A stretch of 64,000 bases of DNA from CBDFMG01 sp965221205 [NCBI: bacterium] (GTDB taxonomy: Bacteria; SM23-31). A model generated the notes under the pieces. It worked only from the letters and a program-made list of their open reading frames with translations. It ran no database searches and was not told the DNA's origin. Location of the stretch: contig OZ244870.1 of NCBI GenBank assembly GCA_965221205.1, forward strand, positions 3,472,001-3,536,000, in the 5' to 3' direction. Below are positions 1-64,000 of the stretch, piece by piece. A program made the position numbers and the translations under genes. Position 1 is the first letter of the stretch. Each line of letters opens with the position of its first letter.

Positions 1-68
1 TATGAAAAAAACTTACTCATATTTTATGAGTAAGCCTTATAAATTATTTATTTACATCACTTACTTTA

Positions 69-117
69 GTACGCCCATGAGGAGTCGAATTTCCAACCTT
101 CTGAACCGAAGTCGGGA
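69..117 (-). other. tRNA-Arg-like 3' half fragment
   Basis: Read on the minus strand this stretch has a tRNA-type anticodon arm followed by a T-arm of the form GGAAATTCGACTCC and a short acceptor-like tail. The 5' half (D-arm and acceptor 5' strand) is absent, so it is not a functional tRNA. Two related fragments occur near 25.7 kb (same strand) and 38.6 kb (opposite strand). The Arg assignment rests on the other two copies, whose anticodon loops read ACG and GCG. This copy is more degenerate. Confidence 0.5.
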
Positions 118-248
118 AGAGTGTTAAATTATTTCTGCTATTCAAACTCAATAAAAACAAAAGTATAAGTTTATGGTCGCTATAAATAACTTTAACAAAT
201 TTTATATCACAGATGCCACAAATAACACTATGCCACACCGCCACACCA

Positions 249-352
249 ATATGGGCAAGAATTGGCAAGATTGTTATATTCAACATTGATTCGAGATAAT
301 ATAATTATTTAACTCCTCGGACTCCTCGGATTAAACAGTTTGTGAATCTTTT
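249..352 (-). repeat. Long-form intergenic repeat, copy 1
   Basis: It contains GGCAAGAATTGGCAAGAT, then an AT-rich spacer, then a duplicated ACTCCTCGG and a degenerate TTTGTGAATC tail. The same order of blocks recurs near 25.9 kb, and partial versions occur near 2.25 and 11.13 kb. The tRNA-like fragment lies on its left, as it does in the 25.7 kb copy. Two of the long-form copies lie at the two ends of the restriction island. Confidence 0.6.
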
Positions 353-785
353 GAATAAAGATTTTGCAGAATGAGAAATTGTAATGATACTATTCCGCAT
401 TACTTTACAAACAGAGAATATATCCCCAAAAAATAAATGCAAGTGCAAATATTAAATAAATTTGATAGCGACTTTTTGTTATGTCCCCATTTGGTCTATT
501 AGTATATAGTTTATAATTAAGCTTTTTTCAAGTTCTTTTGCTCGTTTTAAATAGTTATCAAACAACAAATCAACTCTTCTCGACAGATATTTTCATTAAA
601 AACCGCCGACATTAATCCTGCTGTAATTGCGACATAAAAGGTTAGAATAGCAAAACATACTATTACCAAATTGTCGCATATTGCGACCTGCTTCAAGATA
701 TTCTTCCGGCATTCTTACTCCCATAGTATTGAATATAATTATTCAGCTTTTTTTAAATTCATATAGATAAATATATCCAAACAGA
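353..785. other. Gene-poor AT-rich interval
   Basis: No convincing gene is visible. On the minus strand there are short open stretches around 560-730 but they are interrupted by stops and I recognise no family. This may be decayed coding sequence downstream of the nuclease-like gene. Confidence 0.4.
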
Positions 786-1823
786 TTAGTTCTTTATATC
801 ATCTTCTTTTATAAAATCGTCAATAAGTTCTTTTATAAATTTATCGTTAAAAAAAGGCACTTCTTCACTTACCGTTTTTTTTAAATTTTCTATTGTTTGT
901 GTCAAGATAAACAACTCTGTTTCTATATTTTCAAGATTTGTTAATAATACATTATTAGGTGAATTTAAAATATCAAATTTCATAAAATCATAAGATATGG
1001 CCTTTTTAATAGATTTTTCATTAGATCTTAAATTTGCAACTTGTTTAACCATTTTTTCAATATCTGGAATTTTATCCCCAAGATCAGAAATAGCCTCCAT
1101 AATGTAAGAATCCAATTCAGGTCCATTTTTTTGTGAAATAATCACCTCTTTCGTATTTGTCATAACTTCTTTTAGGCTATTAGATTTTTTTATTTTGTTA
1201 ATTGTGGTATCTTTATTAAGAACCCATAAATCTGCAGTTGTTGCGAGAATTAGACCACAAAAATCAATTAATGATTCATTCTTTTTATAAATGTTGAATT
1301 GATTTTCAATTACCGTACTAACAAGTTTTGGTATAGCAAATTTTAGCTGATGTATTCCACTTTTTATAGAGTTTTCATTTCCTTTTTTTTTATAATCATT
1401 CTTTTTAATTTCTACACCTTTGAAGCATCTCTTGGTATTAATATTACAGATCAAGCCATTTTTAGGAATATTTCGAGCAAACGAATCAAATATATTAATG
1501 AAACTTTGATAACCTGATTGTTGCTCTGGTAATAAAGAAAACACCCAATAATTATTTTCGTGTGAATATTTACATTCTATGAGCAAATGTATGCGTCCCC
1601 ATAAACGATTTTTATTATGATAGAGTTTTCTCACTGCATAAATGTCAACAGACCTTTCGGAATAAATTCCTTCTTCATTTTTTCTCGAGTACGGATACTC
1701 ACCCTTAATTTCATAATTGAACTTTTTGAGAACTTCTGCAATTTCGTATTCTAACGGCAATCCAGAACTTAATAAAGCGTCTTTCCACTTTTTCTTTTCT
1801 TTAGATGATTTCTTTTCATTCAT
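786..1823 (-). CDS. PD-(D/E)XK nuclease-like protein
   Basis: About 345 residues with no family I can name. The frame is also open to a TTG 15 bases upstream, but the ATG at 1823 has a GAGG about 10 bases before it and is the better start. Near residues 60-90 there is an Asp in SVDIYA followed by a hydrophobic strand ending in IECKY. This matches the D...ExK core of PD-(D/E)XK nucleases. The N-terminus is Lys-rich, and the C-terminal half is predicted helical and has no clear motif. The gene lies at the left edge of a restriction-modification cluster and points away from nothing obvious, so it may be an orphan restriction-type nuclease. The fold call is by motif only. The role in defence is inferred from position. 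Confidence 0.55.
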   Translation of the reverse strand: MNEKKSSKEKKKWKDALLSSGLPLEYEIAEVLKKFNYEIKGEYPYSRKNEEGIYSERSVDIYAVRKLYHNKNRLWGRIHLLIECKYSHENNYWVFSLLPEQQSGYQSFINIFDSFARNIPKNGLICNINTKRCFKGVEIKKNDYKKKGNENSIKSGIHQLKFAIPKLVSTVIENQFNIYKKNESLIDFCGLILATTADLWVLNKDTTINKIKKSNSLKEVMTNTKEVIISQKNGPELDSYIMEAISDLGDKIPDIEKMVKQVANLRSNEKSIKKAISYDFMKFDILNSPNNVLLTNLENIETELFILTQTIENLKKTVSEEVPFFNDKFIKELIDDFIKEDDIKN

Positions 1824-1838
1824 ATTCAGATACCTCAA

Positions 1839-2249
1839 TTAATTGTATCATTGCGCCTCTACCTTTATTTAGATAGTGATTGACGACTTTCTAAATTTAA
1901 TGCATTTATACAATCATGGGGGTAAAATTGTTCCCGGAATTTCTATTACCCTTAAGCAAGAAGACCTAGAAATTTGCACGGAGAGATCTAGGACTGTCTT
2001 AATACCTTATTACAACATCATGCATGAATTCTGTTGAAAACAATAACCCCAGTAACAATGCTCACTGAGATGATTTTATAAAGTTTTTACACATCTTGAC
2101 AGCATTAAACAATCTTCATGCTATCTCTTCTTTCGACAAACGTCTTACTGCCCCTCATGTATAATGAAATCCAGTTGTAATATCCTACCATTTTATAAAG
2201 TAGAACTCCCAGAAACTGGTCTGTTCTTCATCCTTTTATCAGATAAACC
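1839..2249. other. Intergenic, no gene seen
   Basis: Upstream region of the nuclease-like gene. Both strands are broken by stops and I see no RNA gene or recognisable site. Confidence 0.4.
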
Positions 2250-2336
2250 GTTTAGGGTACAGTATGGCAAAAATTCGCAATATTTTTTTTAACAAGAATC
2301 GAGATAAAACAAATTTTTGATCACGCGGACTCTGAA
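2250..2336. repeat. Long-form intergenic repeat, copy 2 (partial)
   Basis: TTTAGGGTAC, a TGGCAAAAATT block and TTTAACAAGAATCGAGATAA occur in the same order as GGTTAGGGTAC, TGGCAGGAATT and TTTAACATTGAATCGTGATAA at 11.13 kb. The tRNA-like tail is not conserved here. Confidence 0.55.
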
Positions 2337-2504
2337 CTGAAATAAATTGCGGAAAATTGGAATAACAAACGTAAGGAAGATGTAATCACACAGCGCAAAG
2401 AGACGATTAAATCCTTTGCGGCAACAGTGGGGAAAATTAAAAGAAATGATCCCTGCCCATGCCGCAGCGGGAAGAAATTCAAACACTGCTGCGGAATTTT
2501 ATAA
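2319..2504 (+). pseudogene. SEC-C zinc-motif fragment
   Basis: The plus strand encodes a C-terminal tail that ends with [17 protein letters not shown], a textbook SEC-C motif (CxC...HCC), which binds zinc at the end of SecA and of several unrelated proteins. Upstream the frame has an in-frame TAA at 2343-2345 and no start, so only about 52 codons are open. It is the orphaned 3' end of a larger gene whose body is missing. It could be the tail of a secA copy or of another SEC-C protein. The remaining residues are too few to decide. Confidence 0.75.
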
Positions 2505-2641
2505 ATAATAAATGATTGTAGAACCGTGACCTGGATACTTTAAATTAGTTTTTTGGCTTTTTCTATTACAGTCTCAGCAGTAAACTCCATTTCAGTATCA
2601 AATAATCCGACTTTTTATAACAATAACCAAGGTTGGGTAGG

Positions 2642-4966
2642 TCATTTTATTACCTCGTCAAAATATTCCCAATCATCAGGATTTTTCTTAAATCCAACAT
2701 ATTTTTCTTTAGTGTTAATTCTAAAATGTTGCCCCTCTTTAACAACTAAACCACCAAAAATATTTTTCTTCAACCCATTAAAATATCTTTGCAAAGCTTC
2801 ACCTTTTAGCTTATTATCGTCTTCATTAAATCCGCTTGTTTTCGTATCAAAAATTCCAAGTCTCGCGTTATCGAACATAACAATAAAGTCAGGCTGAAAT
2901 GTAGATTTTCTATTATATTTTATTCCAAAGTTTAAAGACATATGTTCGTCACCATTTTGCCACCACCACTTAACAGCATCTTTTTTACCTTCTAAGTATT
3001 CTATAAATTCTTTTTCAATATTACTATCTAACTTTAAATAGCATGGGCCATATAGAGACGAATTATAAGCATATTTACTATAAGTATATGGATTTAGATT
3101 TCTACTCTTGACAATCTCCCATTCTTCATTCCATTCTTCTATTTCTTCAATTTTTTTGTTTATTTCTTCTTCTTTCAATGGTTTGTAATTTCTTATAGCT
3201 CTATCCATTAAATGTGAAAAAATTTCAGCATTGTTAAGCACAATATTTTGAATGTAGATTATACCATTTCCAACAAGATTGATATTAAGATATTTCTTAA
3301 ACCATCTATACATTGCTTGCTTTACTGTAGGAAGAGAGCGCTTAAAGGCAAAACCATTTAAATTTACTTTAATTAGAAATTCAAAAGCATGGTACAGATC
3401 ATCCTGCGATAATTTTGCCCTCATTATAGTAGGATCTGAAAAAAGATCGGCTTCTCTACCGGTAATTTTATTTTTCGGTAATCTATCGAAGAGCTCTGCA
3501 TCAAGAGATTTATTTAATATAATTTCATCTTTATTATCTAGATTTTCAAGATCAATTTTCTGGATAATTTTCTTTCTGTTTTGATCAAATAATTCAAACT
3601 CATCTATTTTTAAGCAAAAATGATCACAAAATGTTTTGTCTAAAACTTTGTAAAAGCTCAATGTTATATCGCCAAAATCTACTCTATTACGATAATATGA
3701 TTTTAATTTCAGAGGTTCATATATATCTTTTCTTTTTACAACAACCGATTTAAGGATATTTGGATTATAGGTTTCTTTTTTGACTTCAAGACTTTTAACA
3801 TTGGTATATACAAAACCTTTATTTAAATTGTCATCTTCATAATGTTCCGCTTCCGGCATTCGGAGAATTCTACCGATTGTTTGTATTTCAAAAACTATAC
3901 TTTTAATTTCTCTAAAGCGAACAAGAATAGATGCTCTCGGACAATCCCAACCGGTGTCAATAGCTTGTTTGAAAATTAAATAATCAACTTCACTGTTATT
4001 TGGTGTTACAAATTCACTTTCATTATTAACTTTTTCTTCACTCAACCAAACCGCAAGTCTTTTGTTTTCGTAAGTAATTCCTTTTTCAGCCAAAAAACTT
4101 TCCACAAATTCTTTCTTATCTTCACCTGCTTCGCTTGGAGGAAGTTGAACCATTACCAAAGGGTTAATGTCAACATCTATTTTTTCATATAGCTGTTTTA
4201 ATTCTTCTCTTTTTTCAAATGCTACCTGCATGATAAGTTCTTGGGACGTAATTTCATCATCATAAATTTGGTCAATATTTTCATTGATAATTATCTCTTT
4301 TTTTATCATTCCCTCTTCAATCACATCGATCACATCGATAGGTTGAACAACTACTTTTTCGTTATAATCGCCTTCTCGTAGAACAGGTGTAGCGCTCATC
4401 TCAATGGTTAAATCAGCATTTACAATTTCATCTCTTAATTCGAGAGCTCTTTCACTTGTAGAATTTGAATGACTTTCATCAATTATCATAATGATTTTTG
4501 TATTTTCTTCCTTTGTATTTCTAATAAGTTCTCTAAAGTTCGTGGTCTCCTTATCTTTCATTAAGAGATTTTTCCATTCTCCCGTTTTGTTGTCTTTAGC
4601 TCTTATCTTCTCCCAGTTGACGACAACAATCTCACTTTTATCAATTGTTGTTCGAGAACCGAAAAACTCCTGTTCCAAGAGATGTACATAAGGAAATCCC
4701 TGAAATTCTCTTTTTAAAGAGTTATAACTCTGCACATGAAGGTTGCCTTTACCAATACTTATCCATATAAAACATAAGTCCATATCTTCATGCTCTTTTA
4801 GTAGCTGCTCAATATATTCAGTCATCATCAAAGTTTTGCCGCTGCCGGTTGGGGATTGAAATACTATAGTTTTCTTGTCTAAACTTTTATCTAAAAGTAA
4901 CTTTGTTTTTAATAACAATTCATCAACAACTATTTCCTGATACCTTTTTAGTATTTTTGTACTCAT
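2642..4966 (-). CDS. res: Type III restriction enzyme, Res subunit
   Basis: A 774-residue SF2 ATPase/endonuclease. It has Walker A SPTGSGKT at residues 38-45, a DESH box at 163-166 and the late helicase motif QTIGRILRMPE. The C-terminal nuclease domain carries PDFIVMFD...GIFDTK, the PD-(D/E)XK core. In type III systems Res acts in complex with Mod. It translocates or diffuses on DNA after recognising unmethylated sites and cuts between two inverted sites. The gene lies 9 bases downstream of the mod reading frame on the same strand, so the two are almost certainly one operon. Size and domain order are normal, with no visible damage. Because mod is frameshifted, the activity state of this Res depends on whether full-length Mod is made. 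Confidence 0.92.
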   Translation of the reverse strand: MSTKILKRYQEIVVDELLLKTKLLLDKSLDKKTIVFQSPTGSGKTLMMTEYIEQLLKEHEDMDLCFIWISIGKGNLHVQSYNSLKREFQGFPYVHLLEQEFFGSRTTIDKSEIVVVNWEKIRAKDNKTGEWKNLLMKDKETTNFRELIRNTKEENTKIIMIIDESHSNSTSERALELRDEIVNADLTIEMSATPVLREGDYNEKVVVQPIDVIDVIEEGMIKKEIIINENIDQIYDDEITSQELIMQVAFEKREELKQLYEKIDVDINPLVMVQLPPSEAGEDKKEFVESFLAEKGITYENKRLAVWLSEEKVNNESEFVTPNNSEVDYLIFKQAIDTGWDCPRASILVRFREIKSIVFEIQTIGRILRMPEAEHYEDDNLNKGFVYTNVKSLEVKKETYNPNILKSVVVKRKDIYEPLKLKSYYRNRVDFGDITLSFYKVLDKTFCDHFCLKIDEFELFDQNRKKIIQKIDLENLDNKDEIILNKSLDAELFDRLPKNKITGREADLFSDPTIMRAKLSQDDLYHAFEFLIKVNLNGFAFKRSLPTVKQAMYRWFKKYLNINLVGNGIIYIQNIVLNNAEIFSHLMDRAIRNYKPLKEEEINKKIEEIEEWNEEWEIVKSRNLNPYTYSKYAYNSSLYGPCYLKLDSNIEKEFIEYLEGKKDAVKWWWQNGDEHMSLNFGIKYNRKSTFQPDFIVMFDNARLGIFDTKTSGFNEDDNKLKGEALQRYFNGLKKNIFGGLVVKEGQHFRINTKEKYVGFKKNPDDWEYFDEVIK

Positions 4967-4975
4967 AATATTTAC

Positions 4976-5632
4976 TTATATGTTATATCTGTTTAGCAAA
5001 GATTGAATATGCTTGTAAAATTTCTCAACTTGCTTTAAATCGTAATCATTATAATCCCCGTGAGCGGCTATGTTGCCAATAGTTAAATAGACGTTATTTT
5101 CATTATACTCTACTTTTGTAATAATTCTCTTATTGAAGAGATTATCGTTTAATTTTGAGATCTTCTCTTCTTTAGCTTCAGCCGTTAAGATATTTATACT
5201 GTTATCCTGACAAAGTTTTTGTAAAACTTTTTCCAGAACAATCCTCAAAATTCTTGCTCCTTCTTCTTTATCTTTTTTTGTAAACACTCTTATTTTTGCT
5301 TTGTTTAATTCAGTAAAGATCACTTTGGTTTTAACCGGTATATTCATCTTAACAAGCTGTTTATATACATCGAGAATATTTTGAGGGATAGCTTCTATTT
5401 TGATATTCGTTATTCCTGAAAATAGATTTTTATCAATATTATTGTCCATTGAAAACATATAGATATGTTTCTTACCTTTTTGCTTTTTGATTTCAATTAG
5501 AAAATCATCGAAGGTATCGTCAATTAAATTATAGTAAATACATAAATATTTATCTTTTCTGTTAGATGAATATATATTATAGTCGATTGCTTCTGTTTTT
5601 AGATTAAAGACATTTTCCTTAACACACAGCAT
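4976..5632 (-). CDS. mod: Type III Mod, C-terminal part (frameshifted)
   Basis: The 218 residues continue the Mod protein after a frame break. The junction sequence CTDMLCVKENVFNL resembles the stretch type III methyltransferases have after their catalytic domain, and the rest is a C-terminal domain also typical of Mod. The upstream frame ends just inside it at 5599, giving an overlap of about 34 bases. Restoring one A in the A6 run at 5642-5647, or slipping back one base there, joins both parts into a protein of about 711 residues. The internal ATG could in principle start this piece separately, but no good ribosome site is evident. I treat it as the second half of one gene. Confidence 0.85.
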   Translation of the reverse strand: MLCVKENVFNLKTEAIDYNIYSSNRKDKYLCIYYNLIDDTFDDFLIEIKKQKGKKHIYMFSMDNNIDKNLFSGITNIKIEAIPQNILDVYKQLVKMNIPVKTKVIFTELNKAKIRVFTKKDKEEGARILRIVLEKVLQKLCQDNSINILTAEAKEEKISKLNDNLFNKRIITKVEYNENNVYLTIGNIAAHGDYNDYDLKQVEKFYKHIQSLLNRYNI

Positions 5633-7110
5633 GTCTGTGCATTTTTTGTGAGATTTAGTTTAACTTGGTCACGGTTATTTGTTTTCTTTAAAAGTGCTGT
5701 TTCAAAGTATTGGAGATTGCCATTTAAGCCGATTATATTTTCGCCATTGTCTCGTTTTTCATATCCATTGATAACCTTTTTGATTCTCGGAAAAGTTACT
5801 TCAGTACAAATATCATTTTCATTATTTGTACATAGAATAAATTTTCTGTTACCGCCATTTTCTTTATTTAATTGTAATACAGCCTGACCAGTTGTTCCTG
5901 AACCAGCCATGAAATCAAGAACAACTAAATTGTCATTATCGATAGTTTCCAATAGACTTTTAATAAGTTTAAAAGTTTTTGGATGTGGAAACTTATTATT
6001 TGGTAACAATTCATCCAATTCAGAGCCACCCGAGCTTTTAAGACTAAGTATCGACCGAAATAGAAAATCTTTAACATCATCAAGATACCGAATGAAACTG
6101 GGTTGTGTATTTTCATCTTGTGCAAACCACATTTGCCCACAAACAAAACTTCCATCAAAACGTTCAATAATATTGTCATAATCCAAGTATGAATTAAAAG
6201 TTTCTTCTTTATACCTCCATCCATTTTTAGGAACTTTTGTAGGTTTATTTGATTTAGGGTGTAAAACATTGTATCTCGGGCCTACTTTATCATTAGGCCA
6301 ACTTACATTTATTTTACCCCAAATATTGTAATCTTTATCTAGATTACAATATAAAGTAATACCCCTATCGTAACCCTTCTTAATATAAAACTTTTTCAAA
6401 TCATCTTCTGCTTTCTCGATAGGTATTTTTTTCTTCTTTAGTTTTAAGACAAAATCATATACGTCATTAATTCCATCTTTTTGCATTTTAAATTTGTGTC
6501 GAATCTTTGCATCTTTGACATATATCAAGATATATTCATGAATATTACCAATCCCCTTATCATTTTTAGGAATCCTTTTGTTCCAAACTATTTTTTCAAT
6601 AAAATTGGATTCTTTAAATATTCTATCACACAATAATTTTAATTGAGCTTCCTCATTTTCATCAATAGAGATAAAAATAACACCTGCTTTTTTTAGCAAA
6701 TTTTTAGCTAAATTCAGTCTCTTTTCCATAAAATTTAGCCATTTGCTGTGCTTATACCCGTCTTCTCTATCTACAAATTTATCATTGTAGATAAAATCTT
6801 TCTCACCAGTATTATATGGAGGATCTATATAGATAACATCAATTTTTTCTTTATGGGTATAGTTCAAAACTGTCAAAGCATGATAATTATCACCTTCAAT
6901 GAGGATATTATCATCACTGTCATTAGTTCTAATTTCTTTGCTTTTGATTCGTCTTAAAATTGGCAGATTGTTTTCGCAATCAAGCACAACCTGTTCGGGT
7001 TCTCTTTCACTATCCCATACAAGACCATATTTTTTTATTTTAAGCTCTTTTTCTTGCTTTGCTATAACTTTCAGTAGATATGCTCTATCATATGTTGAGT
7101 AATCAGCCAT
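5599..7110 (-). CDS. mod: Type III DNA methyltransferase Mod, N-terminal part
   Basis: The 503 residues contain the catalytic core of a beta-class N6-adenine methyltransferase. GDNYHAL is followed by motif IV DPPYNTG (residues 96-102), and motif I DFMAGSGTTGQA comes later, the order expected for the beta class. Mod transfers methyl from S-adenosylmethionine to one strand of an asymmetric site and is also the recognition subunit for Res. The frame runs off into a short incorrect tail (after KLNLTK) and stops at 5599, while the true continuation lies in the next frame. The break is at an in-frame A AAA AAT heptamer. This can be phase variation, a programmed -1 shift or a base-call error. The target-recognition region between the two motifs looks intact. 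Confidence 0.9.
   Translation of the reverse strand: MADYSTYDRAYLLKVIAKQEKELKIKKYGLVWDSEREPEQVVLDCENNLPILRRIKSKEIRTNDSDDNILIEGDNYHALTVLNYTHKEKIDVIYIDPPYNTGEKDFIYNDKFVDREDGYKHSKWLNFMEKRLNLAKNLLKKAGVIFISIDENEEAQLKLLCDRIFKESNFIEKIVWNKRIPKNDKGIGNIHEYILIYVKDAKIRHKFKMQKDGINDVYDFVLKLKKKKIPIEKAEDDLKKFYIKKGYDRGITLYCNLDKDYNIWGKINVSWPNDKVGPRYNVLHPKSNKPTKVPKNGWRYKEETFNSYLDYDNIIERFDGSFVCGQMWFAQDENTQPSFIRYLDDVKDFLFRSILSLKSSGGSELDELLPNNKFPHPKTFKLIKSLLETIDNDNLVVLDFMAGSGTTGQAVLQLNKENGGNRKFILCTNNENDICTEVTFPRIKKVINGYEKRDNGENIIGLNGNLQYFETALLKKTNNRDQVKLNLTKNAQTCCVLRKMSLI
5641..5647 (-). other. Slippery A-run in mod
   Basis: On the coding strand the run reads A AAA AAT with the upstream Mod frame decoding AAA then AAT. 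A shift of -1 here gives T-K-K-C-T-D and continues into the conserved C-terminal domain. I did not find a convincing downstream stem-loop by eye. A six-A tract is short for a phase-variable repeat but long enough for occasional slippage. Confidence 0.6.
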
Positions 7111-7556
7111 AAATTCAATTCTCTCGATTATCCATGATTAATATATTAATAAATGAGACAGATTTATTTATTAATTAAATGTGATTTTAACTGCTAAGAT
7201 TTAATAATTGATTGGATATTAAAATGCATTATATAAATGTAATATACAAATGCAAAATATAGTAACCCTTTATGACCAAACGTCAATGATGGTGCTATTT
7301 GAATTAGATTCAGTTCAGCAGATGATTATAATATGCAAAATTAATTTATTGAATTATATTACCTAAACTATTAATTTGATCATATTGATATGAAATAATC
7401 TAGATAAAAAATGTATACTAGGTAAAGGTTGTACCGCTATTGTGACAAATTATTTGGAAAGTTGCAAAAAATGGACAAATTTGACATAATTAAAATAGGC
7501 TAAAAGAGCTGTTATTCTTAAATAATAATTGCATAGTTAATTTTTGTTGTTAATAA
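7111..7556. other. Divergent promoter region
   Basis: A very AT-rich 446-base gap separates the minus-strand type III genes from the plus-strand type II cluster. Promoters for both directions should lie here, but no specific site or operator is clear. It may also hide the lost 5' end of the DpnII-like gene, whose frame has a stop directly before its first possible start. Confidence 0.45.
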
Positions 7557-8150
7557 TTGAGACAAGTTAATTTGAAGGGGATTGTCAATGTTTTTTTTGA
7601 AGGTGCAACAATTCCATTTCTTGCAGAAACAATTCCATTGTTTGAATTAAAAAAACTTAGCATATCTAAGCTTAAATTTGAACTCCCTGAAATGATTGAC
7701 AGCTTAATTCGTTACAAAGAAAAAGGCAGTTATTCAGGCAAAAAAGATAATAATCCTGAGATAGTCGTTGATGAAATTTTGAATAGATTAAACATAACTT
7801 ATGAAACAGGTGATTTAACCGAATTAATTGATAACGCCCCTGATACTAAAAGAACAATGGATTTTATTATTCCAAACAAAAAGAATCCAATGATTATAGC
7901 AGAGTGTTCATTTCTTGCTACAACATCATCCGGTCAAGGAGATAAATCTAAAACCGAAATTTCCATTGATAACTTAATTAAAGAGCACTATCCAAACGCA
8001 ACTTTCATTGGTTTTGTAGATGGTATCGGATGGTATGTTAGAAAAGGTGATTTGAATAGAATGGTGACTGCATATGAAGATGTGTTTACCTTTCATATTG
8101 ATGAATTAAAAAGATTTGAAAAAATGTTAATTGGGAGATTTCAAAATTGA
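7557..8150 (+). CDS. DpnII-like type II restriction endonuclease
   Basis: The 197 residues match the pattern of the DpnII-type endonucleases: TMDFIIPNKK, then IIAECSFLATTSSGQGDKSK, then FIGFVDGIGWYVRKG. The D...ExC strand is the metal site of this PD-(D/E)XK variant. It would cut DNA not protected by a partner methyltransferase. The protein is shorter than DpnII (about 290 residues). There is no ATG near the front, only a TTG at 7557 preceded directly by a TAA, so the gene may be 5'-truncated. It overlaps the following HNH gene by 20 bases and is followed by a methyltransferase, a normal restriction-modification arrangement. Family assignment is by motif recall. Recognition sequence cannot be inferred. 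Confidence 0.65.
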   Translation: MRQVNLKGIVNVFFEGATIPFLAETIPLFELKKLSISKLKFELPEMIDSLIRYKEKGSYSGKKDNNPEIVVDEILNRLNITYETGDLTELIDNAPDTKRTMDFIIPNKKNPMIIAECSFLATTSSGQGDKSKTEISIDNLIKEHYPNATFIGFVDGIGWYVRKGDLNRMVTAYEDVFTFHIDELKRFEKMLIGRFQN

Positions 8151-8604
8151 TTTAAAGAAATTGATACCGACTGATATTGAGTTCTCAGATGGTTTTAAAA
8201 CAGCAACTGTAAGTAAACACAAATTTGCAAGATACTATTTAGGTGCCATAGAGAATCATCATAGAGGAAAAAAGTTTCCGAAGCTCTTAGTTAATAAAGA
8301 TTCTGACGCTGTAAACTTGGAACATATTTTACCTCAAAATCATGAGGATAATTATCCTGAATTTTCTGAAAACGACAAACTAACTTATTTAAAACGAATT
8401 GGTAATCTTACTTTAATGAAGACAAAGGAGAATAATTATTTTAAAAATTCCTCATTTCAAGTAAAAAAGAAAAAATACAAAGAGTCTGAACTTTGGATTA
8501 CAAAATCATTAGGTGAATTGTCAGAATGGAACGTGAACAACATAGTAGAGCGCCAAACTAAGTTAGCGGAATTGGCAGTTAAAACATGGAGTCTAAATAT
8601 TTGA
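8131..8604 (+). CDS. DUF1524 HNH nuclease domain (GmrSD-type C-terminus)
   Basis: About 157 residues. The segment VNLEHILPQN followed by YLKRIGNLTLM and later NYFKNSSF is the HNH core of the DUF1524 family, usually the C-terminal nuclease half of DUF262/DUF1524 GmrSD-like proteins that attack modified DNA. The DUF262 half is missing, so this is a single-domain remnant or a small stand-alone nuclease. The start is a TTG within the end of the previous gene. The stop at 8604 overlaps the start of the methyltransferase. All three genes are on one transcript by spacing. Confidence 0.7.
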   Translation: MGDFKIDLKKLIPTDIEFSDGFKTATVSKHKFARYYLGAIENHHRGKKFPKLLVNKDSDAVNLEHILPQNHEDNYPEFSENDKLTYLKRIGNLTLMKTKENNYFKNSSFQVKKKKYKESELWITKSLGELSEWNVNNIVERQTKLAELAVKTWSLNI

Positions 8605-9617
8605 AGAAGAAGAAAATGATTAATAAATATATAAATAATATTCATCAAGGTGATTGTTTGGAGCTTTTCAAAGAAATGCCTGATAGTTCAGTTGACATGA
8701 CTTTTGCTGATCCACCATTTAATTTAAAAAAAAGCTACAAAAGTTATAAGGATAGGCTAGAGTTTCAAGAATACTTGAACTGGTGCGAAATATGGATTTC
8801 CGAAATGGTGAGAGTAACAAAACCTACAGGGGCAATTTTTTTGCACAATATCCCAAAATGGTTAACGTATTATGCAACTTATTTGAATGAAACAGCTTAT
8901 TTCAAACATTGGATTTCCTGGGACGCTCCAACAGCACCAATGGGAAAATCTTTGCAACCAGCAAATTATGGAATTTTATATTATACCAAATCCGAAAAAG
9001 GAATAAAAATAAATGAGCTAAGACACCCTCATAAAAGAGATAGAAAACAAGGATGTTTGCTAAAAGATTATGGAGGGAAAAAAGATAAATTACACCCATT
9101 TGGACCTCTTGTTTCAGATGTATGGACAGATATTCATAGAATAAAACACAACAAAAACAGGGATACACATCCTTGTCAACTTCCTGTTCATTTAATGGAT
9201 AGAATAATCTTATTAACAACAGATGAAAATGATATTGTATTAGACCCTTTTTCCGGTACTGGAACAACTGCTATTTCTGCAAAAAGATTAGGAAGAAGAT
9301 ATATTGGTTTTGAGATTGATCCTTTTTATGTTGATGTTTCAAAAGAAAAAATAGAAACCAACTTTAAAATTGGCGAAATCTGGGTAAGTTTTTATTTAAA
9401 ATATGTTGTTACAATTAGGGACAAAGATTGGGATGTGTTGAAAGATTATTTTATTATTCCCGAGCCAATGAGAACTATTGATTATCAAAAATCTATTTTA
9501 AAGAATAAAAAACTTATACCAAATGAAAGTAATGGAAATAACAAAAAACCGCTATCAAATAAAGAGAATGACTTGTTTAGAAAAAAACAGAGTAAAATAG
9601 GTACAATATCAGTTTAA
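8586..9617 (+). CDS. Beta-class DNA methyltransferase
   Basis: A 343-residue SAM-dependent DNA methyltransferase. Motif IV ADPPFN lies at residues 41-46 and motif I LDPFSGTGTT at about 219-228, the beta-class order. Between them WTDIHRI and THPCQLPVHLMDRII match the conserved stretch that precedes the SAM-binding motif in amino-methyltransferases. DPPF is found in both N6-adenine and N4-cytosine enzymes, so the methylated base is open. The second Met (8616) is an equally good start. The gene overlaps the HNH gene and probably protects against the DpnII-like enzyme upstream. The C-terminal 80 residues are a basic extension without a clear family. Confidence 0.9.
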   Translation: MESKYLKKKKMINKYINNIHQGDCLELFKEMPDSSVDMTFADPPFNLKKSYKSYKDRLEFQEYLNWCEIWISEMVRVTKPTGAIFLHNIPKWLTYYATYLNETAYFKHWISWDAPTAPMGKSLQPANYGILYYTKSEKGIKINELRHPHKRDRKQGCLLKDYGGKKDKLHPFGPLVSDVWTDIHRIKHNKNRDTHPCQLPVHLMDRIILLTTDENDIVLDPFSGTGTTAISAKRLGRRYIGFEIDPFYVDVSKEKIETNFKIGEIWVSFYLKYVVTIRDKDWDVLKDYFIIPEPMRTIDYQKSILKNKKLIPNESNGNNKKPLSNKENDLFRKKQSKIGTISV

Positions 9618-9821
9618 CAAGGCGCATCCACAAGCCCGACTGTAATTCGGCGTGCCCTCATACACCGTACTCCCTTGATCAAATCTGTAGTATCGAACAG
9701 TCGGAACGGAGATATTGCATTTAAAGCGGTAGCCCAAAAGATGCCGTAAAAAAAAGTAATGCTATTTAATAAAAATTATTTTAGTTTCGATTAAGAAAAA
9801 AATATTATTGGGGCTTTAAAC

Positions 9822-10589
9822 ATGCAAGACAGCTATCAGATTATTTATGATTTATGTAAAAAATCGATCAAATTTTATGAAAATCAGTTTCAAATGATTT
9901 TTAGAAATAAGCAAATCGAAGAAAAAAACCTTTTTAAATTAATTTTACTGCAATTTTGCATTATTGCGAAACAGGACTTAGAGAGTATTTATCTGCTAAT
10001 AAAAAACAACCATTATTATTCACCTCAACTTATTTTAAGAAGTTTATTTGAGTATTTTTGTACATTAGCATATTTAGAGCAAAATCCAGAAGAAAATATT
10101 GCTCAATATATCGCATATAGTATGAAAAATAAAGAGACATTATTTAATGCTCTAATAAATAATAAAGACCTTATTAATGATCCTCGTTTTGAAAAAACCT
10201 ATAAAGACATAATGAATGATCCGCTTTTTGAAAAAGCCTATAAAGACATAATGAAAATGAAAGGAAATGAATATTGCAATGAATTAATCAGCAATTGGCC
10301 ACGTCAAATTGAAGTCCGGGCCAAGAAAGCTGGTATTAGGGGTATATATTTAACTTTATATAGAACTTTAAGTATTCTAGTACATCCTGACGGATGGAAT
10401 TTTCAAGACTTTTTTGATGAAAGTAAGGAAGGAAAATTCAGTCTGAAAAATCAGAAAGAATCAATAAATAGAACTTTACCAACTGCATTAGGGATGACAA
10501 ATGTCATGCTGTCAAAAATGAATATGCATTTTAAACTTCCTGATAAGAAGGAGTACGACATAATTCATGAAAAGATTAATAAATTGTAG
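9822..10589 (+). CDS. DUF5677 family protein
   Basis: A 255-residue all-helical protein. NWPRQIEVRAKKAGI and YRTLSILVHPDGW match the DUF5677 family, which I remember as uncharacterised and often near defence genes. The RxxxxxxVHP pattern is reminiscent of HEPN-type folds but this is not proven. Residues about 125-150 hold a direct repeat in which two NDP(R/L)FEK(T/A)YKDIM units stand in tandem, so an in-frame internal duplication has happened. It stands alone behind the methyltransferase after a 200-base gap with its own promoter region. Function is unknown. Confidence 0.7.
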   Translation: MQDSYQIIYDLCKKSIKFYENQFQMIFRNKQIEEKNLFKLILLQFCIIAKQDLESIYLLIKNNHYYSPQLILRSLFEYFCTLAYLEQNPEENIAQYIAYSMKNKETLFNALINNKDLINDPRFEKTYKDIMNDPLFEKAYKDIMKMKGNEYCNELISNWPRQIEVRAKKAGIRGIYLTLYRTLSILVHPDGWNFQDFFDESKEGKFSLKNQKESINRTLPTALGMTNVMLSKMNMHFKLPDKKEYDIIHEKINKL

Positions 10590-11087
10590 TCAAAGTGCAG
10601 TCATTCCTATTACTAAAAATAAAATATTATCCTAAACTATTAAATAAGTAAATTTATAATAACAAATAAAGTGTGAATAAAATTTTTTAATCAATTTTTA
10701 AATTTTATTTGTCTATATTTTTTGAATTTAATTCTCAATTTATTCAACTGTTTATTTATAATTTTTTCCTGAATATCTAAGTCCTTATTCTTACCAAACA
10801 GTGGTTTTTCAAACTTAATATCATTTAATTAATTTATCATTTCTTTTGATTCAATATCAGTTTTATTTTCACCAATTTATCTTTTCAAACCATTTTATAC
10901 CTTTTTTATCCATCCGTACTCAACAATCATTACACGTCATATAAGGTTTATCGTTTTCTAAATACTCCACCGATAACATTCTTTGTACAAACAGAGCAAG
11001 GGAAATAAAATGTTACCTTTGTCGTGTTCTCTAACTTTAAAATACTTATTTATTTGCAGTATAAATGAGTCAAAGGTCTCCACTAAA
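10590..11087 (-). pseudogene. Possible decayed coding region
   Basis: Minus-strand translation gives protein-like stretches, for example FEKPLFGKNKDLDIQEKI, separated by stops and frame changes. I recognise no family. No RNA gene or repeat is evident in the stretch. The call is tentative. Confidence 0.3.
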
Positions 11088-11130
11088 ATAAAAAAGCCCT
11101 AACCGGCACTTTTCAAATAACCGGTTAGGG
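11088..11130 (-). terminator. Rho-independent terminator of M24 gene A
   Basis: A perfect 10-base inverted repeat (CCCTAACCGG / CCGGTTAGGG) with a 14-base loop. On the minus strand it is followed by a T-rich run. It lies about 65 bases beyond the stop at 11197. The right arm is shared with the long-form repeat. Confidence 0.85.
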
Positions 11131-11192
11131 TACATTTTGGCAGGAATTTTTTAACATTGAATCGTGATAAAACAAATAGTATGACTCCTCAG
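11125..11192 (-). repeat. Long-form intergenic repeat, copy 3
   Basis: TTAGGGTAC, TGGCAGGAATT and AACATTGAATCGTGATAA are followed by ATGACTCCTCAGG, a degenerate version of the tRNA-like core. It abuts the stop codon of the M24 gene at 11197. Confidence 0.6.
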
Positions 11193-11196
11193 GTTT

Positions 11197-12564
11197 TTAT
11201 CGAATGAGGAGCACCCGGTCTTGCGGCGGGTACAACCATTCAAGACCGTGCTCCGTGACTAATACATTTTCTTCGATGGCAACGGGGATCTTTTTTCCAT
11301 TCCATTCGTCCGCCGGCCGGTAAACTCTGAATTCCAGAGAAATGATGGCGTTGGGTCTGACTTCGTATTCGGTCAGTTCGGGAGACCACTCGGCAAGCCC
11401 GGCCGTCACATCGTGGGCGACACTGCTCATTCCATGTAATCCCACATTTACCTCGATACCGGGTACATTACTGGGGCGTTCTATATCTGTGTAAACGTAG
11501 CCGGCATCCCGAAGGTGCTGTTTGAGCTCATCTAGTTGTTCCCTGCCTGTTCTGCCCGAACGGACGTTTTTTCGGATGATCTCACGTACTTTCTTTGTCT
11601 CTTCAAATGCTCCGACCACACCCGGAGGTGCCGTGAGTTCCCCCTCTTTGAGGACATACGCAAACCGTTTGATGTCAGTCGAGAAATTGTTGCGGTTGAG
11701 TCCCCAATCGATCCACAATATGTCCCCTCCCTGGATGACGCGTCCCATTCTTTCCTCACTGCTCATGGTTCCATACCCCTGCAATTCAGGTTCCGGGAAT
11801 ACCGCCCCCGGAAACCAGGTTCTACGCAATCCCATCGCTTTACGGTGCTCTTCCAACCACTGCATGACCTCGAAATAGGTCGTTTTACCGGGTGTGATAA
11901 CTTCGTTGGACAAGGCACGTTCAATTCCCCTTCGTGTGATGTCACCGACCTTGGAAAACTCGATGATTTCACTGGCAACATGTTCGCCGTGAAAATCTGC
12001 AATAAGACGCTGTGCGGATACAAATCGTTCGGCATATTTCTCGCCTAATTCCTCCGCGAGGAACGTGTAATCCTTGTGGGAAAGGCCGTCCGCGTTATGA
12101 ACTCCTTCCCCTCTGATTGGAGGATCGAGGAAATTCAAGGCAATTCGTTTCGGATCACGGTCCTCGACGATCGACCGGAGATCAGCTCCTTCCTCGATCT
12201 CGTCATAGGCACCACATATATCGGCCAGTTCGGAACTGCCCGGTCCTCCAAGTGAATACCTCTCAATGCGGTCGCCGCCCCCGTCATAGAAGACGTACGT
12301 ACCATGTCCGTAGGCAGTTTCGATGCCGAAATCGAGTATCAGAGGTTCGGTGCCGCGGCCGTGATCGATGACAATCCACATATCGATGTTATAACGACGC
12401 ATCGCATCGGGAAGCACGTAATCGAACTTGTCTTTGCGGATCGTGCAGGAAATTTCCCACTCGGACATCCATGATGATTCAAAATTGTCGGGCGGGCGCT
12501 GCGCAACGGCATCAGATACAGTGAGAAGCACAGCACATACTACAATCAAAAATCGAAACAACAT
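11197..12564 (-). CDS. Exported M24 (aminopeptidase P/creatinase-like) protein A
   Basis: The 455 residues have a Sec signal peptide (cleavage near AVAQ, residue 22), a creatinase-type N-terminal domain and a C-terminal M24 fold. All five metal-ligand positions can be matched: Asp286 in WIDWG, Asp297 in STDIKR, a His in VNVGLHG or SVAHDV, Glu411 in ISLEFRV and Glu431 in IEENVLVT. A dinuclear-metal peptidase of the Xaa-Pro type is therefore plausible, acting in the periplasm or outside the cell. It is visibly more GC-rich than neighbouring paralogues and the most divergent member, so it may have a different history. A strong terminator follows. The start is preceded by a GAGG-type ribosome site. 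Confidence 0.85.
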   Translation of the reverse strand: MLFRFLIVVCAVLLTVSDAVAQRPPDNFESSWMSEWEISCTIRKDKFDYVLPDAMRRYNIDMWIVIDHGRGTEPLILDFGIETAYGHGTYVFYDGGGDRIERYSLGGPGSSELADICGAYDEIEEGADLRSIVEDRDPKRIALNFLDPPIRGEGVHNADGLSHKDYTFLAEELGEKYAERFVSAQRLIADFHGEHVASEIIEFSKVGDITRRGIERALSNEVITPGKTTYFEVMQWLEEHRKAMGLRRTWFPGAVFPEPELQGYGTMSSEERMGRVIQGGDILWIDWGLNRNNFSTDIKRFAYVLKEGELTAPPGVVGAFEETKKVREIIRKNVRSGRTGREQLDELKQHLRDAGYVYTDIERPSNVPGIEVNVGLHGMSSVAHDVTAGLAEWSPELTEYEVRPNAIISLEFRVYRPADEWNGKKIPVAIEENVLVTEHGLEWLYPPQDRVLLIR

Positions 12565-12814
12565 AACCTTCCCCTCCTGTTATTAATAGGGTCTCTTTGT
12601 TAATTTTCTTATGTGCGCTGTAAGAACAAATGTGCATACGTACGGAGACAAGTATCGTATGCAATTAACGTGCACAAGATTTTTCTTCTGACAGACAGTG
12701 CTGTACATTGTGTGAATAATGCTGCTCCACCATCTTACCGGGAACAATTCAAAGGTGCGGATATGTACAGACACATTGTGACTATCGTAAAAGCAGACTT
12801 CTGTTCAGTCGACA

Positions 12815-14206
12815 TCATTTAATGAGATAAAGCTCCTTTTTCAGTGGAGTCAAATACTCAACGCCACTTTCAGTGGCAATCGCCTGCTCATGATCCCAAA
12901 AGAATAAATATTGGTCTTCATCTTTGTTGGATGTCAGTGACGGCATATAGAAAAAATATTCTAACACAAAGTGGTGATTGGGTGCGAGCGGTATATCATA
13001 CGTCCAATCCGGGCCATACGAACCAATCCTGGGGCTAAAATCAGTATAGAGGGGATGGCAGTCGATACTCAGCAGTGTTTTTTCAGGATCATAACCCTGG
13101 GAATAAGCGGGGAAATTGTTCTTAGGCTGAACCATATGCATTTGGGGATCCACAATAATAATCCCTGCATCTTCAAATTTCAGCTTGTAGTTTTGAATTA
13201 TTTCACGAGCGGTAAGTCCCGCCTTGATGGTTTCTGTCAGAATCGTATCGATTTTCAGATATTCTGCATAGAGCTTTTTGATTTCCGGCGGCGGTTCGGT
13301 CTCTCCTTCACGGAGCACATAGGCAAACATTCCCTGGCTTGGAAATGCAACGATGTCGCCTCTCTGAACCACACTGTTTTCATAGCCTTTAGTCCTTCCC
13401 CTTTGTGAAACTCCCGTGCTTCTCCGGGTAAAGAAAGTTCCATACCTAATATCGGTTCTTTTCGTTACACCCGGTACGACTTCGGCAATAGCTTTCTTGA
13501 CATGTTCATTTTGATCGATACGCTCTCTCTTCCATTTTTCAACTTCGACCGGCACCGGACTTGCAATGTAATCCAGCAACACATATTCAGACGAGACCAG
13601 CCTGTCGGCATATTTATCACCGAGTTCTTTGACCAATAAGAGGTAGTCTGTATACGAAATACCGTCCAGTACATTTCTGGTAGTCGGCCACGGTCCCAGC
13701 TCTTCCCCGTAATTTACAGCAATGCGTTTGGGGTCACGTGCTTCAACAAATTCTCTGAGGCCCTTAAACCGGTAATCATATTCTGTCATCGGGTTTGACA
13801 CCGGTTCCACCACAAAAACCGGGTCGTGGATTATGTCGTAGGCTCCACTTTTTTCGAGTAAATTAGTCTCTACCTCTTCTCTTTGACGCTGTGTAGCTCC
13901 CCAGCGGCGCCCGAGAACCGCACGTTCGATCCTGTCACCGCCGCGGTCCGTGAAGACGAAAAGGCCGGATTCACTGCCCAGCTCTTCTGCACCAAAGCGG
14001 TCAGGGATTGCATCTCTCATCACATGAATCCACATGTCCACATTGTTCTTTCTCATGGCTTGGGGCAGAATAAGGTCAAACTTTTCCCGGCGAATCTGAT
14101 TCCTCAATTCCACGGGAACCGTGCCTCCCAAATCCTGAGCCTGTGCATCGGCAAAAGGTACTGTGAACAGCACAGCAAATAAAAAAATCATACCTCGAGT
14201 TTTCAT
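12815..14206 (-). CDS. Exported M24-like protein B (metal site altered)
   Basis: The 463 residues have a signal peptide (FAVLFTVPFADAQAQ), a creatinase N-terminal domain with FTDRGGDRIERAVLG and an M24-like C-terminal domain. Where other members have the two metal Asp residues, this protein reads GDIVAFPSQGMFAYVLREGE, so about 11 residues with both Asp are missing. The last Glu ligand is His (WDHEQAIATE). Conserved IDCH, GPDW and NHHFVLEYF remain, so the fold is under constraint although classical peptidase chemistry is unlikely. It is closest to protein H (52851-54260). The 3' flank of about 90 bases is shared with genes C and D. AGAGGAG precedes the start. Confidence 0.85.
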   Translation of the reverse strand: MKTRGMIFLFAVLFTVPFADAQAQDLGGTVPVELRNQIRREKFDLILPQAMRKNNVDMWIHVMRDAIPDRFGAEELGSESGLFVFTDRGGDRIERAVLGRRWGATQRQREEVETNLLEKSGAYDIIHDPVFVVEPVSNPMTEYDYRFKGLREFVEARDPKRIAVNYGEELGPWPTTRNVLDGISYTDYLLLVKELGDKYADRLVSSEYVLLDYIASPVPVEVEKWKRERIDQNEHVKKAIAEVVPGVTKRTDIRYGTFFTRRSTGVSQRGRTKGYENSVVQRGDIVAFPSQGMFAYVLREGETEPPPEIKKLYAEYLKIDTILTETIKAGLTAREIIQNYKLKFEDAGIIIVDPQMHMVQPKNNFPAYSQGYDPEKTLLSIDCHPLYTDFSPRIGSYGPDWTYDIPLAPNHHFVLEYFFYMPSLTSNKDEDQYLFFWDHEQAIATESGVEYLTPLKKELYLIK

Positions 14207-14329
14207 GACTTTCTCCTCTTTTGATTAATAGTGGTTATTTGTTGATTTTCTGACGTGCGTTGCAAGAACATATGGGGTATTCTTAAAGAGATAATACGGT
14301 TTGCATTTAACTTTAACAAGTACTATCTA

Positions 14330-14452
14330 CTCCTCGGACTGTACGATTTGCGAACCTTTGTGCTTATGTATCATACTGGGAGCAGAAGATAGCTCCAGAA
14401 AATTTGCCGATATTATTATTATCGTAAAAGCAAACTTCTACAGAGTCTGACG
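14330..14452 (-). repeat. Core repeat with conserved 3' flank
   Basis: ACTCCTCGGACTG and GTACGATTTGCGAACC, then a conserved stretch with TATGTATCATACTG and TATCGTAAAAGCAAACTTC that runs to the stop of gene C. The same flank is found 3' of gene B, gene D and the remnant at 19.1 kb. The whole gene-plus-flank unit has therefore been duplicated. Confidence 0.8.
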
Positions 14453-15961
14453 TTAGCGAATAAGACGAATTTCACTGGGCGGAGGAGTTAAATACTCGAC
14501 TCCACGTTCGGTGACAACTGCACCATCATGCATTTGTATCATTAAATGTTTCCCTGCACCCCATTTAGGCATCGGAATATAGACAAAGTATTCAAAAAAG
14601 AAGTGGTGATTGAGTGGAATTTTCATATCATGGTGCCAATCCGGACCATAAGAACCAATCCTGGGGGCAGGAAAAGTTGACATTTCTTGTGCTGCGGCAT
14701 GTGAGTCGATATTAACCTGGGTTTTATCCGGATTCAAATCTTTGGAATATTCCTGGCTGTCGTTAACAATAATCCCGGCTTCATCAAGTTCTCGACTGGA
14801 GATTTCATATATTTCAGTACCGGTACGACCCACCTTGATGTTATCTTCTAAAATCTTATGGATTTTCATTACATCTGCCCAAGCTTTATTGATCTCTGGA
14901 GGCGGTTCCGTCTCTCCTTCACGAAGCACATAGCCGATTTCATCTATGTGCTCATAGAAGTTCCCGAATTTCAATTTCAAACCCGAGGCGCCATGATAAC
15001 TACTATGATATCCAAGCCTTAGATGAATCAGGTCGCCTCTCTGAATCACATAGTCATCGCTTCTTTCAGCTGCGGTGGACCGTCCCGGATCCAAAGGTGC
15101 AGCCCAACCAATTCTATTTCCGTTCTTATCCACGACATAATGACCACCTTCTAGATCTGAGAATTTGGTTACACCCGGCACGATTTTAGCCCAATCTCTC
15201 TCATGAGTTTCAGCGATATACGTACGCATTCTCTTATATAGTGCGAATTCGCTCTTCACCGGTCTCGATATGTAATCATGTAACAGATATTCAGACGAGA
15301 CCAGCCTCTTTGCATATTTATCACCGAGAGCTTTGACTAATAGGATGTAGTCTGTATGCGAAATGCCGTCTTCTGAGATATCACCCACGTGCGATCCATG
15401 CTTTTCCAGGTAATTTACACCAATGCGTTTGGGGTCACGTTCGGCAACAAATTCTCCGATGTCTTCAAATCGGTAATCAAGTTCTGTTTCCGGGCCTCCC
15501 GGTAATTCCTTCCGTTCGACTGCTTCGCCGATTATGTCGTAGGCTCCACTTTCTTCAACCAAATCTGTCGAAAAGAGTGTCGAGATCTCCGCGAGCCCTC
15601 CGCTCATCACCGTAGTTTTACTCAGACGTCTCGTCTCCTCATTGCTCGAACCCAAATCAATAAATCTACGACCGAGAACCGCCCGTTCGATCCTGTCACC
15701 GCCACGGTCCGTGAAGATGAAAACACCGGAGTAACTGCCCAGATCTTCTCCAGCAAAGTCATCAGGGATTGATTCTCTCACCACATGAATCCACATATCG
15801 ATATTGTACTCCCTCATGGCTTGTGGCAGAATGAGGTCAAACTTATCCCGACGAATCTGATTCTTCAATTCCACTAAATCGTCCATTACCTGAGCCTGTG
15901 TACTGGAAAAAGGCACAGTGAACAGCACGGCAAACAAAAAAATTATACCTCGAGATATCAT
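14453..15961 (-). CDS. Exported M24-like protein C (metal site altered)
   Basis: At 502 residues this is the longest paralogue. The signal peptide is FLFAVLFTVPFSSTQAQ. Extra segments lie after the RAVLGRRF block and around the GDLIHLRLGY region. The first Asp ligand is not present (HLRLG). A later HIDEIGYV may hold the second. The last Glu ligand is His in IQMHDGAVVTE. IDSHAAA, GPDWHHD and NHHFFFEYF match B, D and H. This looks like the same divergent subfamily, and an altered metal site or a non-enzymatic role is inferred. The start has TCCTC-complement GAGGAA upstream, followed by a block (TGTTACGTTAAGCATATTAC) shared with genes E and G. Confidence 0.85.
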   Translation of the reverse strand: MISRGIIFLFAVLFTVPFSSTQAQVMDDLVELKNQIRRDKFDLILPQAMREYNIDMWIHVVRESIPDDFAGEDLGSYSGVFIFTDRGGDRIERAVLGRRFIDLGSSNEETRRLSKTTVMSGGLAEISTLFSTDLVEESGAYDIIGEAVERKELPGGPETELDYRFEDIGEFVAERDPKRIGVNYLEKHGSHVGDISEDGISHTDYILLVKALGDKYAKRLVSSEYLLHDYISRPVKSEFALYKRMRTYIAETHERDWAKIVPGVTKFSDLEGGHYVVDKNGNRIGWAAPLDPGRSTAAERSDDYVIQRGDLIHLRLGYHSSYHGASGLKLKFGNFYEHIDEIGYVLREGETEPPPEINKAWADVMKIHKILEDNIKVGRTGTEIYEISSRELDEAGIIVNDSQEYSKDLNPDKTQVNIDSHAAAQEMSTFPAPRIGSYGPDWHHDMKIPLNHHFFFEYFVYIPMPKWGAGKHLMIQMHDGAVVTERGVEYLTPPPSEIRLIR

Positions 15962-15984
15962 GATTTTTTCCTCTATTGACTCAT

Positions 15985-16060
15985 CGTGATAAATGTTACG
16001 TTAAGCATATTACTTTTACAAGTATTATCTGCTTCTCGGGCTGTACGATTTGCGAACCTT
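15985..16060 (-). repeat. Upstream block plus core repeat
   Basis: GATAAATGTTACGTTAAGCA, TTTTACAAGTATTATCTGC, then CTCGGGCTGTACGATTTGCG. It is nearly identical to 27378-27450. The rest of the gap to 16306 holds no gene that I can see. Confidence 0.8.
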
Positions 16061-16306
16061 TTCTGTAGCATTTAGCAGACATAGATAACTTTTAAAAAAA
16101 TCCTCACTTTTTCAACGGACTCTATTTCGGGGAGTGGGTCAGACACGACCCAACTGTCTTTCGGGAGGCGGAGTGTTTATCTCTGATTTGTTTTCCGGTT
16201 TATCTCATGAACAGAGAGGATGTTGGCGTATGAGTTCCATTTTGAAGGCTCCTTTGGCTACATGGGTATGGCGGTAGATATATCAAACCTCTAAACCGTA
16301 TCCACG

Positions 16307-18754
16307 TTAGTTGTTCGAGGTCTCCTGGATGATCCGGTCGTACACTTCGCGCGCCTTGTCATAGGAAGCTTCAGCGATGGCTCGTTCTTCCTCACGAATC
16401 AGGGGATACTTCATGGTCCAGCATTGATCAACTGCGCGCCGGCACCACTCGGCACTACGCTTCGAGGCACGTATCGGCTTACCATCTACAAGCACGAAGA
16501 TAGGATTTGTATGTGCACTTGGATAGATCCTGAGTGCAACCCAGCTCGATTGCTGAACAGGATGGGTGAAAGATAACTCGTTCCAACCACCGTCGGCAAG
16601 TATTTCCCGTGTTTCCACAGAGATTCCGTTGACGATAAGCTCCACCGGAACTTTACGTGTTGCCCCAATACGGGCACGCTCAAGATGCCAGTAAGGCTGT
16701 TCATGCATTTTCTTCGATGCTATGCGTGCCCCGGTTTCGTCTCGCTCCAATGGGAGATAGGCGGCAGCCCTGGCGGTAATCCGTACCGGCTGTGCGCGCT
16801 CAAGGGACACCTCACTGCCGTGTGTGCCCAGCTCTTGATTGTTAATGAAGAAGTCGATGATATGGGATCGTCCTTCAGAGACGTAGCTCCGTCCTTTACG
16901 GATCGCTTCCACGTAACTGTCGTAATCTAGACCCCTCTCCTGCCGGGCATAACTGCGTGCCAGCCCCACACGCTCATCGAAAATGCAGGGGAAATCGGTT
17001 TCTCCGCTCAAACGTGTCCTGAATCCGGTATTGAGGGTGTGGTACCACATATTCAGCTCCCACGGCGCGGGCGTATCGCCGGCAGAGTAAAAATCTACCG
17101 CATCCTGAGTGACCGTAACGATATATTCATTCGCGCCGATACCGTCCATTTTAGGCATCACATAGTTGGGGAGATCATCGGTGGGGGTCACCGGCTCTAA
17201 TCCCCATCCGGAGTGGGCATATCCCACGACACCGCCTTGCCCCTTTGCCCATTGCAAAACAGGCAAGGTCCAGCTGGGCCATTCTTCGATAGTGGACGTG
17301 CCCGGATAGTCGTCTTCCTGTAATCGGAGAAGGCAGACATGACCGGCATGGGAGGAGGGAAATCCCGAGACCTCCACATCGTAGCGCAGAATGTTCTGTC
17401 CGGTAGAAAGAGGATGCACCTTGCCAGTAAAGAACGTTTTCTGATGATACCAGCAGGGGCCCCAGGTTAAGACACTGGCCACATTTAAATCTTCACCCAG
17501 AACCTGACGCCACATGTGTTCCGGCCGTACGCCTTCTTCGGGGCTTTCGTAATGGCTGCATCCGGCTGCGTGTACATGATGGTCCGCGCTATACCATCCG
17601 AGACTGGCCATATGAATCCATCGTTTCAGTTGAAACGAGACTTCAAACGTTTCCACATCAGGTGGAACTACGATTTGCTTCGTCTGAGGAATGTATTCCG
17701 GTCCTCGGGTAAAGGTTATATCATAGGTACCCGGCGGCAGCAATACATGCTCGCCATCGGTCCGGTAAACTTGAGGATGAAAGAAGAAATCGGGATAGGT
17801 ATCACTCGCTGCGACCCGACGTGAAGGCAGAGGATAGATGCCTGTTAGCCGTTTAACAGGGGAGGGAGTAAAAAATTTGTATTTTTCACTTTCTTGAAAT
17901 TCCGGGCCTCCAAGAGTATCATATCCTCTACGAGCCAGACTTAACCGGTAATCGGATGGTAACTCCTCGCCGTCTGTTATCCGCTCTAACCCATCCGTAA
18001 TCACAAACGAAGCCATTACCGGTGCGCCGTTATCGTCTTTTACGTTGAAGATTACGCTCACTGAAGGGCGGCAGTTAAACAGGATATCGATGGCATTACG
18101 AAATCCGATATCCTGGGAACCCTGACCGATATGAAACCCTATATTTGCCTCCCGCTGCCCTGCGTCTTTGCTATAGATTTGTACGATAGCATACTCAAGT
18201 TTGAGTCCGGAGAGGTTAGGCAGAAGCGGCCGGTTTCGATACATCGAGAGTTCCAAAAAGCGGTTGGCAACTTGTCCGGGCGTGAGGATATTTTCGGTTT
18301 TCACACGCGGCGAGTTCGTCGAGATATGGAGGAGCGGACGTGCGTTGGTGCTCTCTGCTTGCAACCTCGCTGTGACGCCGGCATTGTTATGGACTTTGAT
18401 CAGAAAACTCTTCCATCCCCCTTGAACCAACTCTGCTGTACCAGGTCCACGTACTACCATGACGCGCCCTTCAGGGTTGATATCCACCTGAGCAAGGCAG
18501 TACGGATCCAGAATTTCCTGGATACGTCTCGTCGTCTCTTCACTCAGAGCGTTGTCCTGCAGCGCCCTGAGACGCGCTGCATCTTCAGCGGATAACGCAC
18601 TTCCTAAAAAGGAAAGCGCTTCGTCGAGTCTGAGGGCCTGTGCCAGTAAGGGCTGAGGTTCGACCCCGGACACGTTGGGCAGGGATTGTGTATAGACCGT
18701 GCTCGGTACTACTAAAAAACCTGCTAGTATGATCCAAAGAAATAGCTTCTTCAT
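16307..18754 (-). CDS. CehA/McbA-type PHP-domain metallohydrolase, exported
   Basis: An 815-residue protein with a Sec signal peptide (LAGFLVVPSTVYTQ). After an N-terminal region of about 380 residues that includes beta-rich, carboxypeptidase-like segments (GTYDITFTRGPEY), the PHP domain begins with DHHVHAAG (His392, His393, His395). Further metal-site elements are VVGYAHSGW and SGETDFP. This order fits the CehA/McbA family, which includes carbamate hydrolases, but substrate specificity cannot be deduced. It lies among exported hydrolase-like genes on the same strand, with no tight operon. It is not flanked directly by the core repeat on its 3' side, unlike most neighbours. It appears intact. 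Confidence 0.8.
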   Translation of the reverse strand: MKKLFLWIILAGFLVVPSTVYTQSLPNVSGVEPQPLLAQALRLDEALSFLGSALSAEDAARLRALQDNALSEETTRRIQEILDPYCLAQVDINPEGRVMVVRGPGTAELVQGGWKSFLIKVHNNAGVTARLQAESTNARPLLHISTNSPRVKTENILTPGQVANRFLELSMYRNRPLLPNLSGLKLEYAIVQIYSKDAGQREANIGFHIGQGSQDIGFRNAIDILFNCRPSVSVIFNVKDDNGAPVMASFVITDGLERITDGEELPSDYRLSLARRGYDTLGGPEFQESEKYKFFTPSPVKRLTGIYPLPSRRVAASDTYPDFFFHPQVYRTDGEHVLLPPGTYDITFTRGPEYIPQTKQIVVPPDVETFEVSFQLKRWIHMASLGWYSADHHVHAAGCSHYESPEEGVRPEHMWRQVLGEDLNVASVLTWGPCWYHQKTFFTGKVHPLSTGQNILRYDVEVSGFPSSHAGHVCLLRLQEDDYPGTSTIEEWPSWTLPVLQWAKGQGGVVGYAHSGWGLEPVTPTDDLPNYVMPKMDGIGANEYIVTVTQDAVDFYSAGDTPAPWELNMWYHTLNTGFRTRLSGETDFPCIFDERVGLARSYARQERGLDYDSYVEAIRKGRSYVSEGRSHIIDFFINNQELGTHGSEVSLERAQPVRITARAAAYLPLERDETGARIASKKMHEQPYWHLERARIGATRKVPVELIVNGISVETREILADGGWNELSFTHPVQQSSWVALRIYPSAHTNPIFVLVDGKPIRASKRSAEWCRRAVDQCWTMKYPLIREEERAIAEASYDKAREVYDRIIQETSNN

Positions 18755-18960
18755 TGTTCTTCCTCCTTCGCTAGATACACCTTTCCGCTATACATTTTGG
18801 AGTCCTTTTTTGATTATTGAAACAATTCAATTTTTATAGAATAAACTATTTATTCTATATTTTCTGATCAAACTTGTGGATTTTTATTTGTAATTACGCA
18901 GTAATTAAAATGATTGTGTATGTCGTCAGAATGTGGTGGAAAGTATTATGTTAATTGTAA

Positions 18961-19060
18961 GATATAAATATGGTTTTCACAAGTGTTTTCTACTCCCCGG
19001 GTCGTACGATTTGCGAACCTTTATGCTTATGTATCATACTGTGAGCAGAAGATAGGTCAG
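18961..19060 (-). repeat. Core repeat with upstream block
   Basis: AAATATGGTTTTCACAAGTG, then CTCCCCGGGTCGTACGATTT and GCGAACCTTTATGCTTATG. It sits between the CehA-like gene and an M24 remnant. The preceding 18755-18960 is AT-rich leader of the CehA-like gene with no other feature visible. Confidence 0.8.
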
Positions 19061-19117
19061 GAAAATTTCCCGACAAATTATTACTATCGTAAAAACAAAC
19101 TTCTGTATAGTCTGACA

Positions 19118-19283
19118 TTATCGAATAAGACGAAGCTCTATAGGCGGCGGAGAGAAATACTCGACTCCACTTTCGGTAGCAATCGCCTGCTCATGATCCC
19201 AAAATAATAAATATTGGTCTTCATCTTTATTTGATGTTGGCGACGGCATATAGAAAAATATTCTAATACAAAGTGGTGATTGG
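19118..19283 (-). pseudogene. 3' remnant of an M24 gene (B/H type)
   Basis: The minus strand encodes the last 50 or so codons of a B/H-type M24 protein, with SNKDEDQYLLFWDHEQAIAT and a C-terminal LRLIR before the stop at 19118. One base is missing in the run near 19257, and homology ends at about 19283 where the sequence passes into the fucosidase gene's 3' flank. The complete 3' flank and core repeat follow. It is the leftover of a deleted paralogue, so at least nine M24 units once existed here. Confidence 0.85.
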
Positions 19284-19341
19284 ATGAAACTGGATCACAT
19301 TGTTTTCATTACCTGGACCTGCAGACCTGTGTTTAAGGTTG

Positions 19342-20943
19342 TCAGTCGAACTTCCTTACGATCTTGAATACATAGGCATGGTCACCGGGCCTCTCGGCCG
19401 GAGTCTCGATAGAAAGACCAACAACAACAATTTCTTTCCCTTCATGCCATATCCTTCCGGTCCATTCTCCTTCGACCCATTTCCACTCCAAGGGCTGGCC
19501 GTCGCCCAGCATGGTGATCTCTTCGATTTCATTCTCATACAATGGACCTAAACCATTTAGACCCCTGTTAAATGTTTTTATCAAACATTCTTCTCCCGGC
19601 CAGTCCAGAACGATGGCATACAGGGTATCCCCCTTAACTGTGAAACGGATATCCTCAGGTGTATATTCATGTTCCTCTCCCCGGAACCCGCCTTCCTCGC
19701 CCTCGCCGGAGCTGGTCATGGATGGCCCTTCACCCGCCTTGATCCATGCCGATGTCCCGTAGATGGCCTCCCCGTTGATATCGAGCCATTCGCCCATGCC
19801 CAGCAGTCTTTCCGCGGCCTCCTCCGGGATAGTACCATCCGCTTTGGGTCCTACATTCAGAAGGAGGTATCCGTTCTTGCTCACCCGGTCAACCAGGTTA
19901 TCCACCAGCCTGTTTACCGATTTGTATCCGGTTCCCTCAACATATCCCCATCCGCCGTTGACATCGATATCGGTATCGGTGATCCACTCGTGGTGTGTGA
20001 GTTGATGCTCCTGACCGCCCTCCAGGTCCGTTAAACCAGCAAGCGGCGGGATGTCATTGTCCTTGTATGTCAGGACCACCTCCTTGCCGTTCTTCAGGGC
20101 ATTGTTATAATAATAGGCAGTGATCTTCCTGTAGTAGTCCTCGCGTACCAGTTCCAGGAAGGATTCGAACCAGATGAAATCCGGATCATACTTATCGATC
20201 ACCTCCATGACTTTTCCGCTGTAATGATCCAGGAATTCCTTTGTAGGTTCAACACCTTCTTCATGGATGAATCCGTACAATCCTGAATATTCCGGATTTG
20301 AACTATCATATCTTTCATCCCAGACAGGAAAGTAGAACCAGCTGGCAGAATGATGAAATGTGGTCACGAACTTCATGTCCCTGGCCTTAATGGCCTTTTC
20401 CAGTTCCCCCACGATATCTCTCTTTGGACCAATTTTGGCAGCATTCCAGTCTGAATACTTGGTATCCCACATGGCGAAGCCGTCGTGGTGCTCGGCCACG
20501 GGTCCTGCGAACTTCGCACCGGACCTTGCAAAAAGGTCGGCCCATTCAGCGGCATCAAATTTTTCAGCTTTGAACATGGGGATAAGATCCTTATAGCCCA
20601 CTCCGTCACTGAGTTTTCCGTATTTGCTTTCAAAGTCCTTCCGCTGCCAGCTATCGGGCCTATTATAGACGTTATAAACATACCATGTGGCATTATCACC
20701 CATTGCGTGCACCGAATAAACTCCCCAGTGGGTGTAAATACCGAATTTCCCGTCCCGGAGCCATTGCGGGGTGGTATGCCGATTTAGGGAAACCCAGTCT
20801 GCTTCATATAGTTCGTCTTCATCCTGAGTCTGAACATTAGTCATAGCCATATCAGTTGATATCGATTCAACCGTTTCTGAACTACAGAAGCTCAGAAATA
20901 AGGACAAGGAAAGGATTGCATAAAAAACTTGTCGAGTAGACAT
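19342..20943 (-). CDS. GH29 alpha-L-fucosidase-like lipoprotein
   Basis: A 533-residue protein with a lipobox signal (LFLSFCSS, lipid Cys20), so it is membrane-anchored. GH29 markers are KFGIYTHWGVYSV, EHHDGFAMWDTKYSDWN and LLLNVGPKADGTIPEEA. GH29 enzymes remove alpha-linked L-fucose from glycans with a catalytic Asp in a W-(F/Y)-D context. Here the corresponding PDFIWFESF has Glu260 at that place, so either a Glu nucleophile, a shifted motif or loss of activity must be considered. The first 20 residues and the upstream DNA resemble those of the unrelated broken lipoprotein gene at 24606-25512. Its upstream region carries the dispersed repeat. Otherwise intact. Confidence 0.85.
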   Translation of the reverse strand: MSTRQVFYAILSLSLFLSFCSSETVESISTDMAMTNVQTQDEDELYEADWVSLNRHTTPQWLRDGKFGIYTHWGVYSVHAMGDNATWYVYNVYNRPDSWQRKDFESKYGKLSDGVGYKDLIPMFKAEKFDAAEWADLFARSGAKFAGPVAEHHDGFAMWDTKYSDWNAAKIGPKRDIVGELEKAIKARDMKFVTTFHHSASWFYFPVWDERYDSSNPEYSGLYGFIHEEGVEPTKEFLDHYSGKVMEVIDKYDPDFIWFESFLELVREDYYRKITAYYYNNALKNGKEVVLTYKDNDIPPLAGLTDLEGGQEHQLTHHEWITDTDIDVNGGWGYVEGTGYKSVNRLVDNLVDRVSKNGYLLLNVGPKADGTIPEEAAERLLGMGEWLDINGEAIYGTSAWIKAGEGPSMTSSGEGEEGGFRGEEHEYTPEDIRFTVKGDTLYAIVLDWPGEECLIKTFNRGLNGLGPLYENEIEEITMLGDGQPLEWKWVEGEWTGRIWHEGKEIVVVGLSIETPAERPGDHAYVFKIVRKFD

Positions 20944-20984
20944 AATTGAATCTCCTTTAGTTAGTATATATTCTTCACATCAAT

Positions 20985-21190
20985 TATCTACAAGAGATTA
21001 ATTGGGGATGTGTATGAATTGTAACGCTTTCTTAAGATGTGATATACTTTGTCAGGGCGTACTGGATACTTTGATGTGTTTGATATAATATGGTAAGGTG
21101 TACATGCGGCTTTTACAAGCCTTTTTTGCTCCTCGGGTTGTACGATTTGCGCACCTTTAGGCTTATGTATCGTACTGGAAGTAGAAGATA
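20985..21190 (-). repeat. Extended intergenic repeat (5' block plus core)
   Basis: It begins with ATCTACAAGAGATTAATTGG and TTAAGATGTGATATAC, continues with GCGGCTTTTACAAGCC and ends with the core CTCCTCGGGTTGTACGATTT. The same block order is found at 24385-24555 and 25540-25692, upstream of different gene families. The 3' flank TATCGTAAAAGAAAAC continues towards gene D. Confidence 0.8.
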
Positions 21191-21253
21191 AGTCCGGAAA
21201 ATTTACAGACAAATTGTGACTATCGTAAAAGAAAACATCTGAAGAGTCTGGCA

Positions 21254-22663
21254 TTAGTGAATAAGACGAAGCTCTTTGGGATATGGAAAAAAATACTCTA
21301 CACCACGTTCGGTAGTCATCACACCGTCGTGAAATCGTAATTTAATAGATTCTCCTTCACCCCATTCAGGCATCGGTACATCGATAAAGAATTCCATAGA
21401 GAAATGGTGATAGAGCGGGAGTTTGATAGCATTCTGCCAATCCGGACCCAAAGGACCGATCCTGGGGGCATATAATCCTGAACCCGCGGCATGTAAGTCA
21501 ATAGCAACCCAGGTTTTATCAGCGTAACGCTCCCTGTCGAATCTTTGTATTTCGGTATTGATCATTCCCGCTTCTGAAACTTTTAGCTTGAGAATTTCAT
21601 ATGTTGCATCACCGGTACGTCCTATCTTAACATTGTCTTCCAAAATTTTACGAACTGTTTTTACGTCATTCCAGAGTCTTTTAATATGTGCAGGTGGTTC
21701 TGATTTTCCTTCCTCGAGTACATAGGCATACGCATCTATAGCCTCATGGTAGTTTCCGTAATGCCATCCAGGTCTCTGAAAACCGCCGCTTTGAGATCCA
21801 TCAGTTAAAATAATAAGTTCACCTCCCTGGAAAACATAGTCACCACTTTGTCTGCGACCGTTCTTATCCACAATAGAACGTCTCCTTCCCAGATCACTTA
21901 CTTTAGTAACACCCAGTACGATTTTACTCAACGCTTCTTCATGTATTTCATTGATATCGGAACGTATTCGTTTATAAAGATCAAATTCGCTCAGAACCGG
22001 TCTTACTAAATAATCAACAACTAAGTACTCAGATGAAATCATCCGCCCGGCATATATAGTACCGAGCGCTTTGGATAACAAATTGTAGTCGGTATGCGAA
22101 ATTCCATCCGGCCGATACCGGGGAAACTCATAAAATATTGCAGATCCTAAATCTTCCAGATAATTTACTGCAATGCGTTTAGGATCTCGCTCAATAACAA
22201 ATTCGCCGAGACCCGTAAACCGAAAATCTAATTCTGTTTTTGCTTTTCCCGGCCATTCGACTCCTTCTAATTCATTTAACTTTATTCTGATATTCGGATA
22301 GGCTTCCAAGGGAGTATTAATTTCCGGTTTAACAATAACATCATAGGCTCCACTCTTTTCTACCTTGTCCGTATTTAATCCAAAGAACGCACGTTCGATT
22401 CTGTTGCCACCACGGTCTGTAAAAACGAAAACTCCTTCATTGCTCCCAAAGTTATATCCTAGAGGATCGAGGTCTCCTTCTCTCACAACATGAATCCACA
22501 TATCGATCTCATGCTCCCGCATGATTTGAGGAAGGATAACGTCAAACTTATCCAAGAGGATTTGGTTTATCATTTCTGCAACATCTTCATCCTGAACCTG
22601 TGCATTGGCAAAAGGTACTGTGAACAGCACAGCAATTAAAAAAATCATAACTCGAGATTTCAT
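21254..22663 (-). CDS. Exported M24-like protein D (metal site partly altered)
   Basis: The 469 residues have signal peptide FLIAVLFTVPFANAQVQ. The N-terminal domain contains FTDRGGNRIERAFFG and ERDPKRIAVNYLEDLG. The candidate first metal Asp is kept in LIILTDGS and the second in EAIDAYAYV, separated by an insert. IDLHAAG keeps the His and HHFSMEFF the Glu, but the last Glu ligand is His (LRFHDGVMTTE), as in B, C and H. It is thus an intermediate between complete (A, F) and stripped (B, H) members. The 49-base gap to the upstream DUF885 gene suggests possible co-transcription. GAGG lies before the start. Confidence 0.85.
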   Translation of the reverse strand: MKSRVMIFLIAVLFTVPFANAQVQDEDVAEMINQILLDKFDVILPQIMREHEIDMWIHVVREGDLDPLGYNFGSNEGVFVFTDRGGNRIERAFFGLNTDKVEKSGAYDVIVKPEINTPLEAYPNIRIKLNELEGVEWPGKAKTELDFRFTGLGEFVIERDPKRIAVNYLEDLGSAIFYEFPRYRPDGISHTDYNLLSKALGTIYAGRMISSEYLVVDYLVRPVLSEFDLYKRIRSDINEIHEEALSKIVLGVTKVSDLGRRRSIVDKNGRRQSGDYVFQGGELIILTDGSQSGGFQRPGWHYGNYHEAIDAYAYVLEEGKSEPPAHIKRLWNDVKTVRKILEDNVKIGRTGDATYEILKLKVSEAGMINTEIQRFDRERYADKTWVAIDLHAAGSGLYAPRIGPLGPDWQNAIKLPLYHHFSMEFFIDVPMPEWGEGESIKLRFHDGVMTTERGVEYFFPYPKELRLIH

Positions 22664-22711
22664 GACTTCAGCCTCTTTTGAGTATTACTATAAAATTTTA
22701 ATTATACAATA

Positions 22712-24352
22712 TTACCACAGTTTTTTGATCTCGTCATCAAGTCCTGTCATTTCCCATCGGGTAAGAGAGATGGGGATCATCCCTGAGGCAAAAAAGCTGT
22801 CCATAAACTCTTGCAGATTAAAAGTGTCGCCCAACTGCATGGCGCGGTCTGCCATCAAACGTTCCAGTTCATTTTTTCCGGTAATGTAGATGGTCGCATG
22901 TCCCGGCTGCAGCATGCTGATATCAAAATCATACCAAGTGTCCATATCGGTTTTGCATTCCCATCCGCGTGGGCACCACTCCACGCAGTGCTGAAGCGCT
23001 TTTTCCATGGTAAATTCATTGCTGTGCAGCTTCAGGTCCGCGACGGCGCGTATGGCCCGCCAGGCAAGGGAAATATAAATCACCTCTCTGCTTCTAGGGC
23101 TTAAGTCCCACTCATCGTGCAGTCCCGCCGGGATCATGCCCTCTTCCATGAACGTGGACAAGGCTTCGGATCTGAGCCCACCATAGAGCGGATACGAACT
23201 ACGAATTGGACGGTCATCACGCCGATGTCTGAGATTGTCGAGATGATGACCAATGTGATTGTGAGCAACCTGCGCCATGGGATCATGACGCTCAGCCTGC
23301 TCAAAAAACTCGGCGCAATCGCCGTCACGGTCGGAGGGGGCTACCCATGGCCGATGAGGACCGCTGGGAGTGATGTAGTCCGGGACAGAGAAAATTTCAT
23401 TATTACGAACGAACCGGGTCAAGTAATCCTCTGCTTTGTTCCATAAGTGCGCGTGTCCTTTTTCAGTCGATACATAAGGAAGCTGTGGATGCTTTTTGTT
23501 TCTGTTTTCCTCCAGTTTCAAAAATGCCACAGCCCTTTGATATTCACGCAGGGCGGTGTTCATGCTCTCTTCCCACGTGTGAGGATAGAGCCAGACATTT
23601 TTCATCCACCAGTTGAAGTTTTCTTTTCCCACACCGGCAGGGAAAGTCATCTCGTCTTTTGTCTGGACGAGCCAGTTGCGATAATCTGTAACAGCAGTCA
23701 ATGCCTGCTCCGCATGGAGTACCAATTCCGGATGGTGCGATTTTAAACGTTCCACGAGATCCTTGAACATCAGGATCTTCTTTTCCTTGGTGCGGATGGC
23801 AATGATTGCCAATTCCTGGGCCGGTTCGGTAAGGTTCTGTTTGGCCTGCTTAAACAACTTTGGCACCGCTTGCAGCTGCATCTGCAAATTGGTAATCCTA
23901 TTTTCCGTCAACGGAAAGTCAATCATAAAGATATTGATGCCGTTGCCCCGCGATGGGAAACCGGGGATTCGTTGTGTTCCGTAAAAACCAGGATTATGCA
24001 CCCAGGGCAGCAGGATACGGTGATGGAAATTGAGGCCATTCATTTCCCCTCGCACCAGATGGTAGTCAACCTTCTGCGAAACGGGCCAATCACTAATATC
24101 CATCGCAGCCAAACGCTTCTGAAATTCTTTCAATCCCCGATACTGTTTCTTCATAGCAACTGCCGTGTAATCAGGTACACCATTAATGATTTCCGGCTGT
24201 TGAAATTCACGAAATTCGTTAAAAAGGCTGACAAGATCCGCATAATTACTGCTCCCGGCCACTAATGACCCTCCTGTTTCCGCAGTGCAATAAAACACCG
24301 GAATACAAGCAAGAAAAACAAAAGTGACTGCATAATGTTTATGTTTGTGCAT
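22712..24352 (-). CDS. DUF885 family lipoprotein, copy 1
   Basis: The 546 residues have a lipobox (IPVFYC, Cys22). Family landmarks are DYTAVAM, WPVSQKVDYHLVRGEMNGL and RPIRSSYPLYG. DUF885 proteins are thermolysin-like metallopeptidase relatives whose site reads HExxGH. Here residues 364-369 read HNHIGH, so the general-base Glu is replaced by Asn. The second copy at 43102-44748 keeps HEFIGH. The two are clear paralogues along their whole length. Copy 1 is therefore likely inactive as a hydrolase or changed in function. It lies directly upstream of M24 gene D and its own upstream region carries the extended repeat. Confidence 0.8.
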   Translation of the reverse strand: MHKHKHYAVTFVFLACIPVFYCTAETGGSLVAGSSNYADLVSLFNEFREFQQPEIINGVPDYTAVAMKKQYRGLKEFQKRLAAMDISDWPVSQKVDYHLVRGEMNGLNFHHRILLPWVHNPGFYGTQRIPGFPSRGNGINIFMIDFPLTENRITNLQMQLQAVPKLFKQAKQNLTEPAQELAIIAIRTKEKKILMFKDLVERLKSHHPELVLHAEQALTAVTDYRNWLVQTKDEMTFPAGVGKENFNWWMKNVWLYPHTWEESMNTALREYQRAVAFLKLEENRNKKHPQLPYVSTEKGHAHLWNKAEDYLTRFVRNNEIFSVPDYITPSGPHRPWVAPSDRDGDCAEFFEQAERHDPMAQVAHNHIGHHLDNLRHRRDDRPIRSSYPLYGGLRSEALSTFMEEGMIPAGLHDEWDLSPRSREVIYISLAWRAIRAVADLKLHSNEFTMEKALQHCVEWCPRGWECKTDMDTWYDFDISMLQPGHATIYITGKNELERLMADRAMQLGDTFNLQEFMDSFFASGMIPISLTRWEMTGLDDEIKKLW

Positions 24353-24384
24353 AGCTCAAAACCTAATTTTTAGATTAATCTAAG

Positions 24385-24555
24385 GTAACTGATATTCCCC
24401 ATATCTATCTTCTAAAAAAGATTAATTGGGACCGTAATTAAATATGAGGCTTTTTTAAGATGTGATATGCTTAGTCAGAATGTATTGGAAATTATGATAT
24501 ATACGTGGCTTTTACAAGCTTTTTCCACTCCTCGGGCTGTACGATTTGCGAACTG
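24385..24555 (-). repeat. Extended intergenic repeat (5' block plus core)
   Basis: ATATTCCCCATATCTATC, AAAAGATTAATTGGGA, TTAAGATGTGATATGC and GTGGCTTTTACAAGC, then the core CTCCTCGGGCTGTACGATTT. The core follows the lipoprotein pseudogene's 3' end and the 5' block precedes the DUF885 gene. Confidence 0.8.
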
Positions 24556-24605
24556 GTTTCCATTATATTTTTTTAGTTATAAAGAACAATATGGTAATTA
24601 CACCG

Positions 24606-25512
24606 TTAAATGACGAACAATTTATCAAGCAGTGAACGGTGTGGTGCTACCATTACTTTCGGAACAATCTTTTGAAAAAGCTGCCACGACTGAGGAAGCT
24701 TGTTCTGTAAGTCAGTTTGATCACTGATCCCTGTCCACTCCGCTTCCGGACCATAAGGCTCCATATAATCCCATGCGGTAAAAATGACCCAATATGCGAA
24801 TTCTTGTATGACTATCCTAAGATAATGACTGTTATTTTTATTATACCCAGAGATGTCGTAATGACCCTTGTCAATTGCCTCCTGCATGGCATAATAGACA
24901 TCCGATGTCTTTGAGATTCCCCACTCGTCATGAAATGTGTGGTGAAATCCTACCCGGGTTACGAAGTGTAAGATGTGTTCAATTACCTCGTTCACCTGTC
25001 CTGGTCCTGGTTGACTTTCATAAATTACATCAACTACGCTGTACTGGTTAGTCAAGTCGTCAAACTGCGGCTGCTCTTGGGAGGAGAGTATGAGGTTATC
25101 TTTAAAGAAAGGGATCACTGCTTTGTATCTGTACAGATTGGTGATAAGCTTCTCCTGTAACAGAGCATCGATGGACTCGTCTTGTGGAAACATTTCCGTG
25201 ATGGTTCTGGCGACATTCTTCATAAAATCATCGGAAATATTATCTCGGCCAATCAAGATCATGCCGTTAACCGTAAGTTTTTTCGTGAATGGTGGGTATT
25301 CATCTGTCTGAATGATGTCGCTTTCCTGATACAGCCTGATACAGATTGTCAGGCACTACTCCCGTAGGTTGAATTACCGGAAATATTAATGAATCGTCAT
25401 AATCCTGATCGGTAACTTCTGAATTTACCGGAAAAACTGAGGAATCTGAATTACAGGAGCCCAATAGTAAAGTCAATGAAATGATTGTACAATAAACTTG
25501 TCGAGTTGACAT
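24606..25512 (-). pseudogene. Lipoprotein gene broken by a 10-base tandem duplication
   Basis: The 5' part (25300-25512) encodes a lipobox signal (LLLGSCNS, Cys20) and a short linker. The 3' part (24606 to about 25322) encodes a domain beginning YPPFTKKLTVNGMILIG, with HILHFVTRVGFHHT and EFAYWVIFTAWDYM. The two frames are separated by CCTGATACAG repeated in tandem at 25325-25334 and 25335-25344. Removing one copy restores one frame of about 300 residues. The domain resembles the intact lipoprotein at 56464-57285 (EEVLHLITDYGW, SEYIHWGLT). The family is otherwise unknown to me. The signal peptide resembles that of the fucosidase gene. Everything downstream of the duplication looks undamaged, so the break is recent or is an error. 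Confidence 0.85.
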
Positions 25513-25539
25513 AATTGAGTTACTTACATTTCGACTTAA

Positions 25540-25692
25540 ATTCCCATATCTATTATCTAAAAGAGATAAATAGAGTTTGTGTTGAAATATGAGGCTTATT
25601 TAAGATGATTTAAACTTGGTCCGAGCATGCCAGATACTTTGAAATGATTAATATAAATGGTAAGATTTATATATGGCTTTTACAAGGATTAT
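25540..25692 (-). repeat. Extended intergenic repeat, 5' block
   Basis: CCCATATCTATTATCTAAAA, GAGATAAATAGAG, TTTAAGATGATTTAAAC and ATATGGCTTTTACAAG. It parallels 20985-21190 and 24385-24555 but leads into a tRNA-like fragment instead of the usual core. Confidence 0.75.
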
Positions 25693-25772
25693 CTACTCCT
25701 CGAGTTGGAGTCGAACCAGTATCAATGTGAGCCCTGAGCCGAACCTCCATCCTTCTGATCCGTAGTCAAGAA
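25693..25772 (-). other. Tandem tRNA 3'-half remnants (Arg-like plus second)
   Basis: On the minus strand an anticodon stem-loop with loop CTACGGA (anticodon ACG, Arg) is followed by a T-arm with GGAGGTTCGG. About 22 bases later comes a second T-arm and acceptor, GGTTCGACTCC then CTCGAGGAGTAG. Neither has a 5' half. The second element lines up with the dispersed repeat core, so the core probably descends from a tRNA 3' end. Confidence 0.6.
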
Positions 25773-25889
25773 TGTTTATTATGTATTCATTCTCTTTAAT
25801 ATCTATAATAACAAATACTTAAGAGCATGGCTGCTGTATATATTTTTTACAAATTTCATGTCACAGATGCCTCAAATAACACTATTTCA

Positions 25890-25991
25890 CACTATTGTTG
25901 GCAAGAATTGGCAAGATTTTATTATTTAACAAGAACAGAGAAAAACAATTATTATTTGACTCCTCGGGCTGTACGATTTGCGAACCTTTAT
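25890..25991 (-). repeat. Long-form repeat with core, copy 4
   Basis: TTGGCAAGAATTGGCAAGAT and TTTAACAAGAACAGAG, then GACTCCTCGGGCTG and GTACGATTTGCGAACC. It ends a few bases from the stop of M24 gene E. Upstream blocks match 181-350. Confidence 0.8.
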
Positions 25992-25993
25992 GC

Positions 25994-27352
25994 TTAATGA
26001 ATCAGTACAATTCCTTCATTTGGTGGCTGAATCCATTCAACTCCCTTGTTGGATATAATTTGAACATTTGAAATATTAATTGAAAGTGGAAAACCGGGTC
26101 TTTCAGGAAGGTTCGTATGGACCATATATTCAAAAGCAAAAATATTATTCTCCTTAATCACCAGATGGTCCCGATCTGATCGAAAAGGCGCCATTGAAGG
26201 ACCGACGGCCTCGAGACCGCCATTATTATTACCCTGCGCATGATTATCAATGGAAAATCCAGACTTATCTGTATTAGCGAGTGCTTTCTGGATCATTTTA
26301 TAATCTTCAGCGCCAACATCTGTAAACGGTGTATATATATAGCCTGCCTCTTCCATAGCTTTGATCATAGCCTTCAAAGATTCCCCGGCGGTCATGCCGA
26401 CTTTCATATGTGGCCTCATAATCCATTGACCTTTAATCGCCAGATCAAAGGCCTTTTGTATACTTTCTGGAACACTTGTTTCCCCTTCTCGTAAGATATA
26501 TGCATGAGTTTTCGTATCTACGCTAAACGATGAAAACCCAAAGTCCATCCAGTCAACCCCACCAGCACCACAAAAAAGAAAATCACCGCGCTGTAATACG
26601 TAATGAGGCGAGCTTGTTTCGGATCGATCTGAAACAGCCGAGTAATAAACATTGGCACCTACATCCCCTACCGATGTTACACCCGGAGTTATACTCGACA
26701 ATTTTTTTAAAACTTTTTGTCGAGCTATTTCCAAAGTATTGGTCTGTACTGCCACTTCCCTGAGAGTCCTTCTTGAGCGGAAATCCGTAATGACATTCTC
26801 TGCAGACACCATTCTTGCTGCATATTTAGGCCCTAATATTTTTTCCAGTTTTACATATTGCGTATAGGATATACCGTCTGCTACAGCAAGCCAGTCGGAA
26901 TAATTTACTGCAATCGTTTTCGGGTCGCGTTCAGCAACAAATTCTGTTAATTCGTCATAGACTGAGAAGTCCAGATTGCCATAATCATATCCGGCAATTG
27001 CCCGCGCAATTTCAAGAGAACCACGCACATCTAGATTCGGAACAGCTCCTCTTCTAAAAATACCGCCAAACATTGCCCGCTCGATCCTGTCTCCTAAGTC
27101 GGTAAAGATCAAATAACCGTCTGTTTCTCCAAATTCATACACCAGAGGATCGGGATCTCCGGCGCGGGCAACATGGATCCACATGTCCACATTATTATCA
27201 CGCATGGCTCCCGGCAGGACAAGGTCAAGTTTATCTTTTCTTATCAGACGAAGAACTTCATTGGTATCTGGCGTATAGCCCCCTGTCTGTGCATTGGACG
27301 CAGGCACAGTGAACATCACTGCAACTAAAAATAACATTACTCGAGTTATCAT
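25994..27352 (-). CDS. Exported M24-like protein E
   Basis: About 452 residues from the ATG at 27352, which has AGAGGAG 7 bases upstream. The frame extends 16 codons further but the signal peptide (MLFLVAVMFTVPASNAQ) fits the later start. Metal-site positions kept are Asp in WMDFGF, Asp in SVDTKTHAY, His in IDNHAQGN and Glu in FAFEYMVH. The last Glu is lost (NISNVQIIS). The N-terminal domain has WIHVARAGDPDPLVYEFGE. It is close to pseudogene G at 49770-51334, which shares the N-terminal sequence and upstream block. A functional peptidase is possible but one ligand short. Confidence 0.85.
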   Translation of the reverse strand: MITRVMLFLVAVMFTVPASNAQTGGYTPDTNEVLRLIRKDKLDLVLPGAMRDNNVDMWIHVARAGDPDPLVYEFGETDGYLIFTDLGDRIERAMFGGIFRRGAVPNLDVRGSLEIARAIAGYDYGNLDFSVYDELTEFVAERDPKTIAVNYSDWLAVADGISYTQYVKLEKILGPKYAARMVSAENVITDFRSRRTLREVAVQTNTLEIARQKVLKKLSSITPGVTSVGDVGANVYYSAVSDRSETSSPHYVLQRGDFLFCGAGGVDWMDFGFSSFSVDTKTHAYILREGETSVPESIQKAFDLAIKGQWIMRPHMKVGMTAGESLKAMIKAMEEAGYIYTPFTDVGAEDYKMIQKALANTDKSGFSIDNHAQGNNNGGLEAVGPSMAPFRSDRDHLVIKENNIFAFEYMVHTNLPERPGFPLSINISNVQIISNKGVEWIQPPNEGIVLIH

Positions 27353-27377
27353 AACATTCTCCTCTTTTGATTTATTG

Positions 27378-27450
27378 GTGATAAATGTTACGTTAAGCAT
27401 ATTACTTTTACAAGTATTATCTGCTCCCCGGGTAGGATTTGCGAACTTTT
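27378..27450 (-). repeat. Upstream block plus core repeat
   Basis: GATAAATGTTACGTTAAGCA and TTTTACAAGTATTATCTGC, then CTCCCCGGGTAGGATTTGCG. It is nearly identical to 15985-16060 but truncated in the core. The IS element begins about 30 bases beyond. Confidence 0.8.
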
Positions 27451-27519
27451 TAAATAAAATTGCTTATTTCAGCTAAAAAAGTGACCTGCCCCTAATGTTT
27501 GGGCCATTATTTAAGTTAG

Positions 27520-28377
27520 TCAATTCATCGATATATTCATTGTTGTATTATCCATTGGCCTTGAGACCGAATCCGGTGGTATAACGGCCTCGGGGGCGGG
27601 TGGCCGGTATCTGAGGGCACTATGCGGTCTCTTATGATTATACTCATTTCGCCAGCGTTCCACAAGCACTTTTGCTTCGTGTAAGGTATCGAAGATTTCC
27701 CGGTTGAGCACTTCATCACGCAGTTTGCCATTGAACGACTCAATATACCCGTTCTCCCATGGACTGCCTGGTTCAATATACAATGTTTTTACTCCCAGGC
27801 GCATGAGCCATGTCCGGACCGCTTGAGCAGTGAACTCTGTGCCATTATCACTTCTCAGGTGAACCGGAACTCCTCGCTGCACGAACAGTGTTGCAAGATG
27901 TTCTATGACGTCATTGTGAGTCAGCCTCCTGCCTACCACAATTGCCTGACACTCCCGACTGTATTCATCTAATATTGTTAACAAACGATAGCTCCTTCCC
28001 TCTCGGGTTCGTGCTTGCATGAAGTCATAACTCCAGACATGATCCCGGTACGCAGGTCGCAGCCGAATACACGAACCGTCATTGAGCCATAACCGTTTGC
28101 GCTTCGGTTGCCTCCGGGGAACTTTTAATCCTTCTCGACGCCACAAACGCTCCACTCTCTTATGATTGACCTTGAAGCCTTCTGGCTGTAACAGTGCGGT
28201 AATTCGTCGATAACCATACCGACCATACTGCGTGGCCAACTCGACCATACGTTGCACGAACACCGGTTCATCCGCAGGAGAAATCGGGCGATATTGATGA
28301 GTGCTGCGCGGTACTCCCAACACACTACAGGCCCGGCGTTGCGAGATCTCGAGAGTCGTGCAAAGATGCTGCACCAC
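27520..28377 (-). CDS. IS3-family transposase OrfB (DDE integrase domain)
   Basis: The 285 residues hold the catalytic core. YGYRRITALL is the conserved helical entry. The DDE residues can be placed in SYDFMQAR, LRSDNGTEF and YIESFNGKLRDE, and the C-terminus has YNHKRPHSALRYRPP. It is normally made as an OrfAB fusion by -1 frameshifting at A AAA AAC near the end of OrfA (28404-28410). The frame is open upstream of the listed start to that site (LLSPAKRREVVQH). It carries out cut-and-copy transposition through a circular intermediate in this family. Intact, so the element may be active. Confidence 0.93.
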   Translation of the reverse strand: MVQHLCTTLEISQRRACSVLGVPRSTHQYRPISPADEPVFVQRMVELATQYGRYGYRRITALLQPEGFKVNHKRVERLWRREGLKVPRRQPKRKRLWLNDGSCIRLRPAYRDHVWSYDFMQARTREGRSYRLLTILDEYSRECQAIVVGRRLTHNDVIEHLATLFVQRGVPVHLRSDNGTEFTAQAVRTWLMRLGVKTLYIEPGSPWENGYIESFNGKLRDEVLNREIFDTLHEAKVLVERWRNEYNHKRPHSALRYRPPAPEAVIPPDSVSRPMDNTTMNISMN

Positions 28378-28397
28378 CTCCCGTCGCTTCGCCGGGC

Positions 28398-28685
28398 TCA
28401 GAAGTTTTTTGCATCAACCGCCAGAGTCTCATTGAGGATTTGAATATCCAACTCTTTCTCGGCAACCAGGCGTTTCAGGCGAATATTCTCTCTCTCTAAC
28501 GCTTTCAATCGTTTCGCCTGATTCACCCGAAGACCACCATACTCCTTTCGCCAACGATAATAGGTCTGCTCTGTAACCTCAATCTGGCGAGCAGCTTGTT
28601 GAACCGACTGACCTTGAGCGAGCAGTACTTCTGCCTCTCGAAGCTTGTGGATAATTTGTTCTGATGTGTGAATTCTACGTGCCAT
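28398..28685 (-). CDS. IS3-family transposase OrfA (helix-turn-helix)
   Basis: A 95-residue DNA-binding subunit. An N-terminal helix-turn-helix (SVQQAARQIEVTEQTYYRW) is followed by a leucine-zipper-like helix (LKALERENIRLKRLVAEKEL). The last codons before the stop include the heptamer A AAA AAC, read as AAA then AAC, an established slippery site type in IS3 elements. OrfA alone recognises the terminal repeats and, in this family, tends to limit transposition. OrfAB is the transposase. Confidence 0.92.
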   Translation of the reverse strand: MARRIHTSEQIIHKLREAEVLLAQGQSVQQAARQIEVTEQTYYRWRKEYGGLRVNQAKRLKALERENIRLKRLVAEKELDIQILNETLAVDAKNF

Positions 28686-28760
28686 TGATCTTGCTCCTTT
28701 CTTTTCAATCTAATCCCTGTACTAATATACTATCTGGATCAACTTTTGGGGGCAAGGTCA

Positions 28761-29215
28761 ACTCCCAATTCAATCAGCTTGCGCTGTAGCGCTGCTTTTG
28801 CCGGAGTTACAAATATGAGTAAGACTGTTAACGAGTATAATACAGAAAGGAGCGCAACAGCAAAACTTGGTCCCAATGCATCGGGATCATCCAAATTAGC
28901 TCTAATTAGTGATGCGCCTATGAAACAAAAAAATCCAATACCCCGGAGATGACAAGATAGATATTGACAGTTTTATAAAAATGAATGCCGCGCTTTAAAT
29001 GAATTTCTTCTGCATTTCCTTTTATAAACGCAACCGAAACAATTTGTTTAATATCTGAAGAACTATATGTACAAATTGAAAGTAAAATAGTTGGGCCAAA
29101 TAAAAGGACTATTGTTGGAAAATTGATAGCCCACAAAGCCATCCCGCCCAAAGACCATGTAAGCAAAATAATAGCAGCCGATAAAAAAATATAAATGTAA
29201 CTTGTTTTTATTCAT
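28761..29215 (-). pseudogene. MotA/ExbB-like channel gene, IS-truncated
   Basis: ATG at 29213-29215 has CAGGAG 8 bases upstream. The deduced protein runs through ILLTWSLGGMALWAINFPTI, FGPTILLS, KRGIHFYKTVNIYLVISGVL and DPDALGPSFAVALLSVLY. This pattern of membrane segments fits the MotA/TolQ/ExbB proton-channel family. There are two single-base frame breaks, one in the A5 run near 29205-29209 and one in the A7 (plus-strand) run at 28927-28933. The 3' end is cut by the IS. It is non-functional as read. With fliG at the other end of the window it is the only motor-type gene here. Confidence 0.6.
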
Positions 29216-29483
29216 AATAATACTCCTGTTTTTGCAGGGCTTTAATATAACCGTGTGCATGTTCCGGCGAACTTTGAATATGTTCGTCAATATTGTGGTA
29301 TGTATAGAAAGCTGCAAATGAATCACTCAATTGTATTGGCGGTCTGAAGAATATGATGCTCAATACAACTGCAACAACAATTGCAGGTTCAAAGATATAA
29401 TCTATGATTTTATTACCCCGGGCTGAAAGTTTTTCACTGGTAATTACGTGTTCTGGAATATCAATAGAAAATTCTGATTCCAC
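29208..29483 (-). CDS. Small single-span membrane protein, unknown
   Basis: A frame of 91 residues, starting at GTG. The N-terminus (EFSIDIPEHVITSEKLSARG) is hydrophilic, followed by one hydrophobic segment (FEPAIVVAVVLSIIFF, about residues 32-47) and a charged tail ending EYYYE. Its stop overlaps the start of the MotA-like gene, which is an operon-like arrangement and the main reason to think it is real. I know no family. It could also be decayed. Confidence 0.4.
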   Translation of the reverse strand: MESEFSIDIPEHVITSEKLSARGNKIIDYIFEPAIVVAVVLSIIFFRPPIQLSDSFAAFYTYHNIDEHIQSSPEHAHGYIKALQKQEYYYE

Positions 29484-29521
29484 ATTGTTAACTTTCGATT
29501 TTTGAAACTATATATAATTCT

Positions 29522-29746
29522 TTGTGGTGGTGTATTATAACAACGGTTACTTTGGGTTTTGTTCAAGATGTTGCACCTATTACAGCTGCAGGAAAATTAT
29601 ACTCTGTATTCTTGATTGCCATGGGAATGGTACTTTTGGGAACATTCACTGGTATGGTCGCCGATTATTTTATCAGTACAGATATTGAAAATAAATTAGA
29701 TACGTTATTAAAACCAAAATCTAATTCAGAAACTGATAAATTGTAA
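29522..29746 (+). pseudogene. K+ channel pore fragment
   Basis: The plus strand encodes a pore helix and last membrane helix of an ion-channel (Ion_trans_2-like) protein: WWCIITTVTLGF, DVAPITAAGKLYSVFLIAMG and GTFTGMVADYF. The selectivity filter expected as TVGYGD reads TLGFVQD, and the first half of the channel is missing because the opposite-strand frame begins there. It is a truncated relic rather than a working channel. Confidence 0.65.
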
Positions 29747-29984
29747 ATCTGAAATTAGAATAAGCTTATTTGCAGAATAACTATTAAAAATAGCGGTAAT
29801 CACACATAGTTCTCAAATCTAAAAACAATTCTATATGTTCTGTTTATTAAACAGCATGGTCCAAAAAAACTTTCATTTAACGTGATTATATACTTATCAT
29901 TTGTTTAATTTCCAATAATACAAAAGCAATTTTCTTATTGTCAAATAGTGGTTGATTATATGAGAATAGGGTTTCGACTTTAAT

Positions 29985-30690
29985 CGATATATGCTTCTCC
30001 AATCATACCGCAATGGTGTATGGGAATGCAGGCCGTGCAGAAGACAATTTACCGTAACTGTTGGTACTATTTTTGAAAAGACAAAAATTCCGCTTAAAAA
30101 TTGTTGGCGGCGATTCATTATATGTGCGCTTCCAAGAAGGGTATCAGTTCACATCAGTTGCATGGAATGTCAGGAATATCTTATAAATCAGCATGGTACA
30201 TGACCCACAGAATACGTGAAGCAATGAATTTACCACCATTCGGTCAGAAAATTAAAGGGTGTCATTGAAGCCGGTGAATCGTATGCCGGGTAAGGGTCAA
30301 GGAAAGCGTGGTGAGGGTTCAGTTAAGAAAACTCCTGTGTTTTCGTTTATAGAACATAACGGTCGTGTTTACCTAACGTTAATGCCAAATACTCTAAAAC
30401 CGTTATGAGCGAATTTATAGATAATCAAAGCGTTGTTGTAACAGACAAATTCAAATCTTACAGCGGTGTAAAGAATGAACATACGGAACATAAGGTTATC
30501 AATCTATGGAAGATAAAGAATATGTACGGGGAAACTAATGGAATATATCAACACGTAAGCAAACAACATTTATTCCGATATGTCAATGAATTTGATTTTA
30601 GATATAATTTGCGTAAAGTTAATGATACTGAAAGAACAATAACGGCAATTCGGGGAGCAATCAGGAAAAGACTAATGTACAAAGAAAGTA
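29985..30690 (+). pseudogene. IS1595-family (ISXO2-like) transposase relic 1
   Basis: Fragments in different frames spell an ISXO2-like transposase in order: YRNGVWECRPCRRQFTVTVG (zinc-ribbon end), ISYKSAWYMTHRIREAMN, a GKGQGKRG patch, VVVTDKFKSYSG and VSKQHLFRYVNEFDFRYN. At least three frame breaks separate them. There are no intact inverted ends visible to me. The 29747-29984 stretch before it is featureless. It is an old insertion, and a second relic of the same family lies at 36.2-36.7 kb on the other side of the helicase gene. Confidence 0.8.
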
Positions 30691-30715
30691 TACCGACTAA
30701 TTTTTATGTTTTTAC

Positions 30716-30892
30716 ATGGGTAAGAAACGAAAAAAGAAGAAAAAAGAATCAGAAAAAGATAAATCAGTCCAATTGTATTCCCTTGAACCAGACGTATCCG
30801 ACACACTTTACGATACGGAGTTGGTCGTCGGGTTGATTGATGCCCGCGCCCATAAACTAGGGCGAGGGGAGTACAAGAATCGGAGGTTGTGA
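30716..30892 (+). CDS. Small basic protein, first of an overlapping pair
   Basis: A 58-codon gene from ATG at 30716 to TGA at 30890-30892. The first 15 residues are almost all Lys/Arg (GKKRKKKKKES), then the protein becomes acidic (LYSLEPDVSDTLYDTEL) and ends ARAHKLGRGEYKNRRL. Its TGA overlaps the ATG of the next gene (TGATG), which implies translational coupling. It does not match the transposase frame it follows. I recognise no family. It could be a nucleic-acid-binding peptide, which is inference from charge only. Confidence 0.5.
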   Translation: MGKKRKKKKKESEKDKSVQLYSLEPDVSDTLYDTELVVGLIDARAHKLGRGEYKNRRL

Positions 30893-31122
30893 TGGCTAAT
30901 ACAATTAAAAAATTCGCCTATAAAATTATCAAAATGGAGAAGACCGGCCAAATGCCCTCTGATCCGAGCGTATTTCTAAATCTGCGTTATTGGGGCAGCG
31001 ATGGGGAAGGAGATGCACCACACGTCTCGCCCAGTTTGACGTCAGGGGAAATTGACGACTATATTAAGGTACTCAAAGCGCCGACCTTGATGCAGTGGGC
31101 AAGCGCGCAAAAAGAGCCTTAA
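30892..31122 (+). CDS. Small protein, second of an overlapping pair
   Basis: A 76-residue protein, with ATG at 30892 preceded by GGAGG at a good distance, which is a strong ribosome site for this region. The sequence begins ANTIKKFAYKIIKMEKTG, then LRYWGSDGEGDAPHVSP and a helical tail DDYIKVLKAPTLMQWASAQ. It is unknown to me. It is convergent with the helicase gene, whose stop is at 31288, and base use shifts to GC-rich within it. The pair may be acquired together with the helicase gene. The 31123-31287 gap shows nothing further. Confidence 0.55.
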   Translation: MANTIKKFAYKIIKMEKTGQMPSDPSVFLNLRYWGSDGEGDAPHVSPSLTSGEIDDYIKVLKAPTLMQWASAQKEP

Positions 31123-31287
31123 CAAATGCCAGGGCGGCAACATTGAAAATGGCTGCCGAACGAATTTCAAAGTGAGACACCACCGAGAGAACCGACGTTG
31201 ATATGGCGCGTACCCCGGTTCGCCGCTCATGGAGGCACGCCGCTGTCGCGTCCCCGTATGTATGTCACACGCCCGCTTCGGTGATGA

Positions 31288-34200
31288 TCAAGCCCAAAGC
31301 CAGTCCAGCTCCGAGAATGCGAGTGCTTGCTGGAAGTTCTCGATGTTGTCCTCGACGTTGAGGATGAGGCATCGGTCATTGCCGCCGTTCTTGACACCCC
31401 GCAAGCCCCTGCCGATCATCTGAAAATAGAGGTTCGGACTGTAGACCGGCCGCGCCACGATGATGGCTCTCGTCTTGGGCGTGTCAAAACCTTCCCGGAA
31501 TACAGCATAGTTCACGAGCGCCTTGATCTCACCGCGCCGGAACTCCTCTACTACCCTTTGGCGTGTCGAAGGCTCCGTATATCCGCTCACGGCTCTCGAC
31601 TTGATGCCCTTCGCATTCAAGAGAGCCGCCACCGTTTGTGCATGCTTGACCGATGTCGCGAAGATGAGAGTGGGCCAGTTTGGATCTACATGCGTTTCAT
31701 ATGCTTCGATTATGCGCCTGGTGCGTTCTGAGTCACCAGCGATGCGATCTTCCACGCTTCGGGGAAGCCACGGCACGGATGCCATTTGCTCCCGTTCCTG
31801 AATGTCCAGCGAAAACACGCCGCCTTCGATGGTTTTGTGGTCTGCCAGCGCGAGTACGCGCATACTTTGCAGTTCGCGGATAACTCTCTGCGGATCGTCG
31901 CTCTCAAACGCCCCGGCGTCGAGCCGGCTGCCGCCGTAACGGTTGACCAGCCATTTGGTTTCTTCTTCGTTATACCCACGATAGGGCGTCGCGGTAAGAC
32001 CGAGCAGAAACGGTTCATCGGCTTCCTGCCGCCGGGTCAAGCCGATTTCCTGCATGGCCGAGGTGAACGTCGGAGCGATCGACCGATGCGCTTCGTCGAA
32101 AACGACGAGCTTGAAGTCCGTTAAAAACTCGTACTCGCTGGGTTGGTTCCTGAGTTTGGCGTTGAGCGTCTGGATTGTCGCGACGATGACATGGAGGTCG
32201 CTCGTCGGCAGCGGCGGGGGCTGCCTGGCCCACATCCTGGAGACACGCAACCGTGATCCACTTTTGCCGATGCTTGACCACACCTGCCGCCATGCTTCGA
32301 CGGCCTGTTCGCACAGTTCGTCTCGATCCGCGACCCAGAGGACGCCGCCTTTGAAGCTATCGTGACACATCGCTTCGACGATCGCCTGCACGGCGACGCG
32401 AGTCTTGCCCGACCCGGTCGGCATGCTGATCATCCCGCGCCGTTCGGCACCATCCACGAGCCCGTCGCGGAGCAGGTCTCGAACCTTGCCGACGACAGTC
32501 TGTTGATAGCCGTGAAGTTCCGGGAGCGAGTACGGACCTTCGATTTCAACAAACGGGTCGCGGCGCCTGTTCCGCTCTCCCGCCCATTCGTCGGAGAATC
32601 CGAGCGAGCGGACGAAATTGACAGCTGGCGCCGACCCGGCCCACTGTTTTGGCGGACCCAAGTGGCCGAGCGCCCACTTATATCGTTTGAGAGCATTCGA
32701 GTCATATGTGGTAATGGCGGCTTCGGCTATCCGAAGGTCTGTCAACGCAGCGCCTTTGGTTTCAAGTTCAAGTATGGCGAGTATGGTGAGCAGCGAAGAG
32801 GGCAGGTCCCAACGTAACACTTGTTCTCCTACCGCCTCCAGCAGTCGCTTGGCGTCTGTCGTGTGTTCCCGGACGGCGGCACGCCGTTCTTCAATTTCCC
32901 GCAGTGTCTCGTATTGCAGTACTGCCTCAAGCCGGTGTTCGTTTAAGTCAAGCTTCAGCTCGCGAGAGACAAGCTTCAGCTCATGGCCTTTGTCATCGTC
33001 GCCTGTGCGGGCGAGATAAATGTTGCTATCGTGAAAAACGCATTCAGACTCTCCGCCGCCGGTGTCGATAAAGATTTGTTCACAGCGTATGAGTTGGCAT
33101 GTTTTCAGATGCGCCGGAAGATGCTTATCCAATCCCGGCCAAACGTCTGTCAAAGGGATTGGGTCTTCTTCGCCGATGAATTCCGGCGTCGGTTCCGCCA
33201 GATCGAATGTTTCTTTGATGCGGTCTGCTTTCGGGTGCGCCAGCAATGCACGCAAAGCCGCCGGGTTTTCTGGCTGCGGTTCTCCGAGTGCATCCTTGAA
33301 CGGGACGACGATGCCGTCAGAAGTTCGAACTCGTCCATATTCTCGCAGCATGTGAATGGCCAGTGACTCAAAATGTATTTCAGGATAGTAATGCACCGTA
33401 TTGTGCCGCATCGTCCACTGCTCATACATGGCATCATGTGATAGCAAAGCATCCGTGTAGAGAACCCGACCTTCGTCAGACAGGACGGTTAGAACCTTCG
33501 TCGGACCGACACCCTCAGTCGAGATAAAGTTCAGCCAATCCCATTCCGGGGTATGAGGCAGATCAGGTAAATTTCGAAAGGTTTGGCGGCACGAACGGAG
33601 AAATGAACTGAATCGCGGCTCCAATGACAGGTCACGGTCATCTCGCGGCGCATCCGTCACGCCAAGATCGCACAGCAGTTCAATATCCTGCTCATGGAAA
33701 TCCGTGTCCACCGTGGCATCGCCGTCTCGGTTTCCGTCGCCGGGCACTATACCGCCCGGCAGCAGCACAGAGTGAAGAGGTAGCCAGCCGCCGGACTGCG
33801 TCCGGACGAGAAGCTTTGTGGGCCAAATTTCTTCTTGATGATAATTTTTAATTCCTTGAATGATATCTCTAGCCGCGGTCCTATCGACTTTACGCGCCTG
33901 TTCCCAGAATTGAGTCCAGGGAGTCGCGTTCGGCTTCGCAGATCTGTTCAGAACCTTCTTCGCTGTAAGCCTGAAAGTGTTCTCTGGTGACGGCGGCTTG
34001 ATTCCCAGCTTCTTCAGAGCCTTGAGCGTGCCGCCATCCGATGCGAGTTCCGGGTGCACGAGCGAATCCGGACCTGAACCGTGTCCGCCATCCAGAGGCA
34101 GAAAGATCCGCTCGGGATCCGGCGCCTTCAATTTGCCGTTTGCCATCAGCACGATATCGCCAAGGTTTCTTTCGTTCAATCTTATCTCAGGCGATATGTG

Positions 34201-35727
34201 GGCGGCTGTCTGGATAGCTGCCATGGAAGCCTCGGTAATGTTCTCCGGTTCCTGATCCGTTACAAGCGCCTCCAGCCACTCGGCAACTGCGGTCCTGGGC
34301 GCTGAGGATTGGTCGGACCATAACCTGTCGACGACGGCGAGCCGGTTGCGGGTGAGTGCCTTGTGATGAAGCCAGTCCGATGGTCGGCCTGCATACGCCG
34401 CCCACCGGTCGAACGGTGCCATGTCCATTTTGCCATCCGGCGGCGTCAGCTTTTTCGGAGGATAAGAAACTTCACGAGCGGCACGGAGGTTCCCGCCTTG
34501 GTCGGGAATGATCTCGCGCCCATCATGAAGATTGCGAAACAGGTTCTTACGGAGCCGGTCAGCCTGCTCCGTATCGCCCCCCTCGTGTCGGCGCGGCAGC
34601 GCATCCAGGTGTCGAGCAGGATCGGTTTGTGTCGAGAGATCGGGCAAATTGTCGGCAACCATCTTCGCCGCAGATTCAAGCAGTTCGTCATTGTATGGAC
34701 CAGGAAGCAGGTTCTGGCGATCCTCGTTGGTCTTCCATGGCGCATTCAGGATGCCGGCGACAAGGCTCGCGGTCTTCGTCGGAAAGAACGCCCAGAATTG
34801 GCCTGGATCGATCCGCCGATCGAGCGGCACAGCCCACGAGATCTCCACCTCGCCGCCGCCGCCGAGCGATCTGCGGTCGGCTCGGGCATTGTCCGATAAC
34901 CGATGCGTATTGTTGAACAGCTTCCATCCACAGATCGCATCGCCATCCGCAAGAAGGTACTCGCCATCGACATTTTCCAGTTCGAGAGTTCGGTCGACCT
35001 CAGACTGTCCGCCGTTCAGTGTTAGTTGACGGACATGCTTGACGAACAGAAGGAATTCCGGTGGGAAGCTGCGCATCTGCCGGCCAAGATCGTCGACCGC
35101 TTCTGGTTTGAGTGGAAGCCGCACGATGTTCGTCGCCCACTCCATGAGTTTGGAGAGGGTATCGTCCTTGGCCCGGAACTCGCTGGGATCGATGGGGTCG
35201 GGCAGGCGCAGCGCCGGATAACGTTCAGCATCCGGTACGAATTGCCCGATGCGCTCTTTCGAGCGCGTGCGGTCAAAGCGGAACGAGCCGGAGCGGCTGA
35301 AGAATTCCGGCGCATCGGTAACACCAAGAACCGATTTGAAGCCAAGGCCGAACCTCCCGATCTCGCGAGTCCCACGCTTGGGCGACATGTGTGAAAACAT
35401 GAGCGCCGTCACACCCTTGCAGTCGATTGGCGCCCCATCATCGGCGCAGTACAGATAGGCTTCAGTCAGACAAATTTCGATGCGTCCGCCAGCGGGAACA
35501 CCAGCCAGTGCATCGGCGCTATTCTGAACGAGTTCGAACAGTTGGCGGTGAGCATAACCGCCGTGCGCCGTGTCTTCTTCGTGGTTGGCATCTTCATCGA
35601 CAAAATAAGGCTGCTTATCATAGGCTTTCAGGGTTCGCTTCGACTCGTTAGCTATATGGGTGCCCAACGCCCCGTTCGGTCCGGCCCAACCATCAGCCGG
35701 AGGTAATCCGTTTTTGTTATTGACCAT
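31288..35727 (-). CDS. Hsp90-type ATPase fused to SF2 helicase (putative defence protein)
   Basis: About 1479 residues from the ATG at 35727. The frame stays open to 35901, but those 58 codons are AT-rich and unlike the GC-rich body. Numbered from 35901: a GHKL ATPase of the sacsin/Hsp90 type with N-box ELVQNSADAL (123-132), ADDGAP (153-158) and GRFGLGFKS (182-190). A long middle region of about 900 residues has no recognised domain. The helicase half has MPTGSGKT (about 1160-1167), DEAH (about 1269), LTATPYRG and QMIGRGLRG (about 1494-1502). The gene is conspicuously GC-rich against AT-rich flanks with transposase relics on both sides, so recent transfer is likely. Similar fusions occur near restriction systems. 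The defence role is inferred. Confidence 0.8.
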   Translation of the reverse strand: MVNNKNGLPPADGWAGPNGALGTHIANESKRTLKAYDKQPYFVDEDANHEEDTAHGGYAHRQLFELVQNSADALAGVPAGGRIEICLTEAYLYCADDGAPIDCKGVTALMFSHMSPKRGTREIGRFGLGFKSVLGVTDAPEFFSRSGSFRFDRTRSKERIGQFVPDAERYPALRLPDPIDPSEFRAKDDTLSKLMEWATNIVRLPLKPEAVDDLGRQMRSFPPEFLLFVKHVRQLTLNGGQSEVDRTLELENVDGEYLLADGDAICGWKLFNNTHRLSDNARADRRSLGGGGEVEISWAVPLDRRIDPGQFWAFFPTKTASLVAGILNAPWKTNEDRQNLLPGPYNDELLESAAKMVADNLPDLSTQTDPARHLDALPRRHEGGDTEQADRLRKNLFRNLHDGREIIPDQGGNLRAAREVSYPPKKLTPPDGKMDMAPFDRWAAYAGRPSDWLHHKALTRNRLAVVDRLWSDQSSAPRTAVAEWLEALVTDQEPENITEASMAAIQTAAHISPEIRLNERNLGDIVLMANGKLKAPDPERIFLPLDGGHGSGPDSLVHPELASDGGTLKALKKLGIKPPSPENTFRLTAKKVLNRSAKPNATPWTQFWEQARKVDRTAARDIIQGIKNYHQEEIWPTKLLVRTQSGGWLPLHSVLLPGGIVPGDGNRDGDATVDTDFHEQDIELLCDLGVTDAPRDDRDLSLEPRFSSFLRSCRQTFRNLPDLPHTPEWDWLNFISTEGVGPTKVLTVLSDEGRVLYTDALLSHDAMYEQWTMRHNTVHYYPEIHFESLAIHMLREYGRVRTSDGIVVPFKDALGEPQPENPAALRALLAHPKADRIKETFDLAEPTPEFIGEEDPIPLTDVWPGLDKHLPAHLKTCQLIRCEQIFIDTGGGESECVFHDSNIYLARTGDDDKGHELKLVSRELKLDLNEHRLEAVLQYETLREIEERRAAVREHTTDAKRLLEAVGEQVLRWDLPSSLLTILAILELETKGAALTDLRIAEAAITTYDSNALKRYKWALGHLGPPKQWAGSAPAVNFVRSLGFSDEWAGERNRRRDPFVEIEGPYSLPELHGYQQTVVGKVRDLLRDGLVDGAERRGMISMPTGSGKTRVAVQAIVEAMCHDSFKGGVLWVADRDELCEQAVEAWRQVWSSIGKSGSRLRVSRMWARQPPPLPTSDLHVIVATIQTLNAKLRNQPSEYEFLTDFKLVVFDEAHRSIAPTFTSAMQEIGLTRRQEADEPFLLGLTATPYRGYNEEETKWLVNRYGGSRLDAGAFESDDPQRVIRELQSMRVLALADHKTIEGGVFSLDIQEREQMASVPWLPRSVEDRIAGDSERTRRIIEAYETHVDPNWPTLIFATSVKHAQTVAALLNAKGIKSRAVSGYTEPSTRQRVVEEFRRGEIKALVNYAVFREGFDTPKTRAIIVARPVYSPNLYFQMIGRGLRGVKNGGNDRCLILNVEDNIENFQQALAFSELDWLWA

Positions 35728-36239
35728 GAGAAGTCCGGCTCTCCTACTTTTTGTCAAGGTATTACTATTTTTGGATTTTAACCTTAATACTGAATGGACT
35801 GTTGGTAATAAGTCTTTCGATTCAGTATTCACATTTACCTTCAGATTTTCGGCATCAATATTTATAGATAATTGCCCTTTAGCGGAATACTTACTAATCA
35901 ATCTTTCTATTGTGTTTAAATCATTAGTAGGCTGGCAATTTCCTCTTTAATTTTTTTCTTACATGACCAGAGCTGAGCTTATATCTTCGTTCATATGTTG
36001 GTTCCCTTTGTTTTACGAACAAAAATGTACGAAGTTGCGAATATTAGGTCAAGCAATTTCTTTGTATAGCCCCAAAATACTTTGTGCTGATACCTAAGCT
36101 ATACTTCTGTACACAAAGCTCATTCACAGAATGTTGTTACCTTTGGCAAGTATATAATAAGGTTTGGTGCTTAGGTTATTTCCGTACTAAGTGTTACATT
36201 AGACTTGGAATGGAAGAAAAAGTCGCTATATTGATTGCT
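35728..36239. other. Leader of the helicase gene, no clear gene
   Basis: The minus strand before 35727 encodes short AT-rich protein-like stretches (for example KIKEEIASLLMI and then NTIERLISKYSAKGQL in another frame), which may be a decayed unrelated gene fused in frame to the helicase ORF. There is no RNA gene or terminator by eye. Confidence 0.4.
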
Positions 36240-36700
36240 GGTACAGCATGTCCCGTTTGTTCCGGGGATCGTCTGTACCGTTTGCGTGCTAATCGTTTTA
36301 CAGGTACTCGATGTTCTTGTAAAGAGAGCCCGAAGCGGTTCGCGGACGGATCTTGCTCTACTGCAGTATGTTTCTTTGGAGATACCTGCCAATAAAGCTG
36401 CCAGGGGTCTTGGTTTTGGCTCTATGACGGTGCGAGGCACATAGATGCTTTATCGACAGGAGATGTATGATTTTTTGTGTCAGGAAGTGAGAAGACTTTC
36501 CGGCGAGAACGGTCGATCATAACACAGAGTGCATCACGGGACATCGTCATAGTAACGGCCTTGATGGGTTCTGGTCATGTGCACAAGAAAGACGCTTACA
36601 GTACCATGGTGTCAGCAAAAATCATTGCCTGGTATACCGCAAGGAAATGGAATGGAGATACAATTACAGAAACCAAAATCTATACCATTTTTTAATCAAA
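36240..36700 (+). pseudogene. IS1595-family (ISXO2-like) transposase relic 2
   Basis: An N-terminal zinc-ribbon (ACPVCSGDRLYRLRANRF) and, after frame breaks, a C-terminal ISXO2-like end (GFWSCAQ, then SKNHCLVYRKEMEWRYNYRN) can be read on the plus strand. The catalytic middle is mostly lost. It has different residues from relic 1, so it is a separate insertion and not a duplicate of it. Confidence 0.7.
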
Positions 36701-37022
36701 ATTCACGTTAGTCCGTTTTTGACCTGATTACCTTATGTTATTTCCAGACCACGTGTCATAGAGTACCTGGTAAGGAAGCTGATGACGTAACAACCGATAC
36801 TTCTTCTAAATTGTAAATCTGCTCTTTGATGGGGAACCCGGGCTTTCTATTTTATCCGAGTCTCCTCATGAGTTTAATCACTTCATATCATAGTTTTTGA
36901 CAATATCTGTATAATACTTTCTCATCCGGCTTTTTGAAAATTTATATACAATTAAGTTCAGATTGTTTCTAAAAAAACACTTAGTATGGTGATGATCAAA
37001 TCAATTACAGGAGGATAGGTAA
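36701..37022. other. Upstream region of the amidohydrolase gene
   Basis: No gene. ACAGGAGGA lies at about 37008-37016, a strong ribosome site for the ATG at 37023. The promoter should lie in the AT-rich 36880-37000 stretch. Confidence 0.6.
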
Positions 37023-38378
37023 ATGAAAGTACTAAAAATTCTTGGAATTGTTTCACTGGCAGCACTATTTACAAATATAAGCCAGACATATGCACAGGAT
37101 AATCCAACCAACAGCGCCAGTATGAAAACCATTCTCACTAATTGTAATGTAATAGATTGTACCGGAAAGCTGCCAATGGAAGAGATGACCGTGGTTATCA
37201 CTGATAACACTATTACGGAAATAAGGAAAGGGAGTTATCGTCAATCCCCAGGAGAAAAGAATGTCCGGGTGTTTGATCTTGAGGGGGCATACGTACTGCC
37301 GGGCTTGTGGGATATGCATGCACATTTATCCGATCTGTACCCGGATGTTAATAATATCCTTGCATATGAGCCGGTACTACCGGCTGCAATACGGGGAGGA
37401 AGGAATGCCATGGACGCCCTCAGGAGAGGTATCACCTCACTCAGGATGACGGGAGACCGCGATTACATCGATATAGCCTGGAGAGATGCGTTTAATGCGG
37501 GCGTGTTTGTTGGTCCGCGTATTTTTGCTTCCGGAAAAATAGTAACAGTAACTGAGGGAAACTTCTGGAAGCCGGATTGGCCGGTGGCAATCTTTGTTAA
37601 TGGTCCCTATGAGATACGGAAGGCTATGCGGGAAAATATCACGCGGGGTGTGGATTTTATTAAGATTGCCGTGGGAAATATGGAAGAGGATGAAATTATA
37701 GAATCGATAAAGATAGCCCACAAACATGGTTTGAGGGTGACCGCTGATGCAGGGGATATTGGAGCAGCTTTGGCAGTAAAAGCAGGTATCGACTGTATTG
37801 AACATGGCGACGGGATCACCGATGAAACCATTCAAATGATGGCGGAAAAAGGTACATTTTATTGCCCGACTATCGCGTGCAACCTGAGTGCAGAATATAT
37901 TACAGAGCGTGAGCGCAAGATAGCGAATCTGGGTCTTGAGCAGGATCCTGAGGTAGTTGAAGGGAGAGTTCTTGTTGCTTATCAAAACGAACGGTCACCG
38001 AGTAAAGCTTTGAGCCAACGCGAAATATTAATGAAAGCGGTCAATGCAGGCGTGAAAATCATTTCCGGAAGTGACTCCCCTCCTCATGGCGAGACGGGGA
38101 TTATAGAAATTGAGCAGCTGGTATTTTCCGGTATGACCGAGATGCAGGCACTGATTGCTGCCACTCGCAACTGTGCAGATATGTGCGGTGTATTAGACAA
38201 GTTGGGAACAGTCGAGGAAGGTAAACTTGCTGATTTAATCGTTGTATCGGATAGTCCGCTTGAAAACATTTCCAACCTCAGAAAATTGGAAATGGTATTC
38301 AAGGATGGGAAACCGGTTAATCTGGAAAAGGATGAAGGGCAGACCAGTTTCTGGGAGCTCTACTTTACAAAGCGGTAG
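37023..38378 (+). CDS. Exported amidohydrolase (imidazolonepropionase-like family)
   Basis: The 451 residues have a Sec signal peptide (LAALFTNISQTYAQ, cleavage near residue 25). The amidohydrolase barrel shows LPGLWDMHAHL with His99 and His101, a Lys in DFIKIAVG, IEHGDGI with a His and ISGSDSPPHGE with the catalytic Asp. At the site where relatives have VxAHA the protein reads VTADAGD, so one His ligand appears replaced by Asp. The last 60 residues (GKLADLIVVSDSPLENI) are the typical beta-sandwich return. These enzymes hydrolyse cyclic amides or dipeptides. The substrate is unknown. It is the only plus-strand exported enzyme in the block, with its own promoter and strong ribosome site. Intact. 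Confidence 0.85.
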   Translation: MKVLKILGIVSLAALFTNISQTYAQDNPTNSASMKTILTNCNVIDCTGKLPMEEMTVVITDNTITEIRKGSYRQSPGEKNVRVFDLEGAYVLPGLWDMHAHLSDLYPDVNNILAYEPVLPAAIRGGRNAMDALRRGITSLRMTGDRDYIDIAWRDAFNAGVFVGPRIFASGKIVTVTEGNFWKPDWPVAIFVNGPYEIRKAMRENITRGVDFIKIAVGNMEEDEIIESIKIAHKHGLRVTADAGDIGAALAVKAGIDCIEHGDGITDETIQMMAEKGTFYCPTIACNLSAEYITERERKIANLGLEQDPEVVEGRVLVAYQNERSPSKALSQREILMKAVNAGVKIISGSDSPPHGETGIIEIEQLVFSGMTEMQALIAATRNCADMCGVLDKLGTVEEGKLADLIVVSDSPLENISNLRKLEMVFKDGKPVNLEKDEGQTSFWELYFTKR

Positions 38379-38604
38379 GAAAATGCAGGTGGTTTTCATT
38401 ATACTTTGAAATAGTAAAACGTTTGTTGAAAGAAGAGATAATGCGGAGATTGTCTAATACTGTTCAGCTTATTCCGAAGACACACATGTGTAAATCTGTG
38501 TCAATTGTGTTACTATGTGGCAATATTCATATGTGATTAACTGTGAAAACAATACGCTTAAATTTTGTATTTTATTAGTTTATGATATAAATATCTGTTT
38601 CAAA

Positions 38605-38695
38605 TCCTCCTGACTGCGGATCAGAGGGTTGGAGGTTCGACTCCTGCAAGGGCCCACATTGATAATGGTTCGAATTCTACCCGGGGAGCTTTTAG
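38605..38695 (+). other. Tandem tRNA 3'-half remnants (Arg-like plus second)
   Basis: The plus strand has anticodon loop CTGCGGA (anticodon GCG, Arg), a T-arm GGAGGTTCGACTCC and about 23 bases later a second T-arm and acceptor (GGTTCGAATTC, then CCCGGGGAGC). The arrangement and spacing equal those of the minus-strand copy at 25693-25772. No 5' halves exist. It lies about 140 bases before IS copy 2. The rest of 38379-38832 is AT-rich without genes. Confidence 0.6.
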
Positions 38696-38907
38696 CTATA
38701 GCTATATATATAATTAGAACTTAGAAATATTTTTAAGTCCTTATTGTTTTTTACACCAATAAAAAAATTTACATTTTATTTATTAAATAAATGTTGTTGA
38801 AAATCTAATTTGATTTTAATATCATTCATGCTTGACCTTGCCCCCAAAAGTTGATCCAGATAGTATATTAGTACAGGGATTAGATTGAAAAGAAAGGAGC
38901 AAGATCA

Positions 38908-39195
38908 ATGGCACGTAGAATTCACACATCAGAACAAATTATCCACAAGCTTCGAGAGGCAGAAGTACTGCTCGCTCAAGGTCAGTCGGTTCAACAAGCT
39001 GCTCGCCAGATTGAGGTTACAGAGCAGACCTATTATCGTTGGCGAAAGGAGTATGGTGGTCTTCGGGTGAATCAGGCGAAACGATTGAAAGCGTTAGAGA
39101 GAGAGAATATTCGCCTGAAACGCCTGGTTGCCGAGAAAGAGTTGGATATTCAAATCCTCAATGAGACTCTGGCGGTTGATGCAAAAAACTTCTGA
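38908..39195 (+). CDS. IS3-family transposase OrfA (copy 2)
   Basis: The 95 residues are identical to the OrfA of copy 1: a helix-turn-helix, a zipper-like helix and the A AAA AAC slippery heptamer at 39183-39189. A GAAAGGAG ribosome site precedes the ATG. Confidence 0.92.
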   Translation: MARRIHTSEQIIHKLREAEVLLAQGQSVQQAARQIEVTEQTYYRWRKEYGGLRVNQAKRLKALERENIRLKRLVAEKELDIQILNETLAVDAKNF

Positions 39196-39215
39196 GCCCG
39201 GCGAAGCGACGGGAG

Positions 39216-40073
39216 GTGGTGCAGCATCTTTGCACGACTCTCGAGATCTCGCAGCGCCGGGCCTGTAGTGTGTTGGGAGTACCGCGCAGCACTCATCAAT
39301 ATCGCCCGATTTCTCCTGCGGATGAACCGGTGTTCGTGCAACGTATGGTCGAGTTGGCCACGCAGTATGGTCGGTATGGTTATCGACGAATTACCGCACT
39401 GTTACAGCCAGAAGGCTTCAAGGTCAATCATAAGAGAGTGGAGCGTTTGTGGCGTCGAGAAGGATTAAAAGTTCCCCGGAGGCAACCGAAGCGCAAACGG
39501 TTATGGCTCAATGACGGTTCGTGTATTCGGCTGCGACCTGCGTACCGGGATCATGTCTGGAGTTATGACTTCATGCAAGCACGAACCCGAGAGGGAAGGA
39601 GCTATCGTTTGTTAACAATATTAGATGAATACAGTCGGGAGTGTCAGGCAATTGTGGTAGGCAGGAGGCTGACTCACAATGACGTCATAGAACATCTTGC
39701 AACACTGTTCGTGCAGCGAGGAGTTCCGGTTCACCTGAGAAGTGATAATGGCACAGAGTTCACTGCTCAAGCGGTCCGGACATGGCTCATGCGCCTGGGA
39801 GTAAAAACATTGTATATTGAACCAGGCAGTCCATGGGAGAACGGGTATATTGAGTCGTTCAATGGCAAACTGCGTGATGAAGTGCTCAACCGGGAAATCT
39901 TCGATACCTTACACGAAGCAAAAGTGCTTGTGGAACGCTGGCGAAATGAGTATAATCATAAGAGACCGCATAGTGCCCTCAGATACCGGCCACCCGCCCC
40001 CGAGGCCGTTATACCACCGGATTCGGTCTCAAGGCCAATGGATAATACAACAATGAATATATCGATGAATTGA
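39216..40073 (+). CDS. IS3-family transposase OrfB (copy 2)
   Basis: The 285 residues are identical to copy 1. The DDE residues are in SYDFMQAR, LRSDNGTEF and YIESFNGKL. The frame is open back to the slippery site, so the working product is the OrfAB fusion. This copy shows no damage. Confidence 0.93.
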   Translation: MVQHLCTTLEISQRRACSVLGVPRSTHQYRPISPADEPVFVQRMVELATQYGRYGYRRITALLQPEGFKVNHKRVERLWRREGLKVPRRQPKRKRLWLNDGSCIRLRPAYRDHVWSYDFMQARTREGRSYRLLTILDEYSRECQAIVVGRRLTHNDVIEHLATLFVQRGVPVHLRSDNGTEFTAQAVRTWLMRLGVKTLYIEPGSPWENGYIESFNGKLRDEVLNREIFDTLHEAKVLVERWRNEYNHKRPHSALRYRPPAPEAVIPPDSVSRPMDNTTMNISMN

Positions 40074-40196
40074 CTAACTTAAATAATGGCCCAAACATTA
40101 GGGGCAGGTCAGGATAAGATATTCTTTCAGATAGCATTTTTAAATTATTGAATTATCAGATGATGCTTTACAATTATAATATTATTTTCATTTGAT

Positions 40197-41552
40197 TCAA
40201 CGAATAATCGATATCCTGTCAGTAGGAGGGTAGAGCCATTCGACGCCATTTTCAGTAACGATTGCGTTGTCTTCATAACCGATTCGTACTTTTTTACCGC
40301 CCCACTCCGGTACTGCAGTATACGCCATGAATTCAAATGAGAAAAAGTTATTCGGATGAATAGTCAGATGTGCTCTGTCGGGACGGAAATTGGCAATCGA
40401 TGGTCCGACTGCAAGCTCACTGCTTCCTGTATTACCCAGAGCATGAAGATCAACAGAAATTTCAGTCTTGTCAGGAAATTTTAAGTGCTCTCCCCGAATT
40501 TTACCGGAATAACCTCCGTCCATCGTAGGGTCTTCCAAAATGAATCCAAATCCTGCTTCTTCCAATGCGATCTTCTGAATTTCCAATGTTTCTCCGGCAG
40601 TCCTTCCAGCGATGATATTCTTTCGAATTACAGCCCGCGCTTTCAGCGCCTGGTCAAAGGCATTTTGAAATCCATGTGGTACGGATGATTCGCCCTCTCG
40701 CAGTACATATCCCATCCGCTGAATGTCAGTTCCATAATTCAACATTGATACGCCAAAATCGGTCTTTAAGAGATCTCCCCGTTTAATAATACGGTCGTCA
40801 GACTCTGATAAAACTCCTTCCGGGCCTTCGATAACAGCCACTGAAGGCAATCTGAATAGATAGTTGTGCCCGTACAGTATATTTTCTCCTTTCATCCACC
40901 ATGCAACATCTTCCAGCGTTGTAACACCGGGGGTAATGACTTCATTTGAGAGTGCCCGTTCGCTGATGTCTCTTGTCATGTTGCCTAATTTGGCATAAAA
41001 TACAATCTCACTTGAAACCCTCTGTGCACGGAAATCAGTAATCAGATGATCTGCAGAAGTGAGCCTGTTGGTATATGTGTCACCGAGCATATCAGTTAAA
41101 TGCAAATAATCTGTGTGCGAGAGGCCGTCAGAGGCCGAGATCCAATCAGACATATTGACTGCAATGCGCTTAGGATTTCGATCTGACACAAACTGTCTGA
41201 GGTGTTCAGACGAACTGAACATGTCATATGCACCACTCTGTTCGAGCAGTATTCCGCCGCCGCCAAGGACAGCACGTTCGATCCTTTCACCGCCCTTGTC
41301 AGTAAAAATAAAGTATCCACCTGTACCACCTAAATCGTGCTCCAAAGGATCGGGGTTTCCATGCCGAATAACATGAATCCACATATCGATATTATGTTCC
41401 TTCATGACCTTCGGAAGAACTATATCGAACTTCTCTTTCCGAATGAGACTTAACGTCTCCCATGCTTCACGAAGAGTTTGTGCCTGTGCATCATAAGTCT
41501 GCGAAAAGGTAATTATTGCTAAACAGATTGCTGCAAACTGGATTGCTCTCAT
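40197..41552 (-). CDS. Exported M24 (aminopeptidase P/creatinase-like) protein F
   Basis: The 451 residues have signal peptide FAAICLAIITFSQTYDAQAQ. All five metal-ligand positions are kept: Asp265 (LKTDFG), Asp276 (YGTDIQR), His370 (VDLHALG), Glu407 (FSFEFMA) and Glu427 (GYEDNAIVTE). Together with protein A it is the best candidate for an active Xaa-Pro-type peptidase here. The N-terminal domain carries FTDKGGERIERAVLGG. It starts 86 bases from IS copy 2 and has GAGGTG ahead of its ATG. The core repeat is not directly at its 3' end, perhaps because the IS inserted there. Confidence 0.87.
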   Translation of the reverse strand: MRAIQFAAICLAIITFSQTYDAQAQTLREAWETLSLIRKEKFDIVLPKVMKEHNIDMWIHVIRHGNPDPLEHDLGGTGGYFIFTDKGGERIERAVLGGGGILLEQSGAYDMFSSSEHLRQFVSDRNPKRIAVNMSDWISASDGLSHTDYLHLTDMLGDTYTNRLTSADHLITDFRAQRVSSEIVFYAKLGNMTRDISERALSNEVITPGVTTLEDVAWWMKGENILYGHNYLFRLPSVAVIEGPEGVLSESDDRIIKRGDLLKTDFGVSMLNYGTDIQRMGYVLREGESSVPHGFQNAFDQALKARAVIRKNIIAGRTAGETLEIQKIALEEAGFGFILEDPTMDGGYSGKIRGEHLKFPDKTEISVDLHALGNTGSSELAVGPSIANFRPDRAHLTIHPNNFFSFEFMAYTAVPEWGGKKVRIGYEDNAIVTENGVEWLYPPTDRISIIR

Positions 41553-41936
41553 TTTAACACCTCAGATTATTCACTGTTTATAACATAATTGCTAAAGATT
41601 AATTATAAAACTGATAGCGTATTCTTACATTAATGAATCTTTTTTAAAATAGCAAAAAGGAATGTAATGGAGAAGTTTTATTGTGGTCAATCAATGGAAA
41701 AAGTATTTAATCGTCACATTTAAATGGTTATGTGCGATTTTCTCAATGGATGGGTGCAGTTATAATTATTAAAATCCTTAGGCGCTTATGGGTAACTAAA
41801 ATTTTTGAAAGATTTAGATAGATGTAATTTAATAAATAATAAAAACTTTTTAATAGGATTTTTGTTTACTAAAAATAAGTCTTACTATATGCAATAGTCA
41901 TTTTAAACAGAAATCATCTCTCTTATAGAGTATTAT
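41553..41936. other. Divergent intergenic region
   Basis: AT-rich, no gene. It separates the minus-strand M24 gene F from a plus-strand pseudogene, so promoters of both lie here. No specific operator is evident. Confidence 0.5.
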
Positions 41937-42779
41937 ATGTTAGAATTCAAATCTTGTTATGATTCTTTTAATTGTTTAAGTAAAAATAATATACCTGCAT
42001 ACAAACTGAAATACACAAATTTCGTATGGTTTGTCGCTATAATAATCTTCATTGTTTCGTATTCTGACTCTGATTCAGATATCATTTTGCCGGAGCCTCC
42101 TAATTCAGACGGATTTATGAAAGGTTATATTCAAGCAATCTTTTTTAGGGACTGGTCCGTTAATTCCGCAGGATGGTTTTACAGCATGTCCAACACGAGT
42201 CGGACAATGAGCTGCATTTCCCACAGGTACGGATATTAAAGTGATTGTTTCTAATACGCTCAACAATGGTAGTAACGGGGAGGATACAAAACAGCTTATT
42301 GAGCGGGCTATAGCAACAGTTTCCATTGCAACGTTTGGAAATATCCGGACTGTATTCATGATTAAGGATAACCCTGATCCTATTCCCGGTTTGAATGAAG
42401 TTACAGTAACCGATTATTCTTCCCCGCAGGATACCGGCTGTATATTCGAACGGGGATGTGTCCATATAGAATTGACAGAACCCGGTAGCGGAGTAATGAT
42501 ATCAAGCCGGTCTACGCTCAGAAAGTCGACACAGCCGTCGGATGCATTTGTCCATGTGTCATCGGACACGGAATTCTCGGAATGTGCTACATTGATCGGG
42601 AATTAATAGGAGGCAATGATAAATCTTTGATGGCTGATGTACCGGGGGCATTCACAGGTTTAATACCGGATCAACTCAGCGAATTAGATATTGCAGCAGC
42701 TCAGGCAGTTTACGGATCTTCATTGAATCCCGGTGCAACACGAGATGATTTTATCAATGCAGGATTTATCGGTCCTTAA
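41937..42779 (+). pseudogene. Decayed secreted zinc-protease-like gene
   Basis: Protein-like pieces follow each other in three frames: a lipoprotein- or signal-like start region, then VIVSNTLNNGSNGEDTKQLI, then a piece with VIGHGILGMCYIDRE and finally SLMADVPGAFTGLIPDQLSE with AAAQAVYGSSLNPG. The order and the ending resemble matrixin/zincin-type exported proteases, where the middle piece would be HExxHxxGxxH. Here the first His, the Glu and the last His are replaced, so the zinc site is gone as well as the frame. Dead gene. Family assignment is tentative. Confidence 0.55.
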
Positions 42780-42990
42780 TCTGCAAAACATTACATATAC
42801 GTAAAATAATAAAAGAGCAGAAGATCGCTTTTGAATTCTCAGTTGTATCATGGACTTTAAGCCAAAGATACACTACAGAAACAAAAAAGTTGACTTCTAT
42901 CTTACTTACTAATTGAGCACACTGCCAATCGTCATCAATAGAGTTTATAATAAATATGTGCTGATTTTTTGATTGTAAATTATGTGGAAT

Positions 42991-43029
42991 AAAAAAAGCA
43001 CCTTCGGAAGTAATCGAAGGTGCTTTTTT
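42991..43029 (-). terminator. Rho-independent terminator, likely bidirectional
   Basis: A perfect 9-base stem GCACCTTCG / CGAAGGTGC with an 8-base loop is flanked by A7 on the left and T7 on the right, so it can end transcription from both sides. It lies about 70 bases past the stop of the DUF885 gene at 43102 and 210 bases past the pseudogene. Nothing else is seen in 42780-43101. Confidence 0.92.
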
Positions 43030-43101
43030 ATATTGGAAGGTTTAATGAAGCAGACATCTGCTCTTTCCGGTTTGATAATCCGGAGTACTACTTTGTAATG
43101 C

Positions 43102-44748
43102 TTATTCCAGCAGCTTTTTAATTTCGTCATCATAACCGGTCATTTCCCACCGCGCGAGTGACATGGGAATTATACCAGATGCCAGAAACTCGTCGATAAA
43201 ATCCTTGAGAACGAAATCTTTTCCCAATTGCATGGCTCTGTCTTTCAATAGCTTTGTGAAATGTGCCTTGCCGACTACCACGCCTGTATGAAAACCCGGG
43301 AAACGGAGATTGGATTGCATTTCATACCACACCATCGGTTCATCTTCTTGTGACCAGTTGTACGGCATGATCGAGGCACATAGCTGCCTCGACTCATCAA
43401 ACGTTATTTCGTTGCTATGCATTTTCAGATCAGGAAGTGAAAGGCTCATATGCGATGCGTTCATGAGGTATTCGACTTCTCTGCCCCGCTGAGGCCGCTC
43501 GTCGAGAACACCGGCTTGCATCGTCAGTTCTTCGAGTGAAGCAGCCCATCCCTCGAGACGGATCCAGTCTATGTTATAGAGACGATTTGCCGAGCGAATC
43601 GTACGATTATCACGTTCCTGCCGCTGTCCGTCGAACATGTGGCCGATAAACTCATGCGTTTCACCGGGGAGTATTTCACGTTCACGGGCTTTATGATCGA
43701 TACTGGGATTTGTCGGCAGCCCTCTCCTTCTAGGTTCACTGGGATCATAATAATCATGAGGATCCAGCCAGTCCGGGACAGTTAAAATCTCATTCTCACG
43801 AAGGAAATCAACAACGTAGTTAAGCGCTTGATCCAGATTTTCGTAATATTTCTCAGCGGTATCCGCAATTTCAAGTGGAGGAAGATTACGATTTCTGTTT
43901 TCTTCCAGTTCGAGAAAGGTGATTATACGGCTGTATTCATGCTGTACTATGATATTACATTCTTCCCAGGTATAGGGGAATAGGTGAACATTTTTCAACC
44001 ACCAGTTGTAGTTCTCTATCCCGATACCAGCTGGTCCGGTCATGCTGTCTTTGTTTGCCTCGAGCCATTTTCCATAGTTTATAACCGCTTCTGCAGCGCG
44101 TTCTGCGTCGGCGACTAGTTCCGGATGATGCTCTGCCAAACGCGCAGCAAGATTTGTATACATGGAAGCCTCGCGCTCATAATAGTGGGTCGCCAAAATC
44201 GCCAGGTCTCCCGGTACATCTTTAAGATTTCCTTGAGCTTGTTGGTAAACTGTTGGAATTGCCTGCAGCCGCGTTTGATAATCTGAAATTTGATCAGCAG
44301 ATAATGGAAAACGAGCCCTTCGTAAACCGGATACCCCGTCCATTACCGGCCCGCCGCCACCTTGGGAAGTAAGATAGAAAACAGGATCGCGTGACCAGGG
44401 TTTGAGAACACGGTGGAAGAAATCGAGGCCGTTCATCTCCGCTCTGACAAGATGGTAATCGACTTTTTGAGAAATCGGCCACTCTCTGATATCAACTGAT
44501 GCGAGACGTGCTTGATAATTCTTCAAGCCGTTATATTGTTCGCTCATAGCAGCCGCTGTGTAATCGGGGACACCATTAACAACTTTTACTGCCTGGAATT
44601 CACGAAACTCGTTAAAAAGATTTACAAGATCATCATAGTCACTGGTTGCAACGACATCAATTCCGCTGCCGCCTCCAGGAGAGCAATATAAGATTGAAAA
44701 GCATGCAAGAATAACACAAATTACGGCAAAATGATTGCGCTTGGGCAT
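43102..44748 (-). CDS. DUF885 family lipoprotein, copy 2
   Basis: The 548 residues have a lipobox (FSILYC, Cys22). It is paralogous to 22712-24352 through the whole length (DYTAAAM, WPISQKVDYHLVRAEMNGL). Unlike that copy it keeps the zinc-hydrolase motif HEFIGH at 365-370, with a downstream Glu candidate in RLEGWAASLEEL. Activity as a metallohydrolase or peptidase is therefore plausible, and the lipid anchor puts it at a membrane facing the periplasm or outside. It is monocistronic with a strong terminator. The substrate is unknown. No core repeat is seen directly at its 3' end. Confidence 0.83.
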   Translation of the reverse strand: MPKRNHFAVICVILACFSILYCSPGGGSGIDVVATSDYDDLVNLFNEFREFQAVKVVNGVPDYTAAAMSEQYNGLKNYQARLASVDIREWPISQKVDYHLVRAEMNGLDFFHRVLKPWSRDPVFYLTSQGGGGPVMDGVSGLRRARFPLSADQISDYQTRLQAIPTVYQQAQGNLKDVPGDLAILATHYYEREASMYTNLAARLAEHHPELVADAERAAEAVINYGKWLEANKDSMTGPAGIGIENYNWWLKNVHLFPYTWEECNIIVQHEYSRIITFLELEENRNRNLPPLEIADTAEKYYENLDQALNYVVDFLRENEILTVPDWLDPHDYYDPSEPRRRGLPTNPSIDHKAREREILPGETHEFIGHMFDGQRQERDNRTIRSANRLYNIDWIRLEGWAASLEELTMQAGVLDERPQRGREVEYLMNASHMSLSLPDLKMHSNEITFDESRQLCASIMPYNWSQEDEPMVWYEMQSNLRFPGFHTGVVVGKAHFTKLLKDRAMQLGKDFVLKDFIDEFLASGIIPMSLARWEMTGYDDEIKKLLE

Positions 44749-45151
44749 GGTTCAAACCTCCATTTTTAAGACATGGTTTACTCGTAAACCTATTCATTAT
44801 AATTATTAGTTTTCTCAAAGAGAATATTAGTGTTTTAGTGTTGATTTCTAATAAAATTGTTGGTTTGGTTGATGTTAAAAGAGGAGTACGGATATTTTGG
44901 ACTCAATGGTACTATTATTGTTTACCATTTGCAAGCCCTATTCTTACCATTAATAAATTGTAATAAATACCTTACATAATTCCATATATTCAAATATTAT
45001 TTCTTTCTATTTTTTGATTCAATGCGAAATTTAAAAGAAGGATCTAGTAACCTATCTAAGCCCTTCTTCAATAACCGTTTTCGTATTTGAGCGCAGCTGT
45101 ATCCGGTTGCAGTATTGGAATGTAACGACACATTCCAATACTGTGTAGAGC
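44749..45151. other. AT-rich gap before the GC-rich island
   Basis: The leader of the DUF885 gene occupies the first part and nothing else is visible. Base composition changes sharply to GC-rich at about 45.12 kb, marking the edge of the TonB receptor island. Confidence 0.5.
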
Positions 45152-45460
45152 GTCAGCGAGGCGGAGATCCGCCGGAACCTTGCAGCCACCACGACCACCA
45201 AGCAGGCGGAGTTGCACGACCGACTGACCGGGTACCAGGTGCTGGGCGGTGTGGACTACGGCCTATCAGATGCGGTATTGCTCGGCGTCAAGGTTCGCTT
45301 CGGCCGCTTCACCGCCGAAGACATCGAATGGAAGCGCCTCAGGAGCCATGCGTCACAACTGCGTCTCGACGACAGCGAGCCGGTGACGTTTCGCATCCGG
45401 AGGACCGATGGCGCTCTTTCGTTCGTGGGCGTCAGCTTGGCCACGCGGTACGTGTTTTGA
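45152..45460 (+). pseudogene. C-terminal end of an outer-membrane beta-barrel protein
   Basis: The plus strand reads SEAEIRRNLAATTTTKQAEL, then LTGYQVLGGVDYGLSDAVLL and ends with SFVGVSLATRYVF, a typical barrel-closing strand with terminal Phe. No start or signal peptide exists upstream, where AT-rich DNA begins, so only the last 100 or so codons were brought in. The last 45 codons are repeated in inverted orientation at 48597-48728. Confidence 0.7.
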
Positions 45461-45527
45461 TCGAGCAACGGCGGCCCACACATTTCCCGGCGTGGGCACA
45501 GGGTCGGTTTCCACCATGGCGCGGGCT
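45325..45527 (+). repeat. Inverted repeat, left arm of the TonB island
   Basis: About 200 bases covering the barrel-protein end and its 3' flank (TGATCGAGCAACGGCG, ACACATTTCCC, GTGGGCACAGGGTCGG). The reverse complement occurs at 48530-48730 with a few substitutions and small gaps. Confidence 0.85.
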
Positions 45528-45833
45528 CGACGCCTCAAGGGAGCACCTGCCCCATTGGTGATGAAAACACCAGATCGCTTCCGAGCGAGAGCACACTCGC
45601 TCGTGTCTTCACCGCCACGAAGTGCATGGTTGGACGCTGTGCTGCTTCGCGCGTTTGCAGGTATCGGTGAACGCGGCGATTTCGTGCCTCGCCACTTGGC
45701 TCTCAAAATCGTGTGGCTACAGACACTTCTCGACGATCCGCATTCAGCGGCCGTGGAGAATCTTGCCGATGTCAGTGTCCGCGTGAGACTTGCCCCGCGA
45801 ATACGATTCCGGGCGCCCATCGTCGCGTCCGCA

Positions 45834-48482
45834 TCAGAACGAGATGGTCGTGGTCATTGAAACCGTGCGCGGCGCGCCGAGCCACGCGGCGTTCTCGGTG
45901 ATGGCGGAGAGGTAGTCCTTGTCGAGCAGGTTGTTCACCACGACCGAGAACTCCGTTGACCGCAGCCGGTCGCTCACCGCCTCACCAGAGAAGTTGACGT
46001 AGGCGTCCACCATCCAGTAGGCATCTGCATACCAGTCCGCGGTCAGGCTGACGCGGCGAGACGACGTGTACTTGGCGCTCAGCCCCATGGCGAGCGGGCC
46101 AGTGCGGTCGAGCGAGACGACCCACAGCTGCTCCGGCACGCCGGTGACGTCGGCCCCCGCTACGATGTTCTGGCTCGCGTCGAATAACGGGTCGCCGCTT
46201 CCGACATACTCCGAGCGGTTGAACGTATAGGCCGTGTAGACCGACGTTTGCAGCGGCATCTGCACCGTCCCGGCGAACTCGAGGCCGCTCGTGTGAATAC
46301 CACCGGCGTTGAAGTAGGCGCCACCGCCCGGGATGAGGTAGTTGGGACCGGCAGTCGTTTGCGGGCCGAGGTAGAAGATCCGGTTCTCGAAATCGATAGT
46401 GTACCAGGTGGCGCTCATCGCGGCCCGGTCCCCCGCATACTGCAGGCCGACATCGATATTCAAGGAGGTCTCGGGCTTGAGGAGGTCGAGGCTCCGTCCC
46501 GGCGCCTCGAGGTGAGCGCTGCTGATCGACTTGAAATTTTCGGCATAGCCGGCGAAGAGATCAAGGCCCTCAACCGGCGTCTCGTACGTCACGCCGCCGG
46601 AGACGAGCAGCTTCGAATCGGAATCGACTGTCAGATCCGGGTCAACGTTGAACAGGTCCTCGCGCGACACGCCGACGAGGAACTTCTTGACACCGCCGCT
46701 CAGCACGAACGGGCCGGCGTAGAGCGTCTCCTCGACGTACCACTTGAAGACGTCCTGCGGGAAGTCCCACTCGTACTGGTACCAGTAGGACTGCTCGTTC
46801 CAGTTGAAGCTGATCGTCGGATCCAGCATCTGATGCCAGTCCCGGCCCAGGTCCCGCCGCGAGTTCTCGTACCAGATGCCCGCGCGCAGCGTGCTGCCGG
46901 CGGCGGCGACGGTGGTGAACCACTCCTCGTCGAGCATCACGCCGAAGCGGCTCTTGCCGTAGTGACTGTGGCGGTATGACTGCACCGCCGTAGCGCCCGG
47001 GTGGCAGACCGGATCGACCTCCGGGCCGCCGGAGCCGTAGTAGTTGAAGAGGTAGGATGACGTGCACCCGGGTGTCGGTCCGACCGCGACACCGTCCGGG
47101 CTCACGAAGCGGATCTCTCCGAGCTGCGTGCCGCCATGCACGGGCGTCCCGCCCATCAGCTCAGATTCCGGGCCGCCGCCGTCGTCAGTAACGTCCACGA
47201 TGAAGGGGGGCAGCCAGTCGCCTCGGCCCCCATTCCTATGAAAATAGACGCCCATGCTCAACGAGGCGTCGGTCAAGGACCAGTCCGCCTTCAAGTAAGC
47301 AAACGTGTTGCTTCGTCGGGTCTGCCAGCCGGGCCGGTAGAACTGGTTCAGGTACGGGACGCCGGGCCAGTCGCCGATCAGGCGGTCCCACCGCGGGTTG
47401 GCCTTGAAGTCGCCCTCGCCGTAGAGCCGCTGATAGACATCCTCGTGGATGTCGTCGTATGAGAGGTAGCCGGTGAGATCAAGCCGCCCGTGCGACGAGA
47501 CCAGCTTTGCGGCGACGTGCTCCCGCTCGTTCCGCGCCGCGCCTTGCACCCAGTCGCTCGCCTCCTGACGGACCGCGGCGATCCAGGCGCGCGTCTCACG
47601 GCCGAACAGCTGCCCGGTGTCGACCCGCATGGCGAACCGCATGGCGTCGTGCTCGCCGAAGGTGGTCGATGCGGTAAAAGTCCGCTCGGACGCCGGATCG
47701 TCCGTCAGGTAGTTGAACGTGCCGCCCAGCGCCTCGACCGACCGGGACGCGATGTCGGCCGTCCCCTGCGACACCTCAACGTCTCCGAGGTTCATCGGGT
47801 CGATGAACCGGTTCGCCTTGGCGCCGCTCCAGTAGTCGGACGTGCCGTTCGGAAACCCGTCGATGGTCGTGCCGACCTGTACCTCATTGATGGTCGACTG
47901 GAAGCCGCGCACGGCGACATTGCTCGACCAGTCGTCGAACCCGTAGGCGTCGCCCTCCTGGATGGAGACCCCGGGCAGGTTGTCCACCACCGACGTCACA
48001 GCAGTGATGTTCGACTGCTGCCGCAGCATCGGGTCCGCGACTACGTTGCGCGCGAAGGTGCGGGACTCCTCGGCGATGACGCTGATTTCTTCCATCAGGA
48101 ATACGATGCGCAGTTGGATCAGGACCGTTTCCGTGGTGCCTGCTCGGACAGAGATCTTGGTTTCCACCGTCTCAAAACCCGGGCGCGCGGCCGTGACCAC
48201 ATAGTCGCCCGCCACCAGACCCGCGGCCCTGTAGCTGCCGTACGTACCCGTCACGTGTTCCTGGTCCAGTCCCGGGCCGACTACCCTCACCACGACGCCG
48301 GACAACGGGGTTCCGGACGGGTCGTCGACCACGATGCCTTCGATCGATCCGGTCGTTTGGGCAGTCACCGTCGACATGGTCGCCAACCACAGCAACAGGC
48401 CGATGACCACTACTCGCGCGGGGCTTCGGCGTCGTCCAGTTCCCTTTTGTCCTAATCCGCTGCATTCCTGTATTGATCGCAT
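45834..48482 (-). CDS. TonB-dependent receptor with carboxypeptidase-like plug extension
   Basis: The 882 residues have a signal peptide (LLLWLATMSTVTAQ, about residues 29-42), then a carboxypeptidase-regulatory-like domain (GSIEGIVVDDPSGTPLSGVV), a plug domain (VDNLPGVSIQEGDAYGFDD, VRGFQ) and a 22-strand-type barrel whose last residues are TVSMTTTISF with terminal Phe. Such receptors import large ligands (siderophores, cofactors, glycans) across the outer membrane. A specific ligand cannot be read from sequence. No classical TonB box is obvious. The gene is strongly GC-rich, unlike the AT-rich surroundings, and is enclosed by inverted repeats, so it came from another genome. Lone receptor without transport partners. 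The 45462-45830 gap holds GC-rich coding-like sequence that I cannot assign. Confidence 0.9.
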   Translation of the reverse strand: MRSIQECSGLGQKGTGRRRSPARVVVIGLLLWLATMSTVTAQTTGSIEGIVVDDPSGTPLSGVVVRVVGPGLDQEHVTGTYGSYRAAGLVAGDYVVTAARPGFETVETKISVRAGTTETVLIQLRIVFLMEEISVIAEESRTFARNVVADPMLRQQSNITAVTSVVDNLPGVSIQEGDAYGFDDWSSNVAVRGFQSTINEVQVGTTIDGFPNGTSDYWSGAKANRFIDPMNLGDVEVSQGTADIASRSVEALGGTFNYLTDDPASERTFTASTTFGEHDAMRFAMRVDTGQLFGRETRAWIAAVRQEASDWVQGAARNEREHVAAKLVSSHGRLDLTGYLSYDDIHEDVYQRLYGEGDFKANPRWDRLIGDWPGVPYLNQFYRPGWQTRRSNTFAYLKADWSLTDASLSMGVYFHRNGGRGDWLPPFIVDVTDDGGGPESELMGGTPVHGGTQLGEIRFVSPDGVAVGPTPGCTSSYLFNYYGSGGPEVDPVCHPGATAVQSYRHSHYGKSRFGVMLDEEWFTTVAAAGSTLRAGIWYENSRRDLGRDWHQMLDPTISFNWNEQSYWYQYEWDFPQDVFKWYVEETLYAGPFVLSGGVKKFLVGVSREDLFNVDPDLTVDSDSKLLVSGGVTYETPVEGLDLFAGYAENFKSISSAHLEAPGRSLDLLKPETSLNIDVGLQYAGDRAAMSATWYTIDFENRIFYLGPQTTAGPNYLIPGGGAYFNAGGIHTSGLEFAGTVQMPLQTSVYTAYTFNRSEYVGSGDPLFDASQNIVAGADVTGVPEQLWVVSLDRTGPLAMGLSAKYTSSRRVSLTADWYADAYWMVDAYVNFSGEAVSDRLRSTEFSVVVNNLLDKDYLSAITENAAWLGAPRTVSMTTTISF

Positions 48483-48529
48483 TGTCTCCTCCTCAATGGT
48501 GTCCCGTGTGCAGTTGACGGTGGTTGCTC

Positions 48530-48730
48530 CGCACTATGGTTGAAACCGACCCTGTGCCCACGCCCGGGGGGAAATGTGTGGCCCGCCGTTGCTCGATCAA
48601 AACGCGTACTGCGTGCCAAGCTGACGACCACGAACGATGAAAGCGTCATCGATCCTCCGGATGCGAAACGTCACCGGCTCGCTGTCGTCGAGACGCAGTT
48701 GTGACGCATGGCTCCTGAGGCGCTCCCAAT
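48530..48730 (-). repeat. Inverted repeat, right arm of the TonB island
   Basis: Reverse complement of 45325-45527. It lies just upstream of the receptor start and ends at 48730, exactly where AT-rich DNA resumes. Confidence 0.85.
48597..48728 (-). pseudogene. Second copy of the barrel-protein C-terminus
   Basis: The minus strand encodes ERLRSHASQLRLDDSEPVTF and a divergent ending QLGTQYAF before the stop at 48597. Relative to the left-arm copy one codon region has been shifted (FIVRGRQL for SFVGVSL), so it has mutated independently. It is only the last 43 or so codons and cannot be functional. Confidence 0.75.
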
Positions 48731-48782
48731 TGTATGTTGTCAAATCAAGTCGAATAAACTTATCGAAAGATAAGAGATACAT

Positions 48783-49225
48783 TTTGTTCTTTCAAGTATT
48801 TTCTGCTCTAAGGGCTATACAATTTTCTATCTCTAGACTGAGCATAAGTTTATGAAGCCAGATACTTAATTATACCAGAGATACTATCCATGGGCATAGG
48901 GTTGGCAGAGCACTTCTTATAAAATAGGTGTGTCAGTATACTACTTTGAAGAAAAAGTGTCTACATCCATTCTCAGGCCTCTTGATTTGAAAGTGATGGA
49001 ATTAATTGTATACATGAAGTTAAAAATGAGCTGCATGAATATAAAATAGCTACAGTATAATTATTGTCGCTTTCGACACCAATTAGACAAAAGCGAAAAG
49101 CTGGAAGCATGCGAAATGTTTTATTCCGTTTTGTTCTCCGATATTTCCAATTATAGAGGAGCATTGGGGTACGTTTATAAATGACTCCTCGAACTGTACA
49201 ATTCACGAAGCTTAGGTCTCTAAAG
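48783..49225 (-). repeat. Degenerate repeat copies in a gene-free gap
   Basis: CTTTCAAGTATTTTCTGCTC, then GGGCTATACAATTTTC near 48790-48830, and ATGACTCCTCGAACTG, TACAATTCACGAAGC at 49181-49215, are two decayed core copies. The second stands right at the 3' end of the DoxX gene. No gene is visible between. Confidence 0.65.
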
Positions 49226-49657
49226 TTAATTATTCTTTTTAGAAAACTTTTTTTCGATCAGATAGTCCAAAGACCATTTCCCTGCTCCAAGAAGAATAAT
49301 TGCTCCTGCCATTGCCCAATAAGCAAGTGCCAATTCTTTTCTTCCAAACGGATCCGGAGCATGACGTATAAAAGCTGCCACACTCATATTAATAAATAAA
49401 AATCCTGCCGTTATGCGTGTTCCCAATCCGGAAGCTATGAGTAAACCACCAAGAAATTCTGTTAATGCCGCCATCCACGCAAAAAAGATAGCGAACGGAA
49501 AACCCATTTCGGCAACACCCTCAGCGAATTGACTGATAGTACCTCCGAATACTTTGCCGAATCCATGAGAAGCGATTCCAAGACCTGTTAAGACTCTTAG
49601 CCAAAGCAGGCCGATTGGGGTCAATTTTTCACTAAGCTGGTTAATTCCCATTTTCAC
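49226..49657 (-). CDS. DoxX family membrane protein
   Basis: A 143-residue protein with four predicted membrane helices. LWLRVLTGLGIASHGFGKVF, GFPFAIFFAWMAALTEFLGG, TRITAGFLFINMSVAAF and ALAYWAMAGAIILLGAG follow the usual DoxX pattern. DoxX proteins are small inner-membrane proteins linked to quinone or redox stress functions in some bacteria. The role here is open. It stands alone on the minus strand between repeat copies, with an AGGTGTG-type ribosome site before the ATG. Intact, with length normal for the family. Confidence 0.85.
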   Translation of the reverse strand: MKMGINQLSEKLTPIGLLWLRVLTGLGIASHGFGKVFGGTISQFAEGVAEMGFPFAIFFAWMAALTEFLGGLLIASGLGTRITAGFLFINMSVAAFIRHAPDPFGRKELALAYWAMAGAIILLGAGKWSLDYLIEKKFSKKNN

Positions 49658-49734
49658 ACCTTTCTAATTTAAGACATAACATAATATAAAAATCTGATTT
49701 TTCTTAATACTTTTTACAAATTGACTTCGAAAAT

Positions 49735-49769
49735 TTCTTAGGACCGGGCTGAACGAGTTGCGAACTCTT
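49735..49769 (-). repeat. Degenerate core repeat
   Basis: GGACCGGGCTGAACGAGTTG, then CGAACTCTTAG, directly 3' of the dead M24 gene G. Confidence 0.6.
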
Positions 49770-51334
49770 AGTTAATTAATCGTACCCTCTGGCTCGGTAG
49801 TGGAGAAGGAAACGCAACTCAATTTTCAGTAACAATCGCAATATCATAGAATTGTAAAAATAATTGATTTTCTCTACCTCATTCAGGTACGGCATATGAA
49901 TCCTATATTCAAAAACAAAGGTGTGATTAAGTGGGGTCTTCATATCTCGTCGCCAATCCGATCATAAAGGGGAAATACTGAGTATAGCTTCTCTTTTTCC
50001 CTTGGCATGTATATCAACAATGAACTTGAGCCTTTTCATGGCCTGCATTTTTTGTCATATTGATCCACAGGGGTATAAAAATATCCAGCCTCTTCTACTT
50101 TATTGATAAGAACTCTCAGCATTTCTCCCGTAGTATGACTTGCCTTGATGTGTATCTGCAATATCTCACGGACTTTCATACCATGTTTTCAAATCCGTTT
50201 GAATTCTTGAGGCAAATCAGTTTCCCCTTCCAAAAGCCGGTTCCTAACAGGGAAACAAGCATAACCCTACTACCAAAACCCTGGAATATAGTAACCAGGT
50301 CACCTCTCTGGATTACATAGTCGCCGGCATAACTTTTATGATATTTATTTCCATATCGATCCCTAAGATCCTAAGATAAGGTTCCTTCTGAAGATCTTTT
50401 AATTTAGTAACACCCGGAACAATTCCAGCAAACTTTTTATCTAGATTTTCTGTAGCAATAAGGCTAAATTGGCGATAAAGCTCTATTTCCTGCGTCACCC
50501 TTCTTAATAGGTATTCTGTTATCAAATATTCAGCCGAGGCTATCTTTTTCGCATATTTATCACCGAGCGCTTTTACCAAAAGGAAGTAATCTGTATACGA
50601 AAGACCAACGTTAAGTGACGATCTCGCTGACCTTACGGAGTTTCCCAGTTTTTCTGAGAAATTTACAGCGATACGTTTGGGATCACGTTCGGCAACAAAT
50701 CCTCCGATGTCCCTAAATCTGTAACCCAATTCCGTTTCCAAGCCTCCAGACTGTTTTATTGGAAATCCTTCTACGACTTTCGAACCCGCGGCAGGATATG
50801 AGGTCTGTAAGACTTCTCCATGGATAATGTCATAGGCACCAGGATCTATCACATCACTATCAAAAATGGCCCGCTCGATCCTGCTTCCATTTCGGTCGGA
50901 TTTCGTTTGGCAACAAAATCAGTTATTTCGTCGTAGACATCAGGAATCATAAAATCCTGTCTGGGGTCAAGAAAATTGTTATAATTATAACCGGAAAAAG
51001 CTCGTGCGACGTTCCGAGAAACTTGTACATCAGCTCCTGCATTGCCAAACACAGCCCGTTCGACCCTATCACCCAGATCCGTAAAAATCAGATAACCGGA
51101 TGTCGAGCCAAATTACTGAGCCAGTGGATCGGGGTCTCCAGCACGCGTGACATGAATCCACATGTCCACATTATTGTCGCGCATGGCACCCGGCAGAATA
51201 AGATCAAGTTTTTCGTTTCTCATCAGACGAAAAACTTCCCCTCCTGTTTTTGCCGTATGTTCCCCTGGCTGCGCATTGGCATTAGGCACTGCAAACATCA
51301 CAGCAATTAAAAATATCATAACTCGAGATAGCAT
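49770..51334 (-). pseudogene. Dead M24 gene G
   Basis: The N-terminus (51113-51334) is intact with signal peptide FLIAVMFAVPNANAQ and WIHVTRAGDPDP, close to protein E. It then breaks at an in-frame stop (TTACTGAG region near 51114). Two more open pieces continue in other frames: 50849-51052 (E-like, FSGYNYNNFLDP) and 50313-50852 (C/D-like, ETELGYRFRDIGGFVAERDP). The last 540 bases hold only scattered matches to the M24 C-terminal domain. Because the front resembles E and the middle resembles C and D, it may be a recombinant of two paralogues that later decayed. Confidence 0.85.
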
Positions 51335-51359
51335 AACCTCTTCCTCTATTGATTCTTGT

Positions 51360-51412
51360 TGATAAATATTACGTTAAGCATTTGGCTTTCACAAGTGTTT
51401 TCTACTCCCAAA
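51360..51412 (-). repeat. Upstream block of M24 unit
   Basis: GATAAATATTACGTTAAGCA, then GGCTTTCACAAGTGTTTTC and CTACTCCCAA. It matches 15985-16060 and 27378-27450 at the 5' side but the core is lost. The remainder of 51413-51700 contains one more core at 51573-51608 and no gene. Confidence 0.75.
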
Positions 51413-51572
51413 CACTCCAACATGTTCTGACGATGTACAAGCTATTATATTTAGTGATTTATCTAATTTTAGTATGCAATGTTATATATACAAGTATGTT
51501 TGAGCAAATATACATTTATTACGGTTTTTTACATGAAATATCGCACACATAAGTAGTATCTGAGATGTGTAT

Positions 51573-51608
51573 ATTCTACAACTTTTGCTGTACGATTTTT
51601 GAACTATT
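51573..51608 (-). repeat. Degenerate core repeat
   Basis: TTTTGCTGTACGATTTTTGA and ACTATTCAAATTG, within the gap downstream of the aldo/keto reductase gene. Confidence 0.6.
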
Positions 51609-51700
51609 CAAATTGAATTAATATCGCATTATAGTTTTGGATAAATCTCCGGAGGAGTTCTATTTGTAAATCTACATAGTTCTGTGCAGTGCCCACAAAT

Positions 51701-52681
51701 TCAATATGGTCCTCGAATATTGTCTTTGACGTTTTCGTTGTAGAATTTGCGAATACGTTCGTGAAGTAAAGCTGGTAAAGGTATAAGTTCTGACGCCATT
51801 ATGTTCTCCCTAACTTGGTTGGGGTGGGATGCACCAGGAATTACAACTGATACTGCATCGAAATCTAAAATCCAGCGAAGTGCCATCTGGGCAATTGTCA
51901 TACCTTGTGGAACCATTTTTTTAAGTTTTTCAGTGAGTTCCACTCCTTTTTCGAAGCGAAGACCTGCGAAAGTCTCACCCACATTGAATGCTTCTCCATC
52001 ACGGTTATAATTTCGATGGTCTGATTTCGGAAAAACTGTGTCTTTTGTGAATTTACCTGACAGCAATCCGCTTGCAAATGGGAGTCTGACAATAATACCA
52101 ACTCCCTTCTCCGTTGCCTTTTTAAATACTTTTTCAACAGGTTTTTCCCTGAATATATTAAAAATTATCTGCAAAGAGCACAGTTGATGTTGCTTCATGC
52201 ACAACATTGCCTCTTCCATAGTTTCAACGCTTGCACTGAAAGTCCTGATTTTACCTTCTTTTTTCAATCGCCTTAGCCAGTCAAAAATAGCTCCCTTGAT
52301 GAGAATTTCTTTGGGAATACAATGAAGCTGTACCATATCAATCACATCACAATTTAAACGCTGCAGAGATGCTTCTATGCCTTTCCGAATTTCTTGTTCG
52401 GTATATCTATTTGGATACATTCCACCACTTCGGCCGATTTTTGTGGCAACAAATATGGTTTCCGACGCTCTCTTTAAAAATTGCCCTATGATCCTTTCAC
52501 TACGTCCATTGCCATACACATCGGCAGTATCGAAGAAGTTTATTCCATTTTCAATCGCTTCCGAAAGAATTTCATGTACAGTTTGAGATGATATATTTCC
52601 CCAATCTCCACCTAATTGCCAACAACCCAATCCAATCTCCGAGGTTCTAATCCCTGATTTTCCCAATAGTCTATATTTCAT
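51701..52681 (-). CDS. Aldo/keto reductase
   Basis: The 326 residues form an AKR barrel. The catalytic tetrad can be placed: Asp and Tyr in FFDTADVYG, Lys in VATKIG and His in MVQLHC. The C-terminal NADPH-binding signature is VSVVIPGASHPNQVREN. These enzymes reduce carbonyl groups of sugars, aldehydes or ketones in the cytoplasm. It lacks a signal peptide, unlike most neighbours. It starts at MKYRLLGKSGI, a standard family opening. Monocistronic, with no clear partner. It may belong to sugar metabolism beside the fucosidase and symporter, which is speculation. Confidence 0.9.
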   Translation of the reverse strand: MKYRLLGKSGIRTSEIGLGCWQLGGDWGNISSQTVHEILSEAIENGINFFDTADVYGNGRSERIIGQFLKRASETIFVATKIGRSGGMYPNRYTEQEIRKGIEASLQRLNCDVIDMVQLHCIPKEILIKGAIFDWLRRLKKEGKIRTFSASVETMEEAMLCMKQHQLCSLQIIFNIFREKPVEKVFKKATEKGVGIIVRLPFASGLLSGKFTKDTVFPKSDHRNYNRDGEAFNVGETFAGLRFEKGVELTEKLKKMVPQGMTIAQMALRWILDFDAVSVVIPGASHPNQVRENIMASELIPLPALLHERIRKFYNENVKDNIRGPY

Positions 52682-52814
52682 ACGTGCTCTTACGTAATCA
52701 AATTAGTTAATAAACCAATTCTATAATATTGTTTCTACATTCTTCTTATTAAATTTACATTTGGTTGATAAAAGAATTCCTTGAAGAAAATTCTTCAGGG
52801 TTTTTAAACCAATT

Positions 52815-52850
52815 GCATTCTGCTCCTCGGGCTGTACAATTGGTGGACCA
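52815..52850 (-). repeat. Core repeat
   Basis: TTCTGCTCCTCGGGCTGTAC, AATTGGTGGACC, ending at the stop codon of M24 gene H. Confidence 0.75.
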
Positions 52851-54260
52851 TCAACGAATAAGATAGAGTTCCTTTTGCGGTGGAGAAAAATACTCGACTC
52901 CACGTTCGGTGGCAATCGCCTGCTCATGATCCCAAAATAATAAATATTGGTCTTCCTCATCGTTGGGTGTAGGCGACGGCATATAGAAAAAATATTCCAT
53001 AACAAAGTGGTGATTGGGTGGGAGTGGTATATCATACGTCCACTCCGGACCATAAGAACCTATCCTGGGGCCACGCATTTCCTGGTACTTTCTCTCACGT
53101 GATCCTTTTCCCATGCCATGGGCGTCGATGCTAAGGTGTGTTTTTTCAGAATCATATCCTGTGGAATAAACAGGGAAATTGTTCTTTGGCTGAATCATAT
53201 GCATTTGGGGTTCCCTGACAATAATCCCTGCCTCCTCAAATTTCTGCTTGTAATTTTTAATTATTTCACGAGAGGTATGTCCCGCCTTGATGGTTTCTGC
53301 CAGAATCTTATCGATTTTCAGATATTCTGCCCAGAGTTTTTTGATTTCCGGAGGCGGTTCAGTTTCTTCTTCACGAAGCACATAGGCGTACATTCCCTGG
53401 CTTGGTGATGCAACGATGTCGCCTCTCTGGATCACCATGTTTTCATAGCCTGGATTCCATCCCCTTTGGGATATCCCTGTGCTTCTCCGGCTCAAGAGAG
53501 TTACTCTCACCTCGCGATTTTTGGTTACGCCCGGCACGATTTCAGCAAAAGTTTTCTTTACACGTTCAATTTCGTCCTGACGCATTCTCTTAAGAAGTTG
53601 AATTTCACTCGGCACCGGATTTATAATGAAATCCACTGTCACGTATTCAGATGAAACCAGTCTGTTGGCATATGAATCACCGAGTTCCTCAGTCAAGAGG
53701 AGATAGTCTGTTAGCGAAATGCCGTCTGTCTCTCCTCTGGAAGTCGCCCACGGTCCCAGATCATGCTTGAAATTTACCGCAATTCGTTCGGGGTCACGTG
53801 CTTCAACAAATTCTCGGAGGCCCTTAAAACGGTAGTCATATTCTGTCATCGGCTCTGTCACCGGTTCCTGCACAAATACCGGGTCGTGGATTATGTCGTA
53901 GGCGCCGCTTTCTTCAAGAAAATTAGTGTCTCCCTCTCCCCGTTCACGCTGCGTAGCTCCCCAGCGGCGTCCGAGAACCGCACGTTCGATCCTGTCACCG
54001 CCACGATCCGTGAAAACGAACACACCAGAGGTACTACCCAGGTCTTCTGCACCAAAGGGATCAGGAACTGCTACTCTCATCACATGGATCCACATGTCGA
54101 TGTTGTTCTTTTTCATGACGTGGGGTAGAACGAGGTCAAACTTTTCCCGGCGAATCTGATTATTCAATTCCACTAAATCGTCCATTTCCTGAGCCTGGCA
54201 ATTGACAATAGGTACTGTGAATATAACAGCAATAAAAAATAACATTACTCGAGATATCAT
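52851..54260 (-). CDS. Exported M24-like protein H (metal site altered)
   Basis: The 469 residues have signal peptide FFIAVIFTVPIVNCQAQ. It is very similar to protein B: the segment with both metal Asp residues is absent (GDIVASPSQGMYAYVLREEE) and the last Glu ligand is His (WDHEQAIATE). IDAHGMG, GPEWTYD and NHHFVMEYFFYMPSP are kept. B, H and the 19.1 kb remnant form one clade that has lost the classical M24 site but is retained as open frames, so a structural, binding or different catalytic role is possible. GGAGGAG precedes the ATG. The upstream flank has the CCCCATATCAATTCTC block shared with other gene families. Confidence 0.85.
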   Translation of the reverse strand: MISRVMLFFIAVIFTVPIVNCQAQEMDDLVELNNQIRREKFDLVLPHVMKKNNIDMWIHVMRVAVPDPFGAEDLGSTSGVFVFTDRGGDRIERAVLGRRWGATQRERGEGDTNFLEESGAYDIIHDPVFVQEPVTEPMTEYDYRFKGLREFVEARDPERIAVNFKHDLGPWATSRGETDGISLTDYLLLTEELGDSYANRLVSSEYVTVDFIINPVPSEIQLLKRMRQDEIERVKKTFAEIVPGVTKNREVRVTLLSRRSTGISQRGWNPGYENMVIQRGDIVASPSQGMYAYVLREEETEPPPEIKKLWAEYLKIDKILAETIKAGHTSREIIKNYKQKFEEAGIIVREPQMHMIQPKNNFPVYSTGYDSEKTHLSIDAHGMGKGSRERKYQEMRGPRIGSYGPEWTYDIPLPPNHHFVMEYFFYMPSPTPNDEEDQYLLFWDHEQAIATERGVEYFSPPQKELYLIR

Positions 54261-54366
54261 AACATTCTCCTCCTTTGGTTAAACTAATATTCCCCATATC
54301 AATTCTCTAAAAGAGAATATAAGAGGATTTCAAAGATGCGCAATTCCGCTAAAATTTTTAAGCGGA

Positions 54367-55056
54367 TTATTCTTCCTGAGGCTTTGTATCACCGAAAAAC
54401 AACCATGCACCAATAGCGAGACGCGTCGGCACAGCCACGGCTTCATGAAATGGGTCGATAATTTCAAATAGCCAGGTTAGACCTACATTATAGTTTACGA
54501 AATACAAAATCTCTTGGAGAAACGTTATCAATAAAAGAATACTCACAATTTTTTCCAGTCCTCTGCCTCGCCATGTCGCCAAAAAGTAAAGGAATGTACC
54601 GACAAGAATCAAGGGAATGCGCGCAAACGAAAGGGATCTGAAAATTCCATCCATATGATTATATAAACTTTGGATGTTGATTTTAGCAATTTCGCTCGTT
54701 GCATGGGAGTAACTGACAACGAGATCATTATGAACAAAAAAGAGCCGCAACGAATGGTTCATCATATCTGAAATCCACCAAATTATCATAAAAATGAATG
54801 CCGTAAGAACGAAAGGAGCATGAGTGTTCATCTTTTTAACTGTGATTCCCCAGTAGACTGGCAGAGTAAAGAAAAGGCTGATCACAACGGCATACATCTG
54901 AGCTGGATAATACGGATTGGACATCATTGCTACGTGTTCGTTGAAATTCAGTGGGAAGGTAAAAGACTTCGATAGAATCCAAGAAATGATTTGTAATGCA
55001 GCTGTTACGAATGAACAGATTCCCATGAGCCTGAAAAATGTCTTTCCGAAATCCAT
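54367..55056 (-). CDS. Integral membrane protein, unknown family
   Basis: A 229-residue protein with about six hydrophobic segments, for example FFRLMGICSFVTAALQIISW, YAVVISLFFTLPVYWGI, FVLTAFIFMIIWWIS and LILVGTFLYFLATWRG. The N-terminus MDFGKTF is preceded by TCAGGAGAAA. No catalytic motif is visible and I recognise no family name. Proteins of this shape are often found beside DoxX-like or quinone-linked membrane proteins, but nothing here tests this. Downstream is the M24 gene H at 107 bases, the same strand, so co-transcription is possible. Confidence 0.6.
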   Translation of the reverse strand: MDFGKTFFRLMGICSFVTAALQIISWILSKSFTFPLNFNEHVAMMSNPYYPAQMYAVVISLFFTLPVYWGITVKKMNTHAPFVLTAFIFMIIWWISDMMNHSLRLFFVHNDLVVSYSHATSEIAKINIQSLYNHMDGIFRSLSFARIPLILVGTFLYFLATWRGRGLEKIVSILLLITFLQEILYFVNYNVGLTWLFEIIDPFHEAVAVPTRLAIGAWLFFGDTKPQEE

Positions 55057-55517
55057 AATTTCTCCTGAATTTGAATAAAAATAGAACTTATTGTGTGGCC
55101 TTTCAAGACGTGTTTTCGGAGTAGAAAACCAGGTGATTAAATGACTTCCGAATGTTTATGTGGTAGTAAACTATAAGACTCCGGACTTTTATCGACACAA
55201 TTGTTCCAGTATATAAGCTCAGGCCGGGAGAATGTCGAATATGAGAATTCTGTTATTGTTCAGCTCCATTCTAACGACTGATATAAATAGTAAGGTATGT
55301 AGTTTGATTTTACAAGCCTTTTCTACTTTATCAGGCTGTACAATTGCAAATATTTAAGTTTAAAAAAATACATTAGCCTTAAATTTTAAGACTGGATTAA
55401 TATGCTCTGAACTGATACAAACAATAGTACTCTTTGTGGGTCTCGCCATCGTGTTCTAATGAAAAGGGAACAGTAGAAAGTTAAATGACGTTAATAATTT
55501 TCGATAGGAAAATCACG
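55057..55517 (-). repeat. Gap with extended repeat at 55280-55352
   Basis: ATATAAATAGTAAGGTATG, TTTGATTTTACAAGCC, then TATCAGGCTGTACAATTGC is a degenerate 5' block plus core. No gene is seen elsewhere in the gap. Confidence 0.65.
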
Positions 55518-56416
55518 ATGTGTCTTATAACGAGGGATGATGCCGATGGATTGGCATATGCTGTTTTCTTAACGATAACAGAAAAATTGATTCTATCATA
55601 TTTGTACATCCCAAGGATATGCAAGATGGTAAAATAGAAGTTTTGGAGAATGATATAATATGCAATTTGCCTTATCATTCTGATTGTTATATGTGGTTTG
55701 ACCACCATATATCAGAAGAAACCCGGGAAGAAAAGGTTAAGATTGGAAAATTTAAAAGAAAATTCTGGTTTGCTCCCAGTACCGCGCGATTAGTCTATGA
55801 ATACTATAATAATATTAAATTAAAGAAATTCGAAGGTTTTTTATTTGCTGTAGATAAAATTGAGAGCGCACAAATTGGATAAAAGTTATGTGACAGACCC
55901 CAAAGGATGGATATTGTTGATGATGAGCCTCTATCCCAGGACGTCACTCGGTGATTTTGAATATTATTTTTTCGAATTGGTCGATTGGATCAAAAAGTAT
56001 TCTTTCGAAGAGACTATGAAACAGCAGGAGGTGCAACTTCGGTGTGATTTTGTTTTGTCGGAATTAAATAAAATTTAAAACAGCTCTCCTGAAATATACG
56101 ACTTTGGAAGACAATGTGATCGTCATAGATTTTCGTGATCTGGAGTTGATCCCAATGGGTAACAGGTTTTATGAATATATATATTTTTCCCGGAAGGGAA
56201 TATCTCGATCATATTATTTTGGGGGAAAGAAAAGCATAATATAATATGTGCCGGAGGACATTCTGTTTTTAAAAGAGATTCCAAAACAAATATTGGGTTA
56301 CTCCTTAAAAAACATGGTGGAGGCGGTCTTTGCGGCGCGGGTACATGCCAACTCGATCCAGAAACGGCGGATCAACAAAAAGCTGAAATAATAGAACCCG
56401 TGAAAAAAGATGGTTA
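55518..56416 (+). pseudogene. DHH/DHHA1 phosphoesterase gene, frameshifted
   Basis: The plus strand starts MCLITRDDADGLAYAV (DHH family motif with Asp-Asp-Ala-Asp), breaks near 55600, continues with HPKDMQDGKIEVLENDII and MWFDHHISEE (the DHH box), then breaks again near 55880 and 56078. The end IGLLLKKHGGGGLCGAGTCQ is the GGGH-like DHHA1 motif, with Leu in place of His. Proteins of this type are exopolyphosphatase or oligonucleotide phosphodiesterase relatives. At least three frame changes make it a pseudogene unless most are sequence errors. All motifs are present in order, which favours recent inactivation. Confidence 0.75.
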
Positions 56417-56440
56417 ATGCTGTACGATTTGCGAACATTT
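56416..56440 (-). repeat. Core repeat
   Basis: ATGCTGTACGATTTGCGAAC, short copy that lies 24 bases beyond the stop of the lipoprotein gene at 56464. Confidence 0.75.
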
Positions 56441-56463
56441 AGATTGAATTTCATTCATGCATT

Positions 56464-57285
56464 TTAAGGATATGGCTGAATCTCGAATATCTGAGCACTG
56501 TAATTTCCGTCAGGCAGGACAATAGGTAACTTATACTGCGGATCAGTGAGCAGTGCATATAGAAAAGGGTCGCCGGTTTGTACTAGTTCTCTCGTTCTCA
56601 AATCCCATTGATCTTTTCCCCGCTCGAACGTTCCGGGATAATCTTGCCCTCCAAGTATCGATGTTAAGCCCCAATGAATGTACTCAGAAATCTGACATTC
56701 ATAATGACATGTTTCATCATAATAGGTATGCCATGCACCGTCAGGATATTTCTCCGGAACTTCTTCAAAATATCCCCCCCTCGCTGCTTCCGATGCCCTT
56801 GCAATCTCTGTCCCGGGTACTCTGCCAAAAACTGAAGGATATGCACCTCCCCAACCGTAGTCAGTTATCAAGTGTAGAACCTCTTCCAGTGCCTCGTCAT
56901 AGAGTCCGTTAACTCCATTTGGACGAATATTGTCGGTCCAAACATTTTGCCAGTTGCGAGATGGGAAAAATTTCCTGTCAATTGCTCGTAAATCCTCCTG
57001 GTTCTTTGCTACAACCTGAGTAGCATTCGCCTTAATCATCGCATCGACGATTTTTTGGTTGTCCGGGACACTATCCTCGTCATTATCCAGATACTCTGCA
57101 AGTACGTTGGCAGCATGAAGCATTTTATCATCAGGTGAAGCCGCAGTTGCAATAACGTGAATACCAAATACGTCTATATATTTTGGAAAGGAACCGGTTG
57201 ATGGACTGGTTACCCGGCTATCAGAACTGCAAACAACAAGTGAAAAGACTAATGAGATGAACCATACAGATACGATGAATTTCAT
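56464..57285 (-). CDS. Lipoprotein of unknown family (paralogue of 24606-25512)
   Basis: The 273 residues have a lipobox (FSLVVCSS, Cys19). The mature part opens PKYIDVFGIHVIATAA and has EEVLHLITDYGWGG, an AWHTYYDETCHYECQISEY segment and IHWGLTSILGG. Paired His and Glu residues in these helices could form a metal site, but I know no family. The broken gene at 24606-25512 aligns in the same segments, so two paralogues exist here. It is 24 bases downstream of the SSS symporter on the same strand, and they may be co-transcribed. It would be a periplasmic or surface lipoprotein. Intact. Confidence 0.65.
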   Translation of the reverse strand: MKFIVSVWFISLVFSLVVCSSDSRVTSPSTGSFPKYIDVFGIHVIATAASPDDKMLHAANVLAEYLDNDEDSVPDNQKIVDAMIKANATQVVAKNQEDLRAIDRKFFPSRNWQNVWTDNIRPNGVNGLYDEALEEVLHLITDYGWGGAYPSVFGRVPGTEIARASEAARGGYFEEVPEKYPDGAWHTYYDETCHYECQISEYIHWGLTSILGGQDYPGTFERGKDQWDLRTRELVQTGDPFLYALLTDPQYKLPIVLPDGNYSAQIFEIQPYP

Positions 57286-57309
57286 TATTACATCTCAGTT
57301 AATGTTATG

Positions 57310-58941
57310 CTACGATTGGACTAACGGCGAAAAATACATTATTATCATTATAAGTATTGCGATAATAACTGCCGTATTTATAACCTCGCTTTTACCCCAG
57401 CTTGCACGGGACGCTTCCTTGTCAGCAACAACAGTTGTTGCGTACGTTAGTCCTTTAATTTTATCATAATTTGGTTTAGCTGTTAACAGGCTGACAACTA
57501 TCAAAAGAACAACGCATATCAGAAAGAGAAATATAGCAAAATGTAGGAAATTGATGGTCGCGAACGTATACAGAATGCCGCTGAGCGTATCCTTATTCAA
57601 TTCTGCAAACAGTCGGCACATACCGATCAAAAAGCCACCGATAAGCGCTGTTAGTGCACCATGTGAATTTATCCGTTTAAAAAACAACCCGAACAAAAAA
57701 ACTGCCGCAATTGGCGGAGCAATATAAGCCTGAACACTCTGCAGGTAATGATACAACTGTCCAGAAATGGTCTGCATTAATGGTATCCATGCGATTCCTG
57801 CCACAACAACGACTGAGGTTGCTATCCTCCCGACGTGAACAAGGGATTTTTCCGATGAATCAGGCTTAATTTTCTTGTAGATATCCATGGTGAAAAGTGT
57901 AGAGCAAGAATTGAATACCGCGGCAAGTGAACTCATGAGTGCTGCTAACAGACCTCCGGCGACAAGACCCCGTACGCCTGCAGGGAGCAGTGTTTTAACC
58001 AAGGTGGGAAAAGCCTGGTCGGCATCGGAAAGATCGAGCTGCCCTGTTTGTGAAAGAGCGTATGCTATAATACCAGGAATTATAAATATGAAAAACGGCA
58101 GGAGCTTTAAATAAGCAGCGAAAATGGTACCCTGTCTGGCAGCGGTCTCATTTTTCGCCGACAGAGTCCTCTGGACTATGTATTGATCAGTACACCAGTA
58201 CCACAATCCAATTATCGGAGGAGCGAAAACCATACCGGTCCAAGGAAAATCAGGATGATCTGCCGGCAAGAACAGATTCAAGCGCTCCGGGCCAACAATT
58301 GAGACCAAATTATTCCATCCACCGATCCGATCTAAACCGATTAAGGTAATAATTAAAGAACCGGCGATCAATATAACAGTCTGTAGTGTTTCGGTATAAA
58401 GGACGGCTCGAAGTCCTCCCAGAATTGTATAAAGACCTGTAAGCAGAACGATTATCAGTGCTCCAGTCCAGAATTCGATACCCATGAGTGCCTGAAATAC
58501 GACGGCTCCCGCATATACAGTGACCGAAATCTTTGTCAGGACATACCCGATCAACATGATCACTGACAGAAGCCAACGTGCTTTGGGGGAATACCGCATT
58601 TCCAAAAATTCCGGCATTGTGAAAACTTTGCTTCTCATATAGAACGGGACAAAAACCCATCCCAAAAGCAGAACAAGCCATGAATGAAGCTCATAGTTTC
58701 CCATCACAACACCTGTTTGTGCGGCTGTACCCGCAAGACCGACGATATGTTCCGAACCTATGTTCGATGCGAAAATTGACGCACCGATTACAAACCATCC
58801 GATATGCCGGCCTGCAAGGAAATAATCCTCAGATGTTTCCTGCTTTTGTCTTATAACCCACCAAGCTATCCCAAAGAGTACGGCAAAATATATTCCGATT
58901 ACGAACCAATCGATAATTTGGAACGAAACACTTTCTTGCAT
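57310..58941 (-). CDS. Sodium:solute symporter (SSS family)
   Basis: A 543-residue integral membrane protein with the multi-helix SSS pattern. Landmarks are DYFLAGRHIGWFVIGASIFA and SNIGSEHIVGLAGTAAQTG near the N-terminus, FTMPEFLEMRYSPKARWL and later LMSSLAAVFNSCSTLFTMDI. This opening and the GSEHIVGLAG stretch are typical of the sugar-type (SGLT-like) branch, so uptake of a sugar or related solute with Na+ is likely. The exact substrate is not deducible. It could import the product of the fucosidase-like enzyme, which is speculation from distance of 38 kb. Intact. Confidence 0.9.
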   Translation of the reverse strand: MQESVSFQIIDWFVIGIYFAVLFGIAWWVIRQKQETSEDYFLAGRHIGWFVIGASIFASNIGSEHIVGLAGTAAQTGVVMGNYELHSWLVLLLGWVFVPFYMRSKVFTMPEFLEMRYSPKARWLLSVIMLIGYVLTKISVTVYAGAVVFQALMGIEFWTGALIIVLLTGLYTILGGLRAVLYTETLQTVILIAGSLIITLIGLDRIGGWNNLVSIVGPERLNLFLPADHPDFPWTGMVFAPPIIGLWYWCTDQYIVQRTLSAKNETAARQGTIFAAYLKLLPFFIFIIPGIIAYALSQTGQLDLSDADQAFPTLVKTLLPAGVRGLVAGGLLAALMSSLAAVFNSCSTLFTMDIYKKIKPDSSEKSLVHVGRIATSVVVVAGIAWIPLMQTISGQLYHYLQSVQAYIAPPIAAVFLFGLFFKRINSHGALTALIGGFLIGMCRLFAELNKDTLSGILYTFATINFLHFAIFLFLICVVLLIVVSLLTAKPNYDKIKGLTYATTVVADKEASRASWGKSEVINTAVIIAILIMIIMYFSPLVQS

Positions 58942-59646
58942 AAGGATATACCTCCGATTAAGGATGAAATATTAGGATATATTTATTAAACTATAGTGCG
59001 TTATCAGAACAATTTCAAAAATGATTGTTAGATTTTACGGTATGTATTTCAATTTTGCAAGTATTATCTGCTCCCCAATCATGTATTTCACCTACACCAA
59101 CTATTAAACATTCCCAAGCAATCTGTTTGGGTTTTTTCAAGGCTAAAATATAAGGCTGTTTAGGGTATGAATTTGTCAGACTATTGCATTTTCCATCTTG
59201 AAAATTGACGTTTTCTTGAATTGGTGTCTATTTTGTAATAAAAATATTTGTGAAATATACATAGACGTTTGCCTCAAGAGTATGTTATCCACACTCCCAT
59301 TTTCACCTGTGTTTTTCCCGGGGATTACGTGTATTTAATGAGAAGTGTATTAAAAAGACATATTAATGGAATGGTGTTAAGTGATTGAATAATAACCGGT
59401 TAGAGGTAAATGAAGAATAGGGTTGAGCTTGGATTGTGGTTTATCGGATTTAAATCTGTTGTGCTGACCTCCTAAAGCCTAAAGTAAGATGCTTTTCTTT
59501 TCTCTATTATTTGTTATTTAAATCAGAGAATTATTTGAACCAACGTTCCTATCAGTATAATTCCTAAAACAATGTGCCAAAAATCTTACCAAAGATATCT
59601 AATAAAGCGCTGTACACTATCAGACCATGTTGGAATAATTAAGTTA
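58942..59646. other. Gene-free gap with degenerate repeat and weak hairpin
   Basis: At 59050-59085 TTTTGCAAGTATTATCTGC, CTCCCCAATC is a decayed repeat end. At 59113-59131 CCCAA and TTGGG form a short hairpin followed by T6, a weak plus-strand terminator candidate. No gene is seen in either strand. Confidence 0.45.
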
Positions 59647-60671
59647 TCAAGCAATGATTTCTTCCTCACATCCACGACCCGAGATGACAATCTCACCGTC
59701 CTCTTCGAGTGTCCGCACAATATCCACTATTTTCATTTGCGATTCTTCTACATCCTTCAGCCTGACAGGACCCATAAATTCCAACTCCTCTTTTATTAAT
59801 TGTGAGGCACATTCAGACATGTTTCTGAGTATGGCTTCCTTTAGATTATCGTTTGCTGCTTTGAGCGACATACTGAGATCTTTGGTATCGACCTCTCTCA
59901 TGAGTCTCTGAATTGACCGGTCATCGAGCAGGCTCAGGTCGTCAAAGGTGAACATCAGGTTCTTGATCTCGGTAGCAAGCTCCGGATTTCTCTTTTCGAG
60001 ATCGGCAAGAATAGTCTTTTCAGCAGATCTGCTCACCATATTTAAGACTTCTACAACAGCTTTTGCACCACCAGCCGCACCGAGGTCCTGTCCAAAAACA
60101 GTTTCAACTTGAGTTTCAAGAACGCTTTCAATGTCATTGAGCAATTCGGGAGGAATCTTTCCCATTGAAGCCATTCGGTAAGCGACATCTGCCTGAAGTT
60201 CAAGAGGCAGACGGCTATAATGGGTGTAACCTGTTTGGCTTCAAGATTTGCTAATATCAACGCAATTGTCTGGGGATGCTCGTGTTGAATAATATTCATT
60301 AACTGATTCTTGTCAACATCTTTCAAAAGCGAAAAACCATTTACATGAATCGCCGCTTCAACTTTTGAGATTACTTCATGTGCTTTGCGCGGCCCAACTG
60401 CTTTTTCAAGAACACCTTTTGCATAATCCATTCCGCCCTGTGTGATGTACTCCTGCGCCATTATCATTTGATAAAATTCTTCGATCACAGCTTCCATAAT
60501 CGTAGACGGGATATCTTTCATAGCTGTAATTTCAACCGCCAACCTCTCAACATCTTTGTCTTTAAGATTTTTAAATATTTGAGAGGCCGCTTCTATCCTG
60601 ATCGCTATAATAAGGATCGCGGCTTTTTGACGGCCGTTTATATTTTCTATAGTTAAAGTTTGTTCTTCCAA
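59647..60671 (-). pseudogene. fliG: Flagellar motor switch protein FliG, frameshifted
   Basis: The first frame (60051-60671) encodes the N-terminal and middle domains (KAAILIIAI, GGMDYAKGVLEKAVGPRKAHEV, HEHPQTIALILANL). The continuation in the next frame (59647 to about 60225) starts HYSRLPLELQADVAYRMASM and contains the C-terminal domain (FTFDDLSLLDDRSIQRLMRE, RNMSECASQLIKEE). FliG is the rotor protein that meets the MotA stator. One missing C in a short C-run at about 60222-60225 breaks the frame. Every domain is otherwise complete. It is isolated from other flagellar genes here. Frameshift by decay or sequencing error are both possible. Confidence 0.88.
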
Positions 60672-61134
60672 ATCTTATTTGCCTAGTATGCAGATACTAA
60701 ACTCAGAATATCACTTGATAATCGACAGAATTATTGGTTTATTTATTTTTACCTTGCGAACGACTCACGGAATTTACAACCATAATACAGATGCATTCTG
60801 TCCGGCTGTCCGGATAAAACCGTATATAGTGTTCTCGTACAACCATTAGACAAATATTATGCTAAAGTCAATAATAGTAATCTATAAAAGCCATCTTCCT
60901 TTTGCAAATGACAGGATTATATATTAGTATTCTATCATAATTCTAAAAACTCCATGTCAAATTCTTTCAGCGAATTGATATAGAGAATATCAGGTAATCC
61001 TGATATATTAATTGGTGTCCTATGATGAGCATTTTGCGACGGCTTGGGGAGAAATAAGCGTGTAAATCATTTTATATGCTTTTAGATAATTCTATTTGAA
61101 GTAATTCTTTTAAAACAAATATACGAGGAAAATC
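60672..61134. other. Divergent region between fliG and the hydroxylase operon
   Basis: No gene is visible. ATACGAGGAAAATC lies just before 61135 and gives a good ribosome site for the 2Fe-2S gene. Confidence 0.5.
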
Positions 61135-61668
61135 ATGAACCCAGACAAATCAGTTTCTATCGATGCCGTACTTGCGGAGCAGAGTTCTAAACGAGCGAAT
61201 GCCATTGAACTCACTGTAAACGGCAGAAATGTGCAGGTGGAAGAAGGACGTCACCGTGTATTATTACAGGTATTACGGGAGGAATTAAAGTTGATAGGGA
61301 CGAAATTTGGCTGCGGTGAAGGTCAATGCGGCGCATGCACAGTCTTGATAGACAGGAAAGCCGTTCGGTCGTGCATCACACCGATTGTAAGGGCACGCGG
61401 CAAAAAAGTGACTACGATCGAAGGACTTGCAAAAAATGGTACACTCAGCCGTGTACAACAGGCGTTTATTGACGAAAATGCTATGCAGTGCGGCTATTGT
61501 GTACCAGGAATGATCATGTCTGCCACCGCTTTACTCGATAAATATCAAAATCCGAGTGCAGAACAGTTACGCGAAGAAATGAACGGAAATATCTGCCGTT
61601 GCTGTAACTTCCTTAAAATCGAGGCGGCGATCCACAGGGCTGCCGATCTTGGAAGGGATGGATGGTGA
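61135..61668 (+). CDS. 2Fe-2S subunit of a molybdenum hydroxylase
   Basis: The 177 residues hold two [2Fe-2S] sites. The plant-ferredoxin-type cluster is bound by Cys60, Cys65, Cys68 and Cys80 (FGCGEGQCGACTVLID). The C-terminal helical cluster is bound by Cys119, Cys122, Cys154 and Cys156 (QCGYCVPGM, NICRCCNF). It passes electrons from the molybdenum centre of the next protein to an acceptor. The extra Cys in RCC is slightly unusual, where many relatives have RCG. The stop overlaps the ATG of the large subunit by several bases, so translation is coupled. The two-subunit type without FAD subunit resembles isoquinoline 1-oxidoreductase or periplasmic aldehyde oxidase-type enzymes. Confidence 0.92.
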   Translation: MNPDKSVSIDAVLAEQSSKRANAIELTVNGRNVQVEEGRHRVLLQVLREELKLIGTKFGCGEGQCGACTVLIDRKAVRSCITPIVRARGKKVTTIEGLAKNGTLSRVQQAFIDENAMQCGYCVPGMIMSATALLDKYQNPSAEQLREEMNGNICRCCNFLKIEAAIHRAADLGRDGW

Positions 61669-63848
61669 TCATGAAACGGATAGAAGAATTTAACGAAGAC
61701 CACGTAGTCGAACGATATGAGCGGAATGAGACATCACGGTATCAATTTGATCTATCGCGCAGGGTTTTTGTGCAGATACTCGGCGCAGGACTCGTTGTAT
61801 CTATGTCTGGGGATACAACGTTCGCAGGTGGAAAACCGCAATTTGGTCAGAACCGCAATATAAGGATAAACGAGCGTCTGCACATCGGTAGAGACGGAAT
61901 TGTAACAATTATGACAGGTAAAGTCGAGGTAGGACAAGGATCACGAACGGAAATCACCCAGGCAGCCGCCGAAGAATTAAAAGTTTCCACCGATAAAATC
62001 CGTCTTATAATGGCTGACACCGATCATGTTCCGAATGACGGTGGTACACACGGAAGCCAAACAACACCGAGAACGGTTCCCGTGGTTAGGAGCGCCTGCG
62101 CTGCCGCAGGGAAACTACTTACTGATATAGCGGCAAGAAACTGGAACGTCGACCGAACACAACTGATTTCAGATAATGGTTTTATTTCGAAACCGTCTTC
62201 AAACCGGAAAATCTCGTTCGGGGAACTGGCGAGTCTGGATGAAATAGCGAAGTTGTTTAATGATGCTCCGGGCAGCGACATATCGGTAACACCAGTCAAT
62301 GAGTGGAAAGTCATGGGTATAAATTCGTCAAAAGTCGGCGGGGAAAGTATTGTTAAAGGTACATACCAGCATCCCGCAGATATTCTTCGCGCTGATATGG
62401 TTTATGGAAAAATGCTTAGACCGCCCGCTTATAATGCAACTCTCAGATCCGTCGATTTGGAACCAGCTCGGGCTATGAAAGGTGTTACGGCGGTTCATGA
62501 TGGAAACTTTGTCGGTGTAACAGCTCCAACTTCACGTGTTGCCGAACAGGCTGTAAAAGCAATAGAAAAAATCGCGCAGTGGGATATGGAACCTCACCCA
62601 TCAAGTAAAGAGTTGTTCAGATATTTAAAAAATAAAGCATCGACCAGAGGCAGCAGAAGAGATGGCCAAAACACCGGATCAATTGTAGCGGGACTCAATG
62701 AATCAAGAAAGACGGTCAAGGAATCGTATGAGATTGCCTATATCCAACACGTACCTATGGAGCCGAGGGCAGCTGTTGCCGAATGGAATAATGGTAAGGT
62801 GACCGTCTGGACTGGAACCCAGCATCCGTTCACCGTCAAGAGTGAAATTGCAAAGGCAATGCGTGTTTCGGATGAAAATGTCCGGGTTATTGTCCCTGAT
62901 ACGGGCGGCGGTTTCGGCGGGAAACACACCGGCGAGGTCGCTATCGAGGCAGCACGGCTTGCAAAAGAGGCAGGTAAACCCGTGTCACTGCGATGGTCGA
63001 GAAAAGAAGAATTTATATGGGCGTATTTCAGACCGGCTGGTCTTATTGAAATACGAGCCGGAATGGATGCGAATGGGAAAATTAAGGCATGGGAATTTGT
63101 AAATTACAACTCCGGCACCTCTGCACTTGCCACCCCATATGACATTCCAAATATTACGACACAATTTAGAGCGTGCGATTCACCACTTCGGGAGGGTTCA
63201 TACCGCGGTCTCGCTGCTACTGCAAACGTGTTTGCACGTGAGTCGTTAATGGACGAACTTGCATCGGCTTCCGGTACCGACTCGCTCGAATTCAGACTTC
63301 AACATCTCGACTCCACCACAGGTGGAAGGCTAAAAGACGTTCTTGTACAAGCAGCAGAATATTTTGATTGGGAAAATCGCAGCAAAGTGAAAAGAGAAAA
63401 CAGGGGTATCGGTCTTTCATGCGGTGTCGAAAAAGGTTCTTATACTGCAGCTTGTGTTGAAGTTGAAGTCGATCGCAAAACCGGAACGATCCATATACTT
63501 GACTTCCTTCAAACATTCGAATGCGGGGCAATAATCAATCCGGAAAATCTCAGCGCACAGGTGGAAGGTTGTATCGTTATGGGACTTGGCGCAGCGCTTT
63601 GGGAAGAAATTCAATTCAAAAAAGGAAGGGTTCAGAATCCCACGCTACGTCAGTACCGGGTACCGCGGTTTAAAGACATTCCACCAGTAGAAGTCGTCCT
63701 TATCAACAGACCCGATTTGCCGTCTGCAGGAGCTGGTGAAACACCGATTATAACGGTAGCACCTGCGATCGCAAATGCGGTTTTTGCAGCAACCGGCATC
63801 AGGATACGGTCAATGCCGATAAAGAGTGATGAATTGAAGACGGGTTGA
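61662..63848 (+). CDS. Molybdopterin-binding subunit of a xanthine dehydrogenase-family hydroxylase
   Basis: 728 residues. The N-terminus has a Tat-type motif (LSRRVFVQILGAG, about residue 31), so the complex is likely exported folded. MPT-binding and catalytic segments include GKVEVGQGSRTEITQAAAEE, PDTGGGFGGKHTGEVAIEA and near the C-terminus SAGAGETPI with the catalytic Glu. Family members hydroxylate N-heterocycles or oxidise aldehydes. The IorB-type layout is suggested by Tat signal and lack of FAD partner. It overlaps the 2Fe-2S gene (ATGGTGA). An ATG three codons later (61671) is an alternative start. Length is normal and no damage is visible. Bases 63849-64000 show nothing further. Confidence 0.92.
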   Translation: MVIMKRIEEFNEDHVVERYERNETSRYQFDLSRRVFVQILGAGLVVSMSGDTTFAGGKPQFGQNRNIRINERLHIGRDGIVTIMTGKVEVGQGSRTEITQAAAEELKVSTDKIRLIMADTDHVPNDGGTHGSQTTPRTVPVVRSACAAAGKLLTDIAARNWNVDRTQLISDNGFISKPSSNRKISFGELASLDEIAKLFNDAPGSDISVTPVNEWKVMGINSSKVGGESIVKGTYQHPADILRADMVYGKMLRPPAYNATLRSVDLEPARAMKGVTAVHDGNFVGVTAPTSRVAEQAVKAIEKIAQWDMEPHPSSKELFRYLKNKASTRGSRRDGQNTGSIVAGLNESRKTVKESYEIAYIQHVPMEPRAAVAEWNNGKVTVWTGTQHPFTVKSEIAKAMRVSDENVRVIVPDTGGGFGGKHTGEVAIEAARLAKEAGKPVSLRWSRKEEFIWAYFRPAGLIEIRAGMDANGKIKAWEFVNYNSGTSALATPYDIPNITTQFRACDSPLREGSYRGLAATANVFARESLMDELASASGTDSLEFRLQHLDSTTGGRLKDVLVQAAEYFDWENRSKVKRENRGIGLSCGVEKGSYTAACVEVEVDRKTGTIHILDFLQTFECGAIINPENLSAQVEGCIVMGLGAALWEEIQFKKGRVQNPTLRQYRVPRFKDIPPVEVVLINRPDLPSAGAGETPIITVAPAIANAVFAATGIRIRSMPIKSDELKTG

Positions 63849-64000
63849 TATAGGGGACTATTTATATTTAAAAGGGGATTATAACTAAGTATCTTGAATC
63901 CCGATTATGTAGGGTGTCGACAAATCTTTTTCCGAGATAACCTCCTTGACATATCCAAAGTGCAACTAATAAAACACTCAAAATTCTGGTTGTGTGTGGG

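What the first reader, a model, noticed from the sequence alone, without database searches (positions are those of the whole stretch)
11197..54260. M24 paralogue family with a coordinated metal-site change (Glu to His)
Seven open M24-like genes (A-F and H in the feature list), one dead gene and one 3' remnant lie here. Proteins A and F keep five classical ligand positions. In B, C, D and H the last Glu ligand is His in the same place (for example WDHEQAIATE, MHDGAVVTE, FHDGVMTTE against IEENVLVTE). B and H also lack the segment with both Asp ligands. E has lost only the last Glu. The same substitution across four diverged open frames, with IDxH, GPxW and HHFxxEYF retained, fits a new functional subfamily better than random decay. 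It could be a new metal site, a binding protein or an immunity-type partner.
Basis: partly seen in the sequence, partly recalled or inferred. Interest (0 to 1): 0.82.

Follow-up and report, generated by a model that had tools for sequence, protein, structure and literature searches.

The report
Secreted peptidase relatives with creatinase-like sites
Four of the seven related proteins in this stretch belong to a well-preserved bacterial protein family that probably descends from two-metal peptide-cutting enzymes and whose active site was rebuilt, apparently independently, to resemble that of the metal-free enzyme creatinase; the family often sits beside its still two-metal relatives, and what it does is not yet known.

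Summary
Seven intact M24-like genes, a frameshifted gene and a 3' remnant are present. A and F keep all five dinuclear ligands (D,D,H,E,E). In B, C, D and H the last Glu is His; C and D, like B and H, have also lost both Asp ligands. This is not decay. In a 106-row tree the His-type proteins form one clade (SH-aLRT 100; 71 rows: 68 His, 0 Glu). H, E and H are each kept in 68-70 of 70 readable rows, with new near-invariants (R, G, W, mostly an extra H). Relatives occur in Acidobacteriota/Aminicenantes, Gammaproteobacteria, Gemmatimonadota and others, often in tandem with one another and with five-ligand paralogues, under purifying selection. The "new metal site" reading weakens: creatinase, M24-fold and EDTA-tolerant in one species, reads N,A,H,E,H at these positions. 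Trees with ligand columns masked reject common descent with creatinase, so the HEH site arose separately. Creatinase's His232 and Arg335 are absent, so these are not creatinases. Best reading: a mostly secreted, metal-independent M24 subfamily, probably hydrolases working beside a dinuclear peptidase. Non-catalytic partner subunits or a mononuclear metal site remain open. The immunity idea has no support.

The parts
11197..12564 (-). A: M24B-type protein, five dinuclear ligands D286,D297,H377,E411,E431 (EE type)
   Evidence: PF00557 52.6 bits, cut-off 23; ligand columns; EE group of tree
12815..14206 (-). B: His-type (EH), Asp segment deleted; H384/E416/H439, H411, R393, W401
   Evidence: 87% identical orthologue in L002, dN/dS 0.18
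14453..15961 (-). C: His-type (EH); both Asp replaced (R315, H338); H421/E457/H478, H452, R434, W442
   Evidence: AF2 pLDDT 83, pTM 0.85, pita-bread fold
21254..22663 (-). D: His-type (EH); both Asp replaced; H391/E424/H445, H419, R401, W409
25994..27400 (-). E: separate small type with last Glu = Ser (S444); groups with two L071 proteins inside the EE branch
40197..41552 (-). F: EE type, five ligands D265,D276,H370,E407,E427
   Evidence: PF00557 39.7 bits; AF2 pLDDT 85.3, pTM 0.83, best Z 27.9 to 2zsg
52851..54260 (-). H: His-type (EH), Asp segment deleted; H381/E422/H445, H417, R399, W407
   Evidence: 59-71% identical relatives in several phyla
12890..12892 (-). codon of B His439 (site of the second Glu ligand)
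   Evidence: numbering, coordinates by arithmetic
14528..14530 (-). codon of C His478
   Evidence: numbering, coordinates by arithmetic
21329..21331 (-). codon of D His445
   Evidence: numbering, coordinates by arithmetic
52926..52928 (-). codon of H His445
   Evidence: numbering, coordinates by arithmetic
49774..51355 (-). dead M24-like gene, pieces in three frames
   Evidence: tblastn
19121..19293 (-). 3' remnant of a B/H-like gene
   Evidence: tblastn, (85% to H over 46 aa)
22712..24352 (-). DUF885 gene next to D; DUF885 also neighbours the family elsewhere
   Evidence: PF05960 79 bits; 3 of 79 scanned neighbours
43102..44748 (-). second DUF885 gene
   Evidence: PF05960 64 bits
57310..58941 (-). 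sodium:solute symporter, as also found beside the family in other genomes
   Evidence: PF00474 305 bits; 5 of 79 scanned neighbours

Best explanation
Shown: B, C, D and H belong to one monophyletic, widely conserved His-type (EH) subfamily. It shares a family with dinuclear M24B-type proteins (EE type, like A and F). EH rows have lost the first Asp ligand (all), mostly also the second (60 of 70), and changed the last Glu to His, leaving a nearly invariant His/Glu/His set plus new near-invariants (Arg, Gly, Trp, mostly one more His). The same three residues occupy the same positions in creatinase, and the trees say this arose independently. Inferred: EH derives from the EE type; it no longer holds the dinuclear site; and it uses the HEH pocket without metal to hold and hydrolyse a small C-N-bonded substrate, in the manner of creatinase but with a different general base, because creatinase's His232 is missing. 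Most members carry a hydrophobic N-terminal stretch, so most should work in the periplasm, beside a dinuclear EE peptidase, on peptides or amino-acid derivatives taken in through TonB receptors and passed to sodium symporters.
For: Single clade, SH-aLRT 100, stem 0.58, 71 rows with 68 His, 1 Ser, 1 Pro, 1 cut by a contig end. H421 70/70, E457 68/70, H478 68/70, D419 70/70 (D419 is also Asp in 18 of 30 EE rows); R434, G439 and W442 69 of 71 each, H452 63 of 71, these four not conserved in 30 EE rows (His in 4 of 30 at H452). Creatinase 1chm and 7 homologues all read N-A-H-E-H; phmmer aligns creatinase 'rEHD' to prolidase 'riED'. Creatinase+EH as one clade rejected with ligand columns masked: dlnL 141.5, p-AU 5e-79; 139.3, 5e-40 with the three longest outgroup rows left out. 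Pita-bread fold for C: Z 21.9 to 2zsg, 20.1 to creatinase 1chm. A. faecalis creatinase keeps over 80% activity with EDTA (PMC7568399 passages). Purifying selection: dN/dS 0.10-0.18 in six close EH pairs. Hydrophobic N-terminal stretch in 76 of 95 EH rows. Pfam hits among 79 scanned neighbours: symporter 5, S15 4, TonB 3, DUF885 3, M28 3, M20 2, but also sulfatase 5 and HD domain 3.
Against: Creatinase's His232, Glu262 and Arg335 equivalents are not conserved in EH (their roles are recalled), so no general base is identified. Mn and Mg raised the activity of the EDTA-tolerant creatinase. One EH subfamily (LDHEH, 10 of 70 rows) keeps an Asp at the second ligand site, and others have His there; both would suit a metal. 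In three gammaproteobacterial members of one subfamily the site is broken (E1 to S or A, or last His to S), while the pair L057/L058 is still constrained (dN/dS 0.17), which suits a non-catalytic role there. 19 of 95 EH rows, 13 of them B/H-type genes of Acidobacteriota-labelled records, lack a clear hydrophobic stretch, so not all are clearly secreted. No substrate is known. Distances in the models could not be measured.
Confidence: 0.48

Rival explanations
1. EH proteins are non-catalytic or composite-site partner subunits. They pair with the EE peptidase through the usual M24B dimer, in which the N-domain of one chain covers the active site of the other, and shape its specificity or stability.
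For: Of 51 same-strand neighbour pairs under 300 bp, 19 are EE-EH and 24 EH-EH; cross-phylum recurrence of EE+LDHEH and of the G/W/LHH trio; a DDHEE protein in 9 of 10 EH genomes among G001-G011, and a lower-scoring match in the EE range in 12 of 12 EH-level genomes of the Acidobacteriota sweep (G173 by sequence); one subfamily keeps its frame after losing E1 or the last His. DddP dimer: N-domain of one chain lines the tunnel of the other (PMC4108388 passages).
Against: The HEH pocket and R/G/W are more conserved than a scaffold needs. 39 of 76 loci hold EH without EE in the stretch fetched, many of them short contigs. Co-location does not show contact.
Confidence: 0.27
2. EH proteins carry a mononuclear metal (Zn or Fe) on His/Glu/His, a new single-metal hydrolase or oxygenase site in the pita-bread fold.
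For: His/Glu/His is a common mononuclear ligand set (recalled); an extra His stands at H452 in 63 of 71 rows, and the second Asp site holds His in several subfamilies or still Asp in the LDHEH one (10 of 70).
Against: The same three residues in creatinase go with an enzyme that tolerates EDTA. HExxH, the hallmark of many single-zinc peptidases, is in 0 of 71 EH rows. Replacements at the Asp sites are not uniform.
Confidence: 0.2
3. B, C, D and H are decaying copies of peptidase genes.
For: A dead gene and a remnant lie in the same window.
Against: Near-fixed HEH in 70 readable rows, no stop inside the listed matches, low dN/dS, cross-phylum conservation.
Confidence: 0.02
4. EH proteins are immunity or defence partners.
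For: Restriction-modification genes lie in the left end of the window.
Against: No PADLOC match for C, D, F or H; family hits among relatives' neighbours are mostly transporters, peptidases and sulfatases.
Confidence: 0.02

Closest known systems
Creatinase (creatine amidinohydrolase, PDB 1chm; M24-fold non-peptidase)
   Same: Pita-bread fold; His/Glu/His at the third to fifth ligand positions; both Asp ligands absent, as in B, C, D, H
   Different: Separate clade (p-AU 5e-79; 5e-40); His232, Glu262 and Arg335 equivalents absent; most EH members carry a hydrophobic N-terminus and many lie in paralogue arrays
Xaa-Pro dipeptidase / aminopeptidase P (M24B, e.g. 2zsg, 3q6d)
   Same: Fold of C and F (Z 21.9 and 27.9 to 2zsg); A and F keep the five ligands
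   Different: B, C, D, H lack D,D and the last Glu; PF00557 below cut-off or unmatched for B, C, D, H
DMSP lyase DddP (M24-fold, iron, 4b28)
   Same: Fold (Z 18.5 for C); M24 scaffold used for another reaction
   Different: DddP keeps a binuclear site with His371, Glu406, Glu421 and three Asp (PMC4108388 passages); B, C, D, H do not
Spt16 N-domain / Ebp1 (M24-like proteins without peptidase role)
   Same: Fold match for Spt16 (Z 17.3 for C); precedent for a non-peptidase M24 protein (PMC3888471, start of abstract)
   Different: EH keeps a near-invariant HEH pocket, was found here in bacterial records and mostly carries a signal-like N-terminus

Membership tests
M24 fold (pita-bread) | pita-bread fold over the chain | tested here: met
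   C: Z 21.9, rmsd 4.4, 332 aligned to 2zsg; F: Z 27.9, rmsd 4.4, 341 aligned. A, B, D, E and H were not folded; they align with C and F along their length
Pfam PF00557 Peptidase_M24 | score above the gathering cut-off of 23 bits | tested here: not met
   Met by A (52.6) and F (39.7); C 18, E 12.9; B, D and H no match
M24 dinuclear metallopeptidase | five ligands D,D,H,E,E | tested here: not met
   Met by A and F; B, C, D, H lack both Asp and read H,E,H; E reads ?,D,H,E,S
Creatinase | His/Glu/His (324/358/376) in place of the last three ligands | tested here: met
   8 of 8 creatinases NAHEH; EH rows 66 of 70 HEH
Creatinase | catalytic His232 and Arg335 (roles recalled) | tested here: not met
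   His232 column reads mostly E, S or R in EH; Arg335 column is a gap in 50 of 70
Creatinase | common clade with creatinases | tested here: not met
   p-AU 5e-79 against and 5e-40 without three long outgroup rows; ligand columns masked, 25 of 71 EH rows used
Creatinase | activity on creatine without metal | not testable with these tools
   needs protein
Single-zinc peptidases with HExxH | HExxH motif | tested here: not met
   0 of 71 EH rows
DddP DMSP lyase | binuclear site with three Asp, His and two Glu | tested here: not met
   B, C, D, H lack the Asp ligands and the last Glu; DddP ligands from PMC4108388 passages
Known defence proteins | match to a PADLOC model | tested here: not met
   C, D, F, H: 0 families at E 0.001; A, B, E not scanned

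The most novel reading that the evidence does not exclude
EE and EH paralogues form a hetero-oligomeric periplasmic pita-bread complex: one dinuclear peptidase subunit and several metal-free HEH subunits, each covering its neighbour's active site, so that composite pockets with different chemistries process a substrate in steps. I recall no M24 assembly built from such a set of paralogous subunits, and the creatinase-type site would have evolved a second time.
Probability: 0.25. Interest if true: 0.8.

Novelty: new variant of a known kind. Interest (0 to 1): 0.57.

Why it matters
The M24 fold is best known for two-metal peptidases, with creatinase as the classic exception (recalled). Here a second, independent and diversified lineage seems to have taken the same route (Asp ligands lost, last Glu to His). 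It reaches eight EH-level matches in one genome (G173), and for the window's four members it is missed or scored below cut-off by the Pfam M24 model and NCBIfam, so such genes are likely to be left unnamed. It gives a natural replicate for asking how a dinuclear hydrolase turns into a metal-free enzyme or a partner subunit, and it points to an unknown, probably periplasmic, function in bacteria known here from metagenome-assembled genomes.

Tried and rejected
Decay: rejected. Defence or immunity: no support. Descent from creatinase: rejected by the masked trees. HExxH: absent. The window's own genome is not held, so the organism is not identified; its nearest relative by gene B is L002, a MAG labelled Verrucomicrobia (87%). 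A plasmid search found one weak match. Distances around the metal site could not be measured: structure prediction gives no coordinates and no model files were among those listed in the box, so the position of the His rests on sequence and HMM alignment and on matching strands (H478 in strand 472-484 of C, E427 in strand 420-433 of F). The second structure job went to F (EE control), so B and H, which lack the Asp segment, were not folded. The neighbour statistics have no background control, and in GC-rich loci the stop-to-stop frames used as neighbours include spurious ones. Gaps use estimated starts.

Rows dropped: 5 short matches (one is the window's own dead-gene frame), then 2 fragments and near-copies over 92% (106 of 142 kept), then 2 distant M24 rows, then thinning to 25 of 71 EH and 14 of 30 EE rows (long outgroup branches flagged by the program, so the tree was rebuilt without three of them). 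At most 8, 11 and 5 candidates a genome were scored.

I therefore moved the best explanation from 0.50 to 0.48 and the mononuclear rival from 0.18 to 0.20. I also corrected the number of dN/dS pairs and of rows without a signal-like stretch.

Papers: from PMC4108388, PMC7568399, PMC5924519 and PMC4404410 I saw passages; of PMC3888471 and others the start of the abstract in search listings. None of the listings names a His-type M24 family; that is a statement about these eight searches alone.
Full report
What is there. The window holds seven open, same-strand M24-like genes, one frameshifted gene (49774-51355) and one 3' remnant (19121-19293). All seven share an N-terminal domain with the motifs DMWI and RIER. 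Pfam's M24 model passes its cut-off only for A and F; it misses B, D and H, and C and E fall below the cut-off; no NCBIfam model reaches its cut-off for any of the seven.

The ligand change. On alignments of the seven and of 135 relatives, A and F have D,D,H,E,E. B, C, D and H have lost both Asp (B and H by deletion of the segment, C and D by replacement) and carry His for the last Glu. Profile alignments to a solved prolidase place that His on the second Glu of the binuclear site (weak terminal segments), and a profile of the EE type places D,D and the last Glu on the known ligand motifs. E is a different case: its last Glu is Ser, it groups with two proteins of one MAG labelled Bacteroidetes, and its first Asp is doubtful.

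A clade, not decay. One genome-contig scan gave 76 loci (the best 80 of 119 candidates kept). In a tree of 106 dereplicated rows the His-type is one group (SH-aLRT 100, stem 0.58) of 71 rows: 68 His, 1 Ser, 1 Pro, 1 cut off. Within it H421 is 70/70, E457 68/70, H478 68/70 and D419 70/70; R434, G439 and W442 are each 69 of 71 and H452 is 63 of 71. The EE rows keep all five classical ligands in 30 of 30 and do not conserve the R, G, W and H positions. No EH row has the first Asp; 10 of 70, the LDHEH type, keep the second. Pairwise dN/dS is 0.10-0.18 for six close His-type pairs and 0.36-0.52 for three distant ones, with one pair saturated. Records carrying the His-type are labelled Acidobacteriota (including Holophagales and Thermoanaerobaculia), Aminicenantes (among 21 loci without a phylum), Gammaproteobacteria, Gemmatimonadota, Verrucomicrobia, Marinimicrobia and Syntrophaceae. 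These are MAG labels. EE-type relatives also occur in Heimdallarchaeota and Bathyarchaeota records.

Fold. AlphaFold2 models from alignments of 59 and 30 sequences are good (C pLDDT 83, pTM 0.85; F 85.3, 0.83). For C the best match is 2zsg (Z 21.9), with creatinase 20.1, ectoine hydrolase 19.0, DddP 18.8 and Spt16 17.3; for F 2zsg 27.9 and creatinase 24.1 to 24.4. Coordinates are not released, so distances were not measured; the HEH residues sit on the strands that carry H,E,E in F.

The creatinase precedent. Creatinase, in which the pita-bread fold was first described (PMC4404410 passage), reads N,A,H,E,H at these five positions, as do seven homologues found in genomes. With the ligand columns masked, holding EH and creatinase together costs 141.5 log-likelihood units (p-AU 5e-79). 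The program warned of long outgroup branches; without the three longest the cost is 139.3 (p-AU 5e-40). EH sits with the EE and ES rows on a branch of support 100. So the HEH set appears to have been reached twice. It is not the same enzyme: the columns of creatinase's His232, Glu262 and Arg335 hold other residues or gaps in EH. EH instead has its own Arg, Trp and His.

Arrangement. Among 76 loci, 30 hold two or more family members. Of 51 same-strand neighbour pairs closer than 300 bp, 24 are EH-EH, 19 EE-EH, 5 EE-EE and 3 involve fragments; 39 loci hold EH without EE, 16 EE without EH, 19 both. The pair EE + LDHEH recurs in records labelled Acidobacteriota, Gammaproteobacteria, Woeseia and Aminicenantes, and a trio of EH types (G, W/R/N/H/C, LHH/FHH/FRH) in Aminicenantes, Gammaproteobacteria, Woeseia and Gemmatimonadales. 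The window has the C/D and B/H types; elsewhere these two types lie side by side (L005, L006, L028). Genomes carry 2-20 family matches in 11 searched (fragments, split matches and distant M24 genes included). In 199 genomes of the phylum of G007 (Acidobacteriota by its record title) 12 reach EH-level scores (542 bits or more, against 377 or less for other matches), and all 12 also have a lower match in the EE range (288-377 bits; G173 by sequence). In 150 genomes of the phylum of G008 (Gemmatimonadota by title) 41 have a family match and only G008 scores at EH level. In 299 genomes of the phylum of G005 (Pseudomonadota by title) only G005 itself matches at E 1e-60. Of ten EH genomes among G001-G011, nine have a DDHEE protein; in G011 only a contig-end fragment was seen. 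EH thus appears almost only where EE is present, while EE occurs without EH.

Setting. Neighbours within 1.5 kb on the same strand were collected (99) and 79 of them scanned, the 20 beside archaeal and some EE-only loci being left out: sulfatases 5, sodium symporters 5, S15 4, DUF885 3, M28 3, HD domain 3, TonB receptors 3 and M20 2. No background was measured. The window itself has two DUF885 genes, a symporter, a TonB receptor, an amidohydrolase, an aldo/keto reductase and a fucosidase. A hydrophobic stretch precedes the conserved domain in 76 of 95 EH, 33 of 42 EE and 3 of 3 ES rows; 13 B/H-type rows of Acidobacteriota-labelled records and the archaeal EE rows lack one.

Most likely mechanism. 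Shown: common origin of EH, loss of the dinuclear ligand set, near-fixed HEH, convergence with creatinase on these residues, fold of C, genomic pairing. Inferred: no metal; a pocket that binds and hydrolyses a small C-N-bonded substrate; work beside the EE peptidase in periplasmic peptide or amino-acid breakdown. Against it: no general base is identified, one EH type keeps an Asp ligand position, and one gammaproteobacterial subfamily has lost E1 or the last His while staying under constraint in the pair tested, which suits partner subunits. M24 dimers can place the N-domain of one chain over the other's site (DddP, PMC4108388 passages), so EE-EH heterodimers are plausible and directly testable.

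Verdict. A real, conserved, overlooked subfamily. It is a new variant of a known kind (M24-fold protein without the dinuclear site), with creatinase as its convergent counterpart, and not a demonstrated new metal site.

Noticed in passing
27482-28761 and 38832-40111: Two identical 1280-bp inverted copies of an element with a 285-aa gene that reads like an IS3-type transposase (by eye, not scanned) enclose about 10 kb; inside lies a 56% GC gene (31288-35901, 1537 aa) that matches PADLOC TmtA models (E 4e-50).
   Followed up: partly
45329-48728: A TonB receptor gene of about 65% GC in a 40-50% GC neighbourhood, flanked by 87-bp inverted repeats (97%): looks like a mobile or recently acquired cargo.
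   Followed up: no
1-10000: AT-rich (28-31% GC) left end with type III restriction-modification genes and a further methyltransferase.
   Followed up: partly
14295-14359, 15997-16061, 18958-19022, 21094-21158, 24493-24557, 48771-48835: A family of intergenic repeats, 60-85% alike over 65 bp to one reference and extending to 270 bp in one pair, near several of these genes.
   Followed up: no
25994-27400: E belongs to a small third type (last Glu = Ser) shared with two genes of L071, inside the EE branch: a second, separate change at the same site.
   Followed up: partly
L057:4516-5733, L058:6328-7533, L033:10433-11668: In one EH subfamily the Glu or the last His is lost in three gammaproteobacterial records while the gene stays in the array; the L057/L058 pair has dN/dS 0.17.
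   Followed up: partly
L060, L062, L063, L064, L067, L068, L073: EE-type proteins without a signal-like N-terminus in records labelled Heimdallarchaeota, Asgard group and Bathyarchaeota, 53-62% identical to window F.
   Followed up: no
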